In this document: positions 1 to 64,000 of the stretch, piece by piece | Position numbering within the stretch: position 1 is the stretch's first letter | How the letters are laid out: the number at the start of each line of letters is the position of its first letter | The notes under the pieces: generated by a model | Seen by the model: only the letters and a program-made list of their open reading frames with translations | Told to the model about the DNA's origin: nothing | Databases searched by the model: none | Assembly (NCBI GenBank): GCA_019695185.1 | Contig: JAIBAN010000002.1 | Span: 124,001-188,000, forward strand | DNA from: Blastocatellia bacterium | GTDB taxonomy: Bacteria; Acidobacteriota; Blastocatellia; Chloracidobacteriales; Chloracidobacteriaceae | Reading direction: 5' to 3' | DNA: 64,000 nucleotides | Made by a program: the position numbers and the translations under genes

Positions 1-2392
1 TAGGTTGAGGGTTGGAAAACGAAGGGACCGGCATCGGATAGGGCGGCGTGACCGGCGGCATCGGAATGGCTGCCCCACCGCCGCCCCAATCATCGAACCC
101 AAAAGGCGGCGGAGCCACTGGTTGTGGTGGTGTGGCCGGCTGGGACATCAAATTCGAGAAGTCAAACGACGGTGTGGCCTGCCCAAAGGAAGGCATGGGT
201 GGTTGTGGCGGGGCCGATGCAGCATTCAAACGGGCCCGCCGGGACTGTACTTCCGGATTATTCGGATACAGTGCTTCCAGCCGATTCAGGGTATCATTGG
301 CCAGGTCGGAATATCCTTGACTGAGATAAAAGTCCACCCCTTCCAGCTCTTCACGCAGTTTTTCCTGGTCAACCACAGCAGCCGTCAAACTGCCGGTTGG
401 AATTCCAAATTGAGGCGGAGGGGTAAACACATCCCCGCCCCCAACGGAAAGGTGGGGGGCACCACCGTAAAAATTATCCACCAAAGGTTGCGGCGGTGGC
501 GGAGCTGGAGCCGGGAAACTACCACTAATCGGAGCATTAAACCCGCCACTGATATCAATTTCGATTGAATCGCCGCTGCTTGATTCTACCTGCGCAATGT
601 TTTCAAAGCGGGCGGCACTGACCTGTGGATTCAGGGTATAGGCTTCAGCCAGCATCACCTGCGCCTGTGCCGGATTCCCCTGCGTGTCATACAAATGGGC
701 CAGTTCCATACACTGGTCAGCGGCTTTTTCATTCAGACCGCTGTTGAGGAAAATATCTTTGAGGCGTAACCGGACATCTATCAAATGTGGCGACCCGGCC
801 AGAATCTCCTCCAGGATTTCGACTGCTTTATCGGCATACCCTCGGCTGGCATAGCGGTCCGCATCGGAAATCCGCTTTTGGATGTCCTGGGTGACAACCG
901 GCTTGGAAAACTGGCTGCCGGAAACAAAACCGCTGAAACCCGGACCACTTTCCACGGAAAACCCGCTTCCGGAAGTGAATCCCGAAAAACCGGTTCCGCT
1001 GGTGGATCCAGCTCCGGGTGCAGCCGGAGTCGGGGCCGGAGTGGAAAACCCGGTACCACTGACAAAACCAAAATTCGCACCGCCAGCCCCCCCAGCGTCG
1101 CTGGGATACAAATCAGTCCCTAACTGAAAGTTGGCACTCCCTCCAATACTGGGAACCAACGGTGCGGTTGAGGGCGGAGGAACCGCACCAATGTCCCGTG
1201 TCGCCAAGGTCGGGCTGATAGCACTGCTCATTCCCAATGCTTGGAGCCGTTGCCGATAAGAGGGGTCCTCCGGTTCCAGTTCACACAATTGCCGCAATGC
1301 AATCCCGGCTGCTTCCTTGTCGTCATGATGGAGGGCTGCTTCAACCATTCCTTTCAAGGTTTCGCCCAGATTATGGTCCTCGCCCATCCGTGTGTAGATG
1401 GTTCGCAACGACTTGAAAGCACCGACGTGATGCGGGTCAAACTCGGTAATGGTATTCAAAATATCGACCGCTTTGGATTCCTGGCGGCGGGTAATCATGA
1501 TCTCCATACAGGCGTCAACCAATGAGACGGCACGGTCAAACTGCCCCCGGTCAACAAACTGTTTGCCCAACTGAAGCAGGTATTCAAACCGGCTCTTATC
1601 CACCTCCAGCAAAGCCAAAAAGGTCCGCTCGGCGTCCTCAAGCATATTGGCACCCAGGTAGGTGCGCCCCATGAGGGTCATCAGATCCGGGTCGTTTGGA
1701 TTGTTTTCAATAACCCGCGACAACATGGCGACCGCTTTTTGCGGGTCCCCTTGCTGGATAAAAATATTGGCCAGCGAGCTGAGAGCCTGTTTGCTGGACG
1801 GGTCCACACTCAGGGCCTTCATGAAAACCTGTTGGCTTTCGTCCAGATTGCCTTTCCGCAGGAGTTGTGAACCGGCTGCGACATAGGCTTCGTGAGCCTT
1901 GTCGTTCATGCGTTCGCGCTGATAGTTCTCCGCCAGTTTGAGCCGGACTGAAGTGTTTTCAGGGTCAAGGTCCGCAATTTTCCGCAATACATCCAAAGCC
2001 TGCTGCATCCGCCCGCTACGGGTATACGCATCGGCGACCTCCATGTACTGTTTGCGGGCGTCCACCACCAAGCCCTGTTTGGCGTAGAGTTCCGCCAACT
2101 TGAAGGCGATTTCAGGATTCGAAGGTGCCAGTTTGTACACCTTCTTGAACATGGCAATGGCTTTTAGAGTGAAACCGTTTTTGGAATAGTTTTCGCCGAT
2201 CTTGGTAAAATTCAGAATGGCTTCTTCAATCCGTCCGTCCCGCACACAAAGGTCGCCCAAGGTGTTGATCAACGTCAGGTCGTTTGGATTGGCCGCAACG
2301 AGATTACTGTATTCTTTGATGGCAGCCGCAATCTTCCCTTGTTGGACAAGCTTTTCAGCTTTTTTGAGATCGTTGGCTTTGCTAAAGGACAT
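1..2392 (-). CDS. Large tetratricopeptide-repeat protein, C-terminus beyond the left edge
   Basis: Reading leftward from an ATG at 2392, the frame stays open for 797 codons to the window edge, so the C-terminus is missing. The start has a good ribosome site (GGGGGAG, 5 nt before the ATG). The first ~360 residues are a continuous run of TPR-type helical repeats. A Gly/Ser/Pro-rich linker with repeated 'SGTGFS/SGSGFS' motifs follows, then another TPR block around residues 530-600, then a second Pro/Gly-rich linker. No signal peptide or membrane helix is visible, so it is probably a cytoplasmic scaffold. The partner is unknown; TPR proteins bind other proteins, and I cannot name this family more exactly. 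It is followed on the same strand by nothing visible in the window and preceded by rnhB, 240 bp upstream. Confidence 0.85.
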   Translation of the reverse strand, partial: MSFSKANDLKKAEKLVQQGKIAAAIKEYSNLVAANPNDLTLINTLGDLCVRDGRIEEAILNFTKIGENYSKNGFTLKAIAMFKKVYKLAPSNPEIAFKLAELYAKQGLVVDARKQYMEVADAYTRSGRMQQALDVLRKIADLDPENTSVRLKLAENYQRERMNDKAHEAYVAAGSQLLRKGNLDESQQVFMKALSVDPSSKQALSSLANIFIQQGDPQKAVAMLSRVIENNPNDPDLMTLMGRTYLGANMLEDAERTFLALLEVDKSRFEYLLQLGKQFVDRGQFDRAVSLVDACMEIMITRRQESKAVDILNTITEFDPHHVGAFKSLRTIYTRMGEDHNLGETLKGMVEAALHHDDKEAAGIALRQLCELEPEDPSYRQRLQALGMSSAISPTLATRDIGAVPPPSTAPLVPSIGGSANFQLGTDLYPSDAGGAGGANFGFVSGTGFSTPAPTPAAPGAGSTSGTGFSGFTSGSGFSVESGPGFSGFVSGSQFSKPVVTQDIQKRISDADRYASRGYADKAVEILEEILAGSPHLIDVRLRLKDIFLNSGLNEKAADQCMELAHLYDTQGNPAQAQVMLAEAYTLNPQVSAARFENIAQVESSSGDSIEIDISGGFNAPISGSFPAPAPPPPQPLVDNFYGGAPHLSVGGGDVFTPPPQFGIPTGSLTAAVVDQEKLREELEGVDFYLSQGYSDLANDTLNRLEALYPNNPEVQSRRARLNAASAPPQPPMPSFGQATPSFDFSNLMSQPATPPQPVAPPPFGFDDWGGGGAAIPMPPVTPPYPMPVPSFSNPQP

Positions 2393-2632
2393 GGCGTCTC
2401 CCCCGCAACAGAATGAGACAGTGTGGTTGTATTGAATGAATGGTAGCAGTGACCTTGAAGTGAGCTTGGAGCCGGAAAGTCAAGCTAACACACCGGTTGG
2501 GTGTTGTCAACCAAGCCCCCGTCCCCAAAATCCAGGCGAAGTTACACCGCTTAAAGCAGTTAGGCGATTCCATCCAAGCCCTGTCGCCCCTCGCTCCTCT
2601 ACTCGGCACACCACTGTCAACCTCTTCCAAAA

Positions 2633-3352
2633 TTAAAACTTAAAGCTTAAAACCGGATTTGGCAGGACCCCCCGGAAGGTCAGGCGATGGACCGGTGAAG
2701 GCCCCTGTTGCCCCAGTGCCTGGCGATGCAGGGAAGTTCCATACCCTTTGTGGCGGGCAAATCCGTAATCAGGATACAGGGATTCCAAATTGACCATCAA
2801 CCGGTCCCGAAAAACCTTGGCGACGATTGAAGCCGCCGCGATTGAAACCGAAAGCGCATCCCCCCGAATGACCCCTTTTTGTGGCAGGCCCAGCCGGGAA
2901 AGCGTCAGCGCATCAATCAGCAGGCAATCAGGCGGAGGATTCAGGCTTGTAATTGCAACTTCCATCGCCAACCGGGTCGCTTCAAGCACATTGACCCGGT
3001 CCACGGTTTGGGCATCCTGTTCGCCGATGGCAATGGCCCAGGCCGATTCATGAATTTGCACGGCCAGGGCTTCACGGGCTTCAGCCGAAAGCTGTTTGGA
3101 ATCGTTGAGCCCAGGCGGTATCCGTTCCGGATTCAAAATCACGGCAGCCGCAACCACAGGGCCAGCCCAGGCTCCCCGCCCAACTTCATCCACACCAGCC
3201 ACCAGTTTGTAACCAGCTTCCCAAAATTCGGCTTCAAAACGGGTGGTGCAGCCCCAATCGGGGTCTGGGGTCTGGGGTCCGGGGTCTGGGGTCTGCCCTT
3301 CCTTGAAAAAAGGCAGTTCCTTGTTCAGCAGTTTCTTTGGCATATTTTTCAA
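2633..3352 (-). CDS. rnhB: Ribonuclease HII
   Basis: RNase HII removes RNA, including single ribonucleotides, from DNA hybrids in the cytoplasm. The 239-residue product shows the diagnostic DEVGRGAWAGP motif at residues 55-65. The four catalytic acids are visible: D55, E56, D147 (LIDAL) and D165 (GDALS), followed by SIAAASIVAKV and the HKGYGT substrate loop. The core is full length. The N-terminus is odd: residues 20-32 (TPDP/GPQTPDPD) are encoded by a heptanucleotide array at 3262-3295, so the first ~35 residues are not conserved enzyme sequence. No ATG lies between the array and the enzyme core, so either the array really is translated or a non-ATG start is used. Function is secure; the start is not. 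Confidence 0.93.
   Translation of the reverse strand: MKNMPKKLLNKELPFFKEGQTPDPGPQTPDPDWGCTTRFEAEFWEAGYKLVAGVDEVGRGAWAGPVVAAAVILNPERIPPGLNDSKQLSAEAREALAVQIHESAWAIAIGEQDAQTVDRVNVLEATRLAMEVAITSLNPPPDCLLIDALTLSRLGLPQKGVIRGDALSVSIAAASIVAKVFRDRLMVNLESLYPDYGFARHKGYGTSLHRQALGQQGPSPVHRLTFRGVLPNPVLSFKF
3262..3295. repeat. Heptad array (GGTCTGG)n inside the rnhB 5' end
   Basis: Nearly five tandem copies of GGTCTGG, one with a T-to-C change, lie in the coding part of rnhB. A weaker array of opposite type (GAACCCT GAGCCCT) lies at 3384-3397, beyond the annotated rnhB start, so the pair brackets the presumed 5' region of the gene. Confidence 0.8.
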
Positions 3353-3395
3353 ATCAATTGTTCAGTATTTCGGATTCCCCCCCGAACCCTGAGCC

Positions 3396-3842
3396 CTATT
3401 TCTTATGCTGCCAGCAGAGACCTGTGGTACCACGTACTTTCCGGCGGCAGGGATGGCCACTTTTCGTCGGCGCACCACATAGATGAAACGGTTCTTCGCC
3501 AACCTGGGCCACTTCAGCCGCACCTGGAGTTCCCGGAGTTACAGATTGAACCGTTTCCGGGGTTGCCGGAATTGCACCGGTGGTCAGTTTTGGCAAAGGC
3601 AAGCCAGCAGGAGCTGAGGCATTCCAACCAGCCAGCAACATACTTAGCCCAACCCCACAGATCATCCCGGTCACCCAGGTTCGCCACTCCGGGCTGCCAC
3701 TGCGAAACCCACACCCTTGACACCGAATGCCGGTTACCCAGCCTCGAAGAGACGAAAGCCAGGCCACCGGGGCCCCCTTTGAAGGCAACGCTTCCCCGCA
3801 GGATGCACAAAAGTGCCGCTTTCGCCTTGGTTCAGATACCAT
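3396..3842 (-). CDS. Hypothetical double zinc-ribbon protein with one membrane segment
   Basis: The 148-residue product (start at ATG 3842; a GTG at 3875 would add 11 residues) begins with a basic stretch and a CASCGE...CQGCGF zinc-ribbon. A hydrophobic segment (VTGMICGVGLSMLLAG) and a Thr/Pro-rich linker follow. The C-terminus has a second Cys/His cluster, LCGAPTKSGHPCRR then GLCWQHK. That terminal Cys-Thr-Cys-Cys-His pattern occurs in small nucleic-acid-associated zinc modules, but I cannot assign a reaction. It lies between rnhB and the divergent xthA. Its stop codon touches a short GAGCCCTA repeat. A small membrane-anchored zinc protein is the most that can be claimed. Confidence 0.6.
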   Translation of the reverse strand: MVSEPRRKRHFCASCGEALPSKGAPVAWLSSLRGWVTGIRCQGCGFRSGSPEWRTWVTGMICGVGLSMLLAGWNASAPAGLPLPKLTTGAIPATPETVQSVTPGTPGAAEVAQVGEEPFHLCGAPTKSGHPCRRKVRGTTGLCWQHKK

Positions 3843-3981
3843 AACCTGAATAACCTGAAGAGTAAGGAGCCTCACCTTTCATAAAGGAGAGCTCTGTTTT
3901 CGCAAAGGACAAGTTGAAGTCAAGCCGGTCCATCATATAAAAAGCCGCCATCATTATATTTTCAATCTGGAACCGAGACCA

Positions 3982-4770
3982 ATGGGCCAAACCTTGAAGA
4001 TCGCCACCTGGAATGTCAATTCCATTCGCACCCGCCTGACCCATCTTTACGACTGGATTCGTGCGGCTAGTCCCGATGTGGTTTGTTTACAGGAAACCAA
4101 AGTGCAGGACCATGAATTTCCCACAGAGCCTTTCGAGGAACTGGGATATACGCTCACCTTTGCAGGACAGAAATCCTACAATGGGGTTGCCATCTTTTCA
4201 GTTGAGGAACCCGAAGCGGTCCAAATCGGATTGCCCGGAGATGGCCCCGATGCCCAAAAACGGTTTCTGGCTGCCACAATTGCCGGGGTTCGCGTGCTCT
4301 GTGCCTACATTCCCAACGGGGGCGAATCTCCGGAGGACCCTAAATTTGCATATAAAATGGAGTTTCTGACCCGCTTGGAACAGCATCTGAACGATGCCTA
4401 CCGTCCGGAAAACAAATTGATTTTGTGCGGGGATTACAATATTGCACCAAGCGACCTGGATGTCTTTGCCCCCAATAACTACCGAGAAACAGTCATGTTC
4501 CATTCTCGTGAGCATGCCTTTTTACAGCGCTGGCAGGAATGGGGTCTGATCGATGTGGTCCGGCACCTGCACCCGGATGAGCCGGATTTGTACACATGGT
4601 GGAATTACCGAACCAATGCGTTTCCCCAAAATCGGGGTTGGCGCATTGACCACTTGTGGGCGACTCGTTCGTTGACTGAAACTTGCACCCAAACCATCAT
4701 TTACCGGGATGAACGGGCCAAGGACAAACCTTCGGACCATGCCCCAGTGATGGCAATCTTCAACTTTTAG
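3982..4770 (+). CDS. xthA: Exodeoxyribonuclease III
   Basis: This 262-residue enzyme is an AP endonuclease and 3'-5' exonuclease of base excision repair, acting in the cytoplasm. All signature motifs are in order: the WNVNS block (N11), LQETK with the metal-binding glutamate (E38), CGDYNIAP, WRIDHLWAT, and the C-terminal SDHAPV carrying the catalytic D252-H253 pair. Length matches the family (~260). It is transcribed alone, divergent from the zinc-ribbon gene and convergent with hemL. Its stop codon is followed directly by a GTTCAGG array that pairs with an inverted array overlapping the hemL stop. That hairpin could act as a terminator in both directions. Confidence 0.95.
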   Translation: MGQTLKIATWNVNSIRTRLTHLYDWIRAASPDVVCLQETKVQDHEFPTEPFEELGYTLTFAGQKSYNGVAIFSVEEPEAVQIGLPGDGPDAQKRFLAATIAGVRVLCAYIPNGGESPEDPKFAYKMEFLTRLEQHLNDAYRPENKLILCGDYNIAPSDLDVFAPNNYRETVMFHSREHAFLQRWQEWGLIDVVRHLHPDEPDLYTWWNYRTNAFPQNRGWRIDHLWATRSLTETCTQTIIYRDERAKDKPSDHAPVMAIFNF

Positions 4771-4771
4771 A

Positions 4772-4875
4772 GTTCAGGGTTCAGGGTTCAGGGTTTTAAG
4801 TTTTGAAACCTGCCGCAAAATCTTCAGGTTTGTGATATTCGCCCCCCTGAACCCTGAACCCTGAACCCTGAACCC
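4772..4875. repeat. Paired inverted heptad arrays (GTTCAGG)3 / (CCTGAAC)4
   Basis: Three copies of GTTCAGG at 4772-4792 begin just after the xthA stop. Four copies of the complementary unit CCTGAAC at 4846-4875 run into the hemL stop codon. A 53-bp unique spacer separates them. They could fold into a long hairpin between two convergent genes. Confidence 0.9.
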
Positions 4876-6191
4876 TAGTTTTTGATTTTCTTAAAGGCCC
4901 GCTCTGCCGCCGCAATGGTGGCATCAATCACTTCGTCGGAATGGGCGGTTCCCAGGAAGGCAGCCTCAAACTGGGAAGGTGGCAGATACACCCCTTCGGC
5001 CAGCATGGCATGGAAAAATCTGGCAAATAATCCGGTATCGGAGGTTTTCGCCGTTTCCCAATCAGTTACCGGGGTTTCAGTGAAGAAAACCGTGAACATC
5101 GAGCCGACCCGGTTGAGTACTGTTTTGAAACCATTTTTCTGGGCTGCCTGCTGAATACCTTCAGCCACCTTTTTCGATTGTCGTTCCAATCCTTCATACA
5201 CTCCGGCCCGGCGCAGCAACTTCAAGGTGGTCAACCCGGCCGTCATGGCAAGTGGATTTCCCGACAGGGTTCCAGCCTGATAAACCGGTCCTACCGGAGC
5301 GACACAATCCATAATTTCTTTGCGTCCGCCGTAAGCCGCTGCCGGCAAACCGCCTCCCATGATTTTTCCGAGTGTGGTCATGTCGGGTTTAATCCCGTAC
5401 TTTTCCTGCGCTCCGCCCGGAGCCAAACGAAAACCCGTCATCACTTCATCAAAAATCAGGACTGCGCCGTATTGGCTGGTCAGGTCCCGGATGCCTTCCA
5501 AGTAGCCTGAAGCCGGGGGAACACACCCCATATTTCCCACTACCGGTTCAATGATGACACAGGCCACATCCGCCGGATAGGTTTCAAACACCTGACGGAG
5601 AGCATCCAGGTTGTTAAAAGGGACCGAGATTGTATGTTGCGCGGTTTCGGGGGGCACTCCCGGACTGTCCGGCAACCCCAACGTGGCCACACCCGACCCG
5701 GCTTTGACCAGGAGGGCATCCCCATGGCCATGATAGCAGCCGATGAATTTGACGACCTTTGTCCGGCCAGTATATCCACGTGCCACCCGAATCGCACTCA
5801 TCGTGGCTTCAGTGCCGGAGCTCACCATCCGGATTTTTTCGACGGAGGGCATGATGGAGCAAATCGTTTCGGCAACCTCGACCTCAAGTTCGGTAGGGGC
5901 CCCAAACGAAGTCCCCCGCTCCATGGCTTTCTGCAGAGCTTCTATCACTTCCGGATGGGCATGTCCCAAAATCATGGGGCCCCATGATCCGATGTAATCA
6001 ATAAACCGGTGACCGTCCACATCCGTGAGATAAGGGCCTTGTCCGGAACGAATGAAAACCGGAGTGCCACCAACCCCGCGAAAGGCCCGCACCGGACTGT
6101 TGACACCACCGGGAATCGCAGTTTGGGCCCGCTCAAATAATTTTTCCGAGCGGCTATAATTAGGCTGAAGTAGTGATAAGTCTTTTTGCAT
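4875..6191 (-). CDS. hemL: Glutamate-1-semialdehyde 2,1-aminomutase
   Basis: This PLP enzyme turns glutamate-1-semialdehyde into 5-aminolevulinate in the C5 route to haem. At 438 residues it is normal length. Visible markers are the N-terminal [11 protein letters not shown], the PLP phosphate-binding SSGTEAT, the IIEPVVGN strand, FDEVMTGFR, and the PLP lysine K276 in TLGKIMGGG, a context typical of HemL rather than of other class III aminotransferases. It is last in a minus-strand series ribE-ribBA-hemL, with gaps of 155 and 165 bp, so co-transcription is possible but not shown. Its stop codon is embedded in a heptad array. Confidence 0.95.
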
Positions 6192-6356
6192 AAAAAATTA
6201 CAATGGTACGCAACCTTCTCGCCGGCTATTTTTCAGGCTTCCTGTAAGCCGCCCAAAACGCCCGCCGTGGGTTCCAGGTGGTTTTTTTGGTCTCCAAATC
6301 AGGATGCAGCGTGACGTGTTCATCTCAGTGACGGCTGATGGGGCAGAACTGACTGT

Positions 6357-7487
6357 CTATATTGAAGCAGTGGGTGGTTCACCAATCGGTACCGACTCGA
6401 TAAAAGTCAGCCCGAACCCTTCGACGGCTGTCAACTTGCGGGGGTGGTTGGTGAGTATGCGAATTTTGTGCAATCCGAGCGCCCGCAGAATTTGCGCGCC
6501 AATCCCATAATCATTGACATTTCCGTGTGAAAAATTGATGGGTTCGGTCGAGTGATCGGCATGTGCCCGAACATGCGCTTCCAAAATATCTCCGGCCTCG
6601 GCTTGCCGCAAGTATAACAGAACTCCACAACCTTCCTGGGAAATTCGCTCCATTGCGGTTCGCAACCAAAACCCGGACGGGTCGCGCACATCAGCAAAGG
6701 TGTCTCCTAACAGCGATTGGGAATGAACCCGCACCAACACTGAGTCGCGTTCAGCCGGATTGCCTTTGACCAGAGCCAAATGAACCTGTTGGGTAAGCTG
6801 ACTGCGAAAGGTCATGGCCCGAAAGCTGCCGAAGGGGGTTTGCAAATCAGCCTCGGCGGTTTTGCAGACCAACATTTCATTCGCCAACCGATAGCGAATC
6901 AGGTCAGCCACCGAAATAATTTTCAAGCCATGGTGTTCGGCAAAGGTTTGCAATTGCGGGAGACGTGCCATCGTGCCGTCGTCGTTCATAATTTCGCAAA
7001 TAACCCCTGCCGGGGTCAACCCTGCCAGACGCGCCAGATCAACACTCGCTTCAGTTTGGCCGGGCCGTACTAAAACCCCGCCCTTCCGCGCCCGGAGCGG
7101 AAAGGTATGTCCCGGTCGGGCCAGGTCCTGGGGCCTGGTTTGCGGGTTGATGGCAGTTTGAATGGTGGTGGCCCGGTCAGCGGCTGAAATCCCGGTGGTG
7201 ACGCCTTCTTTGGCTTCGATTGAAACCGTGAAGGCCGTACCAAAGCGCGAAGAATTGGTTGGCACCTGCAAGGGTAAATCCAATTCGTCGCAGCGTTCCT
7301 CGGTCAAAGCCAGACAAATCAGGCCGCGCCCGAATTTGGCCATGAAATTTATCAATCCCGGAGTGACTTTTTCTGCGGCACAGGCCAAATCGCCTTCATT
7401 TTCCCGGTCTTCGTCATCTACGATAATGACCAGCTTCCCTTCCTGAAAATCGGCAATGGCCTCTTCAATGCGTGTTAGGTTCGACAT
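6357..7487 (-). CDS. ribBA: DHBP synthase fused to a degenerate GTP cyclohydrolase II domain
   Basis: Residues ~1-205 are a complete 3,4-dihydroxy-2-butanone-4-phosphate synthase (RibB) with the acidic [10 protein letters not shown] loop, the TGISAADR motif and GHTFPLRA. It makes the four-carbon precursor of riboflavin. Residues ~215-376 have the GTP cyclohydrolase II fold but lack key residues. The segment that normally carries the three zinc cysteines reads [19 protein letters not shown], with no cysteine. The usual GRGIG motif is GCGVLL, so the catalytic arginine is gone. The second half is therefore probably not a working cyclohydrolase, as in the known RibBX type. A separate RibA is expected elsewhere. 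ribE lies 155 bp upstream. Confidence 0.9.
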
Positions 7488-7642
7488 GGGTTCAAGGTGT
7501 GAAAGAAGGAAAGCGGAAGGACAAGGTGCAAAAATTCGGAGCCCGGATTCAAAGTCTGCATGCTTTCCCCTCTTTTACCCTTCCGGACCAGCCTTTCACA
7601 AGAAAAAAATAAACTTTTTTGGCAGCCGGAAAACAGGACACC

Positions 7643-8302
7643 TCAATACCCCATTTCCCGTAAAGACTCAACCGTCAGCAATTGTTTCGTCTTGGCACCG
7701 GAAGGTTCCGAATTTCCACCCGTCATCAACCGTTCCAGATATTTGGCCAAGACATCGGTTTCCAGATTGACCACCGTACCAACCGTCAGTTTGGCCAGTG
7801 TGGTCCAGGTCAGCGTGGTCGGAATCACTGCTGCCTCAAACCACTGGTCACTCAATGCAGCCACCGTCAGGCTGACCCCATCCACTGCAATGCTGCCTTT
7901 CAATGCAATGTAGCGACCCAGTTCAGGCGGAAAGGAAAACCGCATCTCCACTGAATCCCCGACCACTCGTCGGGACAGAAATTTCCCGGTTCCATCAATA
8001 TGTCCCTGGACAATATGCCCACCCAACCGTTGTCCAACGGCAACGGCACGTTCCAGATTTACTGGATGAGCCGGACGAACCTCTGCCAGACTGGAGCGTA
8101 CCAGCGTTTCCTCGGAAAGATCGGCGCAAAAACTTTTTCCGTCTAAAGCAGTTACAGTCAGACACACACCATTGACTGCGATACTGTCGCCCAACCGGGT
8201 TCCTTCCAGTACCTTCTGCGCCTGCACTTTGAGCCTGCCACCGGCTGCCTGCCGTTCAAGCCGTTCCACCCGCCCCAATTCTTCGATAATCCCGGTAAAC
8301 AT
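7643..8302 (-). CDS. ribE: Riboflavin synthase, alpha subunit
   Basis: The enzyme dismutates two 6,7-dimethyl-8-ribityllumazine molecules to riboflavin. The 219-residue product has the expected duplicated barrel: first half starting MFTGIIEELG with SIAVNGVCLTV, second half with GGHIVQGHIDGTG and SIAVDGVSLTVA. Length is normal, with a slightly extended Lys/Thr-rich tail. It is the first visible gene of a ribE-ribBA pair. I looked for the conserved FMN riboswitch core in the 142 bp upstream and did not find it. A doubled GTGCGAT unit lies directly upstream at 8312-8325. Confidence 0.95.
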   Translation of the reverse strand: MFTGIIEELGRVERLERQAAGGRLKVQAQKVLEGTRLGDSIAVNGVCLTVTALDGKSFCADLSEETLVRSSLAEVRPAHPVNLERAVAVGQRLGGHIVQGHIDGTGKFLSRRVVGDSVEMRFSFPPELGRYIALKGSIAVDGVSLTVAALSDQWFEAAVIPTTLTWTTLAKLTVGTVVNLETDVLAKYLERLMTGGNSEPSGAKTKQLLTVESLREMGY

Positions 8303-8444
8303 ATAACTCAGGTGCGATGTGCGATTTCCCTTTTCTCTTCTGCAAGTTAAAAAGTTCTTTTTCCTACTTTCCGAAAGCTGTTTGAGGGAAAAGTGGAAAC
8401 CTCTGCGGTCAGTGGCAAAGAGAAATCACAAGCGGCCAATGCCC

Positions 8445-9152
8445 CTACTTTCTGCGGTGCCTGGTCCGCTTGTGCAGCACAAACTGCTGGTCAACCGCAA
8501 AGCTGGTCGAAGTGCTTTCAACCTGTAACGTCACCAGATACCCCACATAAGTCCGTTGGGGAATTTTGAGCGCCTCCAGGTACGTTGCGGAGGTGTCTGT
8601 TTTCATGGTTGCAATGGTAATGTGTGGATTGAATGGTTGGGAATACGTCTCCGGTAATAATCCCTGGGAAATGGCATAGGCCACCAGGTCCTGCCGCCAG
8701 GTCTGCAAATCCGGATTGCGGATCAATTCCACCCGGATTTGCTCGTCGCGCTGCAACCGGGCAACATCATAGTGATAGGCCGGGTCACTGGCCCTGGTCC
8801 AACTGCCATGGGCAATTGCCCCCGAAAGACTCAGCGTAACCCCTTTTTTTTCAGAAAAATAAGCCCGCAAATAGGTTTTCAGCGCAGCTTCCTTTTCCGG
8901 CGAAATATTCGGAATGTAGAGCAGGGTGACGTGAAACTGGGCCCGCTCCTGGAGGGAAAGCATTTCCACTGGCAGTTTTTTTTGCAGGGTTTCAAGCTGG
9001 TGTTGGAGTTTGGCGGGAATTTCAATCGAAACAAACATGTTTTTTGTGACTGGGGCGGGTTGCGGGCGGGTCCTTCGGAGTGCCCCGGCTTCGCCTGTTC
9101 CGGCCCCCAGACCAAACCACCACAGCAGTCCCAGAGCAATCACCGATTTCAT
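8445..9152 (-). CDS. Exported 2H phosphoesterase (LigT / 2'-5' RNA ligase fold)
   Basis: The protein carries both HxT signatures of the 2H phosphoesterase superfamily: FHVTLLYI in the first half and PHITIATMK near the C-terminus. Family members open 2',3'-cyclic phosphates or act on related phosphodiesters; the substrate here is unknown. Ahead of the domain, which begins at MFVSIEIPAKL, is a 38-residue leader with a hydrophobic stretch (ALGLLWWFGLGAGTGEAG) that looks like a signal peptide. Most family members are cytoplasmic, so export would be unusual. An internal ATG at MFVSIE would give a cytoplasmic protein instead. It lies 15 bp downstream of cmk. Confidence 0.8.
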   Translation of the reverse strand: MKSVIALGLLWWFGLGAGTGEAGALRRTRPQPAPVTKNMFVSIEIPAKLQHQLETLQKKLPVEMLSLQERAQFHVTLLYIPNISPEKEAALKTYLRAYFSEKKGVTLSLSGAIAHGSWTRASDPAYHYDVARLQRDEQIRVELIRNPDLQTWRQDLVAYAISQGLLPETYSQPFNPHITIATMKTDTSATYLEALKIPQRTYVGYLVTLQVESTSTSFAVDQQFVLHKRTRHRRK

Positions 9153-9167
9153 GCAAACGTCCTTGTT

Positions 9168-9902
9168 TTATGGAGTTTCTGCGGGCGGCACAGGACTGTT
9201 TTGCAGTGCAATAACGTCCACCAACTGCCCCACCACCGCTTCCGGTGTCAAATCTGAGGTATCCACCACCAGCGCATCGGGTGCGACCACCAATGGTGCA
9301 ACGGCTCGGTTTCGGTCACGCTCGTCACGCTCGGCGACCGCAGCGCGGGTTGCTGCAAGGGTGACTTCCCTCCCCCGATTGCATTCCTCCTGAAAGCGCC
9401 GTTGGCTGCGTGCCTCAAGTGAAGCTTCCAGGAAAAATTTCACATCGGCATTGGGAAAAACATGAGTTCCAATATCACGGCCATCCATCACAATCCGCCC
9501 CTCGGTTCCCATTGCCCGCTGCTGGGCTACCAAAGCCGCCCGCACCCCAACCACAGCAGCCACCACCGAAGCCCATTGACTGACTTCCGGCGTCCGGATT
9601 TGCGTGGTGATATCCTCCCCGTCAACCAGCACATGCAGGTCAAAGGGCTCCCCCTGAAGCCGTAAGACGGTGATTTCAGCCAGCCGGGTCAATTGGGCTT
9701 CCTGGCCCAACGTCAGTGGCTGACTGTTTCCGTCACAAGGTAAAACACCTTGCTGCAAGCCTTTCCAGGCAATTGCCCGGTACATCGCACCGGTATCAAT
9801 ATAGAGGGCGTGCAATCGTTGGGCCAGCAGTTTGCCAACAGTGCTTTTGCCGGCCCCAGCCGGACCATCAATGGCAACTACAAGTTTTTCAGGTAATTCC
9901 AT
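9168..9902 (-). CDS. cmk: Cytidylate kinase
   Basis: CMP/dCMP kinase phosphorylates (d)CMP with ATP in the cytoplasm. The Walker A motif GPAGAGKSTVGK is near the N-terminus, followed by YIDTGAMYRA, the CMP-binding MDGRDIGTHVFP and the lid arginines in RDERDRNR. I chose the ATG at 9902 (244 residues, close to the usual ~225) because GGGTGAGAG precedes it and the domain starts four residues later. The frame is open back to an ATG at 10073, but those 57 residues match nothing I recognise in the family and that ATG has no ribosome site. The bacilliredoxin gene is upstream on the same strand. Confidence 0.93.
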   Translation of the reverse strand: MELPEKLVVAIDGPAGAGKSTVGKLLAQRLHALYIDTGAMYRAIAWKGLQQGVLPCDGNSQPLTLGQEAQLTRLAEITVLRLQGEPFDLHVLVDGEDITTQIRTPEVSQWASVVAAVVGVRAALVAQQRAMGTEGRIVMDGRDIGTHVFPNADVKFFLEASLEARSQRRFQEECNRGREVTLAATRAAVAERDERDRNRAVAPLVVAPDALVVDTSDLTPEAVVGQLVDVIALQNSPVPPAETP

Positions 9903-10171
9903 AATGCTCTCACCCGCCGGGGGAACCGGGCGATAGAGTGGAAACCGATTGCAGGCCACTTCAATCCGAAAAAACCTGCGAGGTTCAAGTGTTTCCAGCC
10001 ATTGAGCCACGGGCGTATCCCATTTTCCCGGAAAAGCTGTTCCTTCAAACAGAAAACCCTGCTGACTGCTCATCCGGACCCGTTTTGGGCTTGGCCACCA
10101 CGGCCCGGCAGGAGGAGATTCAACAGGGCTCTCTGGATAACGTCACCGTGTGAACAGAAACAAGCGGGTTC

Positions 10172-10627
10172 CTAGCTTCCACTGGAAACCGATTTTTCGG
10201 CTACGGTGCAATGTGTATTGAAAGCCTGAATTAAATCCTGGGCAATGGCCTGTGCCGAACGATGCTCAATTTGATGCCGTTCGAGCTTGAAGACCACTTC
10301 GCCATCCTTGAGGAGCCACATGGAAGGGGAACTTGGGGCAAACCCTCTGAAATAGGTCCGGGCTTGTTCTGTCGCTTCCCGGTCCTGACCGGCAAAGACG
10401 GTTGTGATGTGGTCCGGCACCGCCGCGTTTTTGAGCGCCATGACGGCACCGGGCCGGGCCGCACCAGCGGCGCAACCGCAAACGGAATTGACAATGACAA
10501 ACACCGTCCCGTTGTCCTGGCCCAGTACGGTGTCCACTTCCTGCGGTGTCCGCAGTTCACGAACCCCATTTTGGGTCAGTTCGTCGCGCATTGCTTGCAG
10601 CGCTCGTTCCATATTGAACGGATACAT
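10172..10627 (-). CDS. Bacilliredoxin, BrxA/BrxB family
   Basis: The 151-residue thioredoxin-fold protein carries the characteristic Cys50-Gly-Cys52 motif in NSVCGCAAGAARPG, where most bacterial thioredoxins have CxxC. Other family features are the N-terminal YPFNMERA, the FAGQDREATEQAR helix region and the conserved APSSPSMWLLKDGE segment. In Firmicutes these proteins remove bacillithiol from S-thiolated proteins. Outside bacillithiol producers the partner thiol is unknown, so the substrate is left open. Length is normal (~145). It sits between cmk and the LysW-like gene, all on the minus strand. Confidence 0.92.
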   Translation of the reverse strand: MYPFNMERALQAMRDELTQNGVRELRTPQEVDTVLGQDNGTVFVIVNSVCGCAAGAARPGAVMALKNAAVPDHITTVFAGQDREATEQARTYFRGFAPSSPSMWLLKDGEVVFKLERHQIEHRSAQAIAQDLIQAFNTHCTVAEKSVSSGS

Positions 10628-10670
10628 AACTTGCTTACCTCAACTTCAAAAAAATTTCATTGACGACCGG

Positions 10671-10689
10671 GAATACCCACTCGGTATTC
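10671..10689 (-). terminator. Short hairpin behind the LysW-like gene
   Basis: GAATACC at 10671-10677 and GGTATTC at 10683-10689 form a 7-bp stem with a 5-nt loop just after the stop of the minus-strand LysW-like gene. No adjacent T-run follows, so termination is only a possibility. Confidence 0.3.
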
Positions 10690-10697
10690 AAAGGCGA

Positions 10698-10889
10698 TTA
10701 CAGTTCGTCGTCGTCATCGTAATCGTCATCGTAGTCGTCCTCTTCATCGCGCAAATCCAATTCGATGGGGTCCAGTCCGACCAGCACCAACTCCGCCCCG
10801 CATTCGTCACATTCGATATAATCGCCTTTGTCGGCTTCTTCACTCACATGCACATCGGCCCCGCATTCCGGGCAACCACCTCTTGGCAT
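10698..10889 (-). CDS. LysW-like acidic zinc-ribbon protein lacking the EDWGE tail
   Basis: The start at ATG 10889 follows a strong GAGGAG site; a longer frame upstream has none. The 63-residue product has a four-cysteine zinc ribbon (C6, C9, C27, C30) and the IECDECGAEL and LVGLDPIEL segments typical of LysW, the amino-group carrier protein of lysine/arginine synthesis. True carriers end in EDWGE, whose last Glu is the attachment site. This one ends in a run of Asp (YDDDYDDDDEL), so the carrier role is doubtful. No lysX, lysZ, lysY or lysJ gene is nearby. It may be a structural paralogue of unknown function. Confidence 0.8.
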   Translation of the reverse strand: MPRGGCPECGADVHVSEEADKGDYIECDECGAELVLVGLDPIELDLRDEEDDYDDDYDDDDEL

Positions 10890-11045
10890 ATCCAGCTCCT
10901 CAGCAGAAAAAATGATTTTTCGAAAATGGAATTTCGAGAAAGCGGCCTGGAAGAACAACCGCCCGCAAAAGCCCGCCCACTCTAATGCAACGCCTGCGCC
11001 TCATGCAAGCAGTATCAGCCTAAAAATCAAGCCAGTTCTTTCCAA

Positions 11046-11145
11046 GGACTGAGGACTGAGGACTGAGGACTGAGCCTTAAAATGAGGGGGAAATCCCTCA
11101 GACAGCCAAAAACCACCTTGGCCCTTAGTCCTCAGTCCGCAGTCC
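11046..11145. repeat. Paired inverted heptad arrays (GGACTGA)4 / (TCAGTCC)3
   Basis: GGACTGA is repeated four times at 11046-11074 and the inverted unit lies at 11125-11145 in three imperfect copies. The spacer is about 50 bp. The pair lies in the upstream region of accA. Confidence 0.9.
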
Positions 11146-11231
11146 TGGTTTTCCTCCCTGGACTGCTTAGGCAGAGTTGGATAGAGTGTGACTTCATTCT
11201 CATCAATTCCTTTCCTTTCCGAAACATCATT

Positions 11232-12215
11232 ATGGCAACCTCACAATCGCAACTGGCTGTTGAACTGCGCGAACTGGAAGACAAGGTCGCCCGGTTGCAA
11301 CTCCTGCCCCACACACCCACACAAGCCCGCGAACTGGAAGACCTCAAGCACCGCATCGAGGAATTGCAGGGGGAAATCCTTGGCTCCCAGGGAACCCAGC
11401 AGATTCCGACCGCGATGGACCGGGTCAAACTGGCCCGCCATCCCGACCGGCCCTACGCCTTGGATTTCATCAAGGAACTCTTTACCGATTTCCACGAAAT
11501 CCACGGGGACCGGCGCTATGCCGACGACCCGGCCATTGTGTGCGGTTTTGCCTATTTCAACCAGACGCCGGTGATGGTGATTGGCCAGCAAAAGGCGAAT
11601 CTGGACAGCCGGAAAATGGCGGACCGGAAATATCGCAATTTTGGCATGCCCAAACCCGAAGGGTACCGGAAGGCATTGCGGGTGATGCAGTTGGCAGCCA
11701 AGTTCAACCGTCCCATTATTACCCTGATTGACACGCCGGGAGCCTACCCTGGAATTGACGCCGAAGAACGCGGACAGGCCGAAGCCATCGCCCGCAACCT
11801 GATTGAAATGGCCCGCTTGCCGGTGCCCATCATTGCCACTGTGATTGGTGAAGGCGGTTCCGGCGGAGCCCTGGCCATCGGCGTGGCCGACCGGGTGAAC
11901 ATGCTCGAAAACGCGGTCTATTCCGTGATTACCCCCGAAGGCTGTGCCGCCATTCTCTGGAAAGACTCGGCCAAAGCCGACCGGGCTGCCGCCAGCATGA
12001 AAATCACCGCTGGAGAGTTGAAGGTTTTCAACCTGATTGACGACGTGGTTCCCGAACCGGGCGGTGGAGCCCATATCAACTACCAGGCTGCCGCCGAAGC
12101 CCTGCGCCCCGTGCTGGCTCGCCAACTGGCCGAACTAGGTGAGCTTTCCGTCGCCGAACGGCTTTCCCAACGCTATGAAAAATTCCGCCGGATGGGAGCG
12201 TTTGAAGAACTCTAG
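11232..12215 (+). CDS. accA: Acetyl-CoA carboxylase carboxyltransferase, alpha subunit
   Basis: AccA with AccD moves the carboxyl group from biotin to acetyl-CoA, the committed step of fatty acid synthesis. The 327-residue product has the N-terminal coiled helix ([12 protein letters not shown]), [14 protein letters not shown], the PEGYRKALR segment, [11 protein letters not shown] and the glycine-rich [11 protein letters not shown] oxyanion region. I chose ATG 11232. The frame is open from 11082, but that extension contains the inverted heptad array and no family sequence. No clear ribosome site precedes either start. accD is not in the window. Confidence 0.94.
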
Positions 12216-12228
12216 CATCCGAATGACT

Positions 12229-12540
12229 GCGGACTGAGGATGTTCCGGCATTCCGGAAGAATGCATTATGGTAGCCAGGGTATGGAGCGCCGCGGAATCC
12301 CTGGTCACAAATCCAAAGGACTGAGGACTGAGGACTGAGGACTGAGGACTGAGGATGTTCCGGCATTCCGGAAGAATGCATTATGGTAGCCAGGGTATGG
12401 AGCGCAGCGGAATCCCTGGTCACAAATCCAAAGGACTGAGGACTGAGGACTGAGGACTGAGAACTGAGGATGTTCCGGCATTCCGGAAGAATGCATTATG
12501 GTAGCCAGGGTATGGAGCGCCGCGGAATCCCTGGTCACGG
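12229..12540. repeat. 115-bp tandem repeat, three copies, with GGACTGA arrays and palindromes
   Basis: The segment starting TGTTCCGGCATTCCGGAA occurs at 12241, 12356 and 12471, an exact 115-bp period. Each copy has a palindrome (TTCCGG-CATT-CCGGAA) and a larger hairpin bounded by CCAGGG and CCCTGG. Copies are joined by four or five GGACTGA heptads. Copies differ by single bases (GCGCCGCGG versus GCGCAGCGG). It looks like a REP-type unit amplified together with a heptad array. It lies between accA and the Septu-like genes. Short open frames across it are translations of the repeat and are not genes. Confidence 0.93.
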
Positions 12541-12597
12541 ATTACCACCTTCACCGCGCTCCGGCAGGAGCGCCGGATTGCTTCCTGGGCCTGAGCT

Positions 12598-14052
12598 ATG
12601 CCAAAGAAACCATCCGCCGCCGGCAAAACACTTCCTAAAAAACCAAAACAGCAGGCGAACGGAGCACCGTCCCCAACGACGACTCCGCCGCCTGCTTATT
12701 TTTTGTCGTTGACGGTGGAAAACGTCCGTTGTTTTGGGCCGAAACAAACCCTTGATTTGTCCGATGGGAACGGGCGTCCGGCACAATGGACGGTGATTTT
12801 AGGTGAGAATGGCATTGGAAAAACAACACTTTTACAGTGTTTGGCTGGAATGGAACCAATTGTAGATCAGGCGACATTTCGAAATGGCGGAATGGAAAAA
12901 CCTGCCCTTGCTCGATTGCCAAAACTTTATTTCAACAAAATGTCATTGGACATTTCCCAATTCCTCCGCGCTGGAAAGGACAAAACCGAAATAAACGTTT
13001 CAATTGCAATGGGTGGCACCCTTGCTTCGAAGGATTTTCAAGAAAAGGCAATCGGGTCTTTGCATCTCAAAAGATACTTTGAGAACGTGTTGCGCTCCTT
13101 CAATGAAAAACCACACCTTGGATTTGATAAGCTAAATGAACTGATTTGTTACGGATACGGTGTCTCCCGCAGGATGAGGGAGGAACCTGCACGTACTGAA
13201 CCACCGGATGATTCGACGCTTTCACTTTTTTCCAGCGATGCTGTACTACGAAACTCTGAAGAGTGGTTGCTCCAACTCGACCATGAAGCTGCCAAAGGTG
13301 ATAAATCCAAAAGAACCCTATTCAAAACCGTTGAAAACCTCCTTATTGGAGGTAAAAACGGAAAGAAGTTACTCCCGGACGTTACAAATATCAGAATTGC
13401 TCCCACTCACGTTTTCGGCGTCATTGGCGAGCCTTTGAGAGTTCAGTTTGAAACCTCCTATGGTTGGGTTTTGATTTCTGAATTAAGTCACGGTTATCGA
13501 ACCGTAATCACCTGGATGGTTGATTTGGCACGCCGCTTGTTTGACCGTTATCCTGATGGTGATGCCCTTTCAAAACCAGCAATTGTGTTGGTTGATGAAT
13601 TTGATTTACACCTACATCCAAAATGGCAACGTGAATTGATTGAGTTTCTGTCAGACCGTTTTCCCAATACCCAGTTTATCGTGACGGCCCATAGCCCGCT
13701 GATTGTGCAGGCTGCGGTGAGTGCCAACGCCAACATTGCGGTTTTACAACAGGAAGGCGACCATGTTGTGATTGACCAATCACCACCTGCAATTCGAGGA
13801 TGGCGGGTTGATCAAATTCTGGCCAGCGATTTGTTTGGTGGAATCAGTCCACGTGGGCCGGAACTGGATGACCTGCTGGCACGCCGGAACGCCATTCTTT
13901 CAAAAGGGACCTTGACCGATAGCGACCATACCGAGTTGGCCGAACTCCGGCAGCAAATCGGCAAGCTCCCGACAGGTGAAACGCCGGCTGATATTGAAGC
14001 CATGGATTTGATTCACGAAGCAGCGAATTATCTCAAACAGCAAAAGAGGTAG
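12598..14052 (+). CDS. ptuA: Septu-type defence ATPase (PtuA-like)
   Basis: The 484-residue protein has a Lys/Pro-rich N-terminal tail and then an ABC/SMC-like ATPase. Walker A is at residues 69-76 (GENGIGKT). An ABC-signature-like ELSHGYRT lies near residue 300, Walker B with the family aspartate/histidine run (VDEFDLHLHP) near 330-340, and the switch TAHSPLI near 365. This is the AAA_21-type architecture of Septu PtuA, which pairs with an HNH nuclease to block phage. Such a nuclease gene starts 4 nt after the stop. Base composition is visibly more A/T-rich than accA upstream, consistent with acquisition. Naming rests on domain order and gene pairing; no search was run. Confidence 0.85.
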   Translation: MPKKPSAAGKTLPKKPKQQANGAPSPTTTPPPAYFLSLTVENVRCFGPKQTLDLSDGNGRPAQWTVILGENGIGKTTLLQCLAGMEPIVDQATFRNGGMEKPALARLPKLYFNKMSLDISQFLRAGKDKTEINVSIAMGGTLASKDFQEKAIGSLHLKRYFENVLRSFNEKPHLGFDKLNELICYGYGVSRRMREEPARTEPPDDSTLSLFSSDAVLRNSEEWLLQLDHEAAKGDKSKRTLFKTVENLLIGGKNGKKLLPDVTNIRIAPTHVFGVIGEPLRVQFETSYGWVLISELSHGYRTVITWMVDLARRLFDRYPDGDALSKPAIVLVDEFDLHLHPKWQRELIEFLSDRFPNTQFIVTAHSPLIVQAAVSANANIAVLQQEGDHVVIDQSPPAIRGWRVDQILASDLFGGISPRGPELDDLLARRNAILSKGTLTDSDHTELAELRQQIGKLPTGETPADIEAMDLIHEAANYLKQQKR

Positions 14053-14056
14053 GTTG

Positions 14057-14818
14057 ATGATTCGCATTGTGAAGCCGGGACGGTCACCTGAAATCCTCAC
14101 CGCCAAAGGCCGCCGCAGAACCCAAACCTACATTCGCAAATTCAACCAAAGCCCACAGGAATACTCCCAGGGCCAAAAGACTTTTTTCTTTGACAACGAA
14201 ATTTACGGTCATCCTTCCGTCAAGGTGGAACTCAGGTTGGCACAACACGAAAAATGTTGTTTTTGTGAAAGCATCATTGCCGAGGCTGGAGATGTGGAGC
14301 ATTTTCGCCCCAAAGGTGGCTACCGTCAGGACGAAACTGATGATTTGCATCAACCAGGATATTTTTGGCTGGCTTACGAATGGTCTAATCTGTTTCTGGC
14401 ATGTTCAACCTGTAATTCACGGCATAAGAAAAACCTGTTCCCGCTCCAAAACCCAAAGCAGCGAGTCACCACCCCCTGTTCCCAGAAAGCACTTCAACAG
14501 GAAGAACCGCTTTTTATCAATCCTGCGGAAGTTGACCCAGCGAATTACATTTCCTTTCGAGGTTGGATTCCCTTTGCAATTGCGGATAATGCTTTGGGTA
14601 AAATGACCATCTCTGCTTTGGGATTGGACCGGGAATCGCTTAATCTCAGGCGAGAAAGCCGATTTGGTTTTCTGAAACAACTTTTTGAAATCCTGCATAG
14701 TTCTTGCCCGGAGGAACTCAAACAACGTGTCCAAGACAAAATTAACCGGGAATTGCAAGATTCGGCAGAATTTGCCGCAATGGCACGAATTGCCATTAAA
14801 ACCAGTTTCCAGGAATGA
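14057..14818 (+). CDS. ptuB: Septu-type HNH endonuclease (PtuB-like)
   Basis: The start is the ATG at 14057, preceded by AGAGGTAGG inside the end of the ATPase gene, so the two are translationally linked. The 253-residue product has an HNH core with zinc cysteines C67/C70 (CCFCE), the catalytic region DVEHFRPKGG (E81-H82), then W-S-NLFLACSTCNSRHKKN with C116/C119 and the terminal His. This matches the TIGR02646-like HNH nucleases found in Septu and some retrons. No reverse transcriptase is nearby, so stand-alone Septu fits better than a retron. The C-terminal half (SALGLDRESLNLRRESR) is helical and probably contacts the ATPase. Confidence 0.85.
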   Translation: MIRIVKPGRSPEILTAKGRRRTQTYIRKFNQSPQEYSQGQKTFFFDNEIYGHPSVKVELRLAQHEKCCFCESIIAEAGDVEHFRPKGGYRQDETDDLHQPGYFWLAYEWSNLFLACSTCNSRHKKNLFPLQNPKQRVTTPCSQKALQQEEPLFINPAEVDPANYISFRGWIPFAIADNALGKMTISALGLDRESLNLRRESRFGFLKQLFEILHSSCPEELKQRVQDKINRELQDSAEFAAMARIAIKTSFQE

Positions 14819-14823
14819 GAATA

Positions 14824-15828
14824 ATGAAACAACTGATAGTGTTTCTCTTTTGGGTCTTGTGCCTTTTGTTTTCTGCTGCTCCCACTTACACCCAAACCAA
14901 TCAACCCGCTGCTTCGACGCCGCACCGTGCTGTGGCGGTCACAATTGATGATTTGCCGTTCGTCCCGCAACTCGACCCAACGACGGTCGAGACCTTGACG
15001 AAAAAGCTCCTCGGACACCTCAAAGCCGCTCAGGTTCCGGCGGTCGGGTTCGTTAATGAAGCCAAGCTCGGAAGAAACGACGAAGCCACGGCCCGCACCA
15101 AGGCGCTCAAGCTCTGGCTGGGTGCCGGGTATGAACTGGGCAACCACACCTATTCGCATCCTTACTTTTTCAAGACACCGTTGGAAAAATTCGAGCAGGA
15201 AGTGCTTCAGGGAGAGCCCGTTACCAAGGAACTGCTGGGGGAAAAAGGACAGAAAATCCGTTATTTTCGCCATCCCTTTCTGAGCACTGGTCCGGATGCC
15301 AAAACCAAGGCCGCGTTTGAAACTTTTCTGAGTGAACACGGCTACACGGTCGCTCCGGTAACGCTCGATAACTCAGACTGGCTCTTTGCCGCCGTGTATC
15401 AATATGCTTCGGAAAGAGGCGACCACGAGGCAATGCAAAAAGTCGTGGATGCCTATGTCCCTTACATCGAACAAGTGTGCGAGTTTTACGAAAAGCTCTC
15501 GCAGGATACGGTCGGCTACGAAGTCCGGCAGATACTGCTGCTGCATGCCAATGCGCTCAATGCGAACCATCTGGACAAAGTGCTGGCGGTTTTCAAACGG
15601 CGCGGGTACAAATTCATTCCGCTCCAGGAAGCGTTGCAGGATAAGGCTTATTCCCTGCCCGACACCTACATCGGCGCGAACGGTATTTCCTGGCTGCAAC
15701 GCTGGTTCATTACCAAAGGCAATAAGTTCCGCGAGGAGCCGGCCATTCCCGCCTATGTGCAAAAGAAATGGGACTTCATGGGCGAAGAGGCGCTCAAGCG
15801 GGAAAAAATCAAAACCACTGCCAAATAA
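14824..15828 (+). CDS. Secreted polysaccharide deacetylase
   Basis: A signal peptide (MKQLIVFLFWVLCLLFSAAP) is followed by a NodB-type deacetylase domain. The catalytic region AVTIDDLPF (D42, D43) and the metal-binding NHTYSHPYF (H108, H112) are visible, as is the RYFRHPFLS motif. The reaction is removal of acetyl groups from a polysaccharide such as peptidoglycan, chitin or an exopolysaccharide; the sequence does not say which. ATG 14824 gives a standard leader; an upstream ATG at 14815 overlaps the ptuB stop. The close spacing to ptuB is probably incidental, because the function is unrelated. Confidence 0.88.
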   Translation: MKQLIVFLFWVLCLLFSAAPTYTQTNQPAASTPHRAVAVTIDDLPFVPQLDPTTVETLTKKLLGHLKAAQVPAVGFVNEAKLGRNDEATARTKALKLWLGAGYELGNHTYSHPYFFKTPLEKFEQEVLQGEPVTKELLGEKGQKIRYFRHPFLSTGPDAKTKAAFETFLSEHGYTVAPVTLDNSDWLFAAVYQYASERGDHEAMQKVVDAYVPYIEQVCEFYEKLSQDTVGYEVRQILLLHANALNANHLDKVLAVFKRRGYKFIPLQEALQDKAYSLPDTYIGANGISWLQRWFITKGNKFREEPAIPAYVQKKWDFMGEEALKREKIKTTAK

Positions 15829-15846
15829 GTCTTTCAAATCATTGAT

Positions 15847-15923
15847 AAACCGCGAAATACGCGAAATACGCGAAAAAAATCCAAAACAAACTTGTTCTTA
15901 AAATTTAGCGTGTTTCACGGTTT
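15847..15923. repeat. Inverted repeat pair built on a 9-nt unit (CGCGAAATA)
   Basis: A 20-bp segment at 15847-15866 recurs inverted at 15904-15923 with three mismatches. The left arm extends into further copies of the 9-nt unit CGCGAAATA. It brackets the gap between the deacetylase and the oxidoreductase, the same layout as the heptad pairs but with a longer unit. Confidence 0.75.
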
Positions 15924-15968
15924 GAATTCTGAAAACTGTTCGCCCAGGCGAAATTTCCAAGGAGCACT

Positions 15969-18143
15969 ATGACCACCACCTCTCAGACAATCTCCCATTT
16001 TCGCACCTGCAATTTGTGTGAAGCCATGTGCGGCATTGAAATCAAGGTGCAGGACGGACAGGTCGTGAGCATTGCCGGTGACCGGCAGGACTCTTTCAGC
16101 CGGGGGCATATCTGCCCGAAAGCGGTCGCCTTGCAGGACCTGCATAGTGACCCGGACCGCCTGCGCCATCCGGTGCGCCGCACGGCTGACGGCTGGGAGC
16201 GTATTTCCTGGGAAGAAGCCTTTGACACGGTGGCGACCAAGCTCCGGGAAGTTCAGATGAAGCACGGGCCGGATGCCGTGGCGTCCTACAGCGGCAATCC
16301 CAACGTTCACAACTATGGCTCCATTATGTTCGGACCCTTTCTGCTGCGCAGCCTGGGAACCAAGAACAAGTTTTCAGCGACTTCGGTGGACCAGTTGCCC
16401 CATCACCTCGCTTCATTTCTGATGTTCGGCCATCAACTGGCTTTACCCATCCCGGATATTGACCGGACTGACTTCTTTCTCATCATGGGCGGCAATCCTG
16501 TGGTTTCCAACGGCAGTCTGATGACGGCTCCGGACGTGGCCAATCGCATCAAGGACATCCGCAAACGGGGCGGGAAAGTGGTGGTGGTGGACCCGCGCAA
16601 AACCGAAACAGCCGAGATTGCCGACGAACATCTGTTTATTCGTCCGGGCACGGATGCCTGGCTGCTCATGGCAATGCTCCAGGTGATGTTTGCGGAAAAT
16701 CTGGAAAAGCCGGGAAGACTTTTGGAATTCACGAGTGGGTTGGAACAAATCCGCGAGTTGGTAACTGCCTTTACCCCGGAAGCCGTGGCCGGTGTCACCG
16801 GTATTCCGGCTGAACGCATCCGGACGCTTGCCCGCGCCTTTGCCGGAGCCAAAACAGCGGTCTGCTATGGTCGCATCGGGCTTTCAACTCAGGAATTTGG
16901 TGGGTTGTGTCAATGGCTGGTCAATCTGGTCAACCTGGTAACGGGCAATCTGGATGCGCCGGGAGGCTCAATGTTTACCCTTCCGGCGTTTGATACGGTG
17001 GGAATTTCCGGCAGAACCGGCCAACGGGGCAGTTTTGCCCGGCGACGGACCCGTGTGCGCAACCTGCCCGAATTCGGCGGGGAGTTCCCGGTCGCAGCCC
17101 TGGCCGAAGAAATTCTGACACCCGGTCCTGGCCAAATCCGTGCCCTGGTGAGCTCGGCAGGCAATCCGGTACTTTCCACCCCCAATGGTGGCCAGCTTGA
17201 GCAAGCCCTTGAAAATCTTGACTTTATGGTTTCGATTGACGTGTATGTGAACGAAACCACCCGCCACGCCCATATCATCCTGCCGCCCACCGGTCCGCTG
17301 GAACATGAAAATTACGATGTTGTGTTTCATGTGCTGGCGATTCGGAATACAGCCAAATACACGCCTGCGCTCTTTGAACCGGCTCCGGACACGCGCCACG
17401 ACTGGGAAATTTTCCTTGAACTCTTTCGCCGACTGGCTGGCGACCAGCTTCCGCCCCGTGAAAAGAAACGCATCACCAAATGGCTGGCTAAACACAAAGG
17501 ACCGGAAGGCGTGCTGGATTGGGCTTTCCGTTCGGGTCCATACGGTGGCCGGTTCAAACAGTCCGCCACGGGGCTGACGCTTGGGAAGTTGAAAAACGCA
17601 CCGCACGGAATTGACCTGGGGCCGCTCGTGCCCTGTTTGCCGAAACGGCTGTTTACCCCATCCAAACGAATCGAGGCCGCCCCGGAACCATTTGTGGCAG
17701 ATGTCGAACGACTGCGGCTGCGGCTTCAGGAATGGTCGGCTTCAACCAACGGCGACTTTGATTTGCTCCTCATTGGCAGACGGCAGCTCCGCAGCAACAA
17801 TTCCTGGATGCACAACAGTTTCCGGCTGGTCAAAGGCAAGGACCGATGCACCCTGTTGATTCACCCGGAGGATGCGGTCAAACGCCAATTGACCCAAGGA
17901 CAAACCGTCCGCGTTGCCTCACGGGTGGGAACCATTCAGACCAAAATCGACATTACCGCCGAAATGATGCCCGGCGTCGTCAGCCTGCCGCACGGCTGGG
18001 GGCACACGCGCCCCGGCATCAAACTCCAGACCGCCCAGGAATTTGCCGGAGTGAGCCTCAACGACCTGACCGACCATGCAGCCGTTGATACCCTTTCCGG
18101 AAATGCAGCCCTGTGCGGCGTGCCAGTCAGAATTGAGAATTGA
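15969..18143 (+). CDS. Molybdopterin-dependent oxidoreductase, DMSO-reductase family
   Basis: The 724-residue cytoplasmic-type protein binds a [4Fe-4S] cluster through C14-x2-C17-x3-C21-x27-C49 and carries the molybdopterin domains: GDRQDSFSRGHICPK, the VASYSGNP segment, LIMGGNPVVSNG, and the C-terminal cap domain with VSLPHGWGHTRPG. No Tat or Sec signal is seen. The start has a clear AAGGAG site 4 nt before the ATG. Substrate and electron partner are unknown, because no iron-sulfur or membrane subunit gene is adjacent. Sequence style resembles the broad group near formate dehydrogenase alpha and assimilatory enzymes. The last four residues and stop are encoded by a GAATTGA array. Confidence 0.9.
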   Translation: MTTTSQTISHFRTCNLCEAMCGIEIKVQDGQVVSIAGDRQDSFSRGHICPKAVALQDLHSDPDRLRHPVRRTADGWERISWEEAFDTVATKLREVQMKHGPDAVASYSGNPNVHNYGSIMFGPFLLRSLGTKNKFSATSVDQLPHHLASFLMFGHQLALPIPDIDRTDFFLIMGGNPVVSNGSLMTAPDVANRIKDIRKRGGKVVVVDPRKTETAEIADEHLFIRPGTDAWLLMAMLQVMFAENLEKPGRLLEFTSGLEQIRELVTAFTPEAVAGVTGIPAERIRTLARAFAGAKTAVCYGRIGLSTQEFGGLCQWLVNLVNLVTGNLDAPGGSMFTLPAFDTVGISGRTGQRGSFARRRTRVRNLPEFGGEFPVAALAEEILTPGPGQIRALVSSAGNPVLSTPNGGQLEQALENLDFMVSIDVYVNETTRHAHIILPPTGPLEHENYDVVFHVLAIRNTAKYTPALFEPAPDTRHDWEIFLELFRRLAGDQLPPREKKRITKWLAKHKGPEGVLDWAFRSGPYGGRFKQSATGLTLGKLKNAPHGIDLGPLVPCLPKRLFTPSKRIEAAPEPFVADVERLRLRLQEWSASTNGDFDLLLIGRRQLRSNNSWMHNSFRLVKGKDRCTLLIHPEDAVKRQLTQGQTVRVASRVGTIQTKIDITAEMMPGVVSLPHGWGHTRPGIKLQTAQEFAGVSLNDLTDHAAVDTLSGNAALCGVPVRIEN

Positions 18144-18277
18144 GAATTGAGAATTGAGAATTGAGAATTGAGAGAAGATTTTGTCTTCCTTGAGTTTACG
18201 GCAAACTCCACCATTGTAGTTGAGGTCACAAGCAAGGATGTCTTTCATTCTCAATTCTCAATTCTCAATTCTCAATT
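18130..18277. repeat. Paired inverted heptad arrays (GAATTGA)6 / (CTCAATT)4
   Basis: Six GAATTGA units at 18130-18172 contain the stop codon of the oxidoreductase. Four CTCAATT units at 18250-18277 contain the stop of the convergent FG-GAP gene. The spacer is 77 bp. Confidence 0.93.
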
Positions 18278-21200
18278 AAAAAGTGGTTTGACCAAAGGTG
18301 ACGGCCCGCAGGAAGGTAATATCAGCGGCACTGACCGAACCACTGCCTCGGCTTCCGTTCGCATTGGCAGGCACCACGTCGGCGGCCAGCAACTGGCGAC
18401 TGGTGAGCGTGGCCTGTGCCAGCGTAAAGGCCCGCGCCAGCGCCACGTCCGCCGTGGTGAAGATGCCGTCCGCCGTCATATCCCCCCACAGAATGAATTC
18501 CGGAAATGTAGCCGCCGGGTCACCTGGATTGGTCGAGAACGGCAATCCTTGGGTGGTGGTATCCACTCCATTCACCCGAATAGTAAGAAAGCCGTTGATA
18601 TTTCCGGCCCCTGACGAGGAAGCCGGGACTACCACGGTGAGCGTCGTGGCACTGGTGACGTTCACGGAGGTTCCGGCAATCAGTCTGGAGCCGCCAAAAA
18701 AGACCTGCGTGTTTCCGGCAACAAACCCGCTGCCGCTGACGGTGATGGTTTTTCCGCTGGTGGAGGCAAACGGATAAAATTGGGTGACGACCGGTGCGGT
18801 TGCAGCGGCGTCCACAATTGTCAGCACTGCCGTGGCAGGAGTCCCCAGAGTCGCCCCGCCGGTGGGGGCCGAGAGCGTCAGATTAACGGTTTCATTCGCT
18901 TCCGCATTAGCATCGGTGGCAATTGTGATGGTAAAGGTCTTGAACAGTTCCCCAGCCGCCAGCGTCAATGTCCCAGAGGCAGCCGTGTAATCGGCTCCCT
19001 GGGTGGCGGTGCCGTCGCTGGTCGCAAAGCTCACTCCAACCGTGCCCTGCGCGCTGTTCAGCCTGGTGACGGTGATGGCCGCAGTGGCCGTTCCTTCGCG
19101 GATGTTGTAGACACTCGAACTGAATTGCAGGGTCGGCCCCGGATTGATGGTGACTGCATAGGATTGCGAGGCAAGACACTGACCGACAGTCACAAAAATG
19201 GTAAAATTAAAGGTCCCGGCCTGGGTTGGTGTTCCGGAAAACACTCCAGTGGAGGTGCTTAATGACAGCCCTGGGGGAATTGAACCGGTAAAACCAAACG
19301 AAGGTGTTCCGGTTCCTCCGGTTTGGGAAAACGTTTGGCTGTAAGGCACCCCAACGGTTCCATTCGGTGCGGTGACCGGGTTGACCGTAATCACCGCACA
19401 AACCAGCAGGGTATAGGCACGTGACCCGGTACAGCCATTGGAATCGGTGGCGGTTATGGTCAGCGAAAAGCTCCCGGTTTGCGTTGGGGTTCCCGAAAGT
19501 TGCCCGGTTGCCGGGTTTTGGGTAATGCCCGGCGGCAAAGCTCCGGCAGTGATACTAAAACCAACACCTCCGATTCCTCCGGTTTGACTCACAAATTGAC
19601 TGTATGCCTGACCGATGATTCCATTTGTCAGACTGGTTTGGTTGAGCGTGATGGTTTGACAATTGATGGTGAGGGAATATGCCCGCGAACCAGGACATCC
19701 GTTCCCATCTGCCCCCGTCACGGTAAAGTTAAAGGTGCCAACATCAGTTGGGGTTCCGGATAAGACTCCCGCCGATGACATGGTTAAACCGGCAGGAAGC
19801 GTTCCGGTCACGCTGAACACCCCGTTTCCGGTTCCGCCGGACTGGGTAAATGTCTGGCTGTAGGTGGTTCCAGCCGTTCCATTGGGAATCGAACTTGGGT
19901 TTACGGTGATAACCGGGCAACAGGTATTGAGCAACACGATCACCCTACCGGAGGAATCGCCGATGGTCAGCGCATAATCTGTTTTTCCGTCCTTGTCGAA
20001 ATCAGCCAGTGCAGCCCGTTTTGCGTTTGTACTGCCTGCCACTGTCGTGACGTTTTGGGTAAAACCGCCGCTGCCATTCCCCAGCAGCACATCAAGGGTG
20101 TTGTTTCCCAACATCAACAACAAATCCAAATTGCCGTCCCGGTTTGCATCGTCTGTATTCAGGGAAGCAAAGTTACTGCCAATAGCCACAGGCGACCCGG
20201 CTGCCTGGGTAAACGTGCCATTTCCATTTCCCAACAAAATGGACAAAGTTGTGGCCAGATTGCTCGCCACCGCCAAATCAGCCCGGCCATCCCGGTTGAA
20301 ATCCCCAACCGCCAATCGGTTTACCCCATCAAATCCGGTCAGCGGTGATCCACTGGCCGCAGAAAAACTGCCGGCCCCATTTCCCAGAAGGATGGAAACC
20401 GAATCACTTGCAAAGTTTGAAGTCGCAAAATCAGGGCGTCCATCCCGGTTAAAGTCCCCAATCACAACATCATTAGGACTGCTCCCCAACGTAACCGGAG
20501 AACCAGCCGAAGCACTAAAACCCCCGCTGCCGTTGCCCAACAAAATTGTGGCATTGTCCGGGCCGGAATTGAGAACCACGAAATCCGGGTTGCCATCCAG
20601 GTTGAAATCCGCTGTGGCAAGCTGGTTCGGGGAGGCTCCCACTGTGACCGGGGACCCAGCCGCAGCAGCAAACCCTCCGTTCCCGTTCCCAAGTAAAATG
20701 GTGACACTTTGGGCGGTGTTATTCGAAATCGCCAAATCCGGCTTGCCATCTTTGTTCCAATCACCGGAAATGATTCCCAGCGGGAAGGTTCCTGTCGTTG
20801 GAGAGGCTGCCGCAGTGAAACCGCCGACTCCATTTCCCAGCAAAATGCTCACCGTATTTGAGTTTGAATTGGTCACCGCCATGTCCGGGTTGCCATCCCG
20901 GTTGAAATCCGCCGAGACGACATTTTGCGAGGTATTGCCCACGGTAATTGGCGAACCGGAGGCCGCTCCAAAATTGGCATTGCATTGGGCCGCACAAGTG
21001 TTGAGCTGGATGTTGAGTTGGTCAAGTCCGGCAACCGCCACGACAAAATCCGGTTTCCCATCACGATTGAAATCAGCCACCGCCAAATCCTGCGGGTTAT
21101 TGCCGATGGCCAAAGGGGACCCGGACGGCTGACTAAAACCACCATTCCCATTCCCTGCCAAAAAGGTCACATTTCCATTCGTACTGTTGAGGCTTGTGAC

Positions 21201-22244
21201 ATCCAACAACCCATCGGCATTGAAATCAAACACACCCACATCAAGCGGGTTTTGGCCGACTGTGATGGGGCTGCCCGGCGTAACAGTAAACCCGCCATTG
21301 CCGGTGCCGAGCAAAATTGAGATGTTTCCATTGCTGCTGACAACGGAATTGCCAACCACCAGGTCCGGCACCCCATCCCGGTCAACATCGCCCGTCGTCA
21401 CACTGATTGGCGGAGTGGCAAACGTCATCGGTGAACCGGGGGCAGCCGAAAAACCACCGGTTCCATTTCCCAAAAAAACAGTCAACGTCTTTGAGGAAAA
21501 GTTTGTAGCGGCAATATCAGGTCGGCCATCCAAATTGAAATCCGCCACCGCCAAATCATTCACCTGGCTTCCGGCAGTAAACGGGGAACCTGCGGCCTGG
21601 GTAAAACTTCCATTTGCGTTCCCTAATAAAATCGTGAGGTTGTTGGTTGAAATAAAACTACCAACAACCAAATCAACGACTCCATCCTGGTCAAAGTCAC
21701 CTTGGGCGACATTTTGCGGTGTGCCTGCAACCGGCACAGGAGAACCGGGGGCAGTACCAAAACCGCCGCTTCCATTGCCCAACAGAATGGTCACATTATT
21801 GGAGTCGGTGTTGACCACAGCTATATCAAGCAGCCCGTTATTGTTAAAATCAGCAATCACAACATCTTTTGGATTGTTGCCCACCGTGATGGGTGAACCG
21901 GCAGCCGGGGTGAATCCGCCCCCCCCGTTGCCCAACACAATCGAAATATTGTCACTGTTGGGATTTACCGCCACCACGTCGAGTTGGCCGTCCCGATTGA
22001 GGTCGGCAATATCAATGGCGTTGGGGAAATCCCCAACCGTAACAGGTGAACCGGCAGCCTGACTGAAGTTAATTCCGGAACAGCCGAATATTTCGGGCGC
22101 AGGTTGTTGGGAGGGTGAATCTTCCTGAATCGCCGCCTGCACTTTGGGCGGGGTGAACGGTTGACCATTGAGCACAACCAAGCCGCCCACCAAAGCGGCC
22201 AGCCAAAACCACATGAAATGACGTTTTGCCAAAGTCTGTTTCAT
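18276..22244 (-). CDS. Secreted FG-GAP / putative-Ig / Calx-beta / TIG protein with dockerin-like end
   Basis: The start at ATG 22244 follows GAGGGA; the 1,322-residue product begins with a basic, hydrophobic signal sequence. From residue ~45 to ~800 it has about a dozen FG-GAP/VCBS propeller repeats, each with a 'DFNRDGxPD' calcium loop and 'ILLGNGxGGF'. Three putative-Ig (He_PIG) domains with 'GTLPAGL...GVLSGTP' follow. Next come a Calx-beta domain (REGTATAAITV ... GADYTAASGTLT), a TIG/IPT domain, and a C-terminal segment with two DxNxDG-like calcium loops resembling a type I dockerin (GDMTADGIFTTADVALA). It is probably a calcium-stabilised surface or extracellular protein. Its role is unknown. 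Confidence 0.9.
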   Translation of the reverse strand: MKQTLAKRHFMWFWLAALVGGLVVLNGQPFTPPKVQAAIQEDSPSQQPAPEIFGCSGINFSQAAGSPVTVGDFPNAIDIADLNRDGQLDVVAVNPNSDNISIVLGNGGGGFTPAAGSPITVGNNPKDVVIADFNNNGLLDIAVVNTDSNNVTILLGNGSGGFGTAPGSPVPVAGTPQNVAQGDFDQDGVVDLVVGSFISTNNLTILLGNANGSFTQAAGSPFTAGSQVNDLAVADFNLDGRPDIAATNFSSKTLTVFLGNGTGGFSAAPGSPMTFATPPISVTTGDVDRDGVPDLVVGNSVVSSNGNISILLGTGNGGFTVTPGSPITVGQNPLDVGVFDFNADGLLDVTSLNSTNGNVTFLAGNGNGGFSQPSGSPLAIGNNPQDLAVADFNRDGKPDFVVAVAGLDQLNIQLNTCAAQCNANFGAASGSPITVGNTSQNVVSADFNRDGNPDMAVTNSNSNTVSILLGNGVGGFTAAASPTTGTFPLGIISGDWNKDGKPDLAISNNTAQSVTILLGNGNGGFAAAAGSPVTVGASPNQLATADFNLDGNPDFVVLNSGPDNATILLGNGSGGFSASAGSPVTLGSSPNDVVIGDFNRDGRPDFATSNFASDSVSILLGNGAGSFSAASGSPLTGFDGVNRLAVGDFNRDGRADLAVASNLATTLSILLGNGNGTFTQAAGSPVAIGSNFASLNTDDANRDGNLDLLLMLGNNTLDVLLGNGSGGFTQNVTTVAGSTNAKRAALADFDKDGKTDYALTIGDSSGRVIVLLNTCCPVITVNPSSIPNGTAGTTYSQTFTQSGGTGNGVFSVTGTLPAGLTMSSAGVLSGTPTDVGTFNFTVTGADGNGCPGSRAYSLTINCQTITLNQTSLTNGIIGQAYSQFVSQTGGIGGVGFSITAGALPPGITQNPATGQLSGTPTQTGSFSLTITATDSNGCTGSRAYTLLVCAVITVNPVTAPNGTVGVPYSQTFSQTGGTGTPSFGFTGSIPPGLSLSTSTGVFSGTPTQAGTFNFTIFVTVGQCLASQSYAVTINPGPTLQFSSSVYNIREGTATAAITVTRLNSAQGTVGVSFATSDGTATQGADYTAASGTLTLAAGELFKTFTITIATDANAEANETVNLTLSAPTGGATLGTPATAVLTIVDAAATAPVVTQFYPFASTSGKTITVSGSGFVAGNTQVFFGGSRLIAGTSVNVTSATTLTVVVPASSSGAGNINGFLTIRVNGVDTTTQGLPFSTNPGDPAATFPEFILWGDMTADGIFTTADVALARAFTLAQATLTSRQLLAADVVPANANGSRGSGSVSAADITFLRAVTFGQTTF

Positions 22245-22595
22245 AATGCACATTCCCTCTCCCGCTGGAAGCCAGTTTTCCCAATCGAATAGTGATGGGC
22301 ACTTCATTGAATTTTTGTGATGGAGCTTTTTAGAGGATGATTTCTATTCAACTGCAATTCTCATACCAGACAGGGAAGATCTTGGATCAACAGCTTATCT
22401 GGTTGATTTACAATAGGTTTTCAGGAAAAACGGGAATCCTGGAAAAAATTCCGAACCTGGAGGCGTCCCGAAACGAGTCATCGGTCCAGCCAGGCTGTAA
22501 CAAAACAGTTCGTATAATTGAAATGTTTTTCCGCTGGATTTGGCTTACACTGGGGCTCCAGGAGTTTGAATCTGCTCAATGGGGTTTGAAAAACC
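22245..22595. other. Divergent intergenic region
   Basis: This is 351 bp between the minus-strand FG-GAP gene and the plus-strand cupin gene. I see no open frame worth calling. A TATAAT hexamer at 22513-22518 could be a -10 element for the cupin gene, but I found no matching -35 element. Nothing else stands out. Confidence 0.5.
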
Positions 22596-22973
22596 ATGCA
22601 CGAAATCGCGGCTGAACCAATCTCCCCTACTGAAAAACGGCATGTCACCCTGGCCGAAGCACTCGCGCACCTGCCGGCTCCTGGTGGAGAACGTTTTGCC
22701 ACAGTGTTGGAACATGGCACGCTACAAATTGAAATCTATGCTCCGCGCGGTCTGGACCCACAGCAACCGCATCCCCGTGACGAAGGCTATGTGGTCGTGC
22801 AAGGGAGTGGCGAATTTATCAACGGAACAACCCGGCACTCCTTTGGTCCGGGTGATTTTTTGTTTGTACCGGCGGGGGTGGAACACCGCTTTGTCAATTT
22901 CACTGACGACTTGGCCGTGTGGGTCATTTTTTACGGCCCCGAAGGTGGAGAGGTTTTCAGGACTGAGGACTGA
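22596..22973 (+). CDS. Small single-domain cupin protein
   Basis: The 125-residue product is one cupin_2 barrel. The first motif carries H59 and E63 (QPHPRDEGYVVVQGSGEF) and the second carries H97 (GDFLFVPAGVEHRFVNF), giving a plausible metal site. Such proteins can be isomerases, dioxygenases or sugar-binding sensors; nothing here decides between them. The last residues (FRTED) and the stop are encoded by two GGACTGA heptads at 22960-22973, so the array has replaced or extended the original C-terminus. It is transcribed in the same direction as the CHAT-TPR gene 60 bp downstream. Confidence 0.8.
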   Translation: MHEIAAEPISPTEKRHVTLAEALAHLPAPGGERFATVLEHGTLQIEIYAPRGLDPQQPHPRDEGYVVVQGSGEFINGTTRHSFGPGDFLFVPAGVEHRFVNFTDDLAVWVIFYGPEGGEVFRTED

Positions 22974-22981
22974 GAACAAAC

Positions 22982-23013
22982 AGCAATTCCCGGTGTGAGC
23001 AATTCCCGGTGTG
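22982..23013. repeat. Two tandem copies of a 16-bp unit
   Basis: AGCAATTCCCGGTGTG occurs twice without a gap in the short space between the cupin gene and the CHAT-TPR gene, just upstream of the latter's start. It could be a doubled operator or a simple slippage product. Confidence 0.85.
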
Positions 23014-23035
23014 AGCTACCTATAAAACTGTTGGT

Positions 23036-26000
23036 ATGCGAGGAACTATGTTGTTTTCATCCGGAAATCTCCGTTTGACCTGCCTTTTGCTTGGATTCCA
23101 GTTGGTTTTGGCCGGGCTGCCGGTTGCGGGCCGACCGTTGCCGCAGGTGGTCCGGTCCCCCCGATTCCTTTTCCAAAATGCCCTGGAGCCGGGCAAGCCC
23201 GTCGAACGGGAACTGGCCGGAGGTGCAAGCCACACCTTTGCTCTGCCCCTCGAAACCAATCAGTACGTGGCCCTGGTGGTGGAACAAAAAGGCATTGATG
23301 TGGTGGTCGTCGTCAGCAATCCCGCTGGCAAACAGCTCTGTGAGATGGACAGTCCGAACGGCACCAGCGGGCCGGAACCGCTCTTTTTTGTGACGGAAAC
23401 GGCTGGTACCTATCGACTGGAAATCCGGTCGCTGGAAAAAACCGCCCCGGTGGGTCGGTATGAAGCCAAAATCGTCGAAATCCGGAGGGCGACCACAGCG
23501 GATGCTCCACGTCTGACCGCACGGCAGCTTTTGACGGAAGGGCAAACGCTCAAAGCCCAGCGCACGGGCGCTTCACTCAAAAAAGCCTGGGAGAAACTGG
23601 AAGCGGCAGTGCCACTCTGGCGGGCTGCCGGTGACCGGAAGGAAGAAGCTCAAACCTTCAACCAGTTGGGGGAAGTCTGTTATTACCTGGGCGAAACCCA
23701 AAAATCCCTTGAATATTATGGGCAGGCCATCCCGATTTTCCGCGAACTGGGTGCCAAACGCGAACTGGCGGAAACGATTGCGAATCAGGGACCGTCTTAC
23801 AGCCGCCTCGACAACCAGCAAAAAGCAATTGAATGTTACCAGTTGGCACTTCCCCTCCAACGGGAAATCGGGGACCGGGCCGGTGAGGCCACATCCCTTT
23901 CAAATCTGGGGGCGGCCTTTGCCGAACTCGGCGAAAATCAAAAGGCTCTGGAATATTACGCCCAGGCCCTGCCCCTCCGGCGCGAAGTCAAGGACCGGGC
24001 CGGAGAGGCCAATACGCTCAACAACATCGCAACCATTTATGCCGCCACCGACAAGGTCAAGGCCATTGAATACTTCACCTTGGCGCTTGCATTAAGCCGG
24101 ACGATGAAAGACCAGCGGCGCGAAGGCAATCTGCTCCATAACCTGGGGATACTCTACAGCCAGAACGGTGAACGGGAAAAAGGTCTGGAGTTGCTCCTGC
24201 AAGCCCTGCCCTTGCGGCGGGCGGCGGGCGACCGGGCGGGAGAAGCCTTTACGCTTTCAAATCTGGGAGCCGCCTACGGAACAGCCGGAGACCTTTCCAA
24301 AGCCATGGAATATTACGAACAGGGTCTGGCATTGCGCCGTGCAGTCGGCGACCGGGGGGGCGAGGCCAACGTCCTTTTCAAAATGGCACAAGTGGAACGC
24401 AAACGGAATAACCTGGCGGTGGCACGCGAACGGGTTGAATCCGCCATTGCAATTATTGAGGACGTGCGGGCAACCTATACCAACCAGCAATTACGCACCA
24501 CTTATTTTTCCTTTTTCAAAGGGGAGTATGACTATTTCCAGTTTTACATTGACGTGTTGATGCAAATGCACCGGGCAAATCCAACGGCTGGGCATGATGC
24601 CCAGGCGTTTCAGGTCAGCGAAAGCGCCAAAGCACGGAATCTGCTCAATCTGCTGCTCGAATCAGGCACCGACATCCGCCAGGGGGTTGACCCGAAACTG
24701 TTGGAACAGGAACTGACGCTCAGGCAACAACTGAGCCAAAAATCACAAGCCCTGACCTTGCTTTTGAGCAGAAACCACACTGCTGAACAGGTGGCAGTCG
24801 CGCACAAGGACATTGCCGACCTGACTGCCGCAGGTGAATCAGCCGCAGCCCAAATCCGCGCCCAAAGCCCCCGTTACGCAACGCTCGCCCAACCCCAACC
24901 CCTCACGGTGAAGGATATGCAGCAACGGATTCTCGACCCGGAGACAGCCTTGCTTGAATATGCGCTGGGGGATGAGCGGAGCTACCTGTGGGTGGTCACG
25001 GCCCAATCAGTCAAAAGCTATGAGCTTCCCTCCAGAAAGGAGATTGAAAAAACGGCCCGCCGGGTGTACGAGCAGGTAACGGCGCGTGTCACAGCGGCGC
25101 GTTCGCTGAAACTGAGCGAACAGAAATCGCTGGCAACCAAATCCGATGCGGCTTTTGCCGCAGCAGCCACCGAACTGAGCCGGATGATTTTGGCTCCGGC
25201 AGCCGCCGAACTGACTGCCAAACGGCTCCTGGTGGTTGCCGATGGAGCCTTGCAGTATGTTCCTTTTGCGGCCTTGCCTGTGCCTTCAGCCCCAGGCCCC
25301 AGCCCTCTGATTGTTGACCACGAAATCACCATCCTGCCTTCGGCCTCAGCACTGGTGTTTCTGCGGCAGGAAACGGGCAGCCGGAAACCGGCCCTCAAAA
25401 CCGTGGCGGTGCTCGCTGACCCGGTGTTTGAGGTCGATGATGCGCGGTTCAAGGCGACGGTTCCCACGGCAGCAGGCAGCAATGCCACCCGTTCCCGTGA
25501 CCGGTACCGGAAACTGGGGCTGGCCAAAGGAGTCCAGATGCTCAACGCCGGAGTCGCAACCGAAACGGAGCCAGATGCCTACATTCCCCGGCTGGCCGCC
25601 ACCGAACGCGAAGGCAGCGCCATTTTATCCCTGGTCCCACCCACCAAACGCAAAGGGGCATTTGGTTTTCAAGCCAGCCGGTCTGCTGCCCTGAGTCCGG
25701 ATTTAAGCCAGTACCAAATCATTCATTTCGCTACCCACGGCATGGTCAATACCGAACAACCGGAACTTTCCGGGCTGGTGCTGTCGCTGTTTGACGCCCA
25801 AGGTCAGGAGCAAAACGGTTTTCTGCTCATGCCCGACCTCTTTTCCCTCCGGCTTCCGGCGGAACTGGTGGTTCTTTCGGCCTGTCAAACCGGGCTGGGC
25901 AAAGAAGTCAAAGGCGAAGGACTGGTTGGCTTGACTCAGGGTTTTATGTTTGCCGGAACCAAACGGGTGATGGTCAGTTTGTGGAATGTCAGTGACCGGG

Positions 26001-26167
26001 CCACCTCGGAACTGATGATTCGGATGTACCGCCATCTGCTGCGGGAAAAACTGGCCCCGGCAGCGGCTCTGCGGGCAGCCCAGCTTGAAATGCTCAAAAA
26101 CCGGCAGTGGCAATCCCCGTTTTATTGGGCGGCCTTTCAGGTCCAGGGAGAGTGGCAGGGATTTTAG
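23036..26167 (+). CDS. CHAT-domain protein with TPR array and N-terminal secretion signal
   Basis: The 1,043-residue protein opens with a hydrophobic leader (LTCLLLGFQLVLAGLPVAG), then a beta-rich module (~60-150) resembling a pre-peptidase C-terminal domain. About eight TPRs of the kinesin-light-chain type follow at ~195-480, with the recurring 'GDRAGEA...NLGAAY' pattern. The C-terminal ~300 residues are a CHAT caspase-like protease. The His is in HFATHGMV (near 901) and the catalytic Cys in VLSACQTGLG (near 949), followed by LTQGFMFAGTKRV and SLWNVSD. CHAT proteases act in programmed death and defence systems, usually with a partner substrate. No gasdermin or other obvious target is adjacent. 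The apparent export signal is unusual for this role. Confidence 0.9.
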   Translation: MRGTMLFSSGNLRLTCLLLGFQLVLAGLPVAGRPLPQVVRSPRFLFQNALEPGKPVERELAGGASHTFALPLETNQYVALVVEQKGIDVVVVVSNPAGKQLCEMDSPNGTSGPEPLFFVTETAGTYRLEIRSLEKTAPVGRYEAKIVEIRRATTADAPRLTARQLLTEGQTLKAQRTGASLKKAWEKLEAAVPLWRAAGDRKEEAQTFNQLGEVCYYLGETQKSLEYYGQAIPIFRELGAKRELAETIANQGPSYSRLDNQQKAIECYQLALPLQREIGDRAGEATSLSNLGAAFAELGENQKALEYYAQALPLRREVKDRAGEANTLNNIATIYAATDKVKAIEYFTLALALSRTMKDQRREGNLLHNLGILYSQNGEREKGLELLLQALPLRRAAGDRAGEAFTLSNLGAAYGTAGDLSKAMEYYEQGLALRRAVGDRGGEANVLFKMAQVERKRNNLAVARERVESAIAIIEDVRATYTNQQLRTTYFSFFKGEYDYFQFYIDVLMQMHRANPTAGHDAQAFQVSESAKARNLLNLLLESGTDIRQGVDPKLLEQELTLRQQLSQKSQALTLLLSRNHTAEQVAVAHKDIADLTAAGESAAAQIRAQSPRYATLAQPQPLTVKDMQQRILDPETALLEYALGDERSYLWVVTAQSVKSYELPSRKEIEKTARRVYEQVTARVTAARSLKLSEQKSLATKSDAAFAAAATELSRMILAPAAAELTAKRLLVVADGALQYVPFAALPVPSAPGPSPLIVDHEITILPSASALVFLRQETGSRKPALKTVAVLADPVFEVDDARFKATVPTAAGSNATRSRDRYRKLGLAKGVQMLNAGVATETEPDAYIPRLAATEREGSAILSLVPPTKRKGAFGFQASRSAALSPDLSQYQIIHFATHGMVNTEQPELSGLVLSLFDAQGQEQNGFLLMPDLFSLRLPAELVVLSACQTGLGKEVKGEGLVGLTQGFMFAGTKRVMVSLWNVSDRATSELMIRMYRHLLREKLAPAAALRAAQLEMLKNRQWQSPFYWAAFQVQGEWQGF

Positions 26168-26347
26168 CAGGCGTGGGGGAATTTTTGGAAAACAGGGCAC
26201 GCTTTGGCCCTCCCCTTTCGAAACCTCCGTTTTTGTGTGGAATGCAGCACCGCTTTTGAAATTTACCGCGTTTGGGAAACAAATGCCGTTTGTCAGGTCA
26301 GGCAAGCCCTTGCCGACACAGATTCCCCAATTTTCCCAAACACCTTT

Positions 26348-28267
26348 ATGACCGAACAGGAATTTGCGCAAAAAGTCGAATCCTTGGAAGCCTTTGCCAG
26401 GGAGCATCCAACCGCTTACAAAATCCGTGCCGTCCTGCTGGCCTGCCTGGGCTATGGATACCTCGTGGCCGTCGCCCTGGGGCTGCTGCTGTTTATGTTA
26501 TTGCTGGTGGGTCTGGTGGGAGCCGGAACAGCCACCCTGGTGCTGATTCGGGCCGTGATTCCGCTGGCCCAGACCTCCGGCAAGATTCTGCAATCCATTT
26601 CCCGTGCCTTCTGGATTAAAGGCACGCCCCCCGAAGGCATTGAAATCCGGCCTGCCGAAGCGCCCGAACTGTTTGCCTTTATCCGGCGGGCCCGGAAAGC
26701 CCTCAATACTCCGCGCCTCCATCATGTGATTGTCACCGACGAATTTAACGCCGCCATCCGGCAGATTCCCCGCCTGGGGCCGTTTGGCTGGACCTCAAAT
26801 TATCTGGTGATTGGCCTGCCGCTCATGCAGGCGCTTTCCCCGGAACAATTTGAATCGGTGCTGGCCCATGAAATGGGCCATCTTTCCCGTGCCCACAGCC
26901 GCCTGACCGGCTGGATTTACCGGATTCGGCTGACCTGGGCCACGCTTTCCGAGCAACTGGACCGGGAAGGCGACCTCGATATCAACCTCATTCAAGGATT
27001 TGTCCACTGGTATGCTCCGTATTTCAATGCCTACACGTTTGTCCTGGCCCGGATGCAGGAATACGAGGCTGACCAGGCGGCAGCCACCATGGTCGGAGTG
27101 CGGGCCACGTCCGAGGCTTTGATTGAGACGGAAATCAAATCGCAGTTTCTGTCACAGTCCTACTGGCCCAAAATGTTTGGCAAGGTCAAAGAGGAACCGG
27201 TTCCGCCGAGCGGAGTGTTTCACGAAATTCCAACCGCGTTTCGCAGTGCCCTGCCGGAACCACTGGTGACTTCGGTGCTCAAGGGACTGCTGGCCACCAA
27301 AACGGATTTTGACGATACCCATCCGGCACTCCATGACCGACTGACGGCGCTTGGCTTTATGCCTCCCACCACCGGGAACAGTACGCACTGGAGCGACCAT
27401 TACCAACCGGCTCCGCTCAAGGAAAGCGCGGCTCAGGCTCTGCTTGGGTCGGCCTATCAACCGGTCATCCGCCATTATGAACAGGACTGGCTCAAGTCCG
27501 TTGAACCAGACTGGAACAAACGGCACGAACGGATCCAGAAAGGACTGCATAAACTGGCCGAACTGGAGGCCAAGGCGGCTGCCGAACCGGAACTGAACGA
27601 CCAGGATTTATGGGAGTATGCCGCCCTGACCACCCGCCTCCGCGAGGCTGACGCCGGGTTGCCATTGCTCACCCGGTTTCTGGAGCGGCATCCGGAGGAT
27701 TCCGACGCCAATCTGCTCTATGGCGAATGTCTGTTGGAAAAAGACGACCCGGCAGGAATCGGCTACATTGAGCGGGCCATTGAAAAAAACCACCATCATA
27801 CCTTTGCCGGTTGCGATGTGGTGCTTGATTACTGCCAAGCCCACCAGATGGAAACCGAATTTGAAAAATTCCGCCTGATTGCGCTCCGCCATCAGGACCG
27901 GCTGGGAATGGCCCGCAAGGAACGGTCCCGCGTCACACCCGATGAATTGTATCCTCATCGGGTTCATCCGGAGGACGTGCAGGCGCTCTGCCAGCAATTG
28001 GCCGCTTTCCCTCAAATCGAAATCGCCTATCTGGCGGAAAAAGAGGTCCGCTATTTTCCGGATGTCCCGTTTCTGGTCCTGGGCGTTGTGGCCAACCTGC
28101 CGGGCTCGAACGACCAGGGTAAAAAGGCTGCCGACCAGTTGCTGCACGACCTCACGGAAAAGGTTGAATACCCTTATGAAACCTTTGTTTTGCTGCTTGG
28201 CTGGCACAACCAGGGATTCAGCAGCAGGTTTGAAGCCATCAACGCCCGGATTTACTCAAAGCGTTAA
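26348..28267 (+). CDS. Membrane M48-family metallopeptidase with C-terminal repeat region
   Basis: The 639-residue protein starts at ATG 26348; an upstream frame extension shows no domain. Two hydrophobic segments lie at ~30-75. An M48 zinc peptidase domain follows, with HEMGH at 174-178 and the third zinc ligand in YEADQAA near 239. The C-terminal half (from ~330) is helical with TPR-like spacing and no second catalytic motif. HtpX-like enzymes clear damaged membrane proteins; this one is longer, and its cytoplasmic helical tail may select substrates. It follows the CHAT-TPR gene by 180 bp on the same strand, so two proteases are adjacent, but a joint role is only a guess. Confidence 0.87.
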   Translation: MTEQEFAQKVESLEAFAREHPTAYKIRAVLLACLGYGYLVAVALGLLLFMLLLVGLVGAGTATLVLIRAVIPLAQTSGKILQSISRAFWIKGTPPEGIEIRPAEAPELFAFIRRARKALNTPRLHHVIVTDEFNAAIRQIPRLGPFGWTSNYLVIGLPLMQALSPEQFESVLAHEMGHLSRAHSRLTGWIYRIRLTWATLSEQLDREGDLDINLIQGFVHWYAPYFNAYTFVLARMQEYEADQAAATMVGVRATSEALIETEIKSQFLSQSYWPKMFGKVKEEPVPPSGVFHEIPTAFRSALPEPLVTSVLKGLLATKTDFDDTHPALHDRLTALGFMPPTTGNSTHWSDHYQPAPLKESAAQALLGSAYQPVIRHYEQDWLKSVEPDWNKRHERIQKGLHKLAELEAKAAAEPELNDQDLWEYAALTTRLREADAGLPLLTRFLERHPEDSDANLLYGECLLEKDDPAGIGYIERAIEKNHHHTFAGCDVVLDYCQAHQMETEFEKFRLIALRHQDRLGMARKERSRVTPDELYPHRVHPEDVQALCQQLAAFPQIEIAYLAEKEVRYFPDVPFLVLGVVANLPGSNDQGKKAADQLLHDLTEKVEYPYETFVLLLGWHNQGFSSRFEAINARIYSKR

Positions 28268-28342
28268 CCTGTGACGGGGCAGATTCTTTCATCCGCCAGT
28301 TGTGTCATCTGTTACACTCCCAAGGAGGGAAAGGCGGTGGGT

Positions 28343-28747
28343 ATGCTTGAAATCCATAAACAATATCTGGTTGACGAAAACCAAAAGCCGGTGGCGGTGG
28401 TGATTCCGATTGAGGAGTTCCGGGAAATTGAACGTTTGCTGGGCCATTTCAGCCGTCACACAGACAAACTGTTTCCGGATGAATCAGAAGGTCTTTCTGA
28501 GCCAGTCAAACAGCCGGAACCGCCATTACAAACCGGAAAAGAAGAAGTTCGAATCCAGCGGATGGCCTGGATAAAAAGTCATCGCCAGGAATTTGCCGGA
28601 CAGTATGTTGCCCTTGATGGCGACCGACTGGTAGGACATGGCACGACCATCCGCGAAGCCCAGGAACAAGCCAAACAACAAGGCATCCCCAATCCTTTCC
28701 TGGTGCGTCTGCCTGCAGAAAATGAAGTACTTTGGGGTGGGTGGTAA
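28343..28747 (+). CDS. Antitoxin-like N-terminus fused to a DUF5678-type domain
   Basis: The 134-residue protein starts at ATG 28343, behind an AAGGAGG element 14 nt upstream. Residues 1-40 (MLEIHKQYLVDENQKPVAVV then IPIEEFREIERLL) look like the DNA-binding end of Phd/YefM-type antitoxins. A charged Pro/Glu linker follows. The last ~60 residues (WIKSHRQEFAGQYVALDGDR then LVGHGTTIREA ... FLVRLP) match the small DUF5678 domain. The next gene, a retropepsin-like protease, starts 2 nt after its stop, so the two are probably co-translated. Function is unknown. A regulated two-gene module with the first protein as regulator or substrate-tether is an inference. Confidence 0.75.
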   Translation: MLEIHKQYLVDENQKPVAVVIPIEEFREIERLLGHFSRHTDKLFPDESEGLSEPVKQPEPPLQTGKEEVRIQRMAWIKSHRQEFAGQYVALDGDRLVGHGTTIREAQEQAKQQGIPNPFLVRLPAENEVLWGGW

Positions 28748-28749
28748 CC

Positions 28750-29169
28750 ATGACCCATCAGCTCAATTTTGACAAACTTCTTCATTACGACATTGGGGCT
28801 CCTGGCATAAACCTGGAAGTAACACTCAGTCTCACCACCCAACAGGTCAACTTGACAGCCAAAATTGACACAGGAGCGAGCTATTGCATCTTTGAGCGCA
28901 AACATGGCGAGGCCCTTGGAATTGACATCGAAAATGGAACACCCGAACGGTTTTCCACTGCAACCGGAACCTTCTTGGCCTACGGTCACGATGTCACCTT
29001 GAGTACAACTGGCTTGGTTTTTGATTCATTCGTATTTTTTGCTGCCAACGAAGGTTTTACACGAAATGTTTTGGGCCGCTTTGGTTGGCTTGACCGGGTT
29101 TGCCTGGGGTTGATTGATTATGAGGGAAAGCTCTATTTGAGCCTTTATGGAGAAGGTGATTTTTCTTGA
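28750..29169 (+). CDS. Retropepsin-like aspartic protease
   Basis: The 139-residue product has the single-domain retropepsin signature: the catalytic loop AKIDTGASYCIF with D40-T-G-A-S, a flap-like region (FSTATGTFLAYGHDVTL), and a final hydrophobic glycine motif (NVLGRFGWLDRVCLGLIDY). Retropepsins work as homodimers, and bacterial members are often linked to small antitoxin-like or DUF5678 genes. It has no signal peptide and so probably acts in the cytoplasm. Its ATG is 2 nt after the stop of the antitoxin-like gene. A good terminator hairpin follows at 29310. The target protein is unknown. Confidence 0.82.
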   Translation: MTHQLNFDKLLHYDIGAPGINLEVTLSLTTQQVNLTAKIDTGASYCIFERKHGEALGIDIENGTPERFSTATGTFLAYGHDVTLSTTGLVFDSFVFFAANEGFTRNVLGRFGWLDRVCLGLIDYEGKLYLSLYGEGDFS

Positions 29170-29491
29170 CGGTTAATGGCTCAATGACTGGAACAGGATT
29201 TGAAAAATAGTTTTACAAATTGAAAGGGTGAACACTTTTTTGTTCCTTCAGGCCAAATGACAAAAAAGAAGCCGCCCACCTGCCGCTTTTCGTCATACAG
29301 AGCCCTTTAAGCCTGCTTCCCAGCGGGCTTTTCTGTTGCGTGCAAACAATTTCCGGCATTGTGAAAAACCTGGCATTCGAATTGCTGTTCCGGATTACAA
29401 TTCCCAATCGAGCCTGTTTTCTCCCGCACCTTTCCCGCACTTGTTCCAGCTTTACCCCGCGCACATTTCCTTCCTTGAAGGAGCCCTTCCC
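29170..29491. other. Intergenic region upstream of the pilin/DUF4349 pair
   Basis: This is 322 bp after the retropepsin gene. It contains the terminator hairpin at 29310-29333. I found no convincing small gene. The frame that runs through from 29336 belongs to the next gene's upstream region and has no ribosome site of its own. Confidence 0.5.
29310..29333 (+). terminator. Rho-independent terminator
   Basis: AGCCTGCT and AGCGGGCT form an 8-bp stem (one G-T pair) with a 4-nt loop, followed directly by TTTTCTG. It lies 140 bp behind the retropepsin gene. Confidence 0.65.
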
Positions 29492-29827
29492 ATGCCTACA
29501 TGGTTTACCAGAATTCCAGCCTCCGCCTGGGTGGCTGGCCTGGCAGTTGTTTTGGTGGTCTTTTTGATTTGGATAACCTCCAGTGTCAGCGCCCCGCCCG
29601 ATTCCTCCGGGGCGATTCCCAAAAACGGCTATGTCCTGCAAAACCTGCGGGTAGCACCGGCCACCCCCTTTCATGAGGCCGCCTGGTCCATTGAAAACAA
29701 TCCATCCATCAGGTCGGGCCTGCTGCGAACCGGAAACGACTGTTTTTACATTGACGACACGGGCGTCATCCGCCATTCCGGCAATCCAGCAAAGTCAGCC
29801 ACCACCTCCGACCCCACGCTTGAGTAA
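29492..29827 (+). CDS. Membrane-anchored protein with a type IV pilin-like C-terminus
   Basis: The ATG at 29492 follows AAGGAG. The 111-residue product has a non-pilin N-terminus: a short basic start and one strong membrane helix (WVAGLAVVLVVFLIWITSS) with no prepilin cleavage site. From residue ~45 it reads like the C-terminal half of an acidobacterial type IV pilin: KNGYVLQNLRVAP, then a Cys-containing CFYIDDTGVIRHS and the ending ATTSDPTLE. The matching pilin N-terminal half is found at the start of the next gene, 46 bp downstream. The pair therefore looks like a reciprocal exchange of halves. Function is unknown. Confidence 0.7.
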   Translation: MPTWFTRIPASAWVAGLAVVLVVFLIWITSSVSAPPDSSGAIPKNGYVLQNLRVAPATPFHEAAWSIENNPSIRSGLLRTGNDCFYIDDTGVIRHSGNPAKSATTSDPTLE

Positions 29828-29873
29828 CGAACCCTCCCAGAGTTCATTTGTCTTTTTTGAGGAGAACCGGATT

Positions 29874-30965
29874 ATGTCACCAACGAAAGAAATGTCTCTC
29901 ACCCATCTGCTCATTGGAACCACCTTGCTGGCCATCCTCGCAGCCATCGCAATTCCCAATCTGTTGGCGGCGCGGCGTTCCGCCAATGCTGCCTCTGCGC
30001 AACAAACCCTGCGTAATCTCAACACCGCCCAAGTCAGTTATTCGCTTGGAATCGGGCGGGGAAACTATGCTGATAACCTGGCGTTTCTGGGCGGAAGCGC
30101 CTCAACCAGTGTTGGATTTCTGGATAACACCGTAACCGCTGCACATGGGACGAATGTCACCGGCACCACTGTCAGCACAACCGCAATTCACCCCAACGGT
30201 CAGCCGTTCAAAACTGAATCAGCTTCACCCAAACCCAACGGAAAAACAGCTTTTGCCGCAACAATACGGCGGAAAATTGTCAAAAACGGCGAAATTGCCC
30301 TGGTCATCAAAGCCTATGAACCCTTTGCCACTGATTTCTCGCAACAGGTCGCCCGTTACGGCGGCTATATCTCGCAAAGCCAGGTGCGTCAGAGTACCGC
30401 AGGAGTGGCGGCTGCGTCGCTGGTGGTGCGGATACCGCCTGACGCCCTGGAAGGACTGGTTTCCTGGCTGCGGTTCCAGGGGCAGATGACAGCGGAAGCC
30501 TTCAAAGCCGATGATATTTCCGAAGAGTATTATGACTTTCAGGCCCGCCTGCAAAACGCCCACCAGTTTGAAACCCGACTGCTCACCATGCTGTCCACGC
30601 AGACGGGCACGCTCCAGGATGTGGTCACGGTGGAGGAAAAACTCAATCAGGTGCGCGAACAAATCGAGCAGATGGAGGGAAAAATTCGTTCGTTTGACAG
30701 TCTGGTCGGGCTGTCAACCCTCGCTCTCAATGTGAGCATTGCAGAACATTACGTCCCGCCACACACACCGACCTTCCGGGAAAACGTGCTGCAAACCTGG
30801 AACAGTTCCTGGCAGGGACTGCTGGCCTTTGCACAGGGGTTCGGTCTGTTTGTGGTTGGCTGGGTGCCGTGGTGCAGTGCGTTGGCGGTATTGACGGCCC
30901 TTGGTTGGGGTGGGTTCAGACTGACGCGCCGGGGCAGAATGCCCTATCCCGACAGAGAACCATAA
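29874..30965 (+). CDS. Pilin-like N-terminus fused to a DUF4349 body
   Basis: The ATG at 29874 has GAGGAG 9 nt upstream. Residues 1-~95 resemble a type IV pilin N-terminal half (LLAILAAIAIPNLLAARRSANAAS, then a GNYADNLAFLGG segment). The prepilin site is lost, however: the usual Gly/Phe and Glu5 positions read Glu-Met and His. From residue ~110 the protein is a DUF4349 body: RRKIVKNGEIALVIK, YGGYISQSQVR, LVVRIPPDALEGLV, a coiled coil (VVTVEEKLNQVREQIEQMEG) and a final membrane helix. DUF4349 proteins normally start with their own membrane anchor, which here seems to sit on the preceding gene. 363 residues in all. Confidence 0.75.
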   Translation: MSPTKEMSLTHLLIGTTLLAILAAIAIPNLLAARRSANAASAQQTLRNLNTAQVSYSLGIGRGNYADNLAFLGGSASTSVGFLDNTVTAAHGTNVTGTTVSTTAIHPNGQPFKTESASPKPNGKTAFAATIRRKIVKNGEIALVIKAYEPFATDFSQQVARYGGYISQSQVRQSTAGVAAASLVVRIPPDALEGLVSWLRFQGQMTAEAFKADDISEEYYDFQARLQNAHQFETRLLTMLSTQTGTLQDVVTVEEKLNQVREQIEQMEGKIRSFDSLVGLSTLALNVSIAEHYVPPHTPTFRENVLQTWNSSWQGLLAFAQGFGLFVVGWVPWCSALAVLTALGWGGFRLTRRGRMPYPDREP

Positions 30966-31022
30966 CAGGTCTTCTTTTTTCCCTGTTCCACAGATAAAAT
31001 CCCCGGCCTGTCTCAAGAGCGT

Positions 31023-31080
31023 GTTGAAAATTCGGAGTGCGGAGGCGTGCCCCCGCACTCCCTCCCATCCAATTTTCAAG
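31023..31080. repeat. Long imperfect palindrome (REP-like)
   Basis: GTTGAAAATT at 31023-31032 pairs with AATTTTCAAG near 31071-31080. Inside it GGAGTGCGG (31034-31042) pairs with CCGCACTCC (31053-31061). The GGAGTGCGG core also occurs in the REPs around 36.6 kb and 63.9 kb. It lies between the DUF4349 fusion gene and the kinase gene and may also work as a terminator. Confidence 0.65.
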
Positions 31081-31142
31081 CACGTGCTGAAGAGTCATTT
31101 CCAGCCAAGCCGGAAAGCAATGGAAGAGGGGATGAACGTCAC

Positions 31143-33308
31143 ATGGGAACCTTTGATAAACACAACGAGAAAACGGAAACGTTTCCAACCGTGCCCGAAA
31201 CCCAAAAACCTCCGATTACGGTGGCAGAAGCGTCGGTTTCCACTCCTGAACCGGTTTTGGACACGCTGCCAGTGGTGACGGAGGCGGCACCACCTTCCCA
31301 CCCAAATGACCCGCTCATCGGACAATCTGTCAAAGGCCGGTATCTGATTGAACAGGAACTGGGCCGGGGCGGATTTGGCATCACCTATCTGGCCCGTGAT
31401 TCCTTTGGCGGTTTGCAATCGCAAGTGTTCAAGCCGGTGGTGGTCAAAGTGCTGCTGGGGAATATTGCCGAAGATGAATACCTGCAAAGAAAATTCCATC
31501 AGGAATACGAAGCGCTTTCACTTATCAATCACCCCTATGTCGTGAGCGTGCTCGACACCGGAATTTTACCCGGCGGGAAGCCTTTTTTCGTCATGGAATA
31601 TGTGGCTGGCAAATCCCTCCGGTCCATCATCAACAAAGGCGGAATTGATTTGGTGCAGGCGGCATCTCTGGTTCGCCAACTGGGGCAGGCGCTCACGGCA
31701 GCCCATCAGAAAGGGATTATTCACCGCGACCTCAAACCGGAAAACATCCTTCTCCAATCTGTCAGCGAATCCGATTATCAGGTCAAAATCATTGATTTCG
31801 GAATTGCCCATGTCGGCACCTCGCAACTGGGCAAAACCACCAAACCAATGACCATCGGCACCATTGGGTATATGTCGCCCGAACAACTGGAGGGAACCTC
31901 GACATTCCAAACCGACATTTATGCTTTGGGAATCATCGCCTACGAACTGGTGACGGGGCGGCGTCCGTTCAATCCAACGGGTGAAAATCCGCCGGTTTTG
32001 ATGTACCGGCTGAGTCAGCTTCAGCGGGCCGGGGTGTCGGTCACCGCCAAAACCCTCCGTCCGGATGTACCCGATGAAGTGGATGCCGCCATCAATCGGG
32101 CACTTGAATTCCGGCCCGAAGACCGTTTTCTGGCTGCCAGGGATTTGGGAGACGCCTTTGCCAAAGCCCTGTTTCTCAAGTCCGACAGTGCAATTCCGGT
32201 CCTGGAGGTCGCCCATGCGGTGGACACCACTGCCGAAACCAGAGTTGAAACGGAAAGCGGGTTTCAGACTCCGGCTTCAGCCGCGATTCCGGACCTGCTG
32301 GAACCGGTGGGCGGTGCGATGGGGCTGGCTTCCCGATTTTACGTGGTGCGCCCCACCGACCATGAGTTCCATGCCGCCATTCACCGCAAAGACAGCATTG
32401 TGCTGATTAAAGGAGCCCGGCAAATGGGCAAAACATCCCTCCTGGCACGCGGCCTGCAACAGGCCCGGCAGGCCGGTGTGCGGGTGGTCTTTACCGATTT
32501 GCAAACCCTTGCGCCGCGCCAGCTTGAATCACCGGATACGCTGCTGCTGACCTTTGGTCACATGCTGGAGGAACAACTGGATTTGGACCAGTCGCCCGAA
32601 TCCGTCTGGAGGCCGGAGCGCGGACCGGCCATGAATTTCAACCGCTATTTGAAAAACGTGGTGCTCAAACCGGAATTGCCTCCGCTGGTGTGGGGGCTGG
32701 ATGAAGTGGACCGGCTCTTTGGCTACGCCTACTCCAGCGAAGTTTTTGGCTTGTTCCGGTCCTGGCACAATGCGCGGGCGGCTGACCCTGGCGGCCCCTG
32801 GCAGCGCCTGACACAAGTGATTGCCTATGCGCTCGAAGCCCATTTGTTTATCACTGATTTGAACCAATCGCCCTTTAATGTCGGCACTCGGTTGGTATTG
32901 TCCGATTTTACCTTGGAACAGGTTATGGAACTCAACCGGCGTTATGGTGAACCATTGACCTCCCCCCAAGCCATCAACCACTTTTTCCATCAGGTGGGAG
33001 GTCATCCGTATCTGGTCCGGCTGGGCTTGCACGAAATGGTTGCCCACCACCTCCACCCGGAAGAGTTTTATGCACAGGCCGAAGCCAACGACGGGCCGCT
33101 GGGCGACCACCTTCAGCGAATGTTGCTGGCCCTGAATCAGGACCCCGGTTTGCTGGAACTGGTTCGCAGCCTCGTGCAGGGACAGGTGGCCACTGACACC
33201 AAAGGATTTTACCGCCTGCGCAGCGCCGGGCTGGTCAAAGGTGATGCGGCGGAGCAAATGAGCCTGCGCTGTCAGTTGTACGTCAATTATTTCAAGCAGC
33301 ATCTGTGA
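31143..33308 (+). CDS. Ser/Thr protein kinase fused to an AAA-like ATPase
   Basis: From ATG 31143 the 721-residue protein has a Pro/Glu/Thr-rich tail and then a Hanks-type kinase at ~60-350. The glycine loop LGRGGFGITYLARD, HRDLKPEN near 194, IDFGIAH and the GTIGYMSPEQ activation segment are all intact, so it should be active. No membrane segment follows. From ~395 there is an AAA-like P-loop ATPase of the AAA_35 type, with GARQMGKTSLL near 424 and a WGLDEVDRLF Walker B. The end (GGHPYLVRLGLHEM) is the usual lid. The next gene, 21 bp downstream, starts with the same ATPase type, so the two very likely form one operon and interact. Confidence 0.9.
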   Translation: MGTFDKHNEKTETFPTVPETQKPPITVAEASVSTPEPVLDTLPVVTEAAPPSHPNDPLIGQSVKGRYLIEQELGRGGFGITYLARDSFGGLQSQVFKPVVVKVLLGNIAEDEYLQRKFHQEYEALSLINHPYVVSVLDTGILPGGKPFFVMEYVAGKSLRSIINKGGIDLVQAASLVRQLGQALTAAHQKGIIHRDLKPENILLQSVSESDYQVKIIDFGIAHVGTSQLGKTTKPMTIGTIGYMSPEQLEGTSTFQTDIYALGIIAYELVTGRRPFNPTGENPPVLMYRLSQLQRAGVSVTAKTLRPDVPDEVDAAINRALEFRPEDRFLAARDLGDAFAKALFLKSDSAIPVLEVAHAVDTTAETRVETESGFQTPASAAIPDLLEPVGGAMGLASRFYVVRPTDHEFHAAIHRKDSIVLIKGARQMGKTSLLARGLQQARQAGVRVVFTDLQTLAPRQLESPDTLLLTFGHMLEEQLDLDQSPESVWRPERGPAMNFNRYLKNVVLKPELPPLVWGLDEVDRLFGYAYSSEVFGLFRSWHNARAADPGGPWQRLTQVIAYALEAHLFITDLNQSPFNVGTRLVLSDFTLEQVMELNRRYGEPLTSPQAINHFFHQVGGHPYLVRLGLHEMVAHHLHPEEFYAQAEANDGPLGDHLQRMLLALNQDPGLLELVRSLVQGQVATDTKGFYRLRSAGLVKGDAAEQMSLRCQLYVNYFKQHL

Positions 33309-33329
33309 ACCGCGTTTAGACCTTCTTCC

Positions 33330-36566
<3,237 letters not shown>

Positions 36567-36589
36567 AACCAACTCTGATTTCCCGACTT

Positions 36590-36715
36590 GCGGCGACGTG
36601 TCGCCGCTTTGGAGTGCGGGGACTTGTCACCGCTTTGGTTGGCGGCGACTTGTCGCCGCCTTCGAGTGGAGAGGTTTCACCGCTTTGGCCGGTAGCGACT
36701 TGTCGCCGCTTTTGT
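36590..36715 (+). repeat. Left REP cluster of the Y1 element
   Basis: Three to four REP units in a row, separated by a TTTGG-type linker. The 53-bp unit at 36608-36660 is repeated with two mismatches at 63927-63979. Confidence 0.88.
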
Positions 36716-36756
36716 AGAAAACAAAAATACTGCCTTCTACCAAACCCAAAAAACCT

Positions 36757-37293
36757 ATGAGCGACAAACCCTGGCCCCATGCCCCGATTCACCTCCTCGA
36801 TTCAAACGCCGTTTTTATGATGACAGCCGGAACCCTTCACAAAGAACATGTCTTTGGAACCAATGAAAAGTTGACGCTACTGGAAAATCGGCTGCTTGCT
36901 TTCGCCCAACAATATGGCTGGCAACTGGAGGCTTGGGCGGTTTTTTCCAACCATTACCATTTTATTGCCCGCAGTCAGAATGCCTCCTCCAGCCTTGGCA
37001 AAATGATTCGCCATTTACACGCCGCAACGGCCAGAGAGGTGAATAAGCTGGATAAAGCCGAAGGGCGGCAGGTTTGGTTTAATTTTTGGGATACCAAACT
37101 GACATTCCAAAAATCCTATTTGGCACGGCTGAATTATGTTCATCAAAATCCCGTCAAACACGGATTGGTCCAAATGGCGAACCAATATGATTGGTGTTCG
37201 GCAGCTTGGTTTGAAAGAGTGGCTTCGGCGGCAACCATCAATACTGTCTATGGGATGAAGACTGACGGGGTCTCGGTGGTTGATGATTTTTAG
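36757..37293 (+). CDS. REP-associated tyrosine transposase (IS200/IS605-like Y1)
   Basis: The 178-residue protein has the single-strand transposase core: the HUH-type metal motif in FSNHYHFIARS and the helix with the catalytic tyrosine in YLARLNYVHQNPVKHGL. RAYT proteins move or spread REP hairpins and are normally present once, flanked by REPs, as here. Length and the C-terminal YDWCSAAWF motif fit the group. The frame is intact, so it may be active. It lies between two inverted REP blocks (see element). Confidence 0.88.
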   Translation: MSDKPWPHAPIHLLDSNAVFMMTAGTLHKEHVFGTNEKLTLLENRLLAFAQQYGWQLEAWAVFSNHYHFIARSQNASSSLGKMIRHLHAATAREVNKLDKAEGRQVWFNFWDTKLTFQKSYLARLNYVHQNPVKHGLVQMANQYDWCSAAWFERVASAATINTVYGMKTDGVSVVDDF

Positions 37294-37348
37294 ACGGGAA
37301 CCAGCCCCGCCTGTATCTCAGACGGAGCTGGCTTTCTTTGCGCTCTAA

Positions 37349-37418
37349 GGCGGCGACAAGTCGCCGCCAACCAAAGCGGTGACAAGTCACCGCACTCCAA
37401 AGCGGCGGCAACCGCCGC
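37349..37418 (-). repeat. Right REP cluster of the Y1 element, inverted
   Basis: GGCGGCGACAAGTCGCCGCC at 37349-37368, GGTGACAAGTCACC at 37379-37392 and GCGGCGGCAACCGCCGC at 37402-37418 repeat the left block in reverse orientation, including the ACCAAAGCGG linker. Confidence 0.88.
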
Positions 37419-37431
37419 ACAAATTCCCGAC

Positions 37432-40400
37432 TTACTTTGTCCGAATTACGGTAAACACCGGCCCGGTGGCAGTGCCCGTCGTTCCTGCCACAAGCACCGG
37501 TCCGGTTAATGCCTGCGCCGGCACGATGGCTGTGATTTGATTGGCCGAATCAATCGTAAAGCTGGCATTCACTCCCCCGAATTGAACCGTGGCAATATGG
37601 TCCAGATTGAATCCGGAAATGACGACGCTGGTTCCAGTCATTCCGCTTGTGGGTGAAAGCGACTGGATGATGGGCGCTTTTTGGAATGGTTGCGTCACCA
37701 GTTGAAATGCCTGACTCGTACTTGCTCCGCAGTTGTCGGTGACCGTGACGGTGATGATAAAGGTTCCGCTGTTGACCGGATTGGCACTCACGATGCCGGT
37801 GACTGAATTCACCGTGAGCGTCCCGGCATATCCGGATGAAGCCGAAACCGTCACACTGGCGACGGTTCCGTTGTCACTGGGTGGCGCACTTGGTGTGATG
37901 ACCAGCGGATTTCCCGCCACCACGTTTTGCGCCGGATAGCCACCCACCTGCGGAGCACTGTTGGCCGTGACATTGACCGTCAGGTTGGCGGTGGTGGTCA
38001 GCCCATCTCCGTCAGTGACCGTCAGCAAAACCGTGTTGGCTCCGACAGTTGCCGCGCATCCGGCGATAACAGTGGCAGTGACGCTTCCATTACTGTTGAC
38101 GATTCCAGTCACCATCAACCCGGCTGGAACCACTGTCGGCGTGACAAGCAGATTTCCTGCCGGAGTTTCAACGTCATTCACCGTGGCAATCAGAGAAACG
38201 GTCCCGGCACTTCCCTGCTGTCGGGTCAGCGGGGTTCCGGCGGTGATGGTTGGACGTGCCCGCACAATCAGGGTGACGATTTGTGAACCGGTACAGTTGT
38301 TGGCATCGGTGGCGGTCACAGTGAAACTGTAACTCCCGGCGGTGGTTGGGGTTCCAGCCAAGGTCCCGTTGGTTGCCAGGGAAAGTCCGGGCGGAATGTT
38401 TCCCGTGGCCTGGAAGGAAATGGCTCCGACACCGTTTGCCTGCGTGAAATTCTGCATGTAGGCCACGCCCGCCAAGGCAAACGGAGGATTTGCCGGACTG
38501 ACCGTAATCACCGGGCAAACCACTTGAAGAGAATAACTTCCGGTTCCCGGACAGTTGTTGGCATCCCGTGTCATCACGGTAAAGTTGAAGGTTCCCACTA
38601 CAAGCGGTGTGCCTGAAAGCGTGCCGTTTGGACTCAAGGTCACACCCGTCGGCAGCCCTCCGCTTTGAACCGTGAAGGTATAGGGCGTCTGTCCGCCGGT
38701 TGCGGTGAGCGTTCCACTGTAGGCCACACCTGCCGTTCCGGTGGTCAAACTCCCTGGTCCGGTCGTGATAATCGGGCAAATCACCCGCACGGAATAGGAT
38801 TGACTGCCCGTGCAGGTGCCAAACCCGGTGGCGGTGATGGTGAAAGGATAGGTTCCCGTGGCGGTTGCGGCTCCGGAAATCACACCGGTGGAGGAATTCA
38901 GCGAAAGTCCGGGCGGCAACGCTCCGGCAGTCACGGCAAAATTGTAGTTGCCTCCGTTTGGACTGGCTGAAACCATCTGGCTGTAGGCTTCACCCTGATT
39001 CGTATCGGGCAGATTGGTCGGACTGACCGTCACAGTCGGACAGGCGATGGTAACGGTAAACGGCTGGCTCCCGGTGCAGGTGCCGAACCCGGTCGCCGTT
39101 ACGGTGAAGTTGAAGGTTCCCGCCTGACTCGGCGTCCCTGCCAGCATTCCGTTGGAAGCCAGCGAAACACCCGGCGGCAGGCTGCCTGCCGTGACTGCAA
39201 AACTGTAACCACCACCCGCCGGTGTCGCCGAAACACTGCTGCTGTAAGCAGTTCCAGCCGTTCCGCCGGAGAGCGTCCCGGTAACCGCCACGGTCGGACA
39301 ATTCACCTGGAAGATATAGGCCCGTGAACCCGTGCAGCCCGCCGGAGTCGCGGAATCGGTCGCCGTCACAGTGAAGTTAAAGGCCCCGGCCTGGCTCGGC
39401 GTGCCGGAAAGCGTTCCACTTGGTGCCAGTGTCAGCCCTGGAGGCAAACTCCCCGTTGTCACGGCAAAACCGTAAGCTGAGACGCCGCCGCTGCCTGTCA
39501 AATTCTGGCTGTAAGCCGTTCCTGCGGTGGCCGTTGGAAGACTGGTCGGACTGACTGTAATCGTCCCGCAAACCACCTGAATGGAATAGGTTCGCGTCCC
39601 CGTGCAATTCGTTCCGGGAGGATTCGAAGGCGTCGAATCGGTCGCTGTGACGGTGAAATTGAAGGTTCCGGTCGCGGTTGGCGTGCCGGAAAGCGTGCCA
39701 CCCGGTGCCAGGGCGAGGCCGGTCGGGAGCGCCCCGGAGGTGACCGCGAAACTGTACGGCGAAGTGCCGCCGCTGCCGCTCAGGTTTTGGCTGTAACCTG
39801 TTCCTGCCGTTCCGTTTGGCAGTGTGGCCGGATTAACCGAAATGGTCGGGCACGAAATCGCCACCGTGTAGCCACGGCTGCCGGTGCAAGCCGTGGGTGT
39901 CGTCGAATCGGTCGTCGTGATGGTGAAGGAAAAACTCCCGGTCGTGGTGGGCGTTCCCGAAAGCACCCCGGCAGCAGAGAGCGAAAGGCCGGTTGGGAGT
40001 GTTCCGCCCGTCATTGCGAATGAATAGGACGAGGTTCCGCCGCTGCCAGTCACGGTCTGGTTATAGGCTGTTCCGACAGTTCCGCCCGGCAAGGTGGCCG
40101 GATTGACCGAAATTCCGGCGCAATTGATGGTCAAGGCATAACTTTGCGAACCCGGACAGCCGCCTGCCGGAACGGTCGGCGTCGTATCGGTGGCTGTGAC
40201 GGTGAAATTAAAGGTTCCGTTGACGGTCGGTGTCCCGGAAAGCAGGCCCGTTCCGGAAAGCGTCATCCCGGTCGGCAGCGTGCCCGCTGTCACTCCAAAG
40301 CCGAAGGTTCCACTGCCACCTGAGGCTGTAAAGGTTTGATTGTAGGCGGTTCCGACCGTTCCCGCCGGGAGCGGTGAAGCCGGACTGACCGTAATTGTCG

Positions 40401-42567
40401 GGCAGGCAATCACGACCGTGTATGAGCGCGTGCCGGTACAGGGCGTTCCCAAGGTGGAATCGGTGGCCCGCACCGTAAAGGAAAAACTTCCGGCGACGGT
40501 GGGCGTTCCGGTCAAGGCTCCGGTGCTGCCGAGGGTCAGGCCGGTCGGCAGCGTACCGACACTGACATCAAAGGTAACGGCTCCATTGCCACCGCCCGAA
40601 GTTACGTTCTGACTGTAAGCCATTCCAAACGCTCCGTTTGGCAAGGTGGCGGGATTAACCGTAATCGTCGGACAGCCGATGATGACCGTGTAGGCACGAC
40701 TGCCGGTACAGCCGTTATTGTCAGTGGCTGTAACCGTAAAGTTGAAGGTTCCCGTGGTGGTTGGCGTCCCGGAAAGCGCTCCGGCGGAACCGAGCGAAAG
40801 TCCCGTCGGCAACGCGCCTGCCGTCACGCCCAAAGTGTAGGGCGAGGTGCCTCCGCTCCCGGTCAGCGTTTGATTGTAACCCGTTCCGGCAGTACCGTTT
40901 GGCAGCGTGGCCGGATTGACCGCCAGGGTTGGACAGGTGACGTTCAGGGAAAAACTGGCGGTGTTGGTTGCCCCGCAGTTGTCGGTGACGCGGGTGGCGA
41001 TGGTGTGGGTCCCAAACGGTGCGGCATTGCTCACCGAAATCACGCCGGTTGCGGAATTGATGGAAATGGTTCCCGTATAGGTTCCCTGACTGGTAATCGC
41101 CACCGACGCGATACTGCCGTTGTCGGTTGGCCCGGAAGACGGGTTGATGGTCCGCGAACCACCCTGGGTCACCGACTGGGTGGTATAGGCAATGGAGGGT
41201 GCCGTGTTCGCGGATACATTGACCTGAAGGCTGCCGGTGCCGGTAAACGTGCCGTCCGACACCTGAAACCGAACGGTTCCCGAAGTGGCCGTACAACCTG
41301 CGGCCACCTGCGCTGTCACCGTGCCGTTACTGTTGGCTAAACCAGTGACGGTAATCCCGGTGGCGGTTCCTCCGGCAATCTGAGCGACGGACAAACTTCC
41401 CGCTGCGGTGTCGGGGTCGCTCACGGTTCCAACCACTACGGCAGCGCCTGCCGGGCTGCCTTGCTGGCGGGCGATGGCTCCGGCGGGTGTGAAAGCGGGC
41501 GCAAACCCGGTAGTGACGACCAGATTCCAACTCGCCATGGACCCACCGTCATTGGCCAGCGGGTCAATGATATAGAGATTCCACTGCCCGTCGGCCACTG
41601 AGCCGTTGAACGCCGCCAGGCTGGTTGACCAGGGACCGGAACCCAAGCCCGGAAACGGGTCGGTGATTGAGCTTCCGGAAGGCTGATAGGTACCGGTCCC
41701 AAAAGGAACCAGGGCTTGAAGCGGCGGGTTGGGTGACTGGTCATCAAAGGCCAGCGTTCCGGTAAACGGCGCGTCCGGACCCCGCCGGTTAAAAATGTTG
41801 ACCCGAATTCCGCCGGGAGACTCCAGAATGATTGAAATATCCCGGATGCTGGTATGCGAAAGGTCATTCAACTGCACGTTGACATCCGTCACAATGCCGC
41901 TGCCGCCCGGAACAACCAACCCTGAAGGATATGGATTTCCGGCTCCAAGAGTTGGTATCGAGATACCTCCGCCGGTCAGGACCTGGACCAGTGCCGGGGC
42001 AAAGATTTTGGCGGAAATCACGACCGGCTGGTCAAGGGTGTGTTCACCCAACCAGAAACCAACCTGATTCCGTGCTTTTAGTTCCAATCCGCCGGGGATT
42101 TCCTGACGGATGGAATTGACGGTTTGGGTAATGGAAAGATCAAAGATGTGAATCTTGCCCCGTGACGTATGCACCATCCAATCCCGCTCAGTCAGAGGTT
42201 CGACCCGTTCCATATTGGGAAAATCCAAAGGAATGCTGGTTGCTTCGGCACCCGGCGCGACCGTCCAGCGGGCCACAAGGTGCGACTGGTCACCGTTGAC
42301 CGCCAGTTCAATGCCCGGACTGACAACCTGGACGATGGGCTCAGGGTGGTGAACCAGCCGGAGTTGCCACAAAGCGATGGTATCCCGTTTGCCATCAGTT
42401 GCCTGAGTGGCTGGTTCAGGTTCCGACTGGATGACCGGAGCGAATCCGGAAACGCTTTTCGAATGGTCGGCATGTGATACCAACCGGGAGGATCCGGAAA
42501 ACAGAAGCATTCCCCCCAGAGTTAATAAAATCAAACAGATGACAGCTTTATTCAGATTGCAAAACAT
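37432..42567 (-). CDS. Giant secreted P-domain / putative-Ig repeat protein
   Basis: The start at ATG 42567 follows AAGGAAG; a TTG eight codons earlier lacks a site. The 1,711-residue product has a signal sequence (AVICLILLTLGGMLLFSG). A proprotein-convertase-like P domain lies near 200-370 (VQLNDLSHTSIRDISIILES, GQWNLYIIDPLANDGGSMAS then W). After that come cadherin-like segments and about a dozen putative-Ig (He_PIG) repeats, each with 'YNQTLTGSGGTSPY', 'LPTGLSL' and 'GTLSGTPTxxGTFNFTVTATD'. A TIG/IPT domain ends the protein. It is probably an adhesin or cell-surface stalk. High internal similarity makes repeat-number change by recombination likely. The stop codon abuts the Y1 element. Confidence 0.88.
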   Translation of the reverse strand: MFCNLNKAVICLILLTLGGMLLFSGSSRLVSHADHSKSVSGFAPVIQSEPEPATQATDGKRDTIALWQLRLVHHPEPIVQVVSPGIELAVNGDQSHLVARWTVAPGAEATSIPLDFPNMERVEPLTERDWMVHTSRGKIHIFDLSITQTVNSIRQEIPGGLELKARNQVGFWLGEHTLDQPVVISAKIFAPALVQVLTGGGISIPTLGAGNPYPSGLVVPGGSGIVTDVNVQLNDLSHTSIRDISIILESPGGIRVNIFNRRGPDAPFTGTLAFDDQSPNPPLQALVPFGTGTYQPSGSSITDPFPGLGSGPWSTSLAAFNGSVADGQWNLYIIDPLANDGGSMASWNLVVTTGFAPAFTPAGAIARQQGSPAGAAVVVGTVSDPDTAAGSLSVAQIAGGTATGITVTGLANSNGTVTAQVAAGCTATSGTVRFQVSDGTFTGTGSLQVNVSANTAPSIAYTTQSVTQGGSRTINPSSGPTDNGSIASVAITSQGTYTGTISINSATGVISVSNAAPFGTHTIATRVTDNCGATNTASFSLNVTCPTLAVNPATLPNGTAGTGYNQTLTGSGGTSPYTLGVTAGALPTGLSLGSAGALSGTPTTTGTFNFTVTATDNNGCTGSRAYTVIIGCPTITVNPATLPNGAFGMAYSQNVTSGGGNGAVTFDVSVGTLPTGLTLGSTGALTGTPTVAGSFSFTVRATDSTLGTPCTGTRSYTVVIACPTITVSPASPLPAGTVGTAYNQTFTASGGSGTFGFGVTAGTLPTGMTLSGTGLLSGTPTVNGTFNFTVTATDTTPTVPAGGCPGSQSYALTINCAGISVNPATLPGGTVGTAYNQTVTGSGGTSSYSFAMTGGTLPTGLSLSAAGVLSGTPTTTGSFSFTITTTDSTTPTACTGSRGYTVAISCPTISVNPATLPNGTAGTGYSQNLSGSGGTSPYSFAVTSGALPTGLALAPGGTLSGTPTATGTFNFTVTATDSTPSNPPGTNCTGTRTYSIQVVCGTITVSPTSLPTATAGTAYSQNLTGSGGVSAYGFAVTTGSLPPGLTLAPSGTLSGTPSQAGAFNFTVTATDSATPAGCTGSRAYIFQVNCPTVAVTGTLSGGTAGTAYSSSVSATPAGGGYSFAVTAGSLPPGVSLASNGMLAGTPSQAGTFNFTVTATGFGTCTGSQPFTVTIACPTVTVSPTNLPDTNQGEAYSQMVSASPNGGNYNFAVTAGALPPGLSLNSSTGVISGAATATGTYPFTITATGFGTCTGSQSYSVRVICPIITTGPGSLTTGTAGVAYSGTLTATGGQTPYTFTVQSGGLPTGVTLSPNGTLSGTPLVVGTFNFTVMTRDANNCPGTGSYSLQVVCPVITVSPANPPFALAGVAYMQNFTQANGVGAISFQATGNIPPGLSLATNGTLAGTPTTAGSYSFTVTATDANNCTGSQIVTLIVRARPTITAGTPLTRQQGSAGTVSLIATVNDVETPAGNLLVTPTVVPAGLMVTGIVNSNGSVTATVIAGCAATVGANTVLLTVTDGDGLTTTANLTVNVTANSAPQVGGYPAQNVVAGNPLVITPSAPPSDNGTVASVTVSASSGYAGTLTVNSVTGIVSANPVNSGTFIITVTVTDNCGASTSQAFQLVTQPFQKAPIIQSLSPTSGMTGTSVVISGFNLDHIATVQFGGVNASFTIDSANQITAIVPAQALTGPVLVAGTTGTATGPVFTVIRTK

Positions 42568-42732
42568 GGCAGGACTTCCTTTTTTCGACAAGAGTTGGCC
42601 CTGGCAACCACAATGGTTACCGCTCTAATGGGTGCTAGAGAGTGATTTCCAGGCAGCGCGGGACCGGGACTCAGCCACCGGGACGGGATTTGTGATCCTC
42701 CGATTGCAGACGGTCAGGCCACCAACAGGGGC

Positions 42733-43029
42733 TCAGGTTGTTTGAATTGGAAGGGATATTCTTCTGGTTTCTTTGTTATGCAGCACATCCGGGCAGACAA
42801 CCAGTTCACCGCTTTCCAGTTCCATCGTATGCAATTCACCGGTCATAATCTGGTGCTGAACCTCGGCCATTGTGACGGACCGAATGACCGCTACCTGATA
42901 TGGCAGGAGTCCAAGCACTTCTTTTCGGCAGACCGGGCACCAGATGGGCGACGAGCCAGCGTTCAAATGAATCCGGATAACTTCGTGAGTTTCAATTCTG
43001 GTTTGGGTAATGCGTTTTCGATTCGTCAC
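42733..43029 (-). CDS. Hypothetical small zinc-binding protein
   Basis: I chose the GTG at 43029 because GGAGG lies just upstream; the frame is also open from a TTG at 43041. The ~98-residue product begins with a basic stretch (NRKRITQTRIETHEVIRI) and has a CPVC zinc-knuckle-like pair at about residues 31-34. A helical segment (LPYQVAVIRSVTMAEVQHQI) and a strand pair ending ELVVCPDVL follow. Small proteins of this layout, a Cys pair followed by a helix-turn-helix-like part, are common in acidobacterial genomes but have no known function. It is divergent from the wHTH-TolB gene. Confidence 0.65.
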   Translation of the reverse strand: MTNRKRITQTRIETHEVIRIHLNAGSSPIWCPVCRKEVLGLLPYQVAVIRSVTMAEVQHQIMTGELHTMELESGELVVCPDVLHNKETRRISLPIQTT

Positions 43030-43183
43030 GGTTTCCTCCAATCCTGTAGGGCGGGTTCTATTCTAAAAACTATGCGCTGACTTTCCTTCTGTCTGCGGGT
43101 GTGGCATATCTAGGCACTAACCCCGGTTTTTTGTCTCAACCAGACCCTGACTTTTTTCTAACTTTTTTCAAACCATTCGGTAA

Positions 43184-45394
43184 ATGCTTGTAAAGAAGGA
43201 AGATACCAACATCTATGAATTCGATGGATTCCGGCTGGAAATTGCCGAAAGGCGGGTCAGTCGGGGTGGAGAGCGAATTGCCTTGCAGCCGAAAACCTTT
43301 GATTTGCTGCTGGTGCTGGTGCGCCATGCGGGTCAGTTGCGCCGCAAACAGGACCTGATGGAAGAGGTCTGGGGTGATGCCGCCGTTGAAGAAGCCAACC
43401 TGACCAAAAATATCGGCCTGCTGCGGAAAGCCCTTGGAACGCGGCCCGATGGAAACGATTACATCGAAACCATTCCACGCTTCGGGTACCGGTTTGACGC
43501 CGAAGTGCAAACCATCAACGGTTCGAAGCCGGAACTGGTGGTGGAACGGTTTACCATCACCAATGTTGTCACCGAGGAATTTGATGTCATTGAGGACGAC
43601 GGCTTGCCGGTGGCTCCGGGTGAACCGGTGAAGCTGCTGCCAGCCCATGCGACTCCGTCGCAACCCGCGAATCCGTGGCTGGCCTGGTTTGCCGTGGGAC
43701 TTTTCGCGGTCTTGCTGGCAATGGGCGGATGGTGGTTCAAACACCGGGCGGAACCAGTTGAAAAACCTGAATTTGTCCTGGCTGACACACGGATTTTCCC
43801 GCTCACCGGACTTTCAGGAAAAGAAGACTATCCGGCTTTCTCACCTGACGGGAAACTGGTGGCCTATACCTGGGATGGAGGCATCACCGAAGGAAACCGA
43901 AATATTTACGTCGCCTCACCTGGAAACGTGGCTCCACGCCGGTTGACAACCAATCGGTTTGAGGAATCCAAACCTGTCTGGTCCCCGGATGGGCGGTCAC
44001 TGGCTTTCCTGCGGCAGGATAATGACCGAACCGAAGTAATCGTGTTGTCCCTCGACAAAAATGAGGAACGCAGTTTGGGAACCGTTCTCAATGGACTTGA
44101 CTGGTCGCCTGACGGCCAGTCTCTGGCCATCACCGACCGCCCCAATCAGGAACGCCTAAGCCGGATTTATCTGGTTGCCGTTACTACCGGCGAGCGGCGG
44201 CTGGTGACTAATGATAGCCTTCCCTTAAATGATGCCTCCCCGGCCTTTTCCCCGGATGGAAAGGAATTGGCCTTTTGTCGGGTGGGAGCCGGCCAAGGTG
44301 ACCTCTATCGGGTCAGCACCACTGGCGGTCCGGTCACCCGTTTGACCTCCAGCCATTGGGTGATTGACAGTCTGGACTGGTCGCCGGATGGGCGCAAAAT
44401 CCTGTTTACTTCAAACCGTTCAGGGGTTTACGGCTTATGGAAAATCAATCTCGCAGGGGGTGAGCCGGTGGCGGTTCCGGTTGAAGGTCCGGTTCATCAC
44501 CTGTCGGTTTCCCGGACCGGACAACTGGCTTATGCCCAAATCAATTCGGATTCCAATATCTGGAAGATTTCACTGAGCAACGTGTCCCAGCCGCCCCAAC
44601 GACTGGCGGCTTCGACCGAGGCTGATGACAGCCCCAGTTTTTCACCTGATGGAACCAAAATCGCCTATGCCACCGCCCGTTCGGGACGGTGGCAAATCTG
44701 GGTTTGTGACGCGGATGGAAGCCATCCTCATGCAGTGACTTCCCTTACAGCCCGGATGGTTGGCACCCCCCGCTGGTCACCCGACAGCCAGCGCATTGCT
44801 TTTGACGTTCACCAGGCAACCATTGCGGATATTTATGTCATGAATGCCGACGGCAGCCAGCCGGTCCGACTGACCGACGGCCAGTCCATCAGAGTCGTGC
44901 CTTCGTGGTCACAGGATGGCAAGTGGCTTTATTTTTGTTTACTTGAGAAAAACATCCGGCAGCTTTGGAAACTGCCTGCCACTGGCGGGACGGCAATTCA
45001 GGTAACCCAAAAAGGCGGTTGGGAAGGTTTTGAATCAGCCGACGGAACCACACTCTTTTATACCAAAGGGCGCAACCTGCCGGGAATCTGGTCGGTTCCA
45101 ACTGGCGGAGGCGAGGAAAAACCGGTTCCGGAACTGGCCGAAGCTGCCCGCCAACGTTATTGGGCCGTGACCAAAGGCGGTATTTATTTTGTGGCTTCAG
45201 GTGATGGAAAAACCTGGCACATCAAATATTTCGACCTGACCACCCGGCGGGTGCGGGAAGTGACCACGCTTGACCATCCCCCGATGAGCGAACCTGCCGG
45301 GCTGGCGGTTTCGCCGGATGAAAAATCCCTGCTCTTTGTGCAGGATGACCTGTTTCAGCACCGGATTCTGGTCACTGAGCAAAATCATCCGTAA
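43184..45394 (+). CDS. Winged-helix regulator fused to a TolB-like propeller
   Basis: The 736-residue protein starts with an OmpR/CadC-type DNA-binding winged helix at ~10-105 (FRLEIAERRVSRGGERIALQ, KTFDLLLVLVRHAG, YIETIPRFGYRF). One membrane helix lies at ~165-185 (PWLAWFAVGLFAVLLAMGGWW). About eight PD40/TolB propeller blades with 'AFSPDGKELAF' motifs fill ~200-736. It lacks a receiver domain, so it is a one-component membrane regulator with an outside sensor, like CadC. This architecture is frequent in Acidobacteriota. The ligand and target genes are unknown. An inverted repeat that may terminate transcription follows. Confidence 0.9.
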   Translation: MLVKKEDTNIYEFDGFRLEIAERRVSRGGERIALQPKTFDLLLVLVRHAGQLRRKQDLMEEVWGDAAVEEANLTKNIGLLRKALGTRPDGNDYIETIPRFGYRFDAEVQTINGSKPELVVERFTITNVVTEEFDVIEDDGLPVAPGEPVKLLPAHATPSQPANPWLAWFAVGLFAVLLAMGGWWFKHRAEPVEKPEFVLADTRIFPLTGLSGKEDYPAFSPDGKLVAYTWDGGITEGNRNIYVASPGNVAPRRLTTNRFEESKPVWSPDGRSLAFLRQDNDRTEVIVLSLDKNEERSLGTVLNGLDWSPDGQSLAITDRPNQERLSRIYLVAVTTGERRLVTNDSLPLNDASPAFSPDGKELAFCRVGAGQGDLYRVSTTGGPVTRLTSSHWVIDSLDWSPDGRKILFTSNRSGVYGLWKINLAGGEPVAVPVEGPVHHLSVSRTGQLAYAQINSDSNIWKISLSNVSQPPQRLAASTEADDSPSFSPDGTKIAYATARSGRWQIWVCDADGSHPHAVTSLTARMVGTPRWSPDSQRIAFDVHQATIADIYVMNADGSQPVRLTDGQSIRVVPSWSQDGKWLYFCLLEKNIRQLWKLPATGGTAIQVTQKGGWEGFESADGTTLFYTKGRNLPGIWSVPTGGGEEKPVPELAEAARQRYWAVTKGGIYFVASGDGKTWHIKYFDLTTRRVREVTTLDHPPMSEPAGLAVSPDEKSLLFVQDDLFQHRILVTEQNHP

Positions 45395-45429
45395 CCCCTG
45401 CAACGTTCGGGCGGCAATTCCTGGTTTGG

Positions 45430-45537
45430 AAAGTGGCGCAATTTGTTGAATCGCATTTTTGGCTCAATTTCACTTTCAATTCGGGTTGAGCGGGGGCACT
45501 TTTCAAGCGCGATGAAACAAATCGCGCCACTTTTTTG
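45430..45537. terminator. Long inverted repeat between convergent genes
   Basis: AAAGTGGCGCAATTTGTT at 45430-45447 is nearly complementary to AACAAATCGCGCCACTTT at 45516-45533, followed by TTT. The loop is about 68 nt. The position between two convergent genes suits a bidirectional terminator. The long loop is also compatible with a degenerate non-autonomous element. Confidence 0.55.
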
Positions 45538-45542
45538 CAATA

Positions 45543-45983
45543 TCATTGTTTCCACAGGGACTGCTGGAACACCAACAGTAAAAACCCACAGCCGGAAAGC
45601 AGGCAAAAAGGTGAAAAGAGCCACGTATCGTAAACAGCGAATGAAGTTCCGGTCACCTGTTTGAAAAAACCGACATAACGGAATTCACCCACCGCCCGAA
45701 CCAGCAAAACCACTCCAATCAGCCCGCCCAGAATCCGGGACGAGCGGAACCAGACGGAAGGCACCTGCGACTCGTATCCGAGCGAGAGCGCCACCGCCGA
45801 AAATCCAGCTAATATCAGTGCCACCACGAGGGTGATGCCCATTCCCGGTCGAAAAAGCGGTTTTCCGTGGGCTTCAGGAATCGCCGAACCAATCATCAGT
45901 TTGCCGCCAAAGGCCCAAAACACGTGGAGCAGGCTCAAACCTGTAAAAGCTGTTCCCAGCAGCAGCGCCAATCGTTGCATCAT
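45543..45983 (-). CDS. DUF3995 four-helix membrane protein
   Basis: The 146-residue product starts at ATG 45983 behind GAGAGGA and has four hydrophobic segments: LALLLGTAFTGLSLLHVFWAF, ITLVVALILAGFSAVALSLG, ILGGLIGVVLLVRAVGEFRY and FSPFCLLSGCGFLLLVFQQS. The LHVFWAFGG, RAVGEFRYVGFF and YDTWLFSPFC motifs match the DUF3995 family. It has no known biochemical role. It is convergent with the wHTH-TolB gene and divergent from the DUF1579-like gene. Confidence 0.8.
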   Translation of the reverse strand: MMQRLALLLGTAFTGLSLLHVFWAFGGKLMIGSAIPEAHGKPLFRPGMGITLVVALILAGFSAVALSLGYESQVPSVWFRSSRILGGLIGVVLLVRAVGEFRYVGFFKQVTGTSFAVYDTWLFSPFCLLSGCGFLLLVFQQSLWKQ

Positions 45984-46149
45984 GAAATCCTCTCAATAAT
46001 CAGTCACTCGCATCTCTTCCAAGAACAGATGCCATCCAGTTGCGAAAAACGACCGTTCAGAAGCAGTTGCTTCCGCTTTGCCTCATTCCTCCGTAGGGTG
46101 GGCCTGAACCTTTTCTGAAAATTTTCTTTCCAACGGAGAAACCTGAACT

Positions 46150-46716
46150 ATGACGTTGTTTCTGAAAAAACTGTCTTTCCTGGCCCTGACCTTGATATTG
46201 TTCCCTTTTGCCATTCAGGCGCAACAACCACCTGCTCCCACCGCCCAAATTGAAGCGATGAAACGCATGCAACTCATGGTCGGTGAATGGGAAGGCGGCG
46301 GCTGGATTGAATTCGGTCCCGGCAAAAAACTGGAATTTACCGGTCATGAATCCATTCAACCCAAAACCAACGGCACCACTCTTTTGGTGCAAGGGCTGCA
46401 CAAGTCGAAAAGCGATGGAAAAACCCCGGAACGGGTCATTCATGACGCTTTGGCAATTATTTCCTTCAATGAAAAGGAAAAAGCCTACCGGATGAAAGCC
46501 TGTTTGGCATCCGGTGCCCAAACCGATGCAGTTATTTCCATCACCGAAACAGGTGCCATGCAGTGGGGATTGCCGGATAATCGCGGCGGACAAATCCGTT
46601 ACACCATTACCATCGCAGAGAAAGCCACCTGGAATGAAGTGGGCGAATATTCAATGGATGGCAAAACCTGGCGGAAATTCTTTGAAATGAATCTGAAACA
46701 CAAAGGAACCAATTGA
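46150..46716 (+). CDS. Secreted DUF1579-like barrel protein
   Basis: The 188-residue product has a clear signal peptide (LSFLALTLILFPFAIQA) and a beta-rich mature part with the 'MKRMQLMVGEWEGGGWI' opening and 'HESIQPKTNGTTLLVQG' seen in DUF1579/lipocalin-like proteins. That family is annotated only as small-molecule or heme-binding-like barrels; no ligand can be named here. The last residues (KGTN) run into a 44-bp repeat that includes four GAATTGA heptads. GGAGA lies 12 nt before the start. Confidence 0.65.
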   Translation: MTLFLKKLSFLALTLILFPFAIQAQQPPAPTAQIEAMKRMQLMVGEWEGGGWIEFGPGKKLEFTGHESIQPKTNGTTLLVQGLHKSKSDGKTPERVIHDALAIISFNEKEKAYRMKACLASGAQTDAVISITETGAMQWGLPDNRGGQIRYTITIAEKATWNEVGEYSMDGKTWRKFFEMNLKHKGTN

Positions 46717-46975
46717 GAATTGAGAATTGAGAATTGAGAATTGCATAAGGAACCAATTGAGAATTGAGAATTGAGAATTGAGAATTGCATAACGCAACTT
46801 GTTCTTTTTCAATCAAATTACAAGAAATACAACGGGGGGCTGACGGTTTTTTGCACTTCTCATCCCTTGTAATGTATTCAGAACTCCTGTTGCTTCTATA
46901 ATTAAGACAATTCTCAATTCTCAATTCTCAATTCTCAATTCTCAATTCTCAATTCTCAATTCTCAATTCTCAATT
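46703..46975. repeat. Paired inverted heptad arrays; left array doubled as a 44-bp unit
   Basis: A 44-bp unit (AAGGAACC plus about five GAATTGA-type heptads plus a GCAT-type end) occurs at 46703 and again at 46747. The first copy contains the DUF1579-like stop codon. After a 117-bp spacer, about ten CTCAATT units fill 46908-46975. This array ends 3 bp before the ATG of the histidine kinase gene. Confidence 0.93.
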
Positions 46976-46978
46976 CTT

Positions 46979-48046
46979 ATGCCTTCTCCCTGGCGTGACT
47001 ACCAAAAAATGATGCTGGATTTCTTCCGGTATATTCCTTTTGGCATCGCCACGGCCTTTATTCCCTTTCTGCTGAATCTGCCTGCCTTTTGGAAAGCCGG
47101 AACCGTGAGTGAGCATGCCCTGAATTCACTGGTTTTCGGCAGCGCGATTTGCGGCTTCATTCTGCTCCTTTTTGCCGTGGTATATGCCGGGCTGACCTTG
47201 ATTCGCATCCGAACCGGAGTCATGCCGCTGCGCACACGCTCCGGCAAGCTGTGGTTCAATCTGGTTATTGGATTTGCCGGAATGACAATGGCTGTCTGGT
47301 TCCTGCTTGACCTTTCAAACCGACAGGCAGAAAAACCAGCCCGGTTCAGCGAGTTTTTCACGGCTTTACTGGTTGGGCTTTTTGTCGGGCTGCTGTTTTT
47401 TCTCCATCTGGCTTATCGCATGGCCAAAGAGGATGCGCTGGCGCTCCAAACCGTACTGGCCGAAACCCGCTACCAGACGCTGGAAAACCAGATGCAGCCG
47501 CATTTTCTTTTCAATGCCCTCAACAGTCTGGCTGAACTGATTGAAACCCACAACGATGCGGCAGCCGACATGACCTATAAGCTGGCAGACCTATATCGCC
47601 GGATTTTGGCCAATTCGCGGCGGAAAACCGCCAGTCTGGCCACGGAAGTCGAAATTGTCCGGGCGTACCTGGAGCTGGAACAGTTGCGCTTTGGTCCCCG
47701 ACTGCGTTTTACGATTGAAATCCCGCCGCAACCGGAAGCGATTTTTCTGCCCAGTCTCGTCCTCCAAACGCTGGTGGAAAATGCCGTCAAGCACGGCATT
47801 GCCACTTCCGTCGCAGGAGGACTGATTCAGGTGAAGGTGATGGCAACCGACCACGGCTCCTATCACCTGACGGTGGAAAACCCCGGTCCGAGCCGGTCAG
47901 CCTCAACCGGAACTGGAACCGGCCTGGACAATACCAAATCCAGGCTGGATTTACTCTATGGTGACCGGCACGGCTTTGCTTTGCAAACCACGAAGACCGG
48001 AACCACAAGCGCCGGGTTTTCTTTTTCCGGCAAGCAGTTTGATTGA
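46979..48046 (+). CDS. LytS-type sensor histidine kinase
   Basis: The 355-residue protein has four hydrophobic helices in the first ~145 residues and then a His_kinase domain. The phosphorylated His is in the MQPHFLFNALNSLAEL motif, and the ATP domain has LVLQTLVENAVKHGI and GTGTGLDNTKSRL. It phosphorylates the LytTR regulator encoded 54 bp downstream. The start codon follows a ~70-bp heptad array directly, so no normal ribosome site exists. Translation may start at this ATG in a leaderless or array-dependent manner, or at a later ATG (residues 11-12). The signal is unknown. Confidence 0.9.
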   Translation: MPSPWRDYQKMMLDFFRYIPFGIATAFIPFLLNLPAFWKAGTVSEHALNSLVFGSAICGFILLLFAVVYAGLTLIRIRTGVMPLRTRSGKLWFNLVIGFAGMTMAVWFLLDLSNRQAEKPARFSEFFTALLVGLFVGLLFFLHLAYRMAKEDALALQTVLAETRYQTLENQMQPHFLFNALNSLAELIETHNDAAADMTYKLADLYRRILANSRRKTASLATEVEIVRAYLELEQLRFGPRLRFTIEIPPQPEAIFLPSLVLQTLVENAVKHGIATSVAGGLIQVKVMATDHGSYHLTVENPGPSRSASTGTGTGLDNTKSRLDLLYGDRHGFALQTTKTGTTSAGFSFSGKQFD

Positions 48047-48100
48047 AGAGGTCCCTGAACGTGGCAAGCCACAAATGAACCAGCGCACAGCACACCTCCT

Positions 48101-48844
48101 ATGAAACGCATTCTTGTGGTGGATGACGAAATTCCGGCTCTTCAGAAAATCACCCGCTACCTGCGCCAAAGCGGGCGGGAACACCTGCTTGAAACGGCTG
48201 AAAATAGCCTGGACGCCGTTGCCAAAATCATTTCCTTTCAGCCGGATTTGGTTTTTCTTGACATTGCCATGCCGGGACTTTCCGGGTTGGATGTGTTGCG
48301 GCAGTTTGAGACCCGTCCGTTTCTGGTGGTGTTCCAAACCGCCTTTGATGAATATGCCCTCCAGGCATTTGAGGAACATGCCTGCGATTACCTGCTCAAA
48401 CCCTTTACCCAGGAACGGTTTACCAAGGCACTGGAGCACGCCTGCCAGCGTTTGACCGAAACCGACCACCTCCGGGCGTTGGAACAAAAGCTGGCTCTCC
48501 GTGAGGGGCCTCTGCGCCGGATTGCCGCCAAACAGGGGCAGCGCATTCGCCTGCTGGATGAAGCCGAAATTCTGTATTTTGTGAGCCAGGACCACTGTAC
48601 CTGTGTCTATTTCGGCGAGGCGGTGGAAGGAATTTGCGAACTTTCCCTCAATACCCTGGTGGAACGCCTGGACCCCGCACAGTTCCGTCAATTCCACCGG
48701 AAACATCTGGTTCGGTTGGATGCCATCCGAATCGTCGGCACCAACCGCGAAGGAGAAATGTGGCTTGAAATGCGGGATGGCGTCCGGTTGCCCGTTTCAC
48801 GCAAACACCGCCGCAACGTGCGCGAACTTTGTACCTTTTCCTGA
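48101..48844 (+). CDS. LytTR-family response regulator
   Basis: The 247-residue protein has a receiver domain at ~1-120 with the acidic pair DDE, the phospho-acceptor Asp in LVFLDIAMPGLSG and the conserved Lys in YLLKPF. A LytTR DNA-binding domain at ~145-247 follows (ILYFVSQDHCTCVYF, FRQFHRKHLVRLDAI, GVRLPVSRKHRRNV). It is the partner of the LytS-type kinase just upstream. LytTR regulators often control surface polysaccharide or virulence-type genes; no binding sites were identified here. Confidence 0.92.
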   Translation: MKRILVVDDEIPALQKITRYLRQSGREHLLETAENSLDAVAKIISFQPDLVFLDIAMPGLSGLDVLRQFETRPFLVVFQTAFDEYALQAFEEHACDYLLKPFTQERFTKALEHACQRLTETDHLRALEQKLALREGPLRRIAAKQGQRIRLLDEAEILYFVSQDHCTCVYFGEAVEGICELSLNTLVERLDPAQFRQFHRKHLVRLDAIRIVGTNREGEMWLEMRDGVRLPVSRKHRRNVRELCTFS

Positions 48845-48969
48845 ATGCTGCGAAAATTCAGCCAAAAACCGCGACATGGTTTGCAGTTTTTGGCCATTCG
48901 AACAGGAAAGCCGGTTTTCTCCGTCAGACGTGCCTTGGAAGTTTCGACAATGTGCGGGATGTCTTCTTG

Positions 48970-49644
48970 CTATTCCGCTCTTGGTGTACCGAACAAACCG
49001 TGTCGGGCGGAGCGAACCGGCTCAGCGTTGGGCATCTGCCCCCCTTTTCCCTCAGCCAGAAAGCCGCACAAAAAAATCCCGGCCATGCGTTCCGTCAGCA
49101 GGTTGGCATCCCCATCCCGGCGTGGGTCATACCATTGATACAGCCAGTTCATCATGCCAAACAGAGCCAGCGCGCTTAACCGACAGGCGGCGGCATCCAG
49201 AGGCAGACCACGTTCGCGGGCCAACGCCTGTAAAATTTCAATACACTGGGCTGTGTATCGCCGTTTTCGTTCATGAAAGCGTTTGCTCCATTCCCCGGTC
49301 AAAGCATCCGAATCCACCGATAACACCTTCATCTCCGCCCGGTGCGAAATATAATAATCCAAATGGTTGTGAATCAGCCGCCGGATTTGGGTTTCCGGAG
49401 GGAGCGGTTTTCCCTTGACGGGTGCCAGCGCCGCTTCCAGCCGTTGCCAGATTGTGGCAAAAGTTGTGTCCGCAATCAGAAACAGCAGTTCTTCCTTGCT
49501 GCGGAAGTAATGATACAACCCGGCCAGACTCATTTCCGTTTCACGGGAAATGTCACGCAATGAGGCTTTTTCATAGCCATGAGCGGCAAAAATGCGCGCC
49601 GCGCTTTGTAAAATGTGCTGCAATTTGGTGTCGTAAGCGGCCAT
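48970..49644 (-). CDS. TetR/AcrR-family transcriptional regulator
   Basis: From ATG 49644 (GGGAAG upstream) the 224-residue protein has a TetR helix-turn-helix at ~8-55 (ILQSAARIFAAHGYEKASLR, then LAGLYHYFRSKEELLF) and an all-helical ligand/dimer domain. The C-terminal half, with its RRLIHNHLDYYISHRAEMKV segment, resembles fatty-acid-type TetR regulators such as KstR2/FadR; this is only similarity. A longer frame from 49695 is translation of a GGACTGA array. It is divergent from gcvT, but control of that gene is not implied. Confidence 0.88.
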   Translation of the reverse strand: MAAYDTKLQHILQSAARIFAAHGYEKASLRDISRETEMSLAGLYHYFRSKEELLFLIADTTFATIWQRLEAALAPVKGKPLPPETQIRRLIHNHLDYYISHRAEMKVLSVDSDALTGEWSKRFHERKRRYTAQCIEILQALARERGLPLDAAACRLSALALFGMMNWLYQWYDPRRDGDANLLTERMAGIFLCGFLAEGKGGQMPNAEPVRSARHGLFGTPRAE

Positions 49645-49658
49645 ATACTTCCCAGGCA

Positions 49659-49800
49659 GGACTGAGGACTGAGGACTGAGGACTGAGAAATCCACCTGTC
49701 TTCCATCCTGGCAAAAGATTGATAAAGAAACCTCTCTCCGCGAATTCGATCAATTCTCACATTTCAGAAACTCAGTCCTCAGTCCTCAGTCCTCAGTCCT
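49659..49800. repeat. Paired inverted heptad arrays (GGACTGA)4 / (CTCAGTC)4
   Basis: Four GGACTGA units at 49659-49687 begin 15 bp upstream of the TetR start and four inverted units lie at 49772-49800. The spacer is 84 bp. This pair lies in a divergent region, so the arrays are not restricted to gene ends. Confidence 0.93.
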
Positions 49801-49904
49801 GTTTTCCCCAAGACTTCGGCTTGACGCTCCCCAGGGTGCGTGCTAGTTTCTGCCCGAAAATATCAGCCTTCCAACCATATCACACACAACCACAGGTACA
49901 CACA

Positions 49905-51011
49905 TTGTCCGAACAACTGAAACTCACCGCACTTGGAGAAACCCACCGAGCGCTCGGTGGGAAAATGGTCGATTTTGCCGGCTGGGAAATGCCCGTGCAA
50001 TATACCGGCCTGATTCCCGAACATATGGCGGTGCGCACCGCCGCCGGTTTGTTTGATGTCAGTCACATGGGAGAAATCGAAGTCCGGGGCCGGGATGCGT
50101 TGCGCCTCATGCAACTCATCACCTGCAATGATGTGGCCAAACTGGCCGACCGGCAGATTCACTATTCCGGACTGATGACCGAACAAGGCACTTTTGTGGA
50201 TGACATTTTGGTCCACCGGTTGCACGTCGAGCATTTTTTCTGCTGTGTCAACGCCTCAAACGTAGACAAGGATTTTGCCTGGTTTCAACAACATGCGGCA
50301 GGCCTGGAAGTCGAAGTCCTCAATTCCAGCTCCGCTTACAGCCAATTGGCCCTCCAGGGGCCGAAAGCGGTGCAGATTCTTCAGACTTTAACGGATTTCG
50401 ACCTTTCCACGCTGAAATACTACTGGTGTCAGCCGGAAATTGAGTTTTTTGGCGTCAAGGTTTTTTTGACCCGCACCGGTTATACAGGTGAAGATGGATT
50501 TGAGCTGTATTTTGCCCCCGAACACACAGTGGCCATTTGGGAAGGGTTGATGCGCGCCGGCAAATCCGAAGGTCTCATTCCAGCCGGTCTGGGAGCCCGC
50601 AATACGCTTCGACTGGAAGCCAAAATGGCCCTCTACGGCCATGAAATTGATGACACCACCACTCCACTGGAAGCTGATTTGGGCTGGATTTGCAAGCTGT
50701 CCAAAGGCGAATTTTTGGGCAGCGATGTGCTCAACCGGCAAAAAGCCGAGGGGCTGAAACGAAAACTGGTGGGGTTTGAAGTTGATGACCGGGTTCCAGT
50801 ACGGGACGGTTATCCGATTCGCCACAATGGACAGGACCTGGGTACGGTGACATCCGGCAGCCCATCGCCGTTCCTCAAGAAAAACATCGGTCTGGCTTAC
50901 TTTCCGATTGAACTCACGGAAATCGGAACGGCTTTTCACGTTTTGGTTCGGGGACGCGAAGTCCCTGCACACGTTGTTCCAACGCCTTTTTACAAGCGAG
51001 CCAAAGGTTAG
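49905..51011 (+). CDS. gcvT: Aminomethyltransferase, glycine cleavage T protein
   Basis: GcvT takes the aminomethyl group from GcvH and passes the methylene to tetrahydrofolate. The 368-residue product from TTG 49905 begins [20 protein letters not shown] and has [12 protein letters not shown], the [13 protein letters not shown] motif, [14 protein letters not shown], and a C-terminal domain with [12 protein letters not shown]. Conserved sequence starts exactly at the TTG; AGGT lies 6 nt upstream. The frame is open to 49719, but that part is repeat-derived. The order gcvT-gcvH-gcvPA follows on the same strand with array-filled gaps. No glycine riboswitch was recognised upstream. Confidence 0.93.
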
Positions 51012-51164
51012 GGTCCAGGATCCAGGATCCAGGGTCCAGGGTGTTGAGTTTTGATTTTTGAATGACAAAAAATTTCGCTTCACAACTTGAAATGCAAACC
51101 CGGTCGTTCAAGATTTCTCCCTCCTGAAACCTGAAACCTGAAACCTGAAACCTGAAACCTGAAA
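51012..51164. repeat. Heptad arrays (GGTCCAG/GATCCAG)4 and (CCTGAAA)6 between gcvT and gcvH
   Basis: Four GGTCCAG/GATCCAG units at 51012-51042 start at the gcvT stop. Six CCTGAAA units at 51123-51164 end shortly before the gcvH ribosome site. The two units are not exact complements, unlike the other pairs, but polarity and position are the same. Confidence 0.88.
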
Positions 51165-51189
51165 AAAACAAGGAGTCAAACAAACCACT

Positions 51190-51582
51190 ATGTCAAACTA
51201 TCCGGATGATTGCTATTACACGAAAGACCATGAATGGATCCGCGTAACCGGCGACACAGGACGTGTCGGCATCACGCATTATGCCCAGGAATCGCTCGGT
51301 GATGTGGTCTATGTTGATTTGCCCAAAGTGGGCGAGTCATATCAGTCAGGAGACCCCTTCGGCTCCGTTGAATCAGTCAAGGCCGTCAGCGAGTTGTTTA
51401 TTCCGGTTTCGGGGGAAATCGTGGAGATCAACGGCCAATTGGCTGACGCCCCGGAACTGGTCAATTCATCCCCTTATGATGAAGGCTGGATGGTGACCGT
51501 CAAATTCAGTAACACAGGCGAACTTGACAGCCTGTTGTCTTCCACTGAATACGAGGATTTCATCAAGGAAGGGAAACTCTAA
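51190..51582 (+). CDS. gcvH: Glycine cleavage system H protein
   Basis: GcvH carries the aminomethyl intermediate on a lipoyl lysine between the P, T and L proteins. The 130-residue protein starts with YPDDCYYTKDHEWIRV and has the lipoylation lysine K64 in FGSVESVKAVSEL, followed by GEIVEINGQL and the conserved YDEGWMV. Length is normal. An AAGGAG site is present, although 14-15 nt from the ATG, which is long. The gene is followed by a GAATTGA array starting at its stop codon. Confidence 0.95.
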   Translation: MSNYPDDCYYTKDHEWIRVTGDTGRVGITHYAQESLGDVVYVDLPKVGESYQSGDPFGSVESVKAVSELFIPVSGEIVEINGQLADAPELVNSSPYDEGWMVTVKFSNTGELDSLLSSTEYEDFIKEGKL

Positions 51583-51728
51583 TTGAGAATTGAGAATTGA
51601 GAATTGAGAATTGAGAATTGGAAATGCAATTTTTCAATCTCTTGAGTTTCAATTTTTTCGCCTGATGAAACTGTCCTTATTCAACTTTCGCCAAGGTTTT
51701 GGTCATTCTCAATTCTCAATTCTGAATT
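51581..51728. repeat. Paired inverted heptad arrays (GAATTGA)5 / (CTCAATT)3
   Basis: GAATTGA heptads at 51581-51620 begin in the gcvH stop and the inverted array lies at 51705-51728, 11 bp before the gcvPA start. The spacer is about 84 bp. Confidence 0.92.
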
Positions 51729-51739
51729 AAAAAAGCGTT

Positions 51740-53092
51740 ATGCGATATATTCCCAATTCCGTTGCATCCGTCCGCGAATCAATGCTGGAAAGCATGGGCG
51801 TCAAAAATGTTGGCGACCTTTTCGTCGGAATCCCGCACAATCTGCTGCTGACCGAACCGCTCAAGATTCCGCCGGCGGAATCTGAGACGGAACTGATTGA
51901 GTCCTTCAAAAAACTGGCGGGAGTCAATCGCCATCCGGATTCCTATGCCTCATTTTTGGGAGCCGGGGTCTATGACCATATTCGGCCTTTGGTTATTGAT
52001 ACGCTGATTTCGCGTTCGGAATTTTATACCTCCTACACGCCCTATCAGCCGGAAGTCAATCAGGGCACAGTCCATTCCATTTTTGAATTTCAGACCATGA
52101 TTTGCCAACTGACCGGGATGGATGTGGCCAATGCCTCAATGTATGACGGCTCAACCGCGCTGGCGGAAGGCATGCTCATGGCGTCCCGGATTACCGGACG
52201 CAAAAAAGTGGTCTGTGCCGGAGCGCTGCACCCCGAATATACGGCAGTGCTGAAAACCTACGCTCATTTTGCCGGGCTGACCGTGGAAACCGTTGGCCCC
52301 GGAGCAGAAGGAATCGGTCAGGTCAGCAGCCTCAAGCTGGAAAAAGATGTGGCGGCAGTCATTGTGCAGTCGCCGAACTTCTTCGGCTGTGTCGAAGATG
52401 TGACCGCGTTTGCCACTGCCGCCCATGAAGTTGGTGCCCTGCTCATTGTTTCCGTGGCTGAAGCCATCAGTCTGGGAATTCTGAAGCCCCCGGCAGAACT
52501 GGGAGCCGATATTGTGACCGGTGAAGGCCAATCTTTTGGGCTGGCCCCCAGCTACGGTGGCCCCTTTGTCGGATTTTTTGCCGCGCGCGACAAGTTTCAG
52601 CGGCAAATGCCGGGGCGGCTCATCGGCCAGGCGTTTGACCAGAATGGCAACCGGGCGTTCACCATCACCATGGCCACGCGGGAACAACATATCCGGCGCG
52701 AAAAAGCGACCTCCAACATCTGTACCAACGAAGCCTTATGTGCATTGGTAGCAAGTATTTACCTGAGCACCGTAGGCCGCCGCGGGTTGCAGGAAATCGC
52801 GGCTCGCAATGCCCAAAAGGCAGCTTATGCGCTGGAAGCCATCACCCGTGTGCCGGGCTATAGTCGGACGTTTGCAACACCTGTGTTCAACGAGTTTGTG
52901 ATTACCACACCGGCTCCGGCTGAAACCGTGGTGAACTCCCTGCTTGAACAAAACCTGCTCGCCGGGCTTCCGCTGGCGAAATACTACCCTGAGCGCACCC
53001 ACGAACTCCTGGTCTGCGTAACCGAAAACACCACCCGCGCCGCCATTGACGCATTGGCGGCAGCGCTGGCAACAGTCAAACACGAGGACTGA
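51740..53092 (+). CDS. gcvPA: Glycine dehydrogenase (decarboxylating) subunit 1
   Basis: This is the N-terminal half-type P protein, which with GcvPB forms the PLP-dependent glycine decarboxylase. The 450-residue product has RYIPNSVASVRESMLESMGV, SFLGAGVYDHIRP, FYTSYTPYQPEVNQGTVHSI, YDGSTALAEGMLMA and the late GEGQSFGLAPSYGGPFVGFF; no PLP lysine is expected in this subunit. The C-terminal residues and stop (VKHED) are encoded at the start of a GGACTGA array. The usual next gene, gcvPB, is not here: yajQ follows. Confidence 0.94.
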   Translation: MRYIPNSVASVRESMLESMGVKNVGDLFVGIPHNLLLTEPLKIPPAESETELIESFKKLAGVNRHPDSYASFLGAGVYDHIRPLVIDTLISRSEFYTSYTPYQPEVNQGTVHSIFEFQTMICQLTGMDVANASMYDGSTALAEGMLMASRITGRKKVVCAGALHPEYTAVLKTYAHFAGLTVETVGPGAEGIGQVSSLKLEKDVAAVIVQSPNFFGCVEDVTAFATAAHEVGALLIVSVAEAISLGILKPPAELGADIVTGEGQSFGLAPSYGGPFVGFFAARDKFQRQMPGRLIGQAFDQNGNRAFTITMATREQHIRREKATSNICTNEALCALVASIYLSTVGRRGLQEIAARNAQKAAYALEAITRVPGYSRTFATPVFNEFVITTPAPAETVVNSLLEQNLLAGLPLAKYYPERTHELLVCVTENTTRAAIDALAAALATVKHED

Positions 53093-53229
53093 GGACTGAG
53101 GACTGAGGACTGAGGAATTCAAAACCAGGAAGTGAAGGCCCCAAAGAATATTCCGACACAGACAGGTTTTGATGTTGCCCCTGGCACTTCATTCAGTTCT
53201 CAGTCCTCAGTCCTCAGTCCTCAGTCCTT
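53084..53229. repeat. Paired inverted heptad arrays (GGACTGA)4 / (TCAGTCC)5
   Basis: GGACTGA heptads at 53084-53115 contain the gcvPA stop codon. Inverted units fill 53194-53229, ending 7 bp before the yajQ start codon. The spacer is about 78 bp. Confidence 0.93.
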
Positions 53230-53236
53230 CAAAAAC

Positions 53237-53734
53237 ATGGCTCAACAAAACACTTTCGATATCATGTCCAAAATTGACCACGCCGAGGTCAACAACGCCA
53301 TCCAACAGGCGTTGAAGGAGTTAAGCCAGCGGTTTGACTTCAAAGGCAGCAAATGCGACATCGCGCTGGAGGCGAATGAAATCGTCCTCACGGCGGACGA
53401 TGCCTACAAGCTGAAAAGCCTGACGGAAATCCTCGAATCACGGCTGGTCAAGCGCAATGTCCCGCTCAAAGGGCTGAAGTACGGCAAAATCGAACCGGCG
53501 GCGGGCGACACCGTGCGCCAACGGGTCGAAATCCAGCAGGGCATTCCAACTGAGAAATGCAAAGACATTGTCAAGTTCATCAAAGACACCAAGGTCAAGG
53601 TCCAGGCCACCATCAACGGCGATTTTGTCCGGGTGGCCGGTAAAGACCGTGATATCTTGCAGGAAGTGATTGCCAAACTGAAAACACAGGATTTCGGTAT
53701 TGATATGCAGTTTGGCAACTATCGGACCAATTAA
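53237..53734 (+). CDS. yajQ: YajQ-family nucleotide-binding protein
   Basis: The 165-residue product from ATG 53237 matches the YajQ/DUF520 family throughout: NTFDIMSKIDHAEVNNAIQQ, a KELSQRFDFKGSKCDI segment, LVKRNVPLKGLKYGK, the IVKFIKDTKVKVQATINGD segment and the C-terminal LKTQDFGIDMQFGNYR. Members bind nucleotides, some c-di-GMP, and affect transcription or phage resistance in other bacteria; the role here is not shown. The inverted heptad array ends 7 bp before its start and leaves no ordinary ribosome site. A longer frame from 53132 is repeat translation. Confidence 0.93.
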   Translation: MAQQNTFDIMSKIDHAEVNNAIQQALKELSQRFDFKGSKCDIALEANEIVLTADDAYKLKSLTEILESRLVKRNVPLKGLKYGKIEPAAGDTVRQRVEIQQGIPTEKCKDIVKFIKDTKVKVQATINGDFVRVAGKDRDILQEVIAKLKTQDFGIDMQFGNYRTN

Positions 53735-53830
53735 TTTCCGCTGGGCTGAGGGTTGATTGTCCAGCCGTAGACCTGAAAGATTGAGACTGTCTCTGTTTTA
53801 TTGAAATCTTCATGATCTGATTTACTTTCC

Positions 53831-55489
53831 ATGACAGACAGCCATTTATCTGCCAGCCCTCAGTCCTCAGCCTTATCCTCCTTCCCTGCCTCTTTTCTCT
53901 TGAGAAATCTTCCGATTCTGCTTGGCCTTTTGGCCTATTGGATAGCCGGAATGTTTCTTTTACCGTTTTACTCCCATCAAATAAATCCAGACGGAGTCTC
54001 CTATATCAGCATTGCCCGCGAATATGCTTCCGGGCAGTATTCCCAGGCAGTCAATGGGTACTGGGGGCCAATGATTTCCTGGCTGCTGGTTCCTTTGTTA
54101 TGGGTAAAGCTGGAACCCATTTATGCCGCCAAACTGCTTTCGACGGCTGTTGGAATGGGGGTTTGGGTAGGTTTTGCGCACTGGTTGGCAGATTTCAAGC
54201 TGGCATCGGCCATTCGGCGGATTTTGGAACTGACGGCGATTCCTCTCATCCTATATTTTGCCCTTTCCGTCATTACCCCCGATTTGTTCCTGTTGGGATG
54301 GTATCTGCTTTATTTCAAAATTATTTTTGCTCAATCGTATCCGACTACACCCCGGAGCGGTTTGTGGTGTGGCGTGTGGGGTGCGCTTGCGTTTCTCACC
54401 AAAGCATTTGCCTTTTATTTTTTTCTGGCTCATTTCCTGTTGAGCACCCTGCTGCACTACGTTGCCGCAGAACCACAGGTCAAACAAAACGTACTCAGGC
54501 ATTGCCTCACAGGCATGCTCGTTTTTGGCTTTTTGAGCCTGCCCTGGATTGGGATACTTTCCCTCAAATACCACCGTTTGACCATTTCCACGACTGGCGG
54601 ATACAACTATGCCTTAATTGGCCCGCGTTCACTCGGTCACCCGGTGGAGCACTTGGGCCTGATTGCACCAGCCAATGACTTCGCCCAAACTGCATGGGAG
54701 GATCCTTCCCTGCTTCCCGTCCAAAGCTGGAGCCCGTTTGAATCCTGGGAATCCTTTCAGTATCAATTAGCCTTTCTTTGGCGGACCGGCCTGGAAATTG
54801 TTTCCATCTATCAGAATTTCTCTATTTTGTGGATACCCTTGCTTGGGTTCCTGGTGGTTTTTGGCTGGTTGCGTCGCTGGATTCATTCTCCGCTAATACA
54901 GTCTGTGCCGCCCGAACCCCGCCTGTGGCATTGGCTGTCAGTCTTCAGCCTCTACACGGCTGGAAACTGCCTGTTTCTGGTGTTTGACCGGTATTTGTGG
55001 GTGAATTATCTCTTGTTTCTGGGCGGGGCCGGTTGGCTGGCTCAATCCTTGCCCTGGCCCCGAAACTGGATGCGAATCGCTTTGGCAAGTGTGTTGGCGG
55101 CGACGTTCCTCGTCACGCCGTTGCAAAATCTGACTTCGGCAGTCAAGGGGACCAATCTGGATTTGGCAGTGAATAATGGAATGTATGAACTCAGCGAAGT
55201 GCTCCGGACCAATTACCATATCGGTGGCCGGATTGCCTCTGATACCAACTGGCATTGGACTCTCTATTTGGCCTATTTCCTGAATGCCAAATATTATGGG
55301 ACGGTACCCAAAGGAATTACGGTCAGCCAGCTTGAACGCGATTTGCAACGCCATCAGATTGACTATTTTGTGGTTTGGAATGATTCCCCTGACAAACCGT
55401 TGTTTCCTCAATACCTACGGATTCGGATACCGGAAATTCCCAATCTGGGTATTTATGTGCTCAAAAGAAAGACTGATAGTAACACTTGA
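53831..55489 (+). CDS. Multi-spanning membrane glycosyltransferase (ArnT/PMT type)
   Basis: The 552-residue protein has about 11 hydrophobic helices. The loop after the first helix has the acidic INPDGVSYISIAREY motif typical of GT-C enzymes that use polyprenyl-phosphate sugars (ArnT, PMT and related). The C-terminal periplasmic part begins near residue 440. The acceptor could be a lipid or a protein. The first ~20 residues (LSASPQSSALSSFPAS) come from a CAGTCCT-type heptad repeat at 53853-53873. It is convergent with a methyltransferase and near a dolichyl-phosphate-mannose-synthase-like enzyme, which may supply its substrate. Confidence 0.82.
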   Translation: MTDSHLSASPQSSALSSFPASFLLRNLPILLGLLAYWIAGMFLLPFYSHQINPDGVSYISIAREYASGQYSQAVNGYWGPMISWLLVPLLWVKLEPIYAAKLLSTAVGMGVWVGFAHWLADFKLASAIRRILELTAIPLILYFALSVITPDLFLLGWYLLYFKIIFAQSYPTTPRSGLWCGVWGALAFLTKAFAFYFFLAHFLLSTLLHYVAAEPQVKQNVLRHCLTGMLVFGFLSLPWIGILSLKYHRLTISTTGGYNYALIGPRSLGHPVEHLGLIAPANDFAQTAWEDPSLLPVQSWSPFESWESFQYQLAFLWRTGLEIVSIYQNFSILWIPLLGFLVVFGWLRRWIHSPLIQSVPPEPRLWHWLSVFSLYTAGNCLFLVFDRYLWVNYLLFLGGAGWLAQSLPWPRNWMRIALASVLAATFLVTPLQNLTSAVKGTNLDLAVNNGMYELSEVLRTNYHIGGRIASDTNWHWTLYLAYFLNAKYYGTVPKGITVSQLERDLQRHQIDYFVVWNDSPDKPLFPQYLRIRIPEIPNLGIYVLKRKTDSNT

Positions 55490-55529
55490 AACCGCGGCCC
55501 CGGAATCTCATACCTGCCCCCGCCCCAAC

Positions 55530-56225
55530 TCAACCACCAGTGTCTGAAAAAGTGACAAGATAAACCAAATTTGAGATGAATCCGCCCAAGCGATGATGGT
55601 TGGGGGCGATTTTTGCCTGGTTTGGAAACATGGCTGAAACCTCCCGGTCATCCAACAGGTTCAGATTTGCTTCAGATGCAAAAAAATCCTTTCCCAGCAG
55701 GCGGGCAATGACCCGAAACCACTTGGGTGGCAGCCAATGGACCAAAGGCAGCACCGTATGAAATTCAATTGGGTGCCAGCGATTCGGAGTTGTGATGTAA
55801 CACTGCTTTCCAACCCGGCACAATTCCCGGACAAACCGTTGTTGTTCCAGGCGGTTGCCGACATGCTCCAAGACGGCAAAGGAAACCACCAAATCAAAAC
55901 TTTTATCCGGGAAAGGCAATTGCTTTCCATTGGCGCGCAGAAAGCGAACGCCGGGAAACTCCTGTTCTAAAAAAGAGGCATCTTCCAGACCAACAGCGGT
56001 GATATTGTGAGGAAAAGGATAAAGTTTCTCAAAAAAATTGGAATCCGGTCGCCGGTCGCAAGTAACCCCGACATCAAGCACCTTGATTTCAGAGGTAGGT
56101 TTGACCTGCTCCATCAAAGCTGAAAACATCCGGACCCGGGCACGCCACACGACCCGACTGACAATCCCACCCACATCAGGTTGAACATACGCACTTGATT
56201 CATTCTGATTTGGAGAACGGTTCAT
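55530..56225 (-). CDS. Class I SAM-dependent methyltransferase
   Basis: From ATG 56225 the 231-residue protein has the Rossmann motif I EIKVLDVGVTCDRRPD, motif II near LPFPDKSFDLVVSFAVLEHV, and a CYITTPNRWHPIEFHT segment, as in methyltransferase_11 enzymes acting on lipid or sugar intermediates. Its start overlaps the 3' end of the glycosyltransferase gene by 26 bp, so the two are coupled. The frame is open further upstream, but that region encodes the end of the other gene in another frame. The substrate is unknown; an envelope glycan or its lipid carrier is likely. Confidence 0.85.
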   Translation of the reverse strand: MNRSPNQNESSAYVQPDVGGIVSRVVWRARVRMFSALMEQVKPTSEIKVLDVGVTCDRRPDSNFFEKLYPFPHNITAVGLEDASFLEQEFPGVRFLRANGKQLPFPDKSFDLVVSFAVLEHVGNRLEQQRFVRELCRVGKQCYITTPNRWHPIEFHTVLPLVHWLPPKWFRVIARLLGKDFFASEANLNLLDDREVSAMFPNQAKIAPNHHRLGGFISNLVYLVTFSDTGG

Positions 56226-57396
56226 AGGGTTCGGCCTTTTGCATTGACATTGCAGAAATAAACAGAGCAGTGAAAATGGTGTTCCACCCCAGAATAACGA
56301 GGGTTGCGCCAAATGAAGCCCATTCCGGACGAGGCACAGGCTGTAAATCCTGTCTGAACCATTGGAAAATGATGAAACCAAGGAGGATAACTCCGGCCAA
56401 GATCAAAAATGAACCGAGGAGCAATCCCATTTCCAGATTAAAGAAGCGGTAGAACCGTTCGAGCAAAGGATTTTTTTGGTCAAATCGTCGCCCCCACGAA
56501 TAGGTTTTGGCATGCAGCCCCAGCCCCAGGATTTCAAAACCAATGACTGAAAAAACAGTAGCAAAAATACTGGTTACCGGACCAAAGGAACGACCTTGAT
56601 AGTGAAGTAGTCCCCCCAAAACCATGAGATGGGCCAGCAACCCGGCTACCAGAAGACTCAAGCCAGGATAGAGAAACACTTTGTTTGGACAATAAAGCAG
56701 CATCATTCGCAGGCTGCGCCATCCATCGCGGAACGTGCGTAATTTTGATTCTCCTTTGCGTTCGTGCAGCTTTATGGGAATTTCGGCAATTTTAAGACCC
56801 GCCAGACCTGCATTGATGGCCAACTCCAAATTGTATTCCATCCCGGGACTGACAGGGCTGATTTGTCTGTAGGCTTCATTGTGAAAGCCGCGAAAGCCGC
56901 AATACACATCCGTGTAGGCAGAGCCGAAAAGCAGATTGAGGATTGCGGTCAGGGCCGGATTGCCAAAAATTCGATGAAGGAATGGAATGGAAGACTGTCC
57001 TCCAGCCAGATAGCGACTTCCTGTGACAAAGTCACATCCCTCATCTTGGAGTTTTGCCAAGAAGGCAGGAATTAAGCGAAAATCATACGTGCTGTCAGCG
57101 TCACCCATGATGAAGTAACGCCCACGTGCAGCCCCAAAGCCCTTGATATAGGCATTCCCATATCCCCGTATCGGCTGGTGGACAACCCGCACCCCCAGAC
57201 TTTCGGCAATATGCACTGAGGCATCGGTTGACCCATTGTCACAAACCACGATTTCACCATCAATTCCATTGTGAGCAAAGGTTTCCTGAATGAGCCGAAT
57301 ACAATCACCAATTGCCTCTTCTTCATTGAGACAAGGCAACACGACCGACACCAGAGGGGCTTGATTGTTTGGTTGCTGTATTTCCGTTTGGGCCAT
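56200..57396 (-). CDS. Family 2 glycosyltransferase, polyprenyl-phosphate-sugar-synthase-like
   Basis: From ATG 57396 the 398-residue protein has a GT2 domain at ~18-240: VSVVLPCLNEEEAIG, VVCDNGSTDAS, the metal-binding FIMGDADSTYD and GFRGFHNEAYRQ. Four membrane helices follow in the C-terminal third. This layout fits enzymes that transfer a sugar to polyprenyl phosphate on the inner face of the membrane. The methyltransferase gene overlaps its 3' end, and a GT-C transferase that could use its product is encoded close by on the other strand. Confidence 0.88.
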   Translation of the reverse strand: MAQTEIQQPNNQAPLVSVVLPCLNEEEAIGDCIRLIQETFAHNGIDGEIVVCDNGSTDASVHIAESLGVRVVHQPIRGYGNAYIKGFGAARGRYFIMGDADSTYDFRLIPAFLAKLQDEGCDFVTGSRYLAGGQSSIPFLHRIFGNPALTAILNLLFGSAYTDVYCGFRGFHNEAYRQISPVSPGMEYNLELAINAGLAGLKIAEIPIKLHERKGESKLRTFRDGWRSLRMMLLYCPNKVFLYPGLSLLVAGLLAHLMVLGGLLHYQGRSFGPVTSIFATVFSVIGFEILGLGLHAKTYSWGRRFDQKNPLLERFYRFFNLEMGLLLGSFLILAGVILLGFIIFQWFRQDLQPVPRPEWASFGATLVILGWNTIFTALFISAMSMQKAEPYEPFSKSE

Positions 57397-57454
57397 ATTT
57401 CGCAGATCCAAAAAAGAGCCGGTAACCTGTAAACCTACTTATCTTAGCCTAAAC

Positions 57455-60424
57455 CTACTTGACTTTAAACGGGTTCGAGTCCCCGCGTCCGGCATTGCCA
57501 GCCGCATCCTGGGCAGTAATGCGAATCCGCCCGGCTTTGACTTTTCCAATTGTCTCCGGAACATTCCAACTGAATGTCTGCCGGGTTCCCGGCAAACCCG
57601 TGGCCAACGGTTGAAAGGTCTGTCCGTTATCCAAAGAAAGGTAAATATCCTGGGCCGCCACCACCAGATTATCAGTTGCCAGCCAGTTCACCACCACCTC
57701 GGTTCCAGGTTTGACGGTTTTGGGGACCGTTACGGCAGTCACCACAGGCGGCTGAGTATCCCCCCTGGTTTCGACAGTCAAGGGAACAAACCTCTGGTTG
57801 TTATCCCGGTTGAGGTCTTCACTTTGCCGGTCAGGGTCCGCCACAACTCCCAAAAAGTAAGCCCCTCCGGTCACGGTTGCAGCCAGCGTCGTTGTCACCG
57901 TCAACGCCTGAATTTGACCGGGCTCCAATGGTTTCCCCTGGGTTGTGGCCAGCACCAGGTCGGTCTGGTCAAAAATCTGATCTTTGGAAAGCACACAAAT
58001 CTGTTTGGTTGCGCCAGCGGCCTTGGTTCCTCCATTGCGAGTTCCCCAGGAAATCGTCAAGGGCCGCCCTGCTGCTGCGGTTGCCGGTTCCCCCCGGACA
58101 TTTTCCACCTGGATATCAGGAATACTGGGTTGGCTGCCCCGCACCAGTTCAAACACGCCCCGGCCATACGTAGCAGCCCGTATCACTCCGGTTTTGGCAT
58201 TGGCCACGAGGGTGGTCACAATCACATTGGGCAGGCCCTGGTTAAAAGCGGTCCAGGTTTCGCCACCATCCCGACTGCGGTACATGCCGATATCCGTTCC
58301 CAGGTAAATTGTGGTTGAATCCGTCGGGTCAATCAAAATGGTGTTGACCGGGATGTTGGGCAGGGTCTGGCTGACGTTGCGAAACGTCGCACCACCATCC
58401 TGGCTTTTGAAAACGTGACCGGTGCCGAATCCGGAACAGGTGACAAAAGCCACCTTCGGATTGCGTTCGTCAAATACGACCTTGGTCAGAAACCGATTGG
58501 GCACATCGAAAATCCGGGTGAAGGTGGCTCCCCCATCCGTCGAACGAGTCAACACTCCATCATTGGTGCCGACCAGCATGAGATTGGGATTCCCTTTGGC
58601 AACTGCCAGTGTGGAAATCGTTCCGGTTGGGGTCTGGGTCAGTTCCACATTGGCCGTAGGTTCCCAGGCGGCTCCGCCATTGACGGACCGCCAGACCCGA
58701 AACGTTCCAAAATACAGAACATTCGGGTTATCCGAATTCATGACCAGCGGTGCATAAAACGAGGACCGGTCCCGTTTGAAGGTCTGTTCACTCGTCAGGT
58801 CAAAAAAACTTTCGCCCGCCGTGTTTGATTTCAGAATGTTGGTGAAAACATAGGTTGTATAGACTTTTTGCGGGTCCTGCGGGTCAATCAGCGTGGTGCC
58901 CCCATCGCCAAACGTTACCTGTCGCCAAACCTTGCTGCCATCGGTCTTGAGCGTGCCGTTGTCCTGTGTTCCGGCAATCATGACCGCCGGGTCGGTTGGA
59001 TGCAGCGCCAGACTGGTATGCATGGTCAGGGTCAGATTGCCATTCAGATTTTGAAAGGTGCGCCCGCCGTCCCTGGTCAGGTAAATGCCACCGTCATTCC
59101 CCAAATACATCGTTTTCGGGTCCTGCGGGTCAAACGCATAGCAATGGTAGTCCGGATGGATTTCCGCCACCCCGAACACAAGATTATTCCACGAAGTCCC
59201 GCCATCATTCGATTTCAGCAAGTCAACTTCGCCGAGAAAAACGGTTTGCGGGTCGGTTGGGTCAACCGCCAAAAAATGATCGTACCAGCATTGGCTGGTG
59301 CAGTAGGTCGTACTGGATGGCAGCAACGCCCAGCTCGCACCGTTGTCAGTTGATTTATAAACCCCGTAATATCTGATATTTCCAAGAATCGAAGCATAAA
59401 GCACGGAAGGTGCGGAGGCCGAAATCCCCAGACTGATGCGACGGATGTCCGCTCCCGGAGGGAGTCCCTGTTCCAGCCGGGTCCAGGTCAATCCGGCATC
59501 GGTGGATTTGTAAATTCCGTTGCTGGAACCACCTCGCAGAGAGGCTGCCGTATACATCACATTCGGTTCAAACCGGTCACGGACCAAATCATAAATGGCA
59601 CCATCCGGCCCCAGCGGCAGGGTTTGCCGCCAGGAAACACCGCCATTGGTCGTCAGCCAGATTCCAGCAGAATTGAACTGGCCGCTTTCCGGGTCCCGTG
59701 ACGTTGCCACTCCAATTACCACCCGGTCCGGGTTTTTGTTATCAATCAGGAGTTTGGAAACCGTTGAATATTTGAGTTGGGCAAAGCCCAATTGGGTCCA
59801 GGAATCGCCTCCGTCGGTTGACTTTAGTACACCAGCCCCGTAATACCGGTTGCTGTGATTGGCGTCACCGGTCCCAACATAAATGATATCCGGGTCTGCC
59901 AAGGAAATCCCAATGGCACCAGCGGTCAGGGTGGGCTGATTGTCAGTCAAAGGCTCCCAAACATCGCCACCGTTACGGGTCCGCCACACGCCTCCGGTAG
60001 CGCTGGCAATATAAATAGTCTGTGAATCACGGGGATGAACGGCAATGCCACTGATTCTGCCCGATACCCTTCCCCACTGATAAGGCATGGCAATCGCAGG
60101 TGAAGGACCGACCGACCGCCACTCTTCACCTTCCAGCGCCAAAGGTTGCGGGCGGCGGGCCGCCAGGATACGGGCTTCCTCCAGAGCGCGAAAGCGGGCA
60201 TCGCCCGGAATGCTTTCAAACGGATAGGCCCGTTGGGCAAAAAACCATTCCTCCCGCCCTTCCGGGTCGTCAAACCGGTCAATCTGGGCCGCAGGTTGCG
60301 GGAAAATCCGCCGGGTCCGCTCGGCGGTTCCGGTCTGCTCACGAGACAACCAGCCGATTCCCAGAAACAGCAACAATACCGCCAGCATGACACCGCCTCC
60401 GGCCAGCTTACCGGCCCGAAGCAT
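57455..60424 (-). CDS. Secreted BNR-propeller protein with CARDB-like C-terminus
   Basis: The 989-residue product starts with MLRAGKLAGGGVMLAVLLLF, a signal anchor; a GTG at 60448 would add eight residues. From ~100 to ~750 there are many BNR/sortilin-type blades with 'SxDGGxTW' motifs (STDGGDSWTQLG, SKDGGTSW-like loops, SRDGGETWTAF). This propeller fold is shared with VPS10/sialidase-like proteins, but the sialidase Arg triad is not evident. The end has a CARDB-like Ig domain (ATAAAGRPLTISWGTRNGG) and one more beta-sandwich (QTFSWNVPETIGKVKAGRIR). It is probably a cell-surface or extracellular binding protein. Confidence 0.85.
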   Translation of the reverse strand: MLRAGKLAGGGVMLAVLLLFLGIGWLSREQTGTAERTRRIFPQPAAQIDRFDDPEGREEWFFAQRAYPFESIPGDARFRALEEARILAARRPQPLALEGEEWRSVGPSPAIAMPYQWGRVSGRISGIAVHPRDSQTIYIASATGGVWRTRNGGDVWEPLTDNQPTLTAGAIGISLADPDIIYVGTGDANHSNRYYGAGVLKSTDGGDSWTQLGFAQLKYSTVSKLLIDNKNPDRVVIGVATSRDPESGQFNSAGIWLTTNGGVSWRQTLPLGPDGAIYDLVRDRFEPNVMYTAASLRGGSSNGIYKSTDAGLTWTRLEQGLPPGADIRRISLGISASAPSVLYASILGNIRYYGVYKSTDNGASWALLPSSTTYCTSQCWYDHFLAVDPTDPQTVFLGEVDLLKSNDGGTSWNNLVFGVAEIHPDYHCYAFDPQDPKTMYLGNDGGIYLTRDGGRTFQNLNGNLTLTMHTSLALHPTDPAVMIAGTQDNGTLKTDGSKVWRQVTFGDGGTTLIDPQDPQKVYTTYVFTNILKSNTAGESFFDLTSEQTFKRDRSSFYAPLVMNSDNPNVLYFGTFRVWRSVNGGAAWEPTANVELTQTPTGTISTLAVAKGNPNLMLVGTNDGVLTRSTDGGATFTRIFDVPNRFLTKVVFDERNPKVAFVTCSGFGTGHVFKSQDGGATFRNVSQTLPNIPVNTILIDPTDSTTIYLGTDIGMYRSRDGGETWTAFNQGLPNVIVTTLVANAKTGVIRAATYGRGVFELVRGSQPSIPDIQVENVRGEPATAAAGRPLTISWGTRNGGTKAAGATKQICVLSKDQIFDQTDLVLATTQGKPLEPGQIQALTVTTTLAATVTGGAYFLGVVADPDRQSEDLNRDNNQRFVPLTVETRGDTQPPVVTAVTVPKTVKPGTEVVVNWLATDNLVVAAQDIYLSLDNGQTFQPLATGLPGTRQTFSWNVPETIGKVKAGRIRITAQDAAGNAGRGDSNPFKVK

Positions 60425-60484
60425 CTCTAAATACCGCCGTCCTTGCACTTCTTTCTACAGTCCTTTCAAGCCCAATCCAACTCA

Positions 60485-60575
60485 TTTGCGATTGTCCACT
60501 TGCGATTTGCCATTTGAAAAACAGTTGTGTTTTCCTAAAAACAACGGCCAATGGTCAATTGGCAATCACCAATGC
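60485..60575. repeat. Decayed inverted repeat region (TTGCGATT-type)
   Basis: Two imperfect TTGCGATTT/G units with CATTTG ends lie at 60485-60520. Related sequence in inverted orientation (CCAATGG, TTGGCAATCACCAATG) lies at 60548-60575. It looks like an eroded version of the bookend pairs. Confidence 0.4.
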
Positions 60576-60577
60576 TA

Positions 60578-61021
60578 TTACAGAAGGTACTCTGCTGGAA
60601 TATTTTTTCCCGGCTGCTCATCCGTCCAAATCAAAGAAACCACCCACCACCTGTTTTGTTCCCACATCAACTGAATGCTGTTAATCCCCCGGACGCCCGT
60701 TTGGGTTCCCTGCGGTGCAACAATCACCGCCTCATAGGTGCTGAAAACATGTGCGATTTCGCCGTAATGTTCGATCCGGGCGGCAATTTGCCGCTCCTGA
60801 AAAGCCACCAGTTCACCAGCCGCCAGCCGGTTCTGAAACCGTGTGACAAAGGCTTCCACCGGAAGTACCACCGTGGCCTGGGCATTGACATGAATCAGGC
60901 GGGCACCAGCGGTGAAAAGCAACCGTAACCGGTCAAAATTGGGGGTTTGCCCTTCCGCAAAGGAAATGGTGGCATACAGTGCCGCAGTTATGGCTTCAAT
61001 TGTGTGGAGTTCTTCAATCAT
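60578..61021 (-). CDS. NTF2/SnoaL-like small protein
   Basis: The 147-residue product from ATG 61021 has an N-terminal helix pair (EELHTIEAITAALYATISFA), a central FTAGARLIHV strand and a C-terminal sheet ending QNRWWVVSLIWTD. This is the cone-shaped NTF2-like fold (DUF4440/SnoaL group). Such proteins are small-molecule enzymes or binding modules; the ligand is unknown. It lies downstream of the BMC-vertex-type gene on the same strand. Confidence 0.7.
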   Translation of the reverse strand: MIEELHTIEAITAALYATISFAEGQTPNFDRLRLLFTAGARLIHVNAQATVVLPVEAFVTRFQNRLAAGELVAFQERQIAARIEHYGEIAHVFSTYEAVIVAPQGTQTGVRGINSIQLMWEQNRWWVVSLIWTDEQPGKNIPAEYLL

Positions 61022-61107
61022 ATCGTACTCTGGCCATAAAACGTTCTGTCCTGGATTGAACTTCAAAACCCGTATCCATCCGGGTCTGCTGCCCGCTGTC
61101 CTGCGTA

Positions 61108-61377
61108 TTATCCAGTCGCAGTCACACTATCCACAATGCCTACAATGGCAGCATCCACCGGACATTCCTTGAGCCCATGCGCCAGCCGGGCGGAACTCCC
61201 CTGCACCACCAAAACCGTTTCGTTGGCCCCGGCCCCGACCGTATCCAAAGCTATCAGAAAACCGCTCTCATCCTTGCCTTCCAGGCTGATGGGTTTGATG
61301 ACCAATAACTTTTGCCCTTGCAGGCGAGGGTCTTTGCGGGTTGCGACCACCGTGCCCCAGGTTCGTGCCAAGATCAT
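61108..61377 (-). CDS. EutN/CcmL-type microcompartment vertex protein, isolated
   Basis: The ATG at 61377 follows AAAGGA. The 89-residue product matches the pentameric vertex protein of bacterial microcompartments throughout: MILARTWGTVVATRKDPRLQ, GQKLLVIKPI, the ALDTVGAGANETVLVVQGSS loop and AIVGIVDSV. These pentamers cap the corners of carboxysome- and Eut/Pdu-type shells. No BMC-H hexamer, BMC-T or encapsulated enzyme is in the window, so either the rest of the locus lies elsewhere or this is a stand-alone use. Frame extension to 61446 encodes a heptad array. Confidence 0.88.
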   Translation of the reverse strand: MILARTWGTVVATRKDPRLQGQKLLVIKPISLEGKDESGFLIALDTVGAGANETVLVVQGSSARLAHGLKECPVDAAIVGIVDSVTATG

Positions 61378-61390
61378 GTGTGCATCCTTT

Positions 61391-61518
61391 GAATTGAGAA
61401 TTGAGAATTGAGAATTGAGAATTGAAGCATCTTTTCCTGATTTCAATGTTGGTTAGAGGCTACGGTTCCTAAACGCCGGAGGCTTTCAAACTCAATTCTC
61501 AATTCTCAATTCTCAATT
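61391..61518. repeat. Paired inverted heptad arrays (GAATTGA)5 / (CTCAATT)4
   Basis: Five GAATTGA units at 61391-61425 start 14 bp upstream of the EutN-type start codon. Inverted units at 61491-61518 overlap the pdxA stop. Both genes run leftward, so the pair sits in a co-directional gap. The spacer is about 65 bp. Confidence 0.93.
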
Positions 61519-62599
61519 AGATTTCCACCAATTCACCCGCCTGGTCCTGGCCTTGGCGGACCAATTCCGCCGCCAGTTTGATGGCGGCAATCAGACTTTG
61601 CGGTTCAGCCACCCCCAAACCGGCGATGTCAAAAGCTGTACCGTGGTTGGTCGAAGTTCTGACAAACGGCAGCCCCAATGTCACATTGACCGCCTCACCA
61701 AATGACAGGCATTTGATTGGAATCATCCCTTGATCATGGTAGCAGCACAGGACGACATCAAATTCACCGTTAACTGCCCGAAGAAAAACCGACTCTGCCG
61801 GAACCGGGCCGGTAATATCCATATCCGGATCCACCCGGCGGCAGGCTTCAATGGCGGGAATCATCTCCGATGCTTCCTCCAATCCAAATAGACCGCCTTC
61901 GGCTCCGTGGGGATTCACGGCTGCCAGGGCAATTCGGGGTCGCCGGATCCCCCACCGCTGCAATTCCCGATGAGTCAGAAAGAGCATTCGCTCAATCCGG
62001 TCTTTGGTGATATAGGTCAGCGCCCGACTGAGCGGCAGGTGTGTCGTCAGGAGCACCACCCGCAAAGCCGCTGAGACAAACCCCAAAGCAAAGGTATGAA
62101 CCCCGGTCAGATGGGCCAGCAGCTCGGTATGCCCCGTGAAGCTGTACCCACCCAGCAGCAAAGACCGTTTGTTGATGGGCGAAGTGGCCAGCCCTTCAAT
62201 AATGCCAGCCTGATAGAGTTTGACGGCGGCCTCGACGTATTCGCCGGCAGCCTTGCCGTACAAGGGCGAAATCTCCCCTTTTCCGACTGGCTGGGGCAAA
62301 TTGTCAAGGGTGCATAAAATCGGGCGTTCCGGCTCCAGCGGGACGGCTGACTCTGCAAAGGCAGCCACCAGCTCGTCAAAGGGCCAAATATCCACATCAA
62401 AGGCGCAATGAAGCTGCTTGGCTGTGCGGCGCAGCAGGTTGGCATCTCCAATCACGACCAATTGAGCCGCTGCCCGGACTTCTTCGTCCGCCAGGGCTTT
62501 GAGCGTGATTTCGGGACCAATCCCGGACGGGTCGCCAATCGTCACTCCAATGCGCGGTTTCCACACCGCTGGCTGGTCAGGTAAAAAATCAGTACTCAA
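61517..62599 (-). CDS. pdxA: 4-Hydroxythreonine-4-phosphate dehydrogenase
   Basis: PdxA makes the 3-amino-1-hydroxyacetone phosphate precursor of pyridoxal phosphate. The family core starts RIGVTIGDPSGIGPEI, followed by the metal-site His of SFTGHTELLAHLTG, the VNPHGAEGGLFG segment, CYHDQGMIPIK and the LPFVRTSTNHGTAFDIAG motif. I chose a TTG at 62599 (GGGA upstream, 360 residues). A GTG at 62653 would add 18 residues without a ribosome site, so the start is uncertain. The stop lies in a heptad array. It is divergent from hrcA. Confidence 0.93.
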   Translation of the reverse strand: MSTDFLPDQPAVWKPRIGVTIGDPSGIGPEITLKALADEEVRAAAQLVVIGDANLLRRTAKQLHCAFDVDIWPFDELVAAFAESAVPLEPERPILCTLDNLPQPVGKGEISPLYGKAAGEYVEAAVKLYQAGIIEGLATSPINKRSLLLGGYSFTGHTELLAHLTGVHTFALGFVSAALRVVLLTTHLPLSRALTYITKDRIERMLFLTHRELQRWGIRRPRIALAAVNPHGAEGGLFGLEEASEMIPAIEACRRVDPDMDITGPVPAESVFLRAVNGEFDVVLCCYHDQGMIPIKCLSFGEAVNVTLGLPFVRTSTNHGTAFDIAGLGVAEPQSLIAAIKLAAELVRQGQDQAGELVEI

Positions 62600-62778
62600 G
62601 GGTTCATTCCCACGATCTGTGAGGCTGTGCCGAACAAACCACCGAAGTACCACAGAAAGCCGCGAAAAAGCAAGTCACCCCGTCCATCCGGGCAACCTTC
62701 CGGACAACCTTTGAAAGTCCGCATAAAACCCGCCTAAACTATAATAAGTAAAAGAGATGCTGGCTCCAGCCGGATATC

Positions 62779-62808
62779 TTGACAGCCCCTTTTGCAAAAT
62801 GGTACTTT
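62779..62808 (+). promoter_or_regulatory. Possible sigma-70-type promoter of hrcA
   Basis: TTGACA at 62779-62784 and TACTTT at 62803-62808 are spaced by 18 bp, 44 bp before the hrcA start. The -35 is perfect and the -10 weak. I did not find a CIRCE operator (TTAGCACTC-N9-GAGTGCTAA) in this region. Confidence 0.35.
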
Positions 62809-62852
62809 TGGCCGCCGAATTTAAGCAAACGTTGTGCCTTTGACCATCTGTT

Positions 62853-63923
62853 ATGACGAGGAAAGCTCCGGAATTCACTTTTGACGAACGCAGCCGGGAC
62901 ATTTTATGCACCATTGTTAAAATGCACATTGCCACCGGAGAACCGGTGGGTTCCCGCACGCTTTCCAAACAATCCCGCTTTAACCTGAGCGCCGCCACCA
63001 TCCGCAATATCATGGCCGACCTGGAGGAAGCCGGTTATTTGGTTCAGCCGCATACTTCGGCAGGCCGCATCCCTTCGGACAAAGGCTACCGTTACTATGT
63101 GGACAATCTGATTCGCGGTTCGCGGATTGCCCGCGCTGACGAGGAGTTCATCCGCCGTTCCCTGCTCAGTGACCCCGAAATCACGCAGGACAACTTCATG
63201 GAGCGGACCTCGCATATCCTCTCCCAGATTTCCAACAACGTCGGGATTGTGCTGTCGCCCCGCTTTTCCCAGGATATTCTGCAACATATTGAATTCGTTC
63301 GGCTTTCCGAGCGAAGAATTCTGGTCATTACCGTTTCGCGGACCGGGTTGGTGCATGACCATCTGGTCCGCATTGACGAAGACATTCCGCAGGACGAGCT
63401 GGATCGAACGACCCGCTATCTGGTTGAAAACTTCAAAAACCACAGCCTTTCAGGAATCCGGGAAGAGTTGCTCCGGCGCATGTCGGAAGAAAAGATGCTC
63501 TATGACCGGCTCCTCAAAAACGCCATTCTGTTGTGCAGCCAGAGCCTTGACGGCGAAGAGGAACAGGCTGATGTGTACGTGGATGGAACGGTCAACATGC
63601 TTGGACACAATGACTTCCAGGATGTAGACCGAATGAAGGCGCTCTTCAAGATGTTTGAGGAAAAAGGCCGTCTGGTCAAAATCCTGAACCGCTGCCTGAC
63701 AAATGTTCCGGAAGGCGGGGTGGCGGTCCATATCGGTTCGGAAACCCTCTCGCCGAACATGCGTGACTGCACCATCATTTCCTCGCCGTATTCCTACAGC
63801 AACCAAGTCATGGGCGGCATCAGCGTCGTGGGACCGACCCGGATGGAATACACCCGGATTATGAACGCCGTCAGTTTCGTGGCCCAGCTTTTCAATCACG
63901 TGCTCAACGCCGAGACGCAGTAA
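62853..63923 (+). CDS. hrcA: Heat-inducible transcription repressor HrcA
   Basis: HrcA represses class I heat-shock genes by binding CIRCE operators. The 356-residue protein has the N-terminal winged helix (FDERSRDILCTIVKMHIATG then EPVGSRTLSKQS, ATIRNIMADLEEAGYLVQ, HTSAGRIPSDKGYRYYVDNL) and the C-terminal ligand-like domain ending SPYSYSNQVMGGISVVGPTR. Length is typical (~345). Usual partners grpE/dnaK/dnaJ may lie beyond the right edge. A REP-type repeat follows its stop codon. Confidence 0.95.
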   Translation: MTRKAPEFTFDERSRDILCTIVKMHIATGEPVGSRTLSKQSRFNLSAATIRNIMADLEEAGYLVQPHTSAGRIPSDKGYRYYVDNLIRGSRIARADEEFIRRSLLSDPEITQDNFMERTSHILSQISNNVGIVLSPRFSQDILQHIEFVRLSERRILVITVSRTGLVHDHLVRIDEDIPQDELDRTTRYLVENFKNHSLSGIREELLRRMSEEKMLYDRLLKNAILLCSQSLDGEEEQADVYVDGTVNMLGHNDFQDVDRMKALFKMFEEKGRLVKILNRCLTNVPEGGVAVHIGSETLSPNMRDCTIISSPYSYSNQVMGGISVVGPTRMEYTRIMNAVSFVAQLFNHVLNAETQ

Positions 63924-63926
63924 CCC

Positions 63927-63979
63927 TTTGGAGTGCGGGGACTTGTCACCGCTTTGGCTGGTGGCGACTTGTCGCCGCC
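63927..63979 (+). repeat. REP copy matching the Y1 element
   Basis: This 53-bp sequence matches the REP unit at 36608-36660 with two mismatches, including both GACTTGTC palindromes and the linker. It sits directly after the hrcA stop, 27 kb from the transposase, and the window ends soon after. Confidence 0.92.
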
Positions 63980-64000
63980 AATCCCCTCAAACCGTTAAAT

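What the first reader, a model, noticed from the sequence alone, without database searches (positions are those of the whole stretch)
4772..61518. Intergenic gaps are bookended by inverted arrays of a 7-nt unit, each gap with its own unit
At least seven gaps (4772-4875, 11046-11145, 18130-18277, 46703-46975, 49659-49800, 51581-51728, 53084-53229, and also 61391-61518) have two tandem arrays of the same heptamer in inverted orientation, separated by 50-120 bp of unique sequence. Units are GTTCAGG, GGACTGA and GAATTGA; related pairs use GGTCCAG/CCTGAAA and GGTCTGG. Polarity is constant: the G-initial unit is always on the left, never the reverse. The spacers share no obvious sequence. Array ends often coincide with a stop codon or lie within 15 bp of a start codon. 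Heptanucleotide repeats (STRRs) are known in cyanobacteria, but paired, gene-boundary placement with pair-specific units is not something I know to be described. A replication-, repair- or transcription-linked origin is a hypothesis.
Basis: partly seen in the sequence, partly recalled or inferred. Interest (0 to 1): 0.85.

Follow-up and report, generated by a model that had tools for sequence, protein, structure and literature searches.

The report
Foldback-like repeat elements in gene gaps
Many gaps between genes in this bacterium hold short hairpin-shaped repeat elements whose two arms are mirror-image runs of a 7-letter word; they look like copied or mobile units, related in layout to something already reported in another bacterium, with a strand rule that nobody has explained.

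Summary
All eight gaps carry convergent heptamer arrays. The genome (8.3 Mb, by its best relatives an acidobacterium, not a cyanobacterium) gave 84 such pairs and no divergent arm in 810 kb sampled. The G-richer strand is the sense strand after stop codons in 113 of 117 cases and the antisense strand before starts in 50 of 51, also when two neighbouring arms have different units. A family-mate genome shows the same rule, mostly with other units. The layout is not new: convergent GGGAATC arrays were reported in Xanthomonas (PMC4692102). Best reading: dispersed, non-coding inverted-repeat elements, foldback-like in anatomy. One GGGTTCA-type core has at least 41 copies at 85-100% identity in differing surroundings; three sets of GGACTGA spacers (one weak) and one of GAATTGA spacers also lie between unrelated flanks. 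But 47 of 54 GGACTGA/GAATTGA spacers have no relative in the sample. Tests gave no support to an RNA hairpin, terminator, REP/RAYT, Ku or reverse-transcriptase mechanism. What moves the elements, and why the polarity is fixed, stay open.

The parts
4772..4795 (+). left arm (GGGTTCA)n, 3.4 units, just after the xth stop codon
4845..4876 (-). right arm, inverted (GGGTTCA)n, reaching the hemL stop codon
11045..11074 (+). left arm (AGGACTG)4AG
11123..11146 (-). right arm, degenerate inverted GGACTGA (12 bp perfect)
18129..18173 (+). left arm (GAATTGA)n overlapping the 3' end of the gene at 15969-18143
18247..18277 (-). right arm, inverted GAATTGA, reaching the stop codon of the gene at 18276-22253 (-)
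46703..46792 (+). left arm GAATTGA, present twice through a 44-bp direct duplication
46908..46977 (-). right arm, inverted GAATTGA, 10 units, 1 bp before the called start (46979) of a histidine-kinase gene
49658..49687 (+). left arm (AGGACTG)4AG between a TetR-like gene (-; matches below the curated cut-offs) and gcvT (+)
49771..49800 (-). right arm, inverted GGACTGA
51010..51042 (+). left arm GGATCCA/GGGTCCA of a mixed-unit pair, starting on the gcvT stop codon
51123..51164 (-). right arm, inverted GGTTTCA, upstream of gcvH
51581..51620 (+). left arm GAATTGA starting on the gcvH stop codon
51705..51728 (-). right arm, inverted GAATTGA, upstream of gcvPA; the orthologous gap in G003 is 11 bp without arrays
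53084..53116 (+). left arm GGACTGA overlapping the gcvPA stop codon
53193..53228 (-). right arm, inverted GGACTGA, upstream of a DUF520 gene (called yajQ here; name recalled)
53117..53198 (.). spacer of this pair; a whole-genome DNA search found no other close copy (next hit E 0.59)
61391..61425 (+). left arm (GAATTGA)5
61491..61518 (-). right arm, inverted GAATTGA, reaching the pdxA stop codon

Best explanation
These are dispersed, non-coding inverted-repeat elements, anatomically like miniature foldback elements: arm (tandem heptamers), spacer of mostly 40-140 bp, inverted arm. Shown: for one large family and for a few small sets, arm+spacer+arm occurs at sites with unrelated flanks. Inferred: they spread as units through an enzyme that acts in trans on the arms; the arms then lengthen and shorten by whole heptamers (slippage) and in some cases stay matched to each other by arm-to-arm copying; spacers drift quickly; selection leaves copies mostly in gaps, hard against stop and start codons. 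The element acts, if at all, at DNA level. The fixed G-strand polarity would be the polarity of the terminal repeats; why it holds for many different units is not explained.
For: GGGTTCA-type core: 41 matches at 85-100% identity in G000, only 40 of 616 first-look candidates scored; 23 core matches in the 21 loci read, in differing surroundings by eye; the two copies with identical 69-bp cores have 300-bp flanks that align at shuffled level (scores 11 and 9; shuffled mean 9.5, 95% point 12). 17 of 84 spacers (15 GGGTTCA, 1 GGGTCCA, 1 GGGGTTT) link into one cluster at E<1e-3, one set of shuffled spacers gives none at that level, and align over a common core. The junction GGGTTTTCGAAT follows GGGTTCA arms in some copies of both G000 and G003. 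Related GGACTGA spacers (two clear sets; a third weak, 64% over 77 bases, E 3.7e-5) and one set of three GAATTGA spacers have outer 70-bp flanks scoring 5-8 against a random mean of 7.0 and 95% point of 9.0. The 7 of 54 GGACTGA/GAATTGA spacers with a relative in the sample match only inside pairs of their own unit. At gcvH|gcvPA, 71 of 89 loci have no period-7 run of 13 bp (median gap 21 bp), G003 has 11 bp, the window 157 bp. Sense G.U against A.C mismatches are 130 to 113 in codirectional stems. Arms have sharp edges: outer phase AGGACTG in 57 of 74, and only 4 (outer) and 6 (inner) of 73 GGACTGA arms continue at 60% or more beyond the perfect run.
Against: 47 of 54 GGACTGA/GAATTGA spacers have no relative in about a tenth of the genome. 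No target duplication over 84 pairs. No transposase was identified and no autonomous copy; the one long +/- candidate (L017, 3.9 kb) was only listed with its genes. Convergent gaps with arrays are hardly longer (median 131 bp, n=29) than those without (119 bp, n=63), which simple insertion would not predict. Polarity also holds between arms of different units: 37 +/-, 0 -/+ (with 7 ++ and 4 --), which a terminal repeat of one family does not predict. Of 13 orthologous gaps compared with G003, runs of 14 bp or more are seen in 7 in the window and 3 in G003, in both for 2. BLAST links between GGGTTCA spacers are partly due to inner GAATTGA arrays.
Confidence: 0.5

Rival explanations
1. In-situ growth: heptamer arrays arise and expand by polymerase slippage at gap edges, and hairpin-mediated template switching copies one arm onto the other (quasi-palindrome correction). 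No mobility is needed; coding sequence is protected by selection.
For: Most GGACTGA and GAATTGA spacers unrelated; spacers no more structured than array-free gaps. Order of variant units is matched between arms beyond unit permutation in 16 of 71, 7 of 20 and 5 of 27 stems at p<0.05; the L036 gcvH|gcvPA gap has near-perfect palindromic arms with varying heptamers. Orthologous gaps can carry different units in different genera. Convergent gap length hardly differs with and without arrays.
Against: Same spacer with the same arms between unrelated flanks. Mostly sharp arm edges. A few units serve most gaps. Slippage alone gives no reason for the G-strand polarity.
Confidence: 0.27
2. Selected RNA hairpins (terminators, mRNA-stability or operon-boundary elements) kept at gene ends.
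For: Arms abut stop codons (median 3 bp, n=63). Pairs are relatively rare in divergent gaps: 5 pairs (two in one gap) against 46 divergent gaps, 15 against 54 convergent, 33 against 202 codirectional. In G003 alone sense G.U exceeds A.C, 29 to 13.
Against: Over all codirectional stems sense G.U is 130 and A.C 113 (own 66/63, other loci 35/37). TTTT within 12 nt outside an arm in 15 of 168, against 51 of 558 in control gaps. Arms sit inside the gcvT-gcvH-gcvPA run. Spacers not unusually structured.
Confidence: 0.1
3. G-quadruplex-forming gene-edge repeats, as proposed for GGGAATC arrays in Xanthomonas.
For: Same polarity relative to genes as reported there (PMC4692102) and a four-unit mode for GGACTGA (35 of 106 runs) and GAATTGA (20 of 71).
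Against: GAATTGA and GTTTTGA have no GG run, yet have convergent partners in 34 of 40 and 4 of 9 cases and divergent ones in none. GGGTTCA, the most G-rich of the three main units, peaks at two units.
Confidence: 0.04
4. REP-like sequences moved by RAYT (Y1) transposases.
For: Y1_Tnp matches are present: 11 in G000, 9 in G003.
Against: No array of 17 bp within 600 bp of the 5 of 11 Y1 places read in G000; one of these genes is flanked by its own, different repeats. G019 and G055 have 9 and 15 Y1 matches but no arrays in samples of 20 and 17 kb.
Confidence: 0.04

Closest known systems
Convergent GGGAATC heptamer arrays of Xanthomonas (Rehm et al. 2015, PMC4692102)
   Same: Intergenic heptamer arrays; 70 and 75 cases in convergent inverted pairs in Xcc and Xac; G-strand downstream of stop on the coding strand or upstream of ORFs on the non-coding strand; four-unit preference; fewer between divergent genes; mostly the same gene gaps in two species but with varied length and sequence.
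TAACTGA direct repeats of Beggiatoaceae, cyanobacteria and Bacteroidetes (MacGregor 2015, PMC4679880)
   Same: Abundant intergenic heptamer arrays close to gene edges; the unit shares ACTGA with GGACTGA; contigs that end in the repeats are mentioned.
   Different: In the Guaymas genome mostly single forward arrays before start codons with one inverted case; here convergent pairs, and a GGACTGA arm before a start codon reads TCAGTCC on the sense strand.
MITEs and foldback elements (Galileo in Drosophila, PMC4168063, passages read; FB elements with heterogeneous middles recalled)
   Same: Inverted terminal repeats that can hold tandem repeats; copies without coding capacity; variable middle.
   Different: No transposase or target duplication identified here; arms of 7-nt units; bacterial; pairs of about 131 bp in all (median).
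Cyanobacterial STRRs and Nostoc heptameric repeats (STRRs recalled; G-rich Nostoc arrays in PMC4692102)
   Same: Heptanucleotide tandem repeats, mostly intergenic.
   Different: Only a few paired in Nostoc according to PMC4692102; here most are paired.

Membership tests
Convergent G-rich heptamer arrays (Rehm type) | tandem heptamers mainly in intergenic DNA | tested here: met
   123 of 144 arrays intergenic by my own gene calls
Convergent G-rich heptamer arrays (Rehm type) | convergent inverted pairs, G-strand from gene edge into gap | tested here: met
Convergent G-rich heptamer arrays (Rehm type) | preference for four units | tested here: inconclusive
   mode is four for GGACTGA and GAATTGA, two for GGGTTCA and one for the G003 sample as a whole at a 13-bp limit
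Convergent G-rich heptamer arrays (Rehm type) | runs of G able to form quadruplexes | tested here: not met
   by sequence only: GAATTGA and GTTTTGA arrays have no GG
MITE | related non-coding copies with inverted ends at unrelated sites | tested here: met
   GGGTTCA family; a few GGACTGA and GAATTGA sets. Not met for the 47 of 54 other GGACTGA/GAATTGA spacers in the sample
MITE | target site duplication | tested here: not met
   direct repeats of 4-9 bp outside the arms near the level of re-paired flanks over 84 pairs (20 against 15.3 +/- 3.7 at 4 bp). A frequent T before AGGG in the GGGTTCA type (11 of 13 arms of that phase) could be a TA target but also TAG stop codons
MITE | related transposase in the genome | tested here: inconclusive
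   only Y1_Tnp and RVT_1 were searched; DDE families were not
REP/RAYT system | elements flank the RAYT gene | tested here: not met
   5 of 11 Y1 places read, no array within 600 bp
Intrinsic terminator | hairpin followed by U-tract | tested here: not met
   15 of 168 against 51 of 558 control
TAACTGA repeats | TAACTGA unit, forward before start codon | tested here: not met
   TAACTGA is not among the 24 units; start-side arms are the C-rich sense strand in 50 of 51

The most novel reading that the evidence does not exclude
The arms are made, not inherited: a genome-wide process adds heptamers to 3' ends at gap edges from a short template, as telomerase does, and the two capped edges are then joined through filler DNA. 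Every arm would then be a G-rich strand synthesised into the gap, whatever its unit, with a fixed start and stop in the template (AG(GACTGAG)n, commonest length 30) and a preferred number of rounds, around unrelated and often unique spacers. Against it: RVT_1 does not track the arrays (G025 has arrays and no match), and some elements are copied with their spacers.
Probability: 0.07. Interest if true: 0.93.

Novelty: new variant of a known kind. Interest (0 to 1): 0.55.

Why it matters
If right, many gene gaps in some acidobacteria are built from one class of short dispersed palindrome, and two puzzles become testable: why tandem repeats here so favour period 7, and why the G-richer strand points from the gene edge into the gap in many unit families and, by report, in Xanthomonas. 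The quadruplex explanation offered for the Xanthomonas arrays could not be general, since units without GG follow the same rule.

Tried and rejected
RNA hairpin: wobble asymmetry absent overall (G003 alone leans to G.U, 29 to 13). Structured spacers: mean z -0.47 to -0.67 by class against -0.95 in control gaps. Intrinsic terminator. RAYT/REP. End joining by Ku: no match in G000 and G003. Reverse transcriptase as arm maker: RVT_1 matches in G000 and G003 but none in G025, which has arrays, and matches in G011 and G013, where none were seen in 40 and 5 kb. A general skew of gap edges: the own genome's array-free gaps show almost none (largest -0.13, right edge of divergent gaps); in G003 the few array-free convergent (10) and divergent (7) gaps lean the same way as the arrays, 0.12-0.17. 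Longer arm on the stop side: not seen, stop longer in 20 and start longer in 31 of 55. Target duplication. The register test was set aside as biased by the choice of best alignment and replaced by the permutation test. An earlier belief that the window's GGGTTCA spacer (4796-4844) belongs to the dispersed family was dropped: the nhmmer match was to a profile containing it, and without it no match is seen; confidence was lowered from 0.52 to 0.50 for this.

Limits: gene calls come from a simple script, starts are rough; 'other loci' were trained one by one. About 0.95 of 8.33 Mb of G000 was read. Arrays under 17 bp of perfect repeat were left out of most counts; one search also leaves out units with as many G as C. 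In one search, 53 of 54 pairs could be placed between two called genes. In one search only intergenic arrays within 60 bp of a called gene edge were counted. Whole-genome DNA searches miss distant copies: one search did not return the two 68-69% relatives of its query seen.
Full report
What is there. The window is G000:C86:124001-188000, part of an 8.33-Mb genome in 222 contigs. The named loci closest to its GcvPA protein (best 80 of at least 583) are mostly acidobacterial; the small-genome family-mates are probably Chloracidobacterium, which is my inference. The genes around them are ordinary: exodeoxyribonuclease III, hemL, gcvT, gcvH, gcvPA, pdxA, a histidine kinase and a response regulator.

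More than chance. I took 400 kb more of the same genome. Perfect runs of at least three units number 113 for period 7 in 464 kb, against at most 12 for every other period from 4 to 24. Of 144 arrays of 17 bp or more, 99 have a convergent partner with the same unit within 400 bp and none has a divergent one. With 346 kb more there are 237 arrays, 84 pairs and no divergent arm; that would be about 860 pairs in the genome if the sample is fair. Neighbouring arrays 10-200 bp apart, whatever their units, are +/- 79, ++ 4, -- 3 and -/+ 0 in this genome; 17, 6, 2 and 0 in G003; 12, 2, 3 and 0 in the other loci. Among neighbours with different units the counts are 37 +/-, 7 ++, 4 -- and 0 -/+. Exceptions exist elsewhere: G033 gave two divergent arms at a lower length limit, and the Nitrospinota gap in L082 has the reverse polarity by eye.

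The strand rule. Within 60 bp of a called gene edge, the G-richer strand of an intergenic array is the sense strand after the stop codon in 113 of 117 cases, and the antisense strand before the start codon in 50 of 51. In G003 the figures are 28 of 30 and 25 of 25; in the other loci 13 of 17 and 18 of 21. Unpaired arrays alone give 53 of 56 in this genome. Array-free gaps of this genome have almost no such skew, and the A/T skew at the edges of array gaps stays within 0.12, so the rule concerns G against C; a few array-free gaps of G003 lean the same way. Arms lie a median of 3 bp from stop codons (n=63) and 19 bp from called starts (n=43, starts rough).

Anatomy of the arms. GGACTGA arms start in the phase AGGACTG in 57 of 74 cases and end in GACTGAG in 47 of 74. 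Their commonest length is 30 bp (23 of 73), which is four units plus two bases; beyond the perfect run the sequence mostly stops following the unit (mean identity 0.26 outside, 0.30 inside; 4 and 6 of 73 arms at 0.6 or more). Four units is the mode for GGACTGA and GAATTGA, two for GGGTTCA.

Dispersed units. 17 of the 84 spacers (15 of 17 GGGTTCA, one GGGTCCA, one GGGGTTT) link into one family with a common layout: arm, GGGTTTTCGAAT, about 30 bp of core, an inner heptamer array whose unit varies between copies, AAAAGACCC, inverted arm. Inner GAATTGA arrays contribute to the BLAST links. The window's own GGGTTCA spacer is not in the family. A 69-bp query (12 bases of arm, then core) has 41 matches at 85-100% identity in the genome, only 40 of 616 candidates being scored, and matches of 20-31 bp in G003; TTTTCGAAT just inside the arm is shared by some copies of both genera. 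I read 21 loci with 23 core matches: surroundings differ and arms often touch a stop or start codon; the two copies with identical cores have unrelated 300-bp flanks. Four copies lie within about 125 bp of a contig end, as expected of a repeat that breaks assembly. GGACTGA and GAATTGA spacers mostly have no relative in the sample (25 of 29 and 22 of 25), and whole-genome searches found no close copy for the spacer at 53117-53198 and one weak partial match for that at 46788-46907; such searches miss copies near 68% identity. Where relatives do exist (two clear GGACTGA sets, a third weak one, and one GAATTGA set of three) the outer flanks align at random level. One GGACTGA set has just two close copies in the genome. 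The three GGACTGA sets all lie on contig C11, which holds 10 of 29 GGACTGA pairs.

Relatives. G003, from another genus of the family, has 23 pairs and no divergent arm in 334 kb; 16 of the 23 use units other than GGGTTCA, such as GGTTAGT, GTCAGTA and GAATGAA. Of 13 orthologous gaps compared, runs of 14 bp or more are seen in 7 in the window, 3 in G003, and 2 in both; gcvH|gcvPA is 11 bp without arrays in G003, and gcvPA|yajQ holds GAATTAT where the window has GGACTGA. Across 89 loci the gcvH|gcvPA gap has no period-7 run of 13 bp in 71 (median 21 bp) and has runs, some weak, in 18, which include the window and two copies of one record. I looked at 25 of these gaps: by eye eight other loci (L029, L030, L031, L035, L036, L045, L047, L054) show stop codon, array, loop, inverted array, ATG, with various units; in L036 the arms are almost perfectly complementary although the heptamers within an arm differ. 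Small samples of other members of the class range from 0 to 17.5 arrays per 100 kb.

How it may work. Arms keep the order of variant units in register more often than unit permutation allows in 16 of 71, 7 of 20 and 5 of 27 stems at p<0.05, so some arms have been copied as a whole or onto each other. In codirectional gaps, mismatches that wobble in the sense RNA (130) are about as common as those that wobble only in the antisense (113), so I see no RNA-level selection, though G003 alone leans towards it. Spacers are no more structured than array-free gaps, no U-tract follows, and no target duplication is seen. Y1 (RAYT-type) genes are present but not flanked by arrays in the five of eleven places read. 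Ku gave no match in G000 or G003, and reverse transcriptases do not track the arrays. I therefore hold the elements to be DNA-level dispersed inverted repeats, foldback-like in anatomy, moved or copied as units by something not identified, then worn and renewed by slippage. Gap lengths speak partly against simple insertion: convergent gaps are 131 bp with arrays and 119 without (medians).

What is known. Rehm et al. 2015 (PMC4692102; abstract, part 1 of 3 of the Results and the Discussion read) describe GGGAATC arrays in Xanthomonas with the same pairing, the same position relative to genes and a four-unit preference; they show quadruplex formation in vitro and find no function. MacGregor 2015 (PMC4679880; abstract, part 1 of 5 of section 5 and section 10 read) describes TAACTGA arrays, nearly all unpaired. 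PMC4060949 (passages only) surveys repeats by unit length. Galileo (PMC4168063; passages only) shows tandem repeats inside terminal inverted repeats. The listings of my eight paper searches (listings are capped) showed nothing on such elements in acidobacteria; most subscription papers are not held, and PMC3733652 (palindromic repeats, one mention of acidobacteria) was not read. What looks new is the coexistence of many unit families under one polarity rule, including units without GG, the high density, and the evidence that one family is dispersed.

Noticed in passing
window 12225-12538: A 115-bp unit present 2.7 times in tandem with GGACTGA arrays in direct orientation, upstream of a gene (12598-14052) that matches PtuA of the retron Ec78 system well below its cut-off.
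   Followed up: no
window 46703-46792: 44-bp direct duplication that doubled the left arm of a GAATTGA pair.
   Followed up: no
window 36589-36712 and 37350-37411: Imperfect repeats of about 26 bp with GCGACTTGTCGCCGC-like hairpins, a different repeat family.
   Followed up: no
window 63926-63981: Dispersed repeat with 12 listed matches of 80-100% identity in G003.
   Followed up: no
window 22982-23016: Perfect tandem 16-bp repeat close to a short GGACTGA array (22959-22974), upstream of the large gene at 23036.
   Followed up: no
G000:C11:85828-86160 (L137): Y1 (RAYT-type) transposase gene flanked by several copies of its own palindromic repeat.
   Followed up: partly
L024, L026, L027, L140 (all contig C11): The three sets of related GGACTGA spacers (one weak) lie on one contig, which may point to local spread.
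   Followed up: partly
L136:8815-9008: By eye a GAATTGA element sits inside a GGGTTCA element at the GTCTTTT/AAAAGAC step.
   Followed up: no
G000 and G003 samples: Smaller excesses of period-9 arrays in G000 (35 in 890 kb) and period-8 arrays in G003 (20 in 334 kb).
   Followed up: no
L082, gcvH|gcvPA gap: Nitrospinota gap with inverted heptamers of the reverse polarity, by eye.
   Followed up: no
L203, L218 and others read: In several copies the arm seems to touch an ATG directly, leaving no room for a Shine-Dalgarno sequence (by eye).
   Followed up: no

Follow-up and report, generated by a model that had tools for sequence, protein, structure and literature searches.

A candidate split pilin with its stalk fused to DUF4349 and its head encoded by the adjoining gene

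The window analysed here is a 64,000-nucleotide stretch of a Blastocatellia bacterium genome, an 8.33-Mb draft of 222 contigs belonging to family f1. Two genes in it lie on the same strand with both frames open, separated by a 46-bp spacer (29828..29873, +). Gene 1 (29492..29827, +; 111 aa) encodes a membrane helix followed by a pilin beta head without a stalk, and gene 2 (29874..30965, +; 363 aa) encodes a pilin stalk and loop, a linker, a DUF4349 domain and a C-terminal membrane helix. Each start is preceded by a Shine-Dalgarno-like sequence, AAGGAG at 29478..29483 (+) for gene 1 and GAGGAG at 29859..29864 (+) for gene 2. Positions 28271-29169 of the window encode a RelB-like plus DUF5678 protein and then a retropepsin-like aspartyl protease, with a few bases of overlap, and positions 31134-33308 encode an AAA_35 domain fused to a serine/threonine kinase.

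The membrane helix of gene 1 covers residues 10-31 (29519..29584, +; helix H10-31 of the AlphaFold2 model) and matched no family in Pfam or NCBIfam. It is followed by the hexamer GGGGCG (junction 1; 29609..29614, +) and by the beta-sheet head, which the alignment places at residues 42-111 (29615..29824, +; IPKNGY...TGNDCFYIDDTGVIRHSG). Gene 1 as a whole gave no Pfam match and no significant NCBIfam match. Residues 38-106 align with the C-terminal halves of pilins from the same genome, with 45% identity to the C20 pilins (E 2.3e-16) and 47% to the C66 pilin (E 8.4e-17), which bears out the first-pass annotation of gene 1 as a membrane anchor joined to a pilin C-terminal half. Nearly all of the pilin family motif is kept in the head, whose identity to C20 (43%) is no higher than that to several other pilin heads (41-44%); the two pilin halves of the locus may therefore derive from different pilins. 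No prepilin-peptidase site is present. Structure models of both proteins were built as single chains from input alignments of window and locus proteins; that of gene 1 combines the membrane helix with a confident four-strand head (core pLDDT about 97). A Foldseek search of this model against the PDB returned nothing significant, with the pilin PilX appearing only at E about 1.

Gene 2 begins with a pilin N-terminal half (residues 1-91; 29874..30146, +) that comprises a stalk helix (residues 9-57) and the alpha-beta loop, residues 4-97 being 70% identical to the C20 pilins over their N-terminal half (E 2.9e-33). A linker predicted to be mostly disordered (residues 92-132; 30147..30269, +), with GGGACG (junction 2) at its start, leads to the DUF4349 domain (PF14257; residues 133-345; 30270..30908, +). 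This domain is complete, covering positions 1-213 of the 213-position Pfam profile (E 7.6e-51; 172.9 bits against a curated cut-off of 27.7), and is the sole DUF4349 of the genome. The first-pass description of gene 2 as a pilin N-terminal half carrying a DUF4349 body thus holds. A C-terminal helix (residues 301-354; 30774..30935, +) contains, according to the model, the hydrophobic tail anchor usual in DUF4349 proteins. In the single-chain model the stalk helix is intact, the loop and linker are disordered and DUF4349 is confidently folded (pLDDT mostly >90); Foldseek found no significant match to it in the PDB. At the N-terminus, PTKE/MSLTH replaces the KQKG/FSLIE of C20, so that Gly-1 has become Glu, Phe1 Met and Glu5 His, and the loss of the prepilin peptidase site noted earlier is confirmed. 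Lacking both this motif and Glu5, the gene 2 product would be expected to remain in the membrane and not to polymerise.

The two pilin pieces fit end to end. Gene 2 aligns with the C20 pilin without gaps from residue 1 through 90 or 91, gene 1 does so over 70 positions from IPKNGY to the end, and the pieces abut with neither overlap nor gap (91 + 70 = 161 residues, compared with 162 in the intact pilin), placing the breakpoint where the alpha-beta loop gives way to the first head strand. Searched separately, both halves proved specifically similar to pilins, and the body of gene 2 to DUF4349. The idea that the halves, combined crosswise, would restore two whole proteins is thus half proven: it stands for the pilin, and the 41-residue gene 1 anchor is too short to be assigned to DUF4349. 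Since stalk (gene 2) and head (gene 1) sit in separate chains, the pair does not qualify as a one-protein type IV pilin. Trees of the halves were weakly supported, with the N-terminal half grouping with C20 and the placement of the C-terminal half not resolved. The two junction hexamers resemble each other, a likeness short enough to have arisen by chance, and were discounted. The spacer was not significantly similar to that between the tandem C20 genes, 76 of 1000 shuffles scoring equally well.

The distribution of conserved residues along gene 2 bears on whether the head contact survives. Compared with C20, only 16 of 30 positions are identical in the membrane half of the stalk (residues 1-30), against 50 of 60 in the head-contacting stalk half and loop (residues 31-90). 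The pattern is reversed in four intact pilins of the family, with 27-28 of 30 and 36-38 of 60 identical positions, respectively (Fisher p 2e-4 to 8e-4). The dN between gene 2 and C20 is 0.145 for residues 31-90 and 0.55 for residues 1-26, a contrast indicating that constraint persisted on the head-facing part as the membrane part diverged. With third positions close to saturation in this comparison (39 of 60 codons differ), the pilin pieces were not copied from C20 in the recent past. This pattern suggests that selection still acts on the part of gene 2 that packs against the head, and it is the main, though indirect, support for a surviving head-stalk contact, because a mere anchor stretch would be expected to show the opposite; as no orthologue of the gene pair was found, part of the similarity of gene 2 to C20 may predate the split.

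Pilin-like domains are scattered over this genome as the C20 tandem, a C133 array and various fusions, and the picture in G003 is similar. The tandem (G000:C20; L033:4413-4901 and 5141-5629) consists of two pilin genes with identical proteins and near-identical DNA at a 728-bp period. Fusion partners include a fatty acid hydroxylase, a DUF3352-type protein and Cys-rich membrane proteins; the hydroxylase, with a C-terminal pilin-like domain, is encoded some 10 kb ahead of the window on the contig that contains it (L035:4965-6302, -). Cys-rich (CxxCHQSD) membrane proteins with pilin-like heads recur in this genome (G000) and G003 (L036:3426-4334, L034:2723-3439 and 5148-5867, L119, L120, L122 and L126), and the two tested had no Pfam match. 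The protein at L036:3426-4334 (G000:C72) is a mosaic pilin whose N-terminal half is nearest to C20 (57%) and whose C-terminal half is nearest to C66 (61%), hinting that pilin paralogues may recombine near the breakpoint at which the window pilin is split. A prepilin peptidase domain is also encoded in the genome (partial match, above cut-off).

We looked for relatives of the arrangement in genomes of the same family (G001-G009) and order (G010-G013) and beyond. The two-gene arrangement was absent from every relative examined, a set in which the genus itself has no second member. Relatives of the M48 peptidase encoded upstream occur in G003 and G001, where the stretches fetched around them contain none of the other window genes. 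When the genome collection was scanned for near relatives of gene 2, only one distant DUF4349, from Verrucomicrobiota, came up, and plasmids gave only distant DUF4349 matches. G081 supplies the closest DUF4349 relative (42%), which is anchored by a plain membrane helix and also has a linker; the window protein joins it in the DUF4349 tree, far from the branch of family f16, and a wider search around G081 found no more close members. Within the class, most DUF4349 relatives are lipoproteins that have a long linker, and in most Acidobacteriota examined the domain has its own lipoprotein or membrane anchor. Unswapped forms of both partners thus exist, as intact C20 tandem pilins and as self-anchored DUF4349 proteins.

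Our preferred reading, on which we are evenly divided between acceptance and doubt, is that the pair forms a non-polymerising split pilin that anchors DUF4349 and receives its head in trans. A C20-type pilin of this genome would have been split near the end of the alpha-beta loop, its stalk and loop becoming the N-terminal anchor of the only DUF4349 protein and its beta-sheet head moving onto a separate membrane helix in the adjoining upstream gene. With the gene 2 product retained unpolymerised in the membrane, the head of gene 1, presumably co-expressed, could dock on the exposed stalk and loop to complete a two-chain pilin-like domain, by analogy with PilA-N and PilA-C of Geobacter, and a periplasmic DUF4349 would be held in a two-protein membrane complex. 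More tentatively, the pilin fold may here have left filament building to become a two-chain docking module, made of a non-cleavable stalk-DUF4349 protein and a separate membrane-protein head. If so, the contact between pilin stalk and head would be usable as a stand-alone connector.

As to how the pair arose, a reciprocal domain exchange between a pilin and a DUF4349 gene, as first proposed, is plausible but unproven: the split pilin with complementary ends is borne out, and an exchange in the strict sense is not, the source of the gene 1 anchor being unproved. That anchor (residues 1-41) is a plain membrane helix of the same type as in G081; it is possible that it is the former DUF4349 anchor, although its 41 residues are too short and hydrophobic to prove the source. 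We infer that a circularly permuted pilin unit entered a DUF4349 gene in a single insertion; one step of this kind would give the order DUF-N, pilin-C, spacer, pilin-N, DUF-C and would also account for the orientation and the matching ends. A serious rival for the origin, and one with a fair amount in its favour even if we lean away from it, is duplication followed by complementary loss, in which tandem pilins lay beside or became fused to DUF4349 and no reciprocal exchange took place; the stalk of one copy would have disappeared and a plain anchor been added, and the head of the other would have been lost on joining DUF4349. Tandem pilins do exist in the genome (the C20 pair and the C133 array), duplication, degeneration and separation have been proposed for Geobacter (PMC5174107), and the gene 1 head is not specifically nearest to C20. 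Yet this course requires two separate losses to end at the same residue and leaves the absent DUF4349 anchor unexplained. It is compatible with two products that still pair.

It is also conceivable, though we think it unlikely, that gene 2 merely borrowed the stalk as a DUF4349 anchor and that gene 1 is an unrelated neighbour with which it does not interact, one among the many membrane-anchored pilin-head proteins of the genome. Pilin heads on foreign anchors are indeed common here and in G003, and in family f16, another family of the same phylum, about ten DUF4349 proteins carry at their start a pilin-like membrane stretch of the PNLLRSR type, the only part of the stalk that they keep, with no head. 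In those anchors, however, the membrane part is what remains and the head-facing part and loop are gone, the opposite of gene 2; the other fused pilin heads examined are preceded by a stalk-like segment, some of them strongly diverged, whereas gene 1 has none; and the ends of the two pilin pieces match to the residue. An assembly chimera or decaying genes are highly improbable, for although the genome is a draft of 222 contigs, exact matches to the compared pilin loci of the genome extend to 17 bp at most and the best DNA match of the locus reaches only 72% over 198 bp, so that there is no sign of misassembly. The open frames and good ribosome sites, already cited in the first-pass annotation, speak against decay, as does a codon pattern of purifying selection.

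Family f16 further holds two proteins in which a complete pilin domain precedes DUF4349 in a single chain, G390:C165 (431 aa; L168:1838-3133, +) and G406:C200 (404 aa; L170:690-1904, +). Their pilin parts match f16 pilins (36-42%), which makes these fusions independent of the window. They share with the window pair the same modules (stalk, head and DUF4349) and, by alignment, the loss of Glu5; they differ in being one chain in the order stalk-head-DUF4349 and in belonging to a distant DUF4349 branch. By analogy, a pilin-DUF4349 fusion in one lineage suggests a partnership in another. On the more tentative reading given above, DUF4349 has taken up pilin domains on two or more independent occasions within the phylum, which would mean that it works with pilin folds, and the independent fusions offer a lead to a partner for this widespread family.

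Among known DUF4349 proteins (PF14257), one from Methylobacterium is predicted to be a lipoprotein bearing a tail anchor (PMC10924467, which does not address the function of the domain). Gene 2 resembles such proteins in its full domain, N-terminal anchor and C-terminal tail anchor, and departs from them in that a near-complete pilin stalk and loop serves as its N-terminal anchor where others have a lipoprotein signal or plain helix. A foreign domain is likewise joined to a pilin in the modular pilins with grafted domains reviewed in PMC10191384, but these keep stalk and head in one processed and assembled subunit. The closest parallel is found in Geobacter, where major pilins consist of stalk and head as two proteins (PMC10191384) and the heterodimeric major pilin of G. 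sulfurreducens comprises PilA-N (61 aa) and PilA-C (104 aa; PMC11046646). A profile of the pilin family detects PilA-N (7tgg_A and 2m7g_A), the match covering the stalk. As in the window, adjacent genes (GSU1496/GSU1497) encode stalk and beta head (PMC5174107; PMC10191384; PMC11046646), and the origin of this split pilin has been proposed to lie in duplication, degeneration and separation (PMC5174107). The G. sulfurreducens stalk gene is the first of the two, its product retains the processing site and polymerises, and no further domain is attached to either half. In the window pair, by contrast, the head gene precedes the stalk gene and brings a membrane helix of its own, and the stalk carries DUF4349; with its processing motif and Glu5 lost, this stalk is not predicted to polymerise. 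In the literature cited (PMC5174107, PMC10191384, PMC11046646), split pilins are reported only from Geobacter and its relatives, and the window pair, if our reading is true, would be a second split pilin, from a different phylum, with its halves fused to other parts and polymerisation lost.
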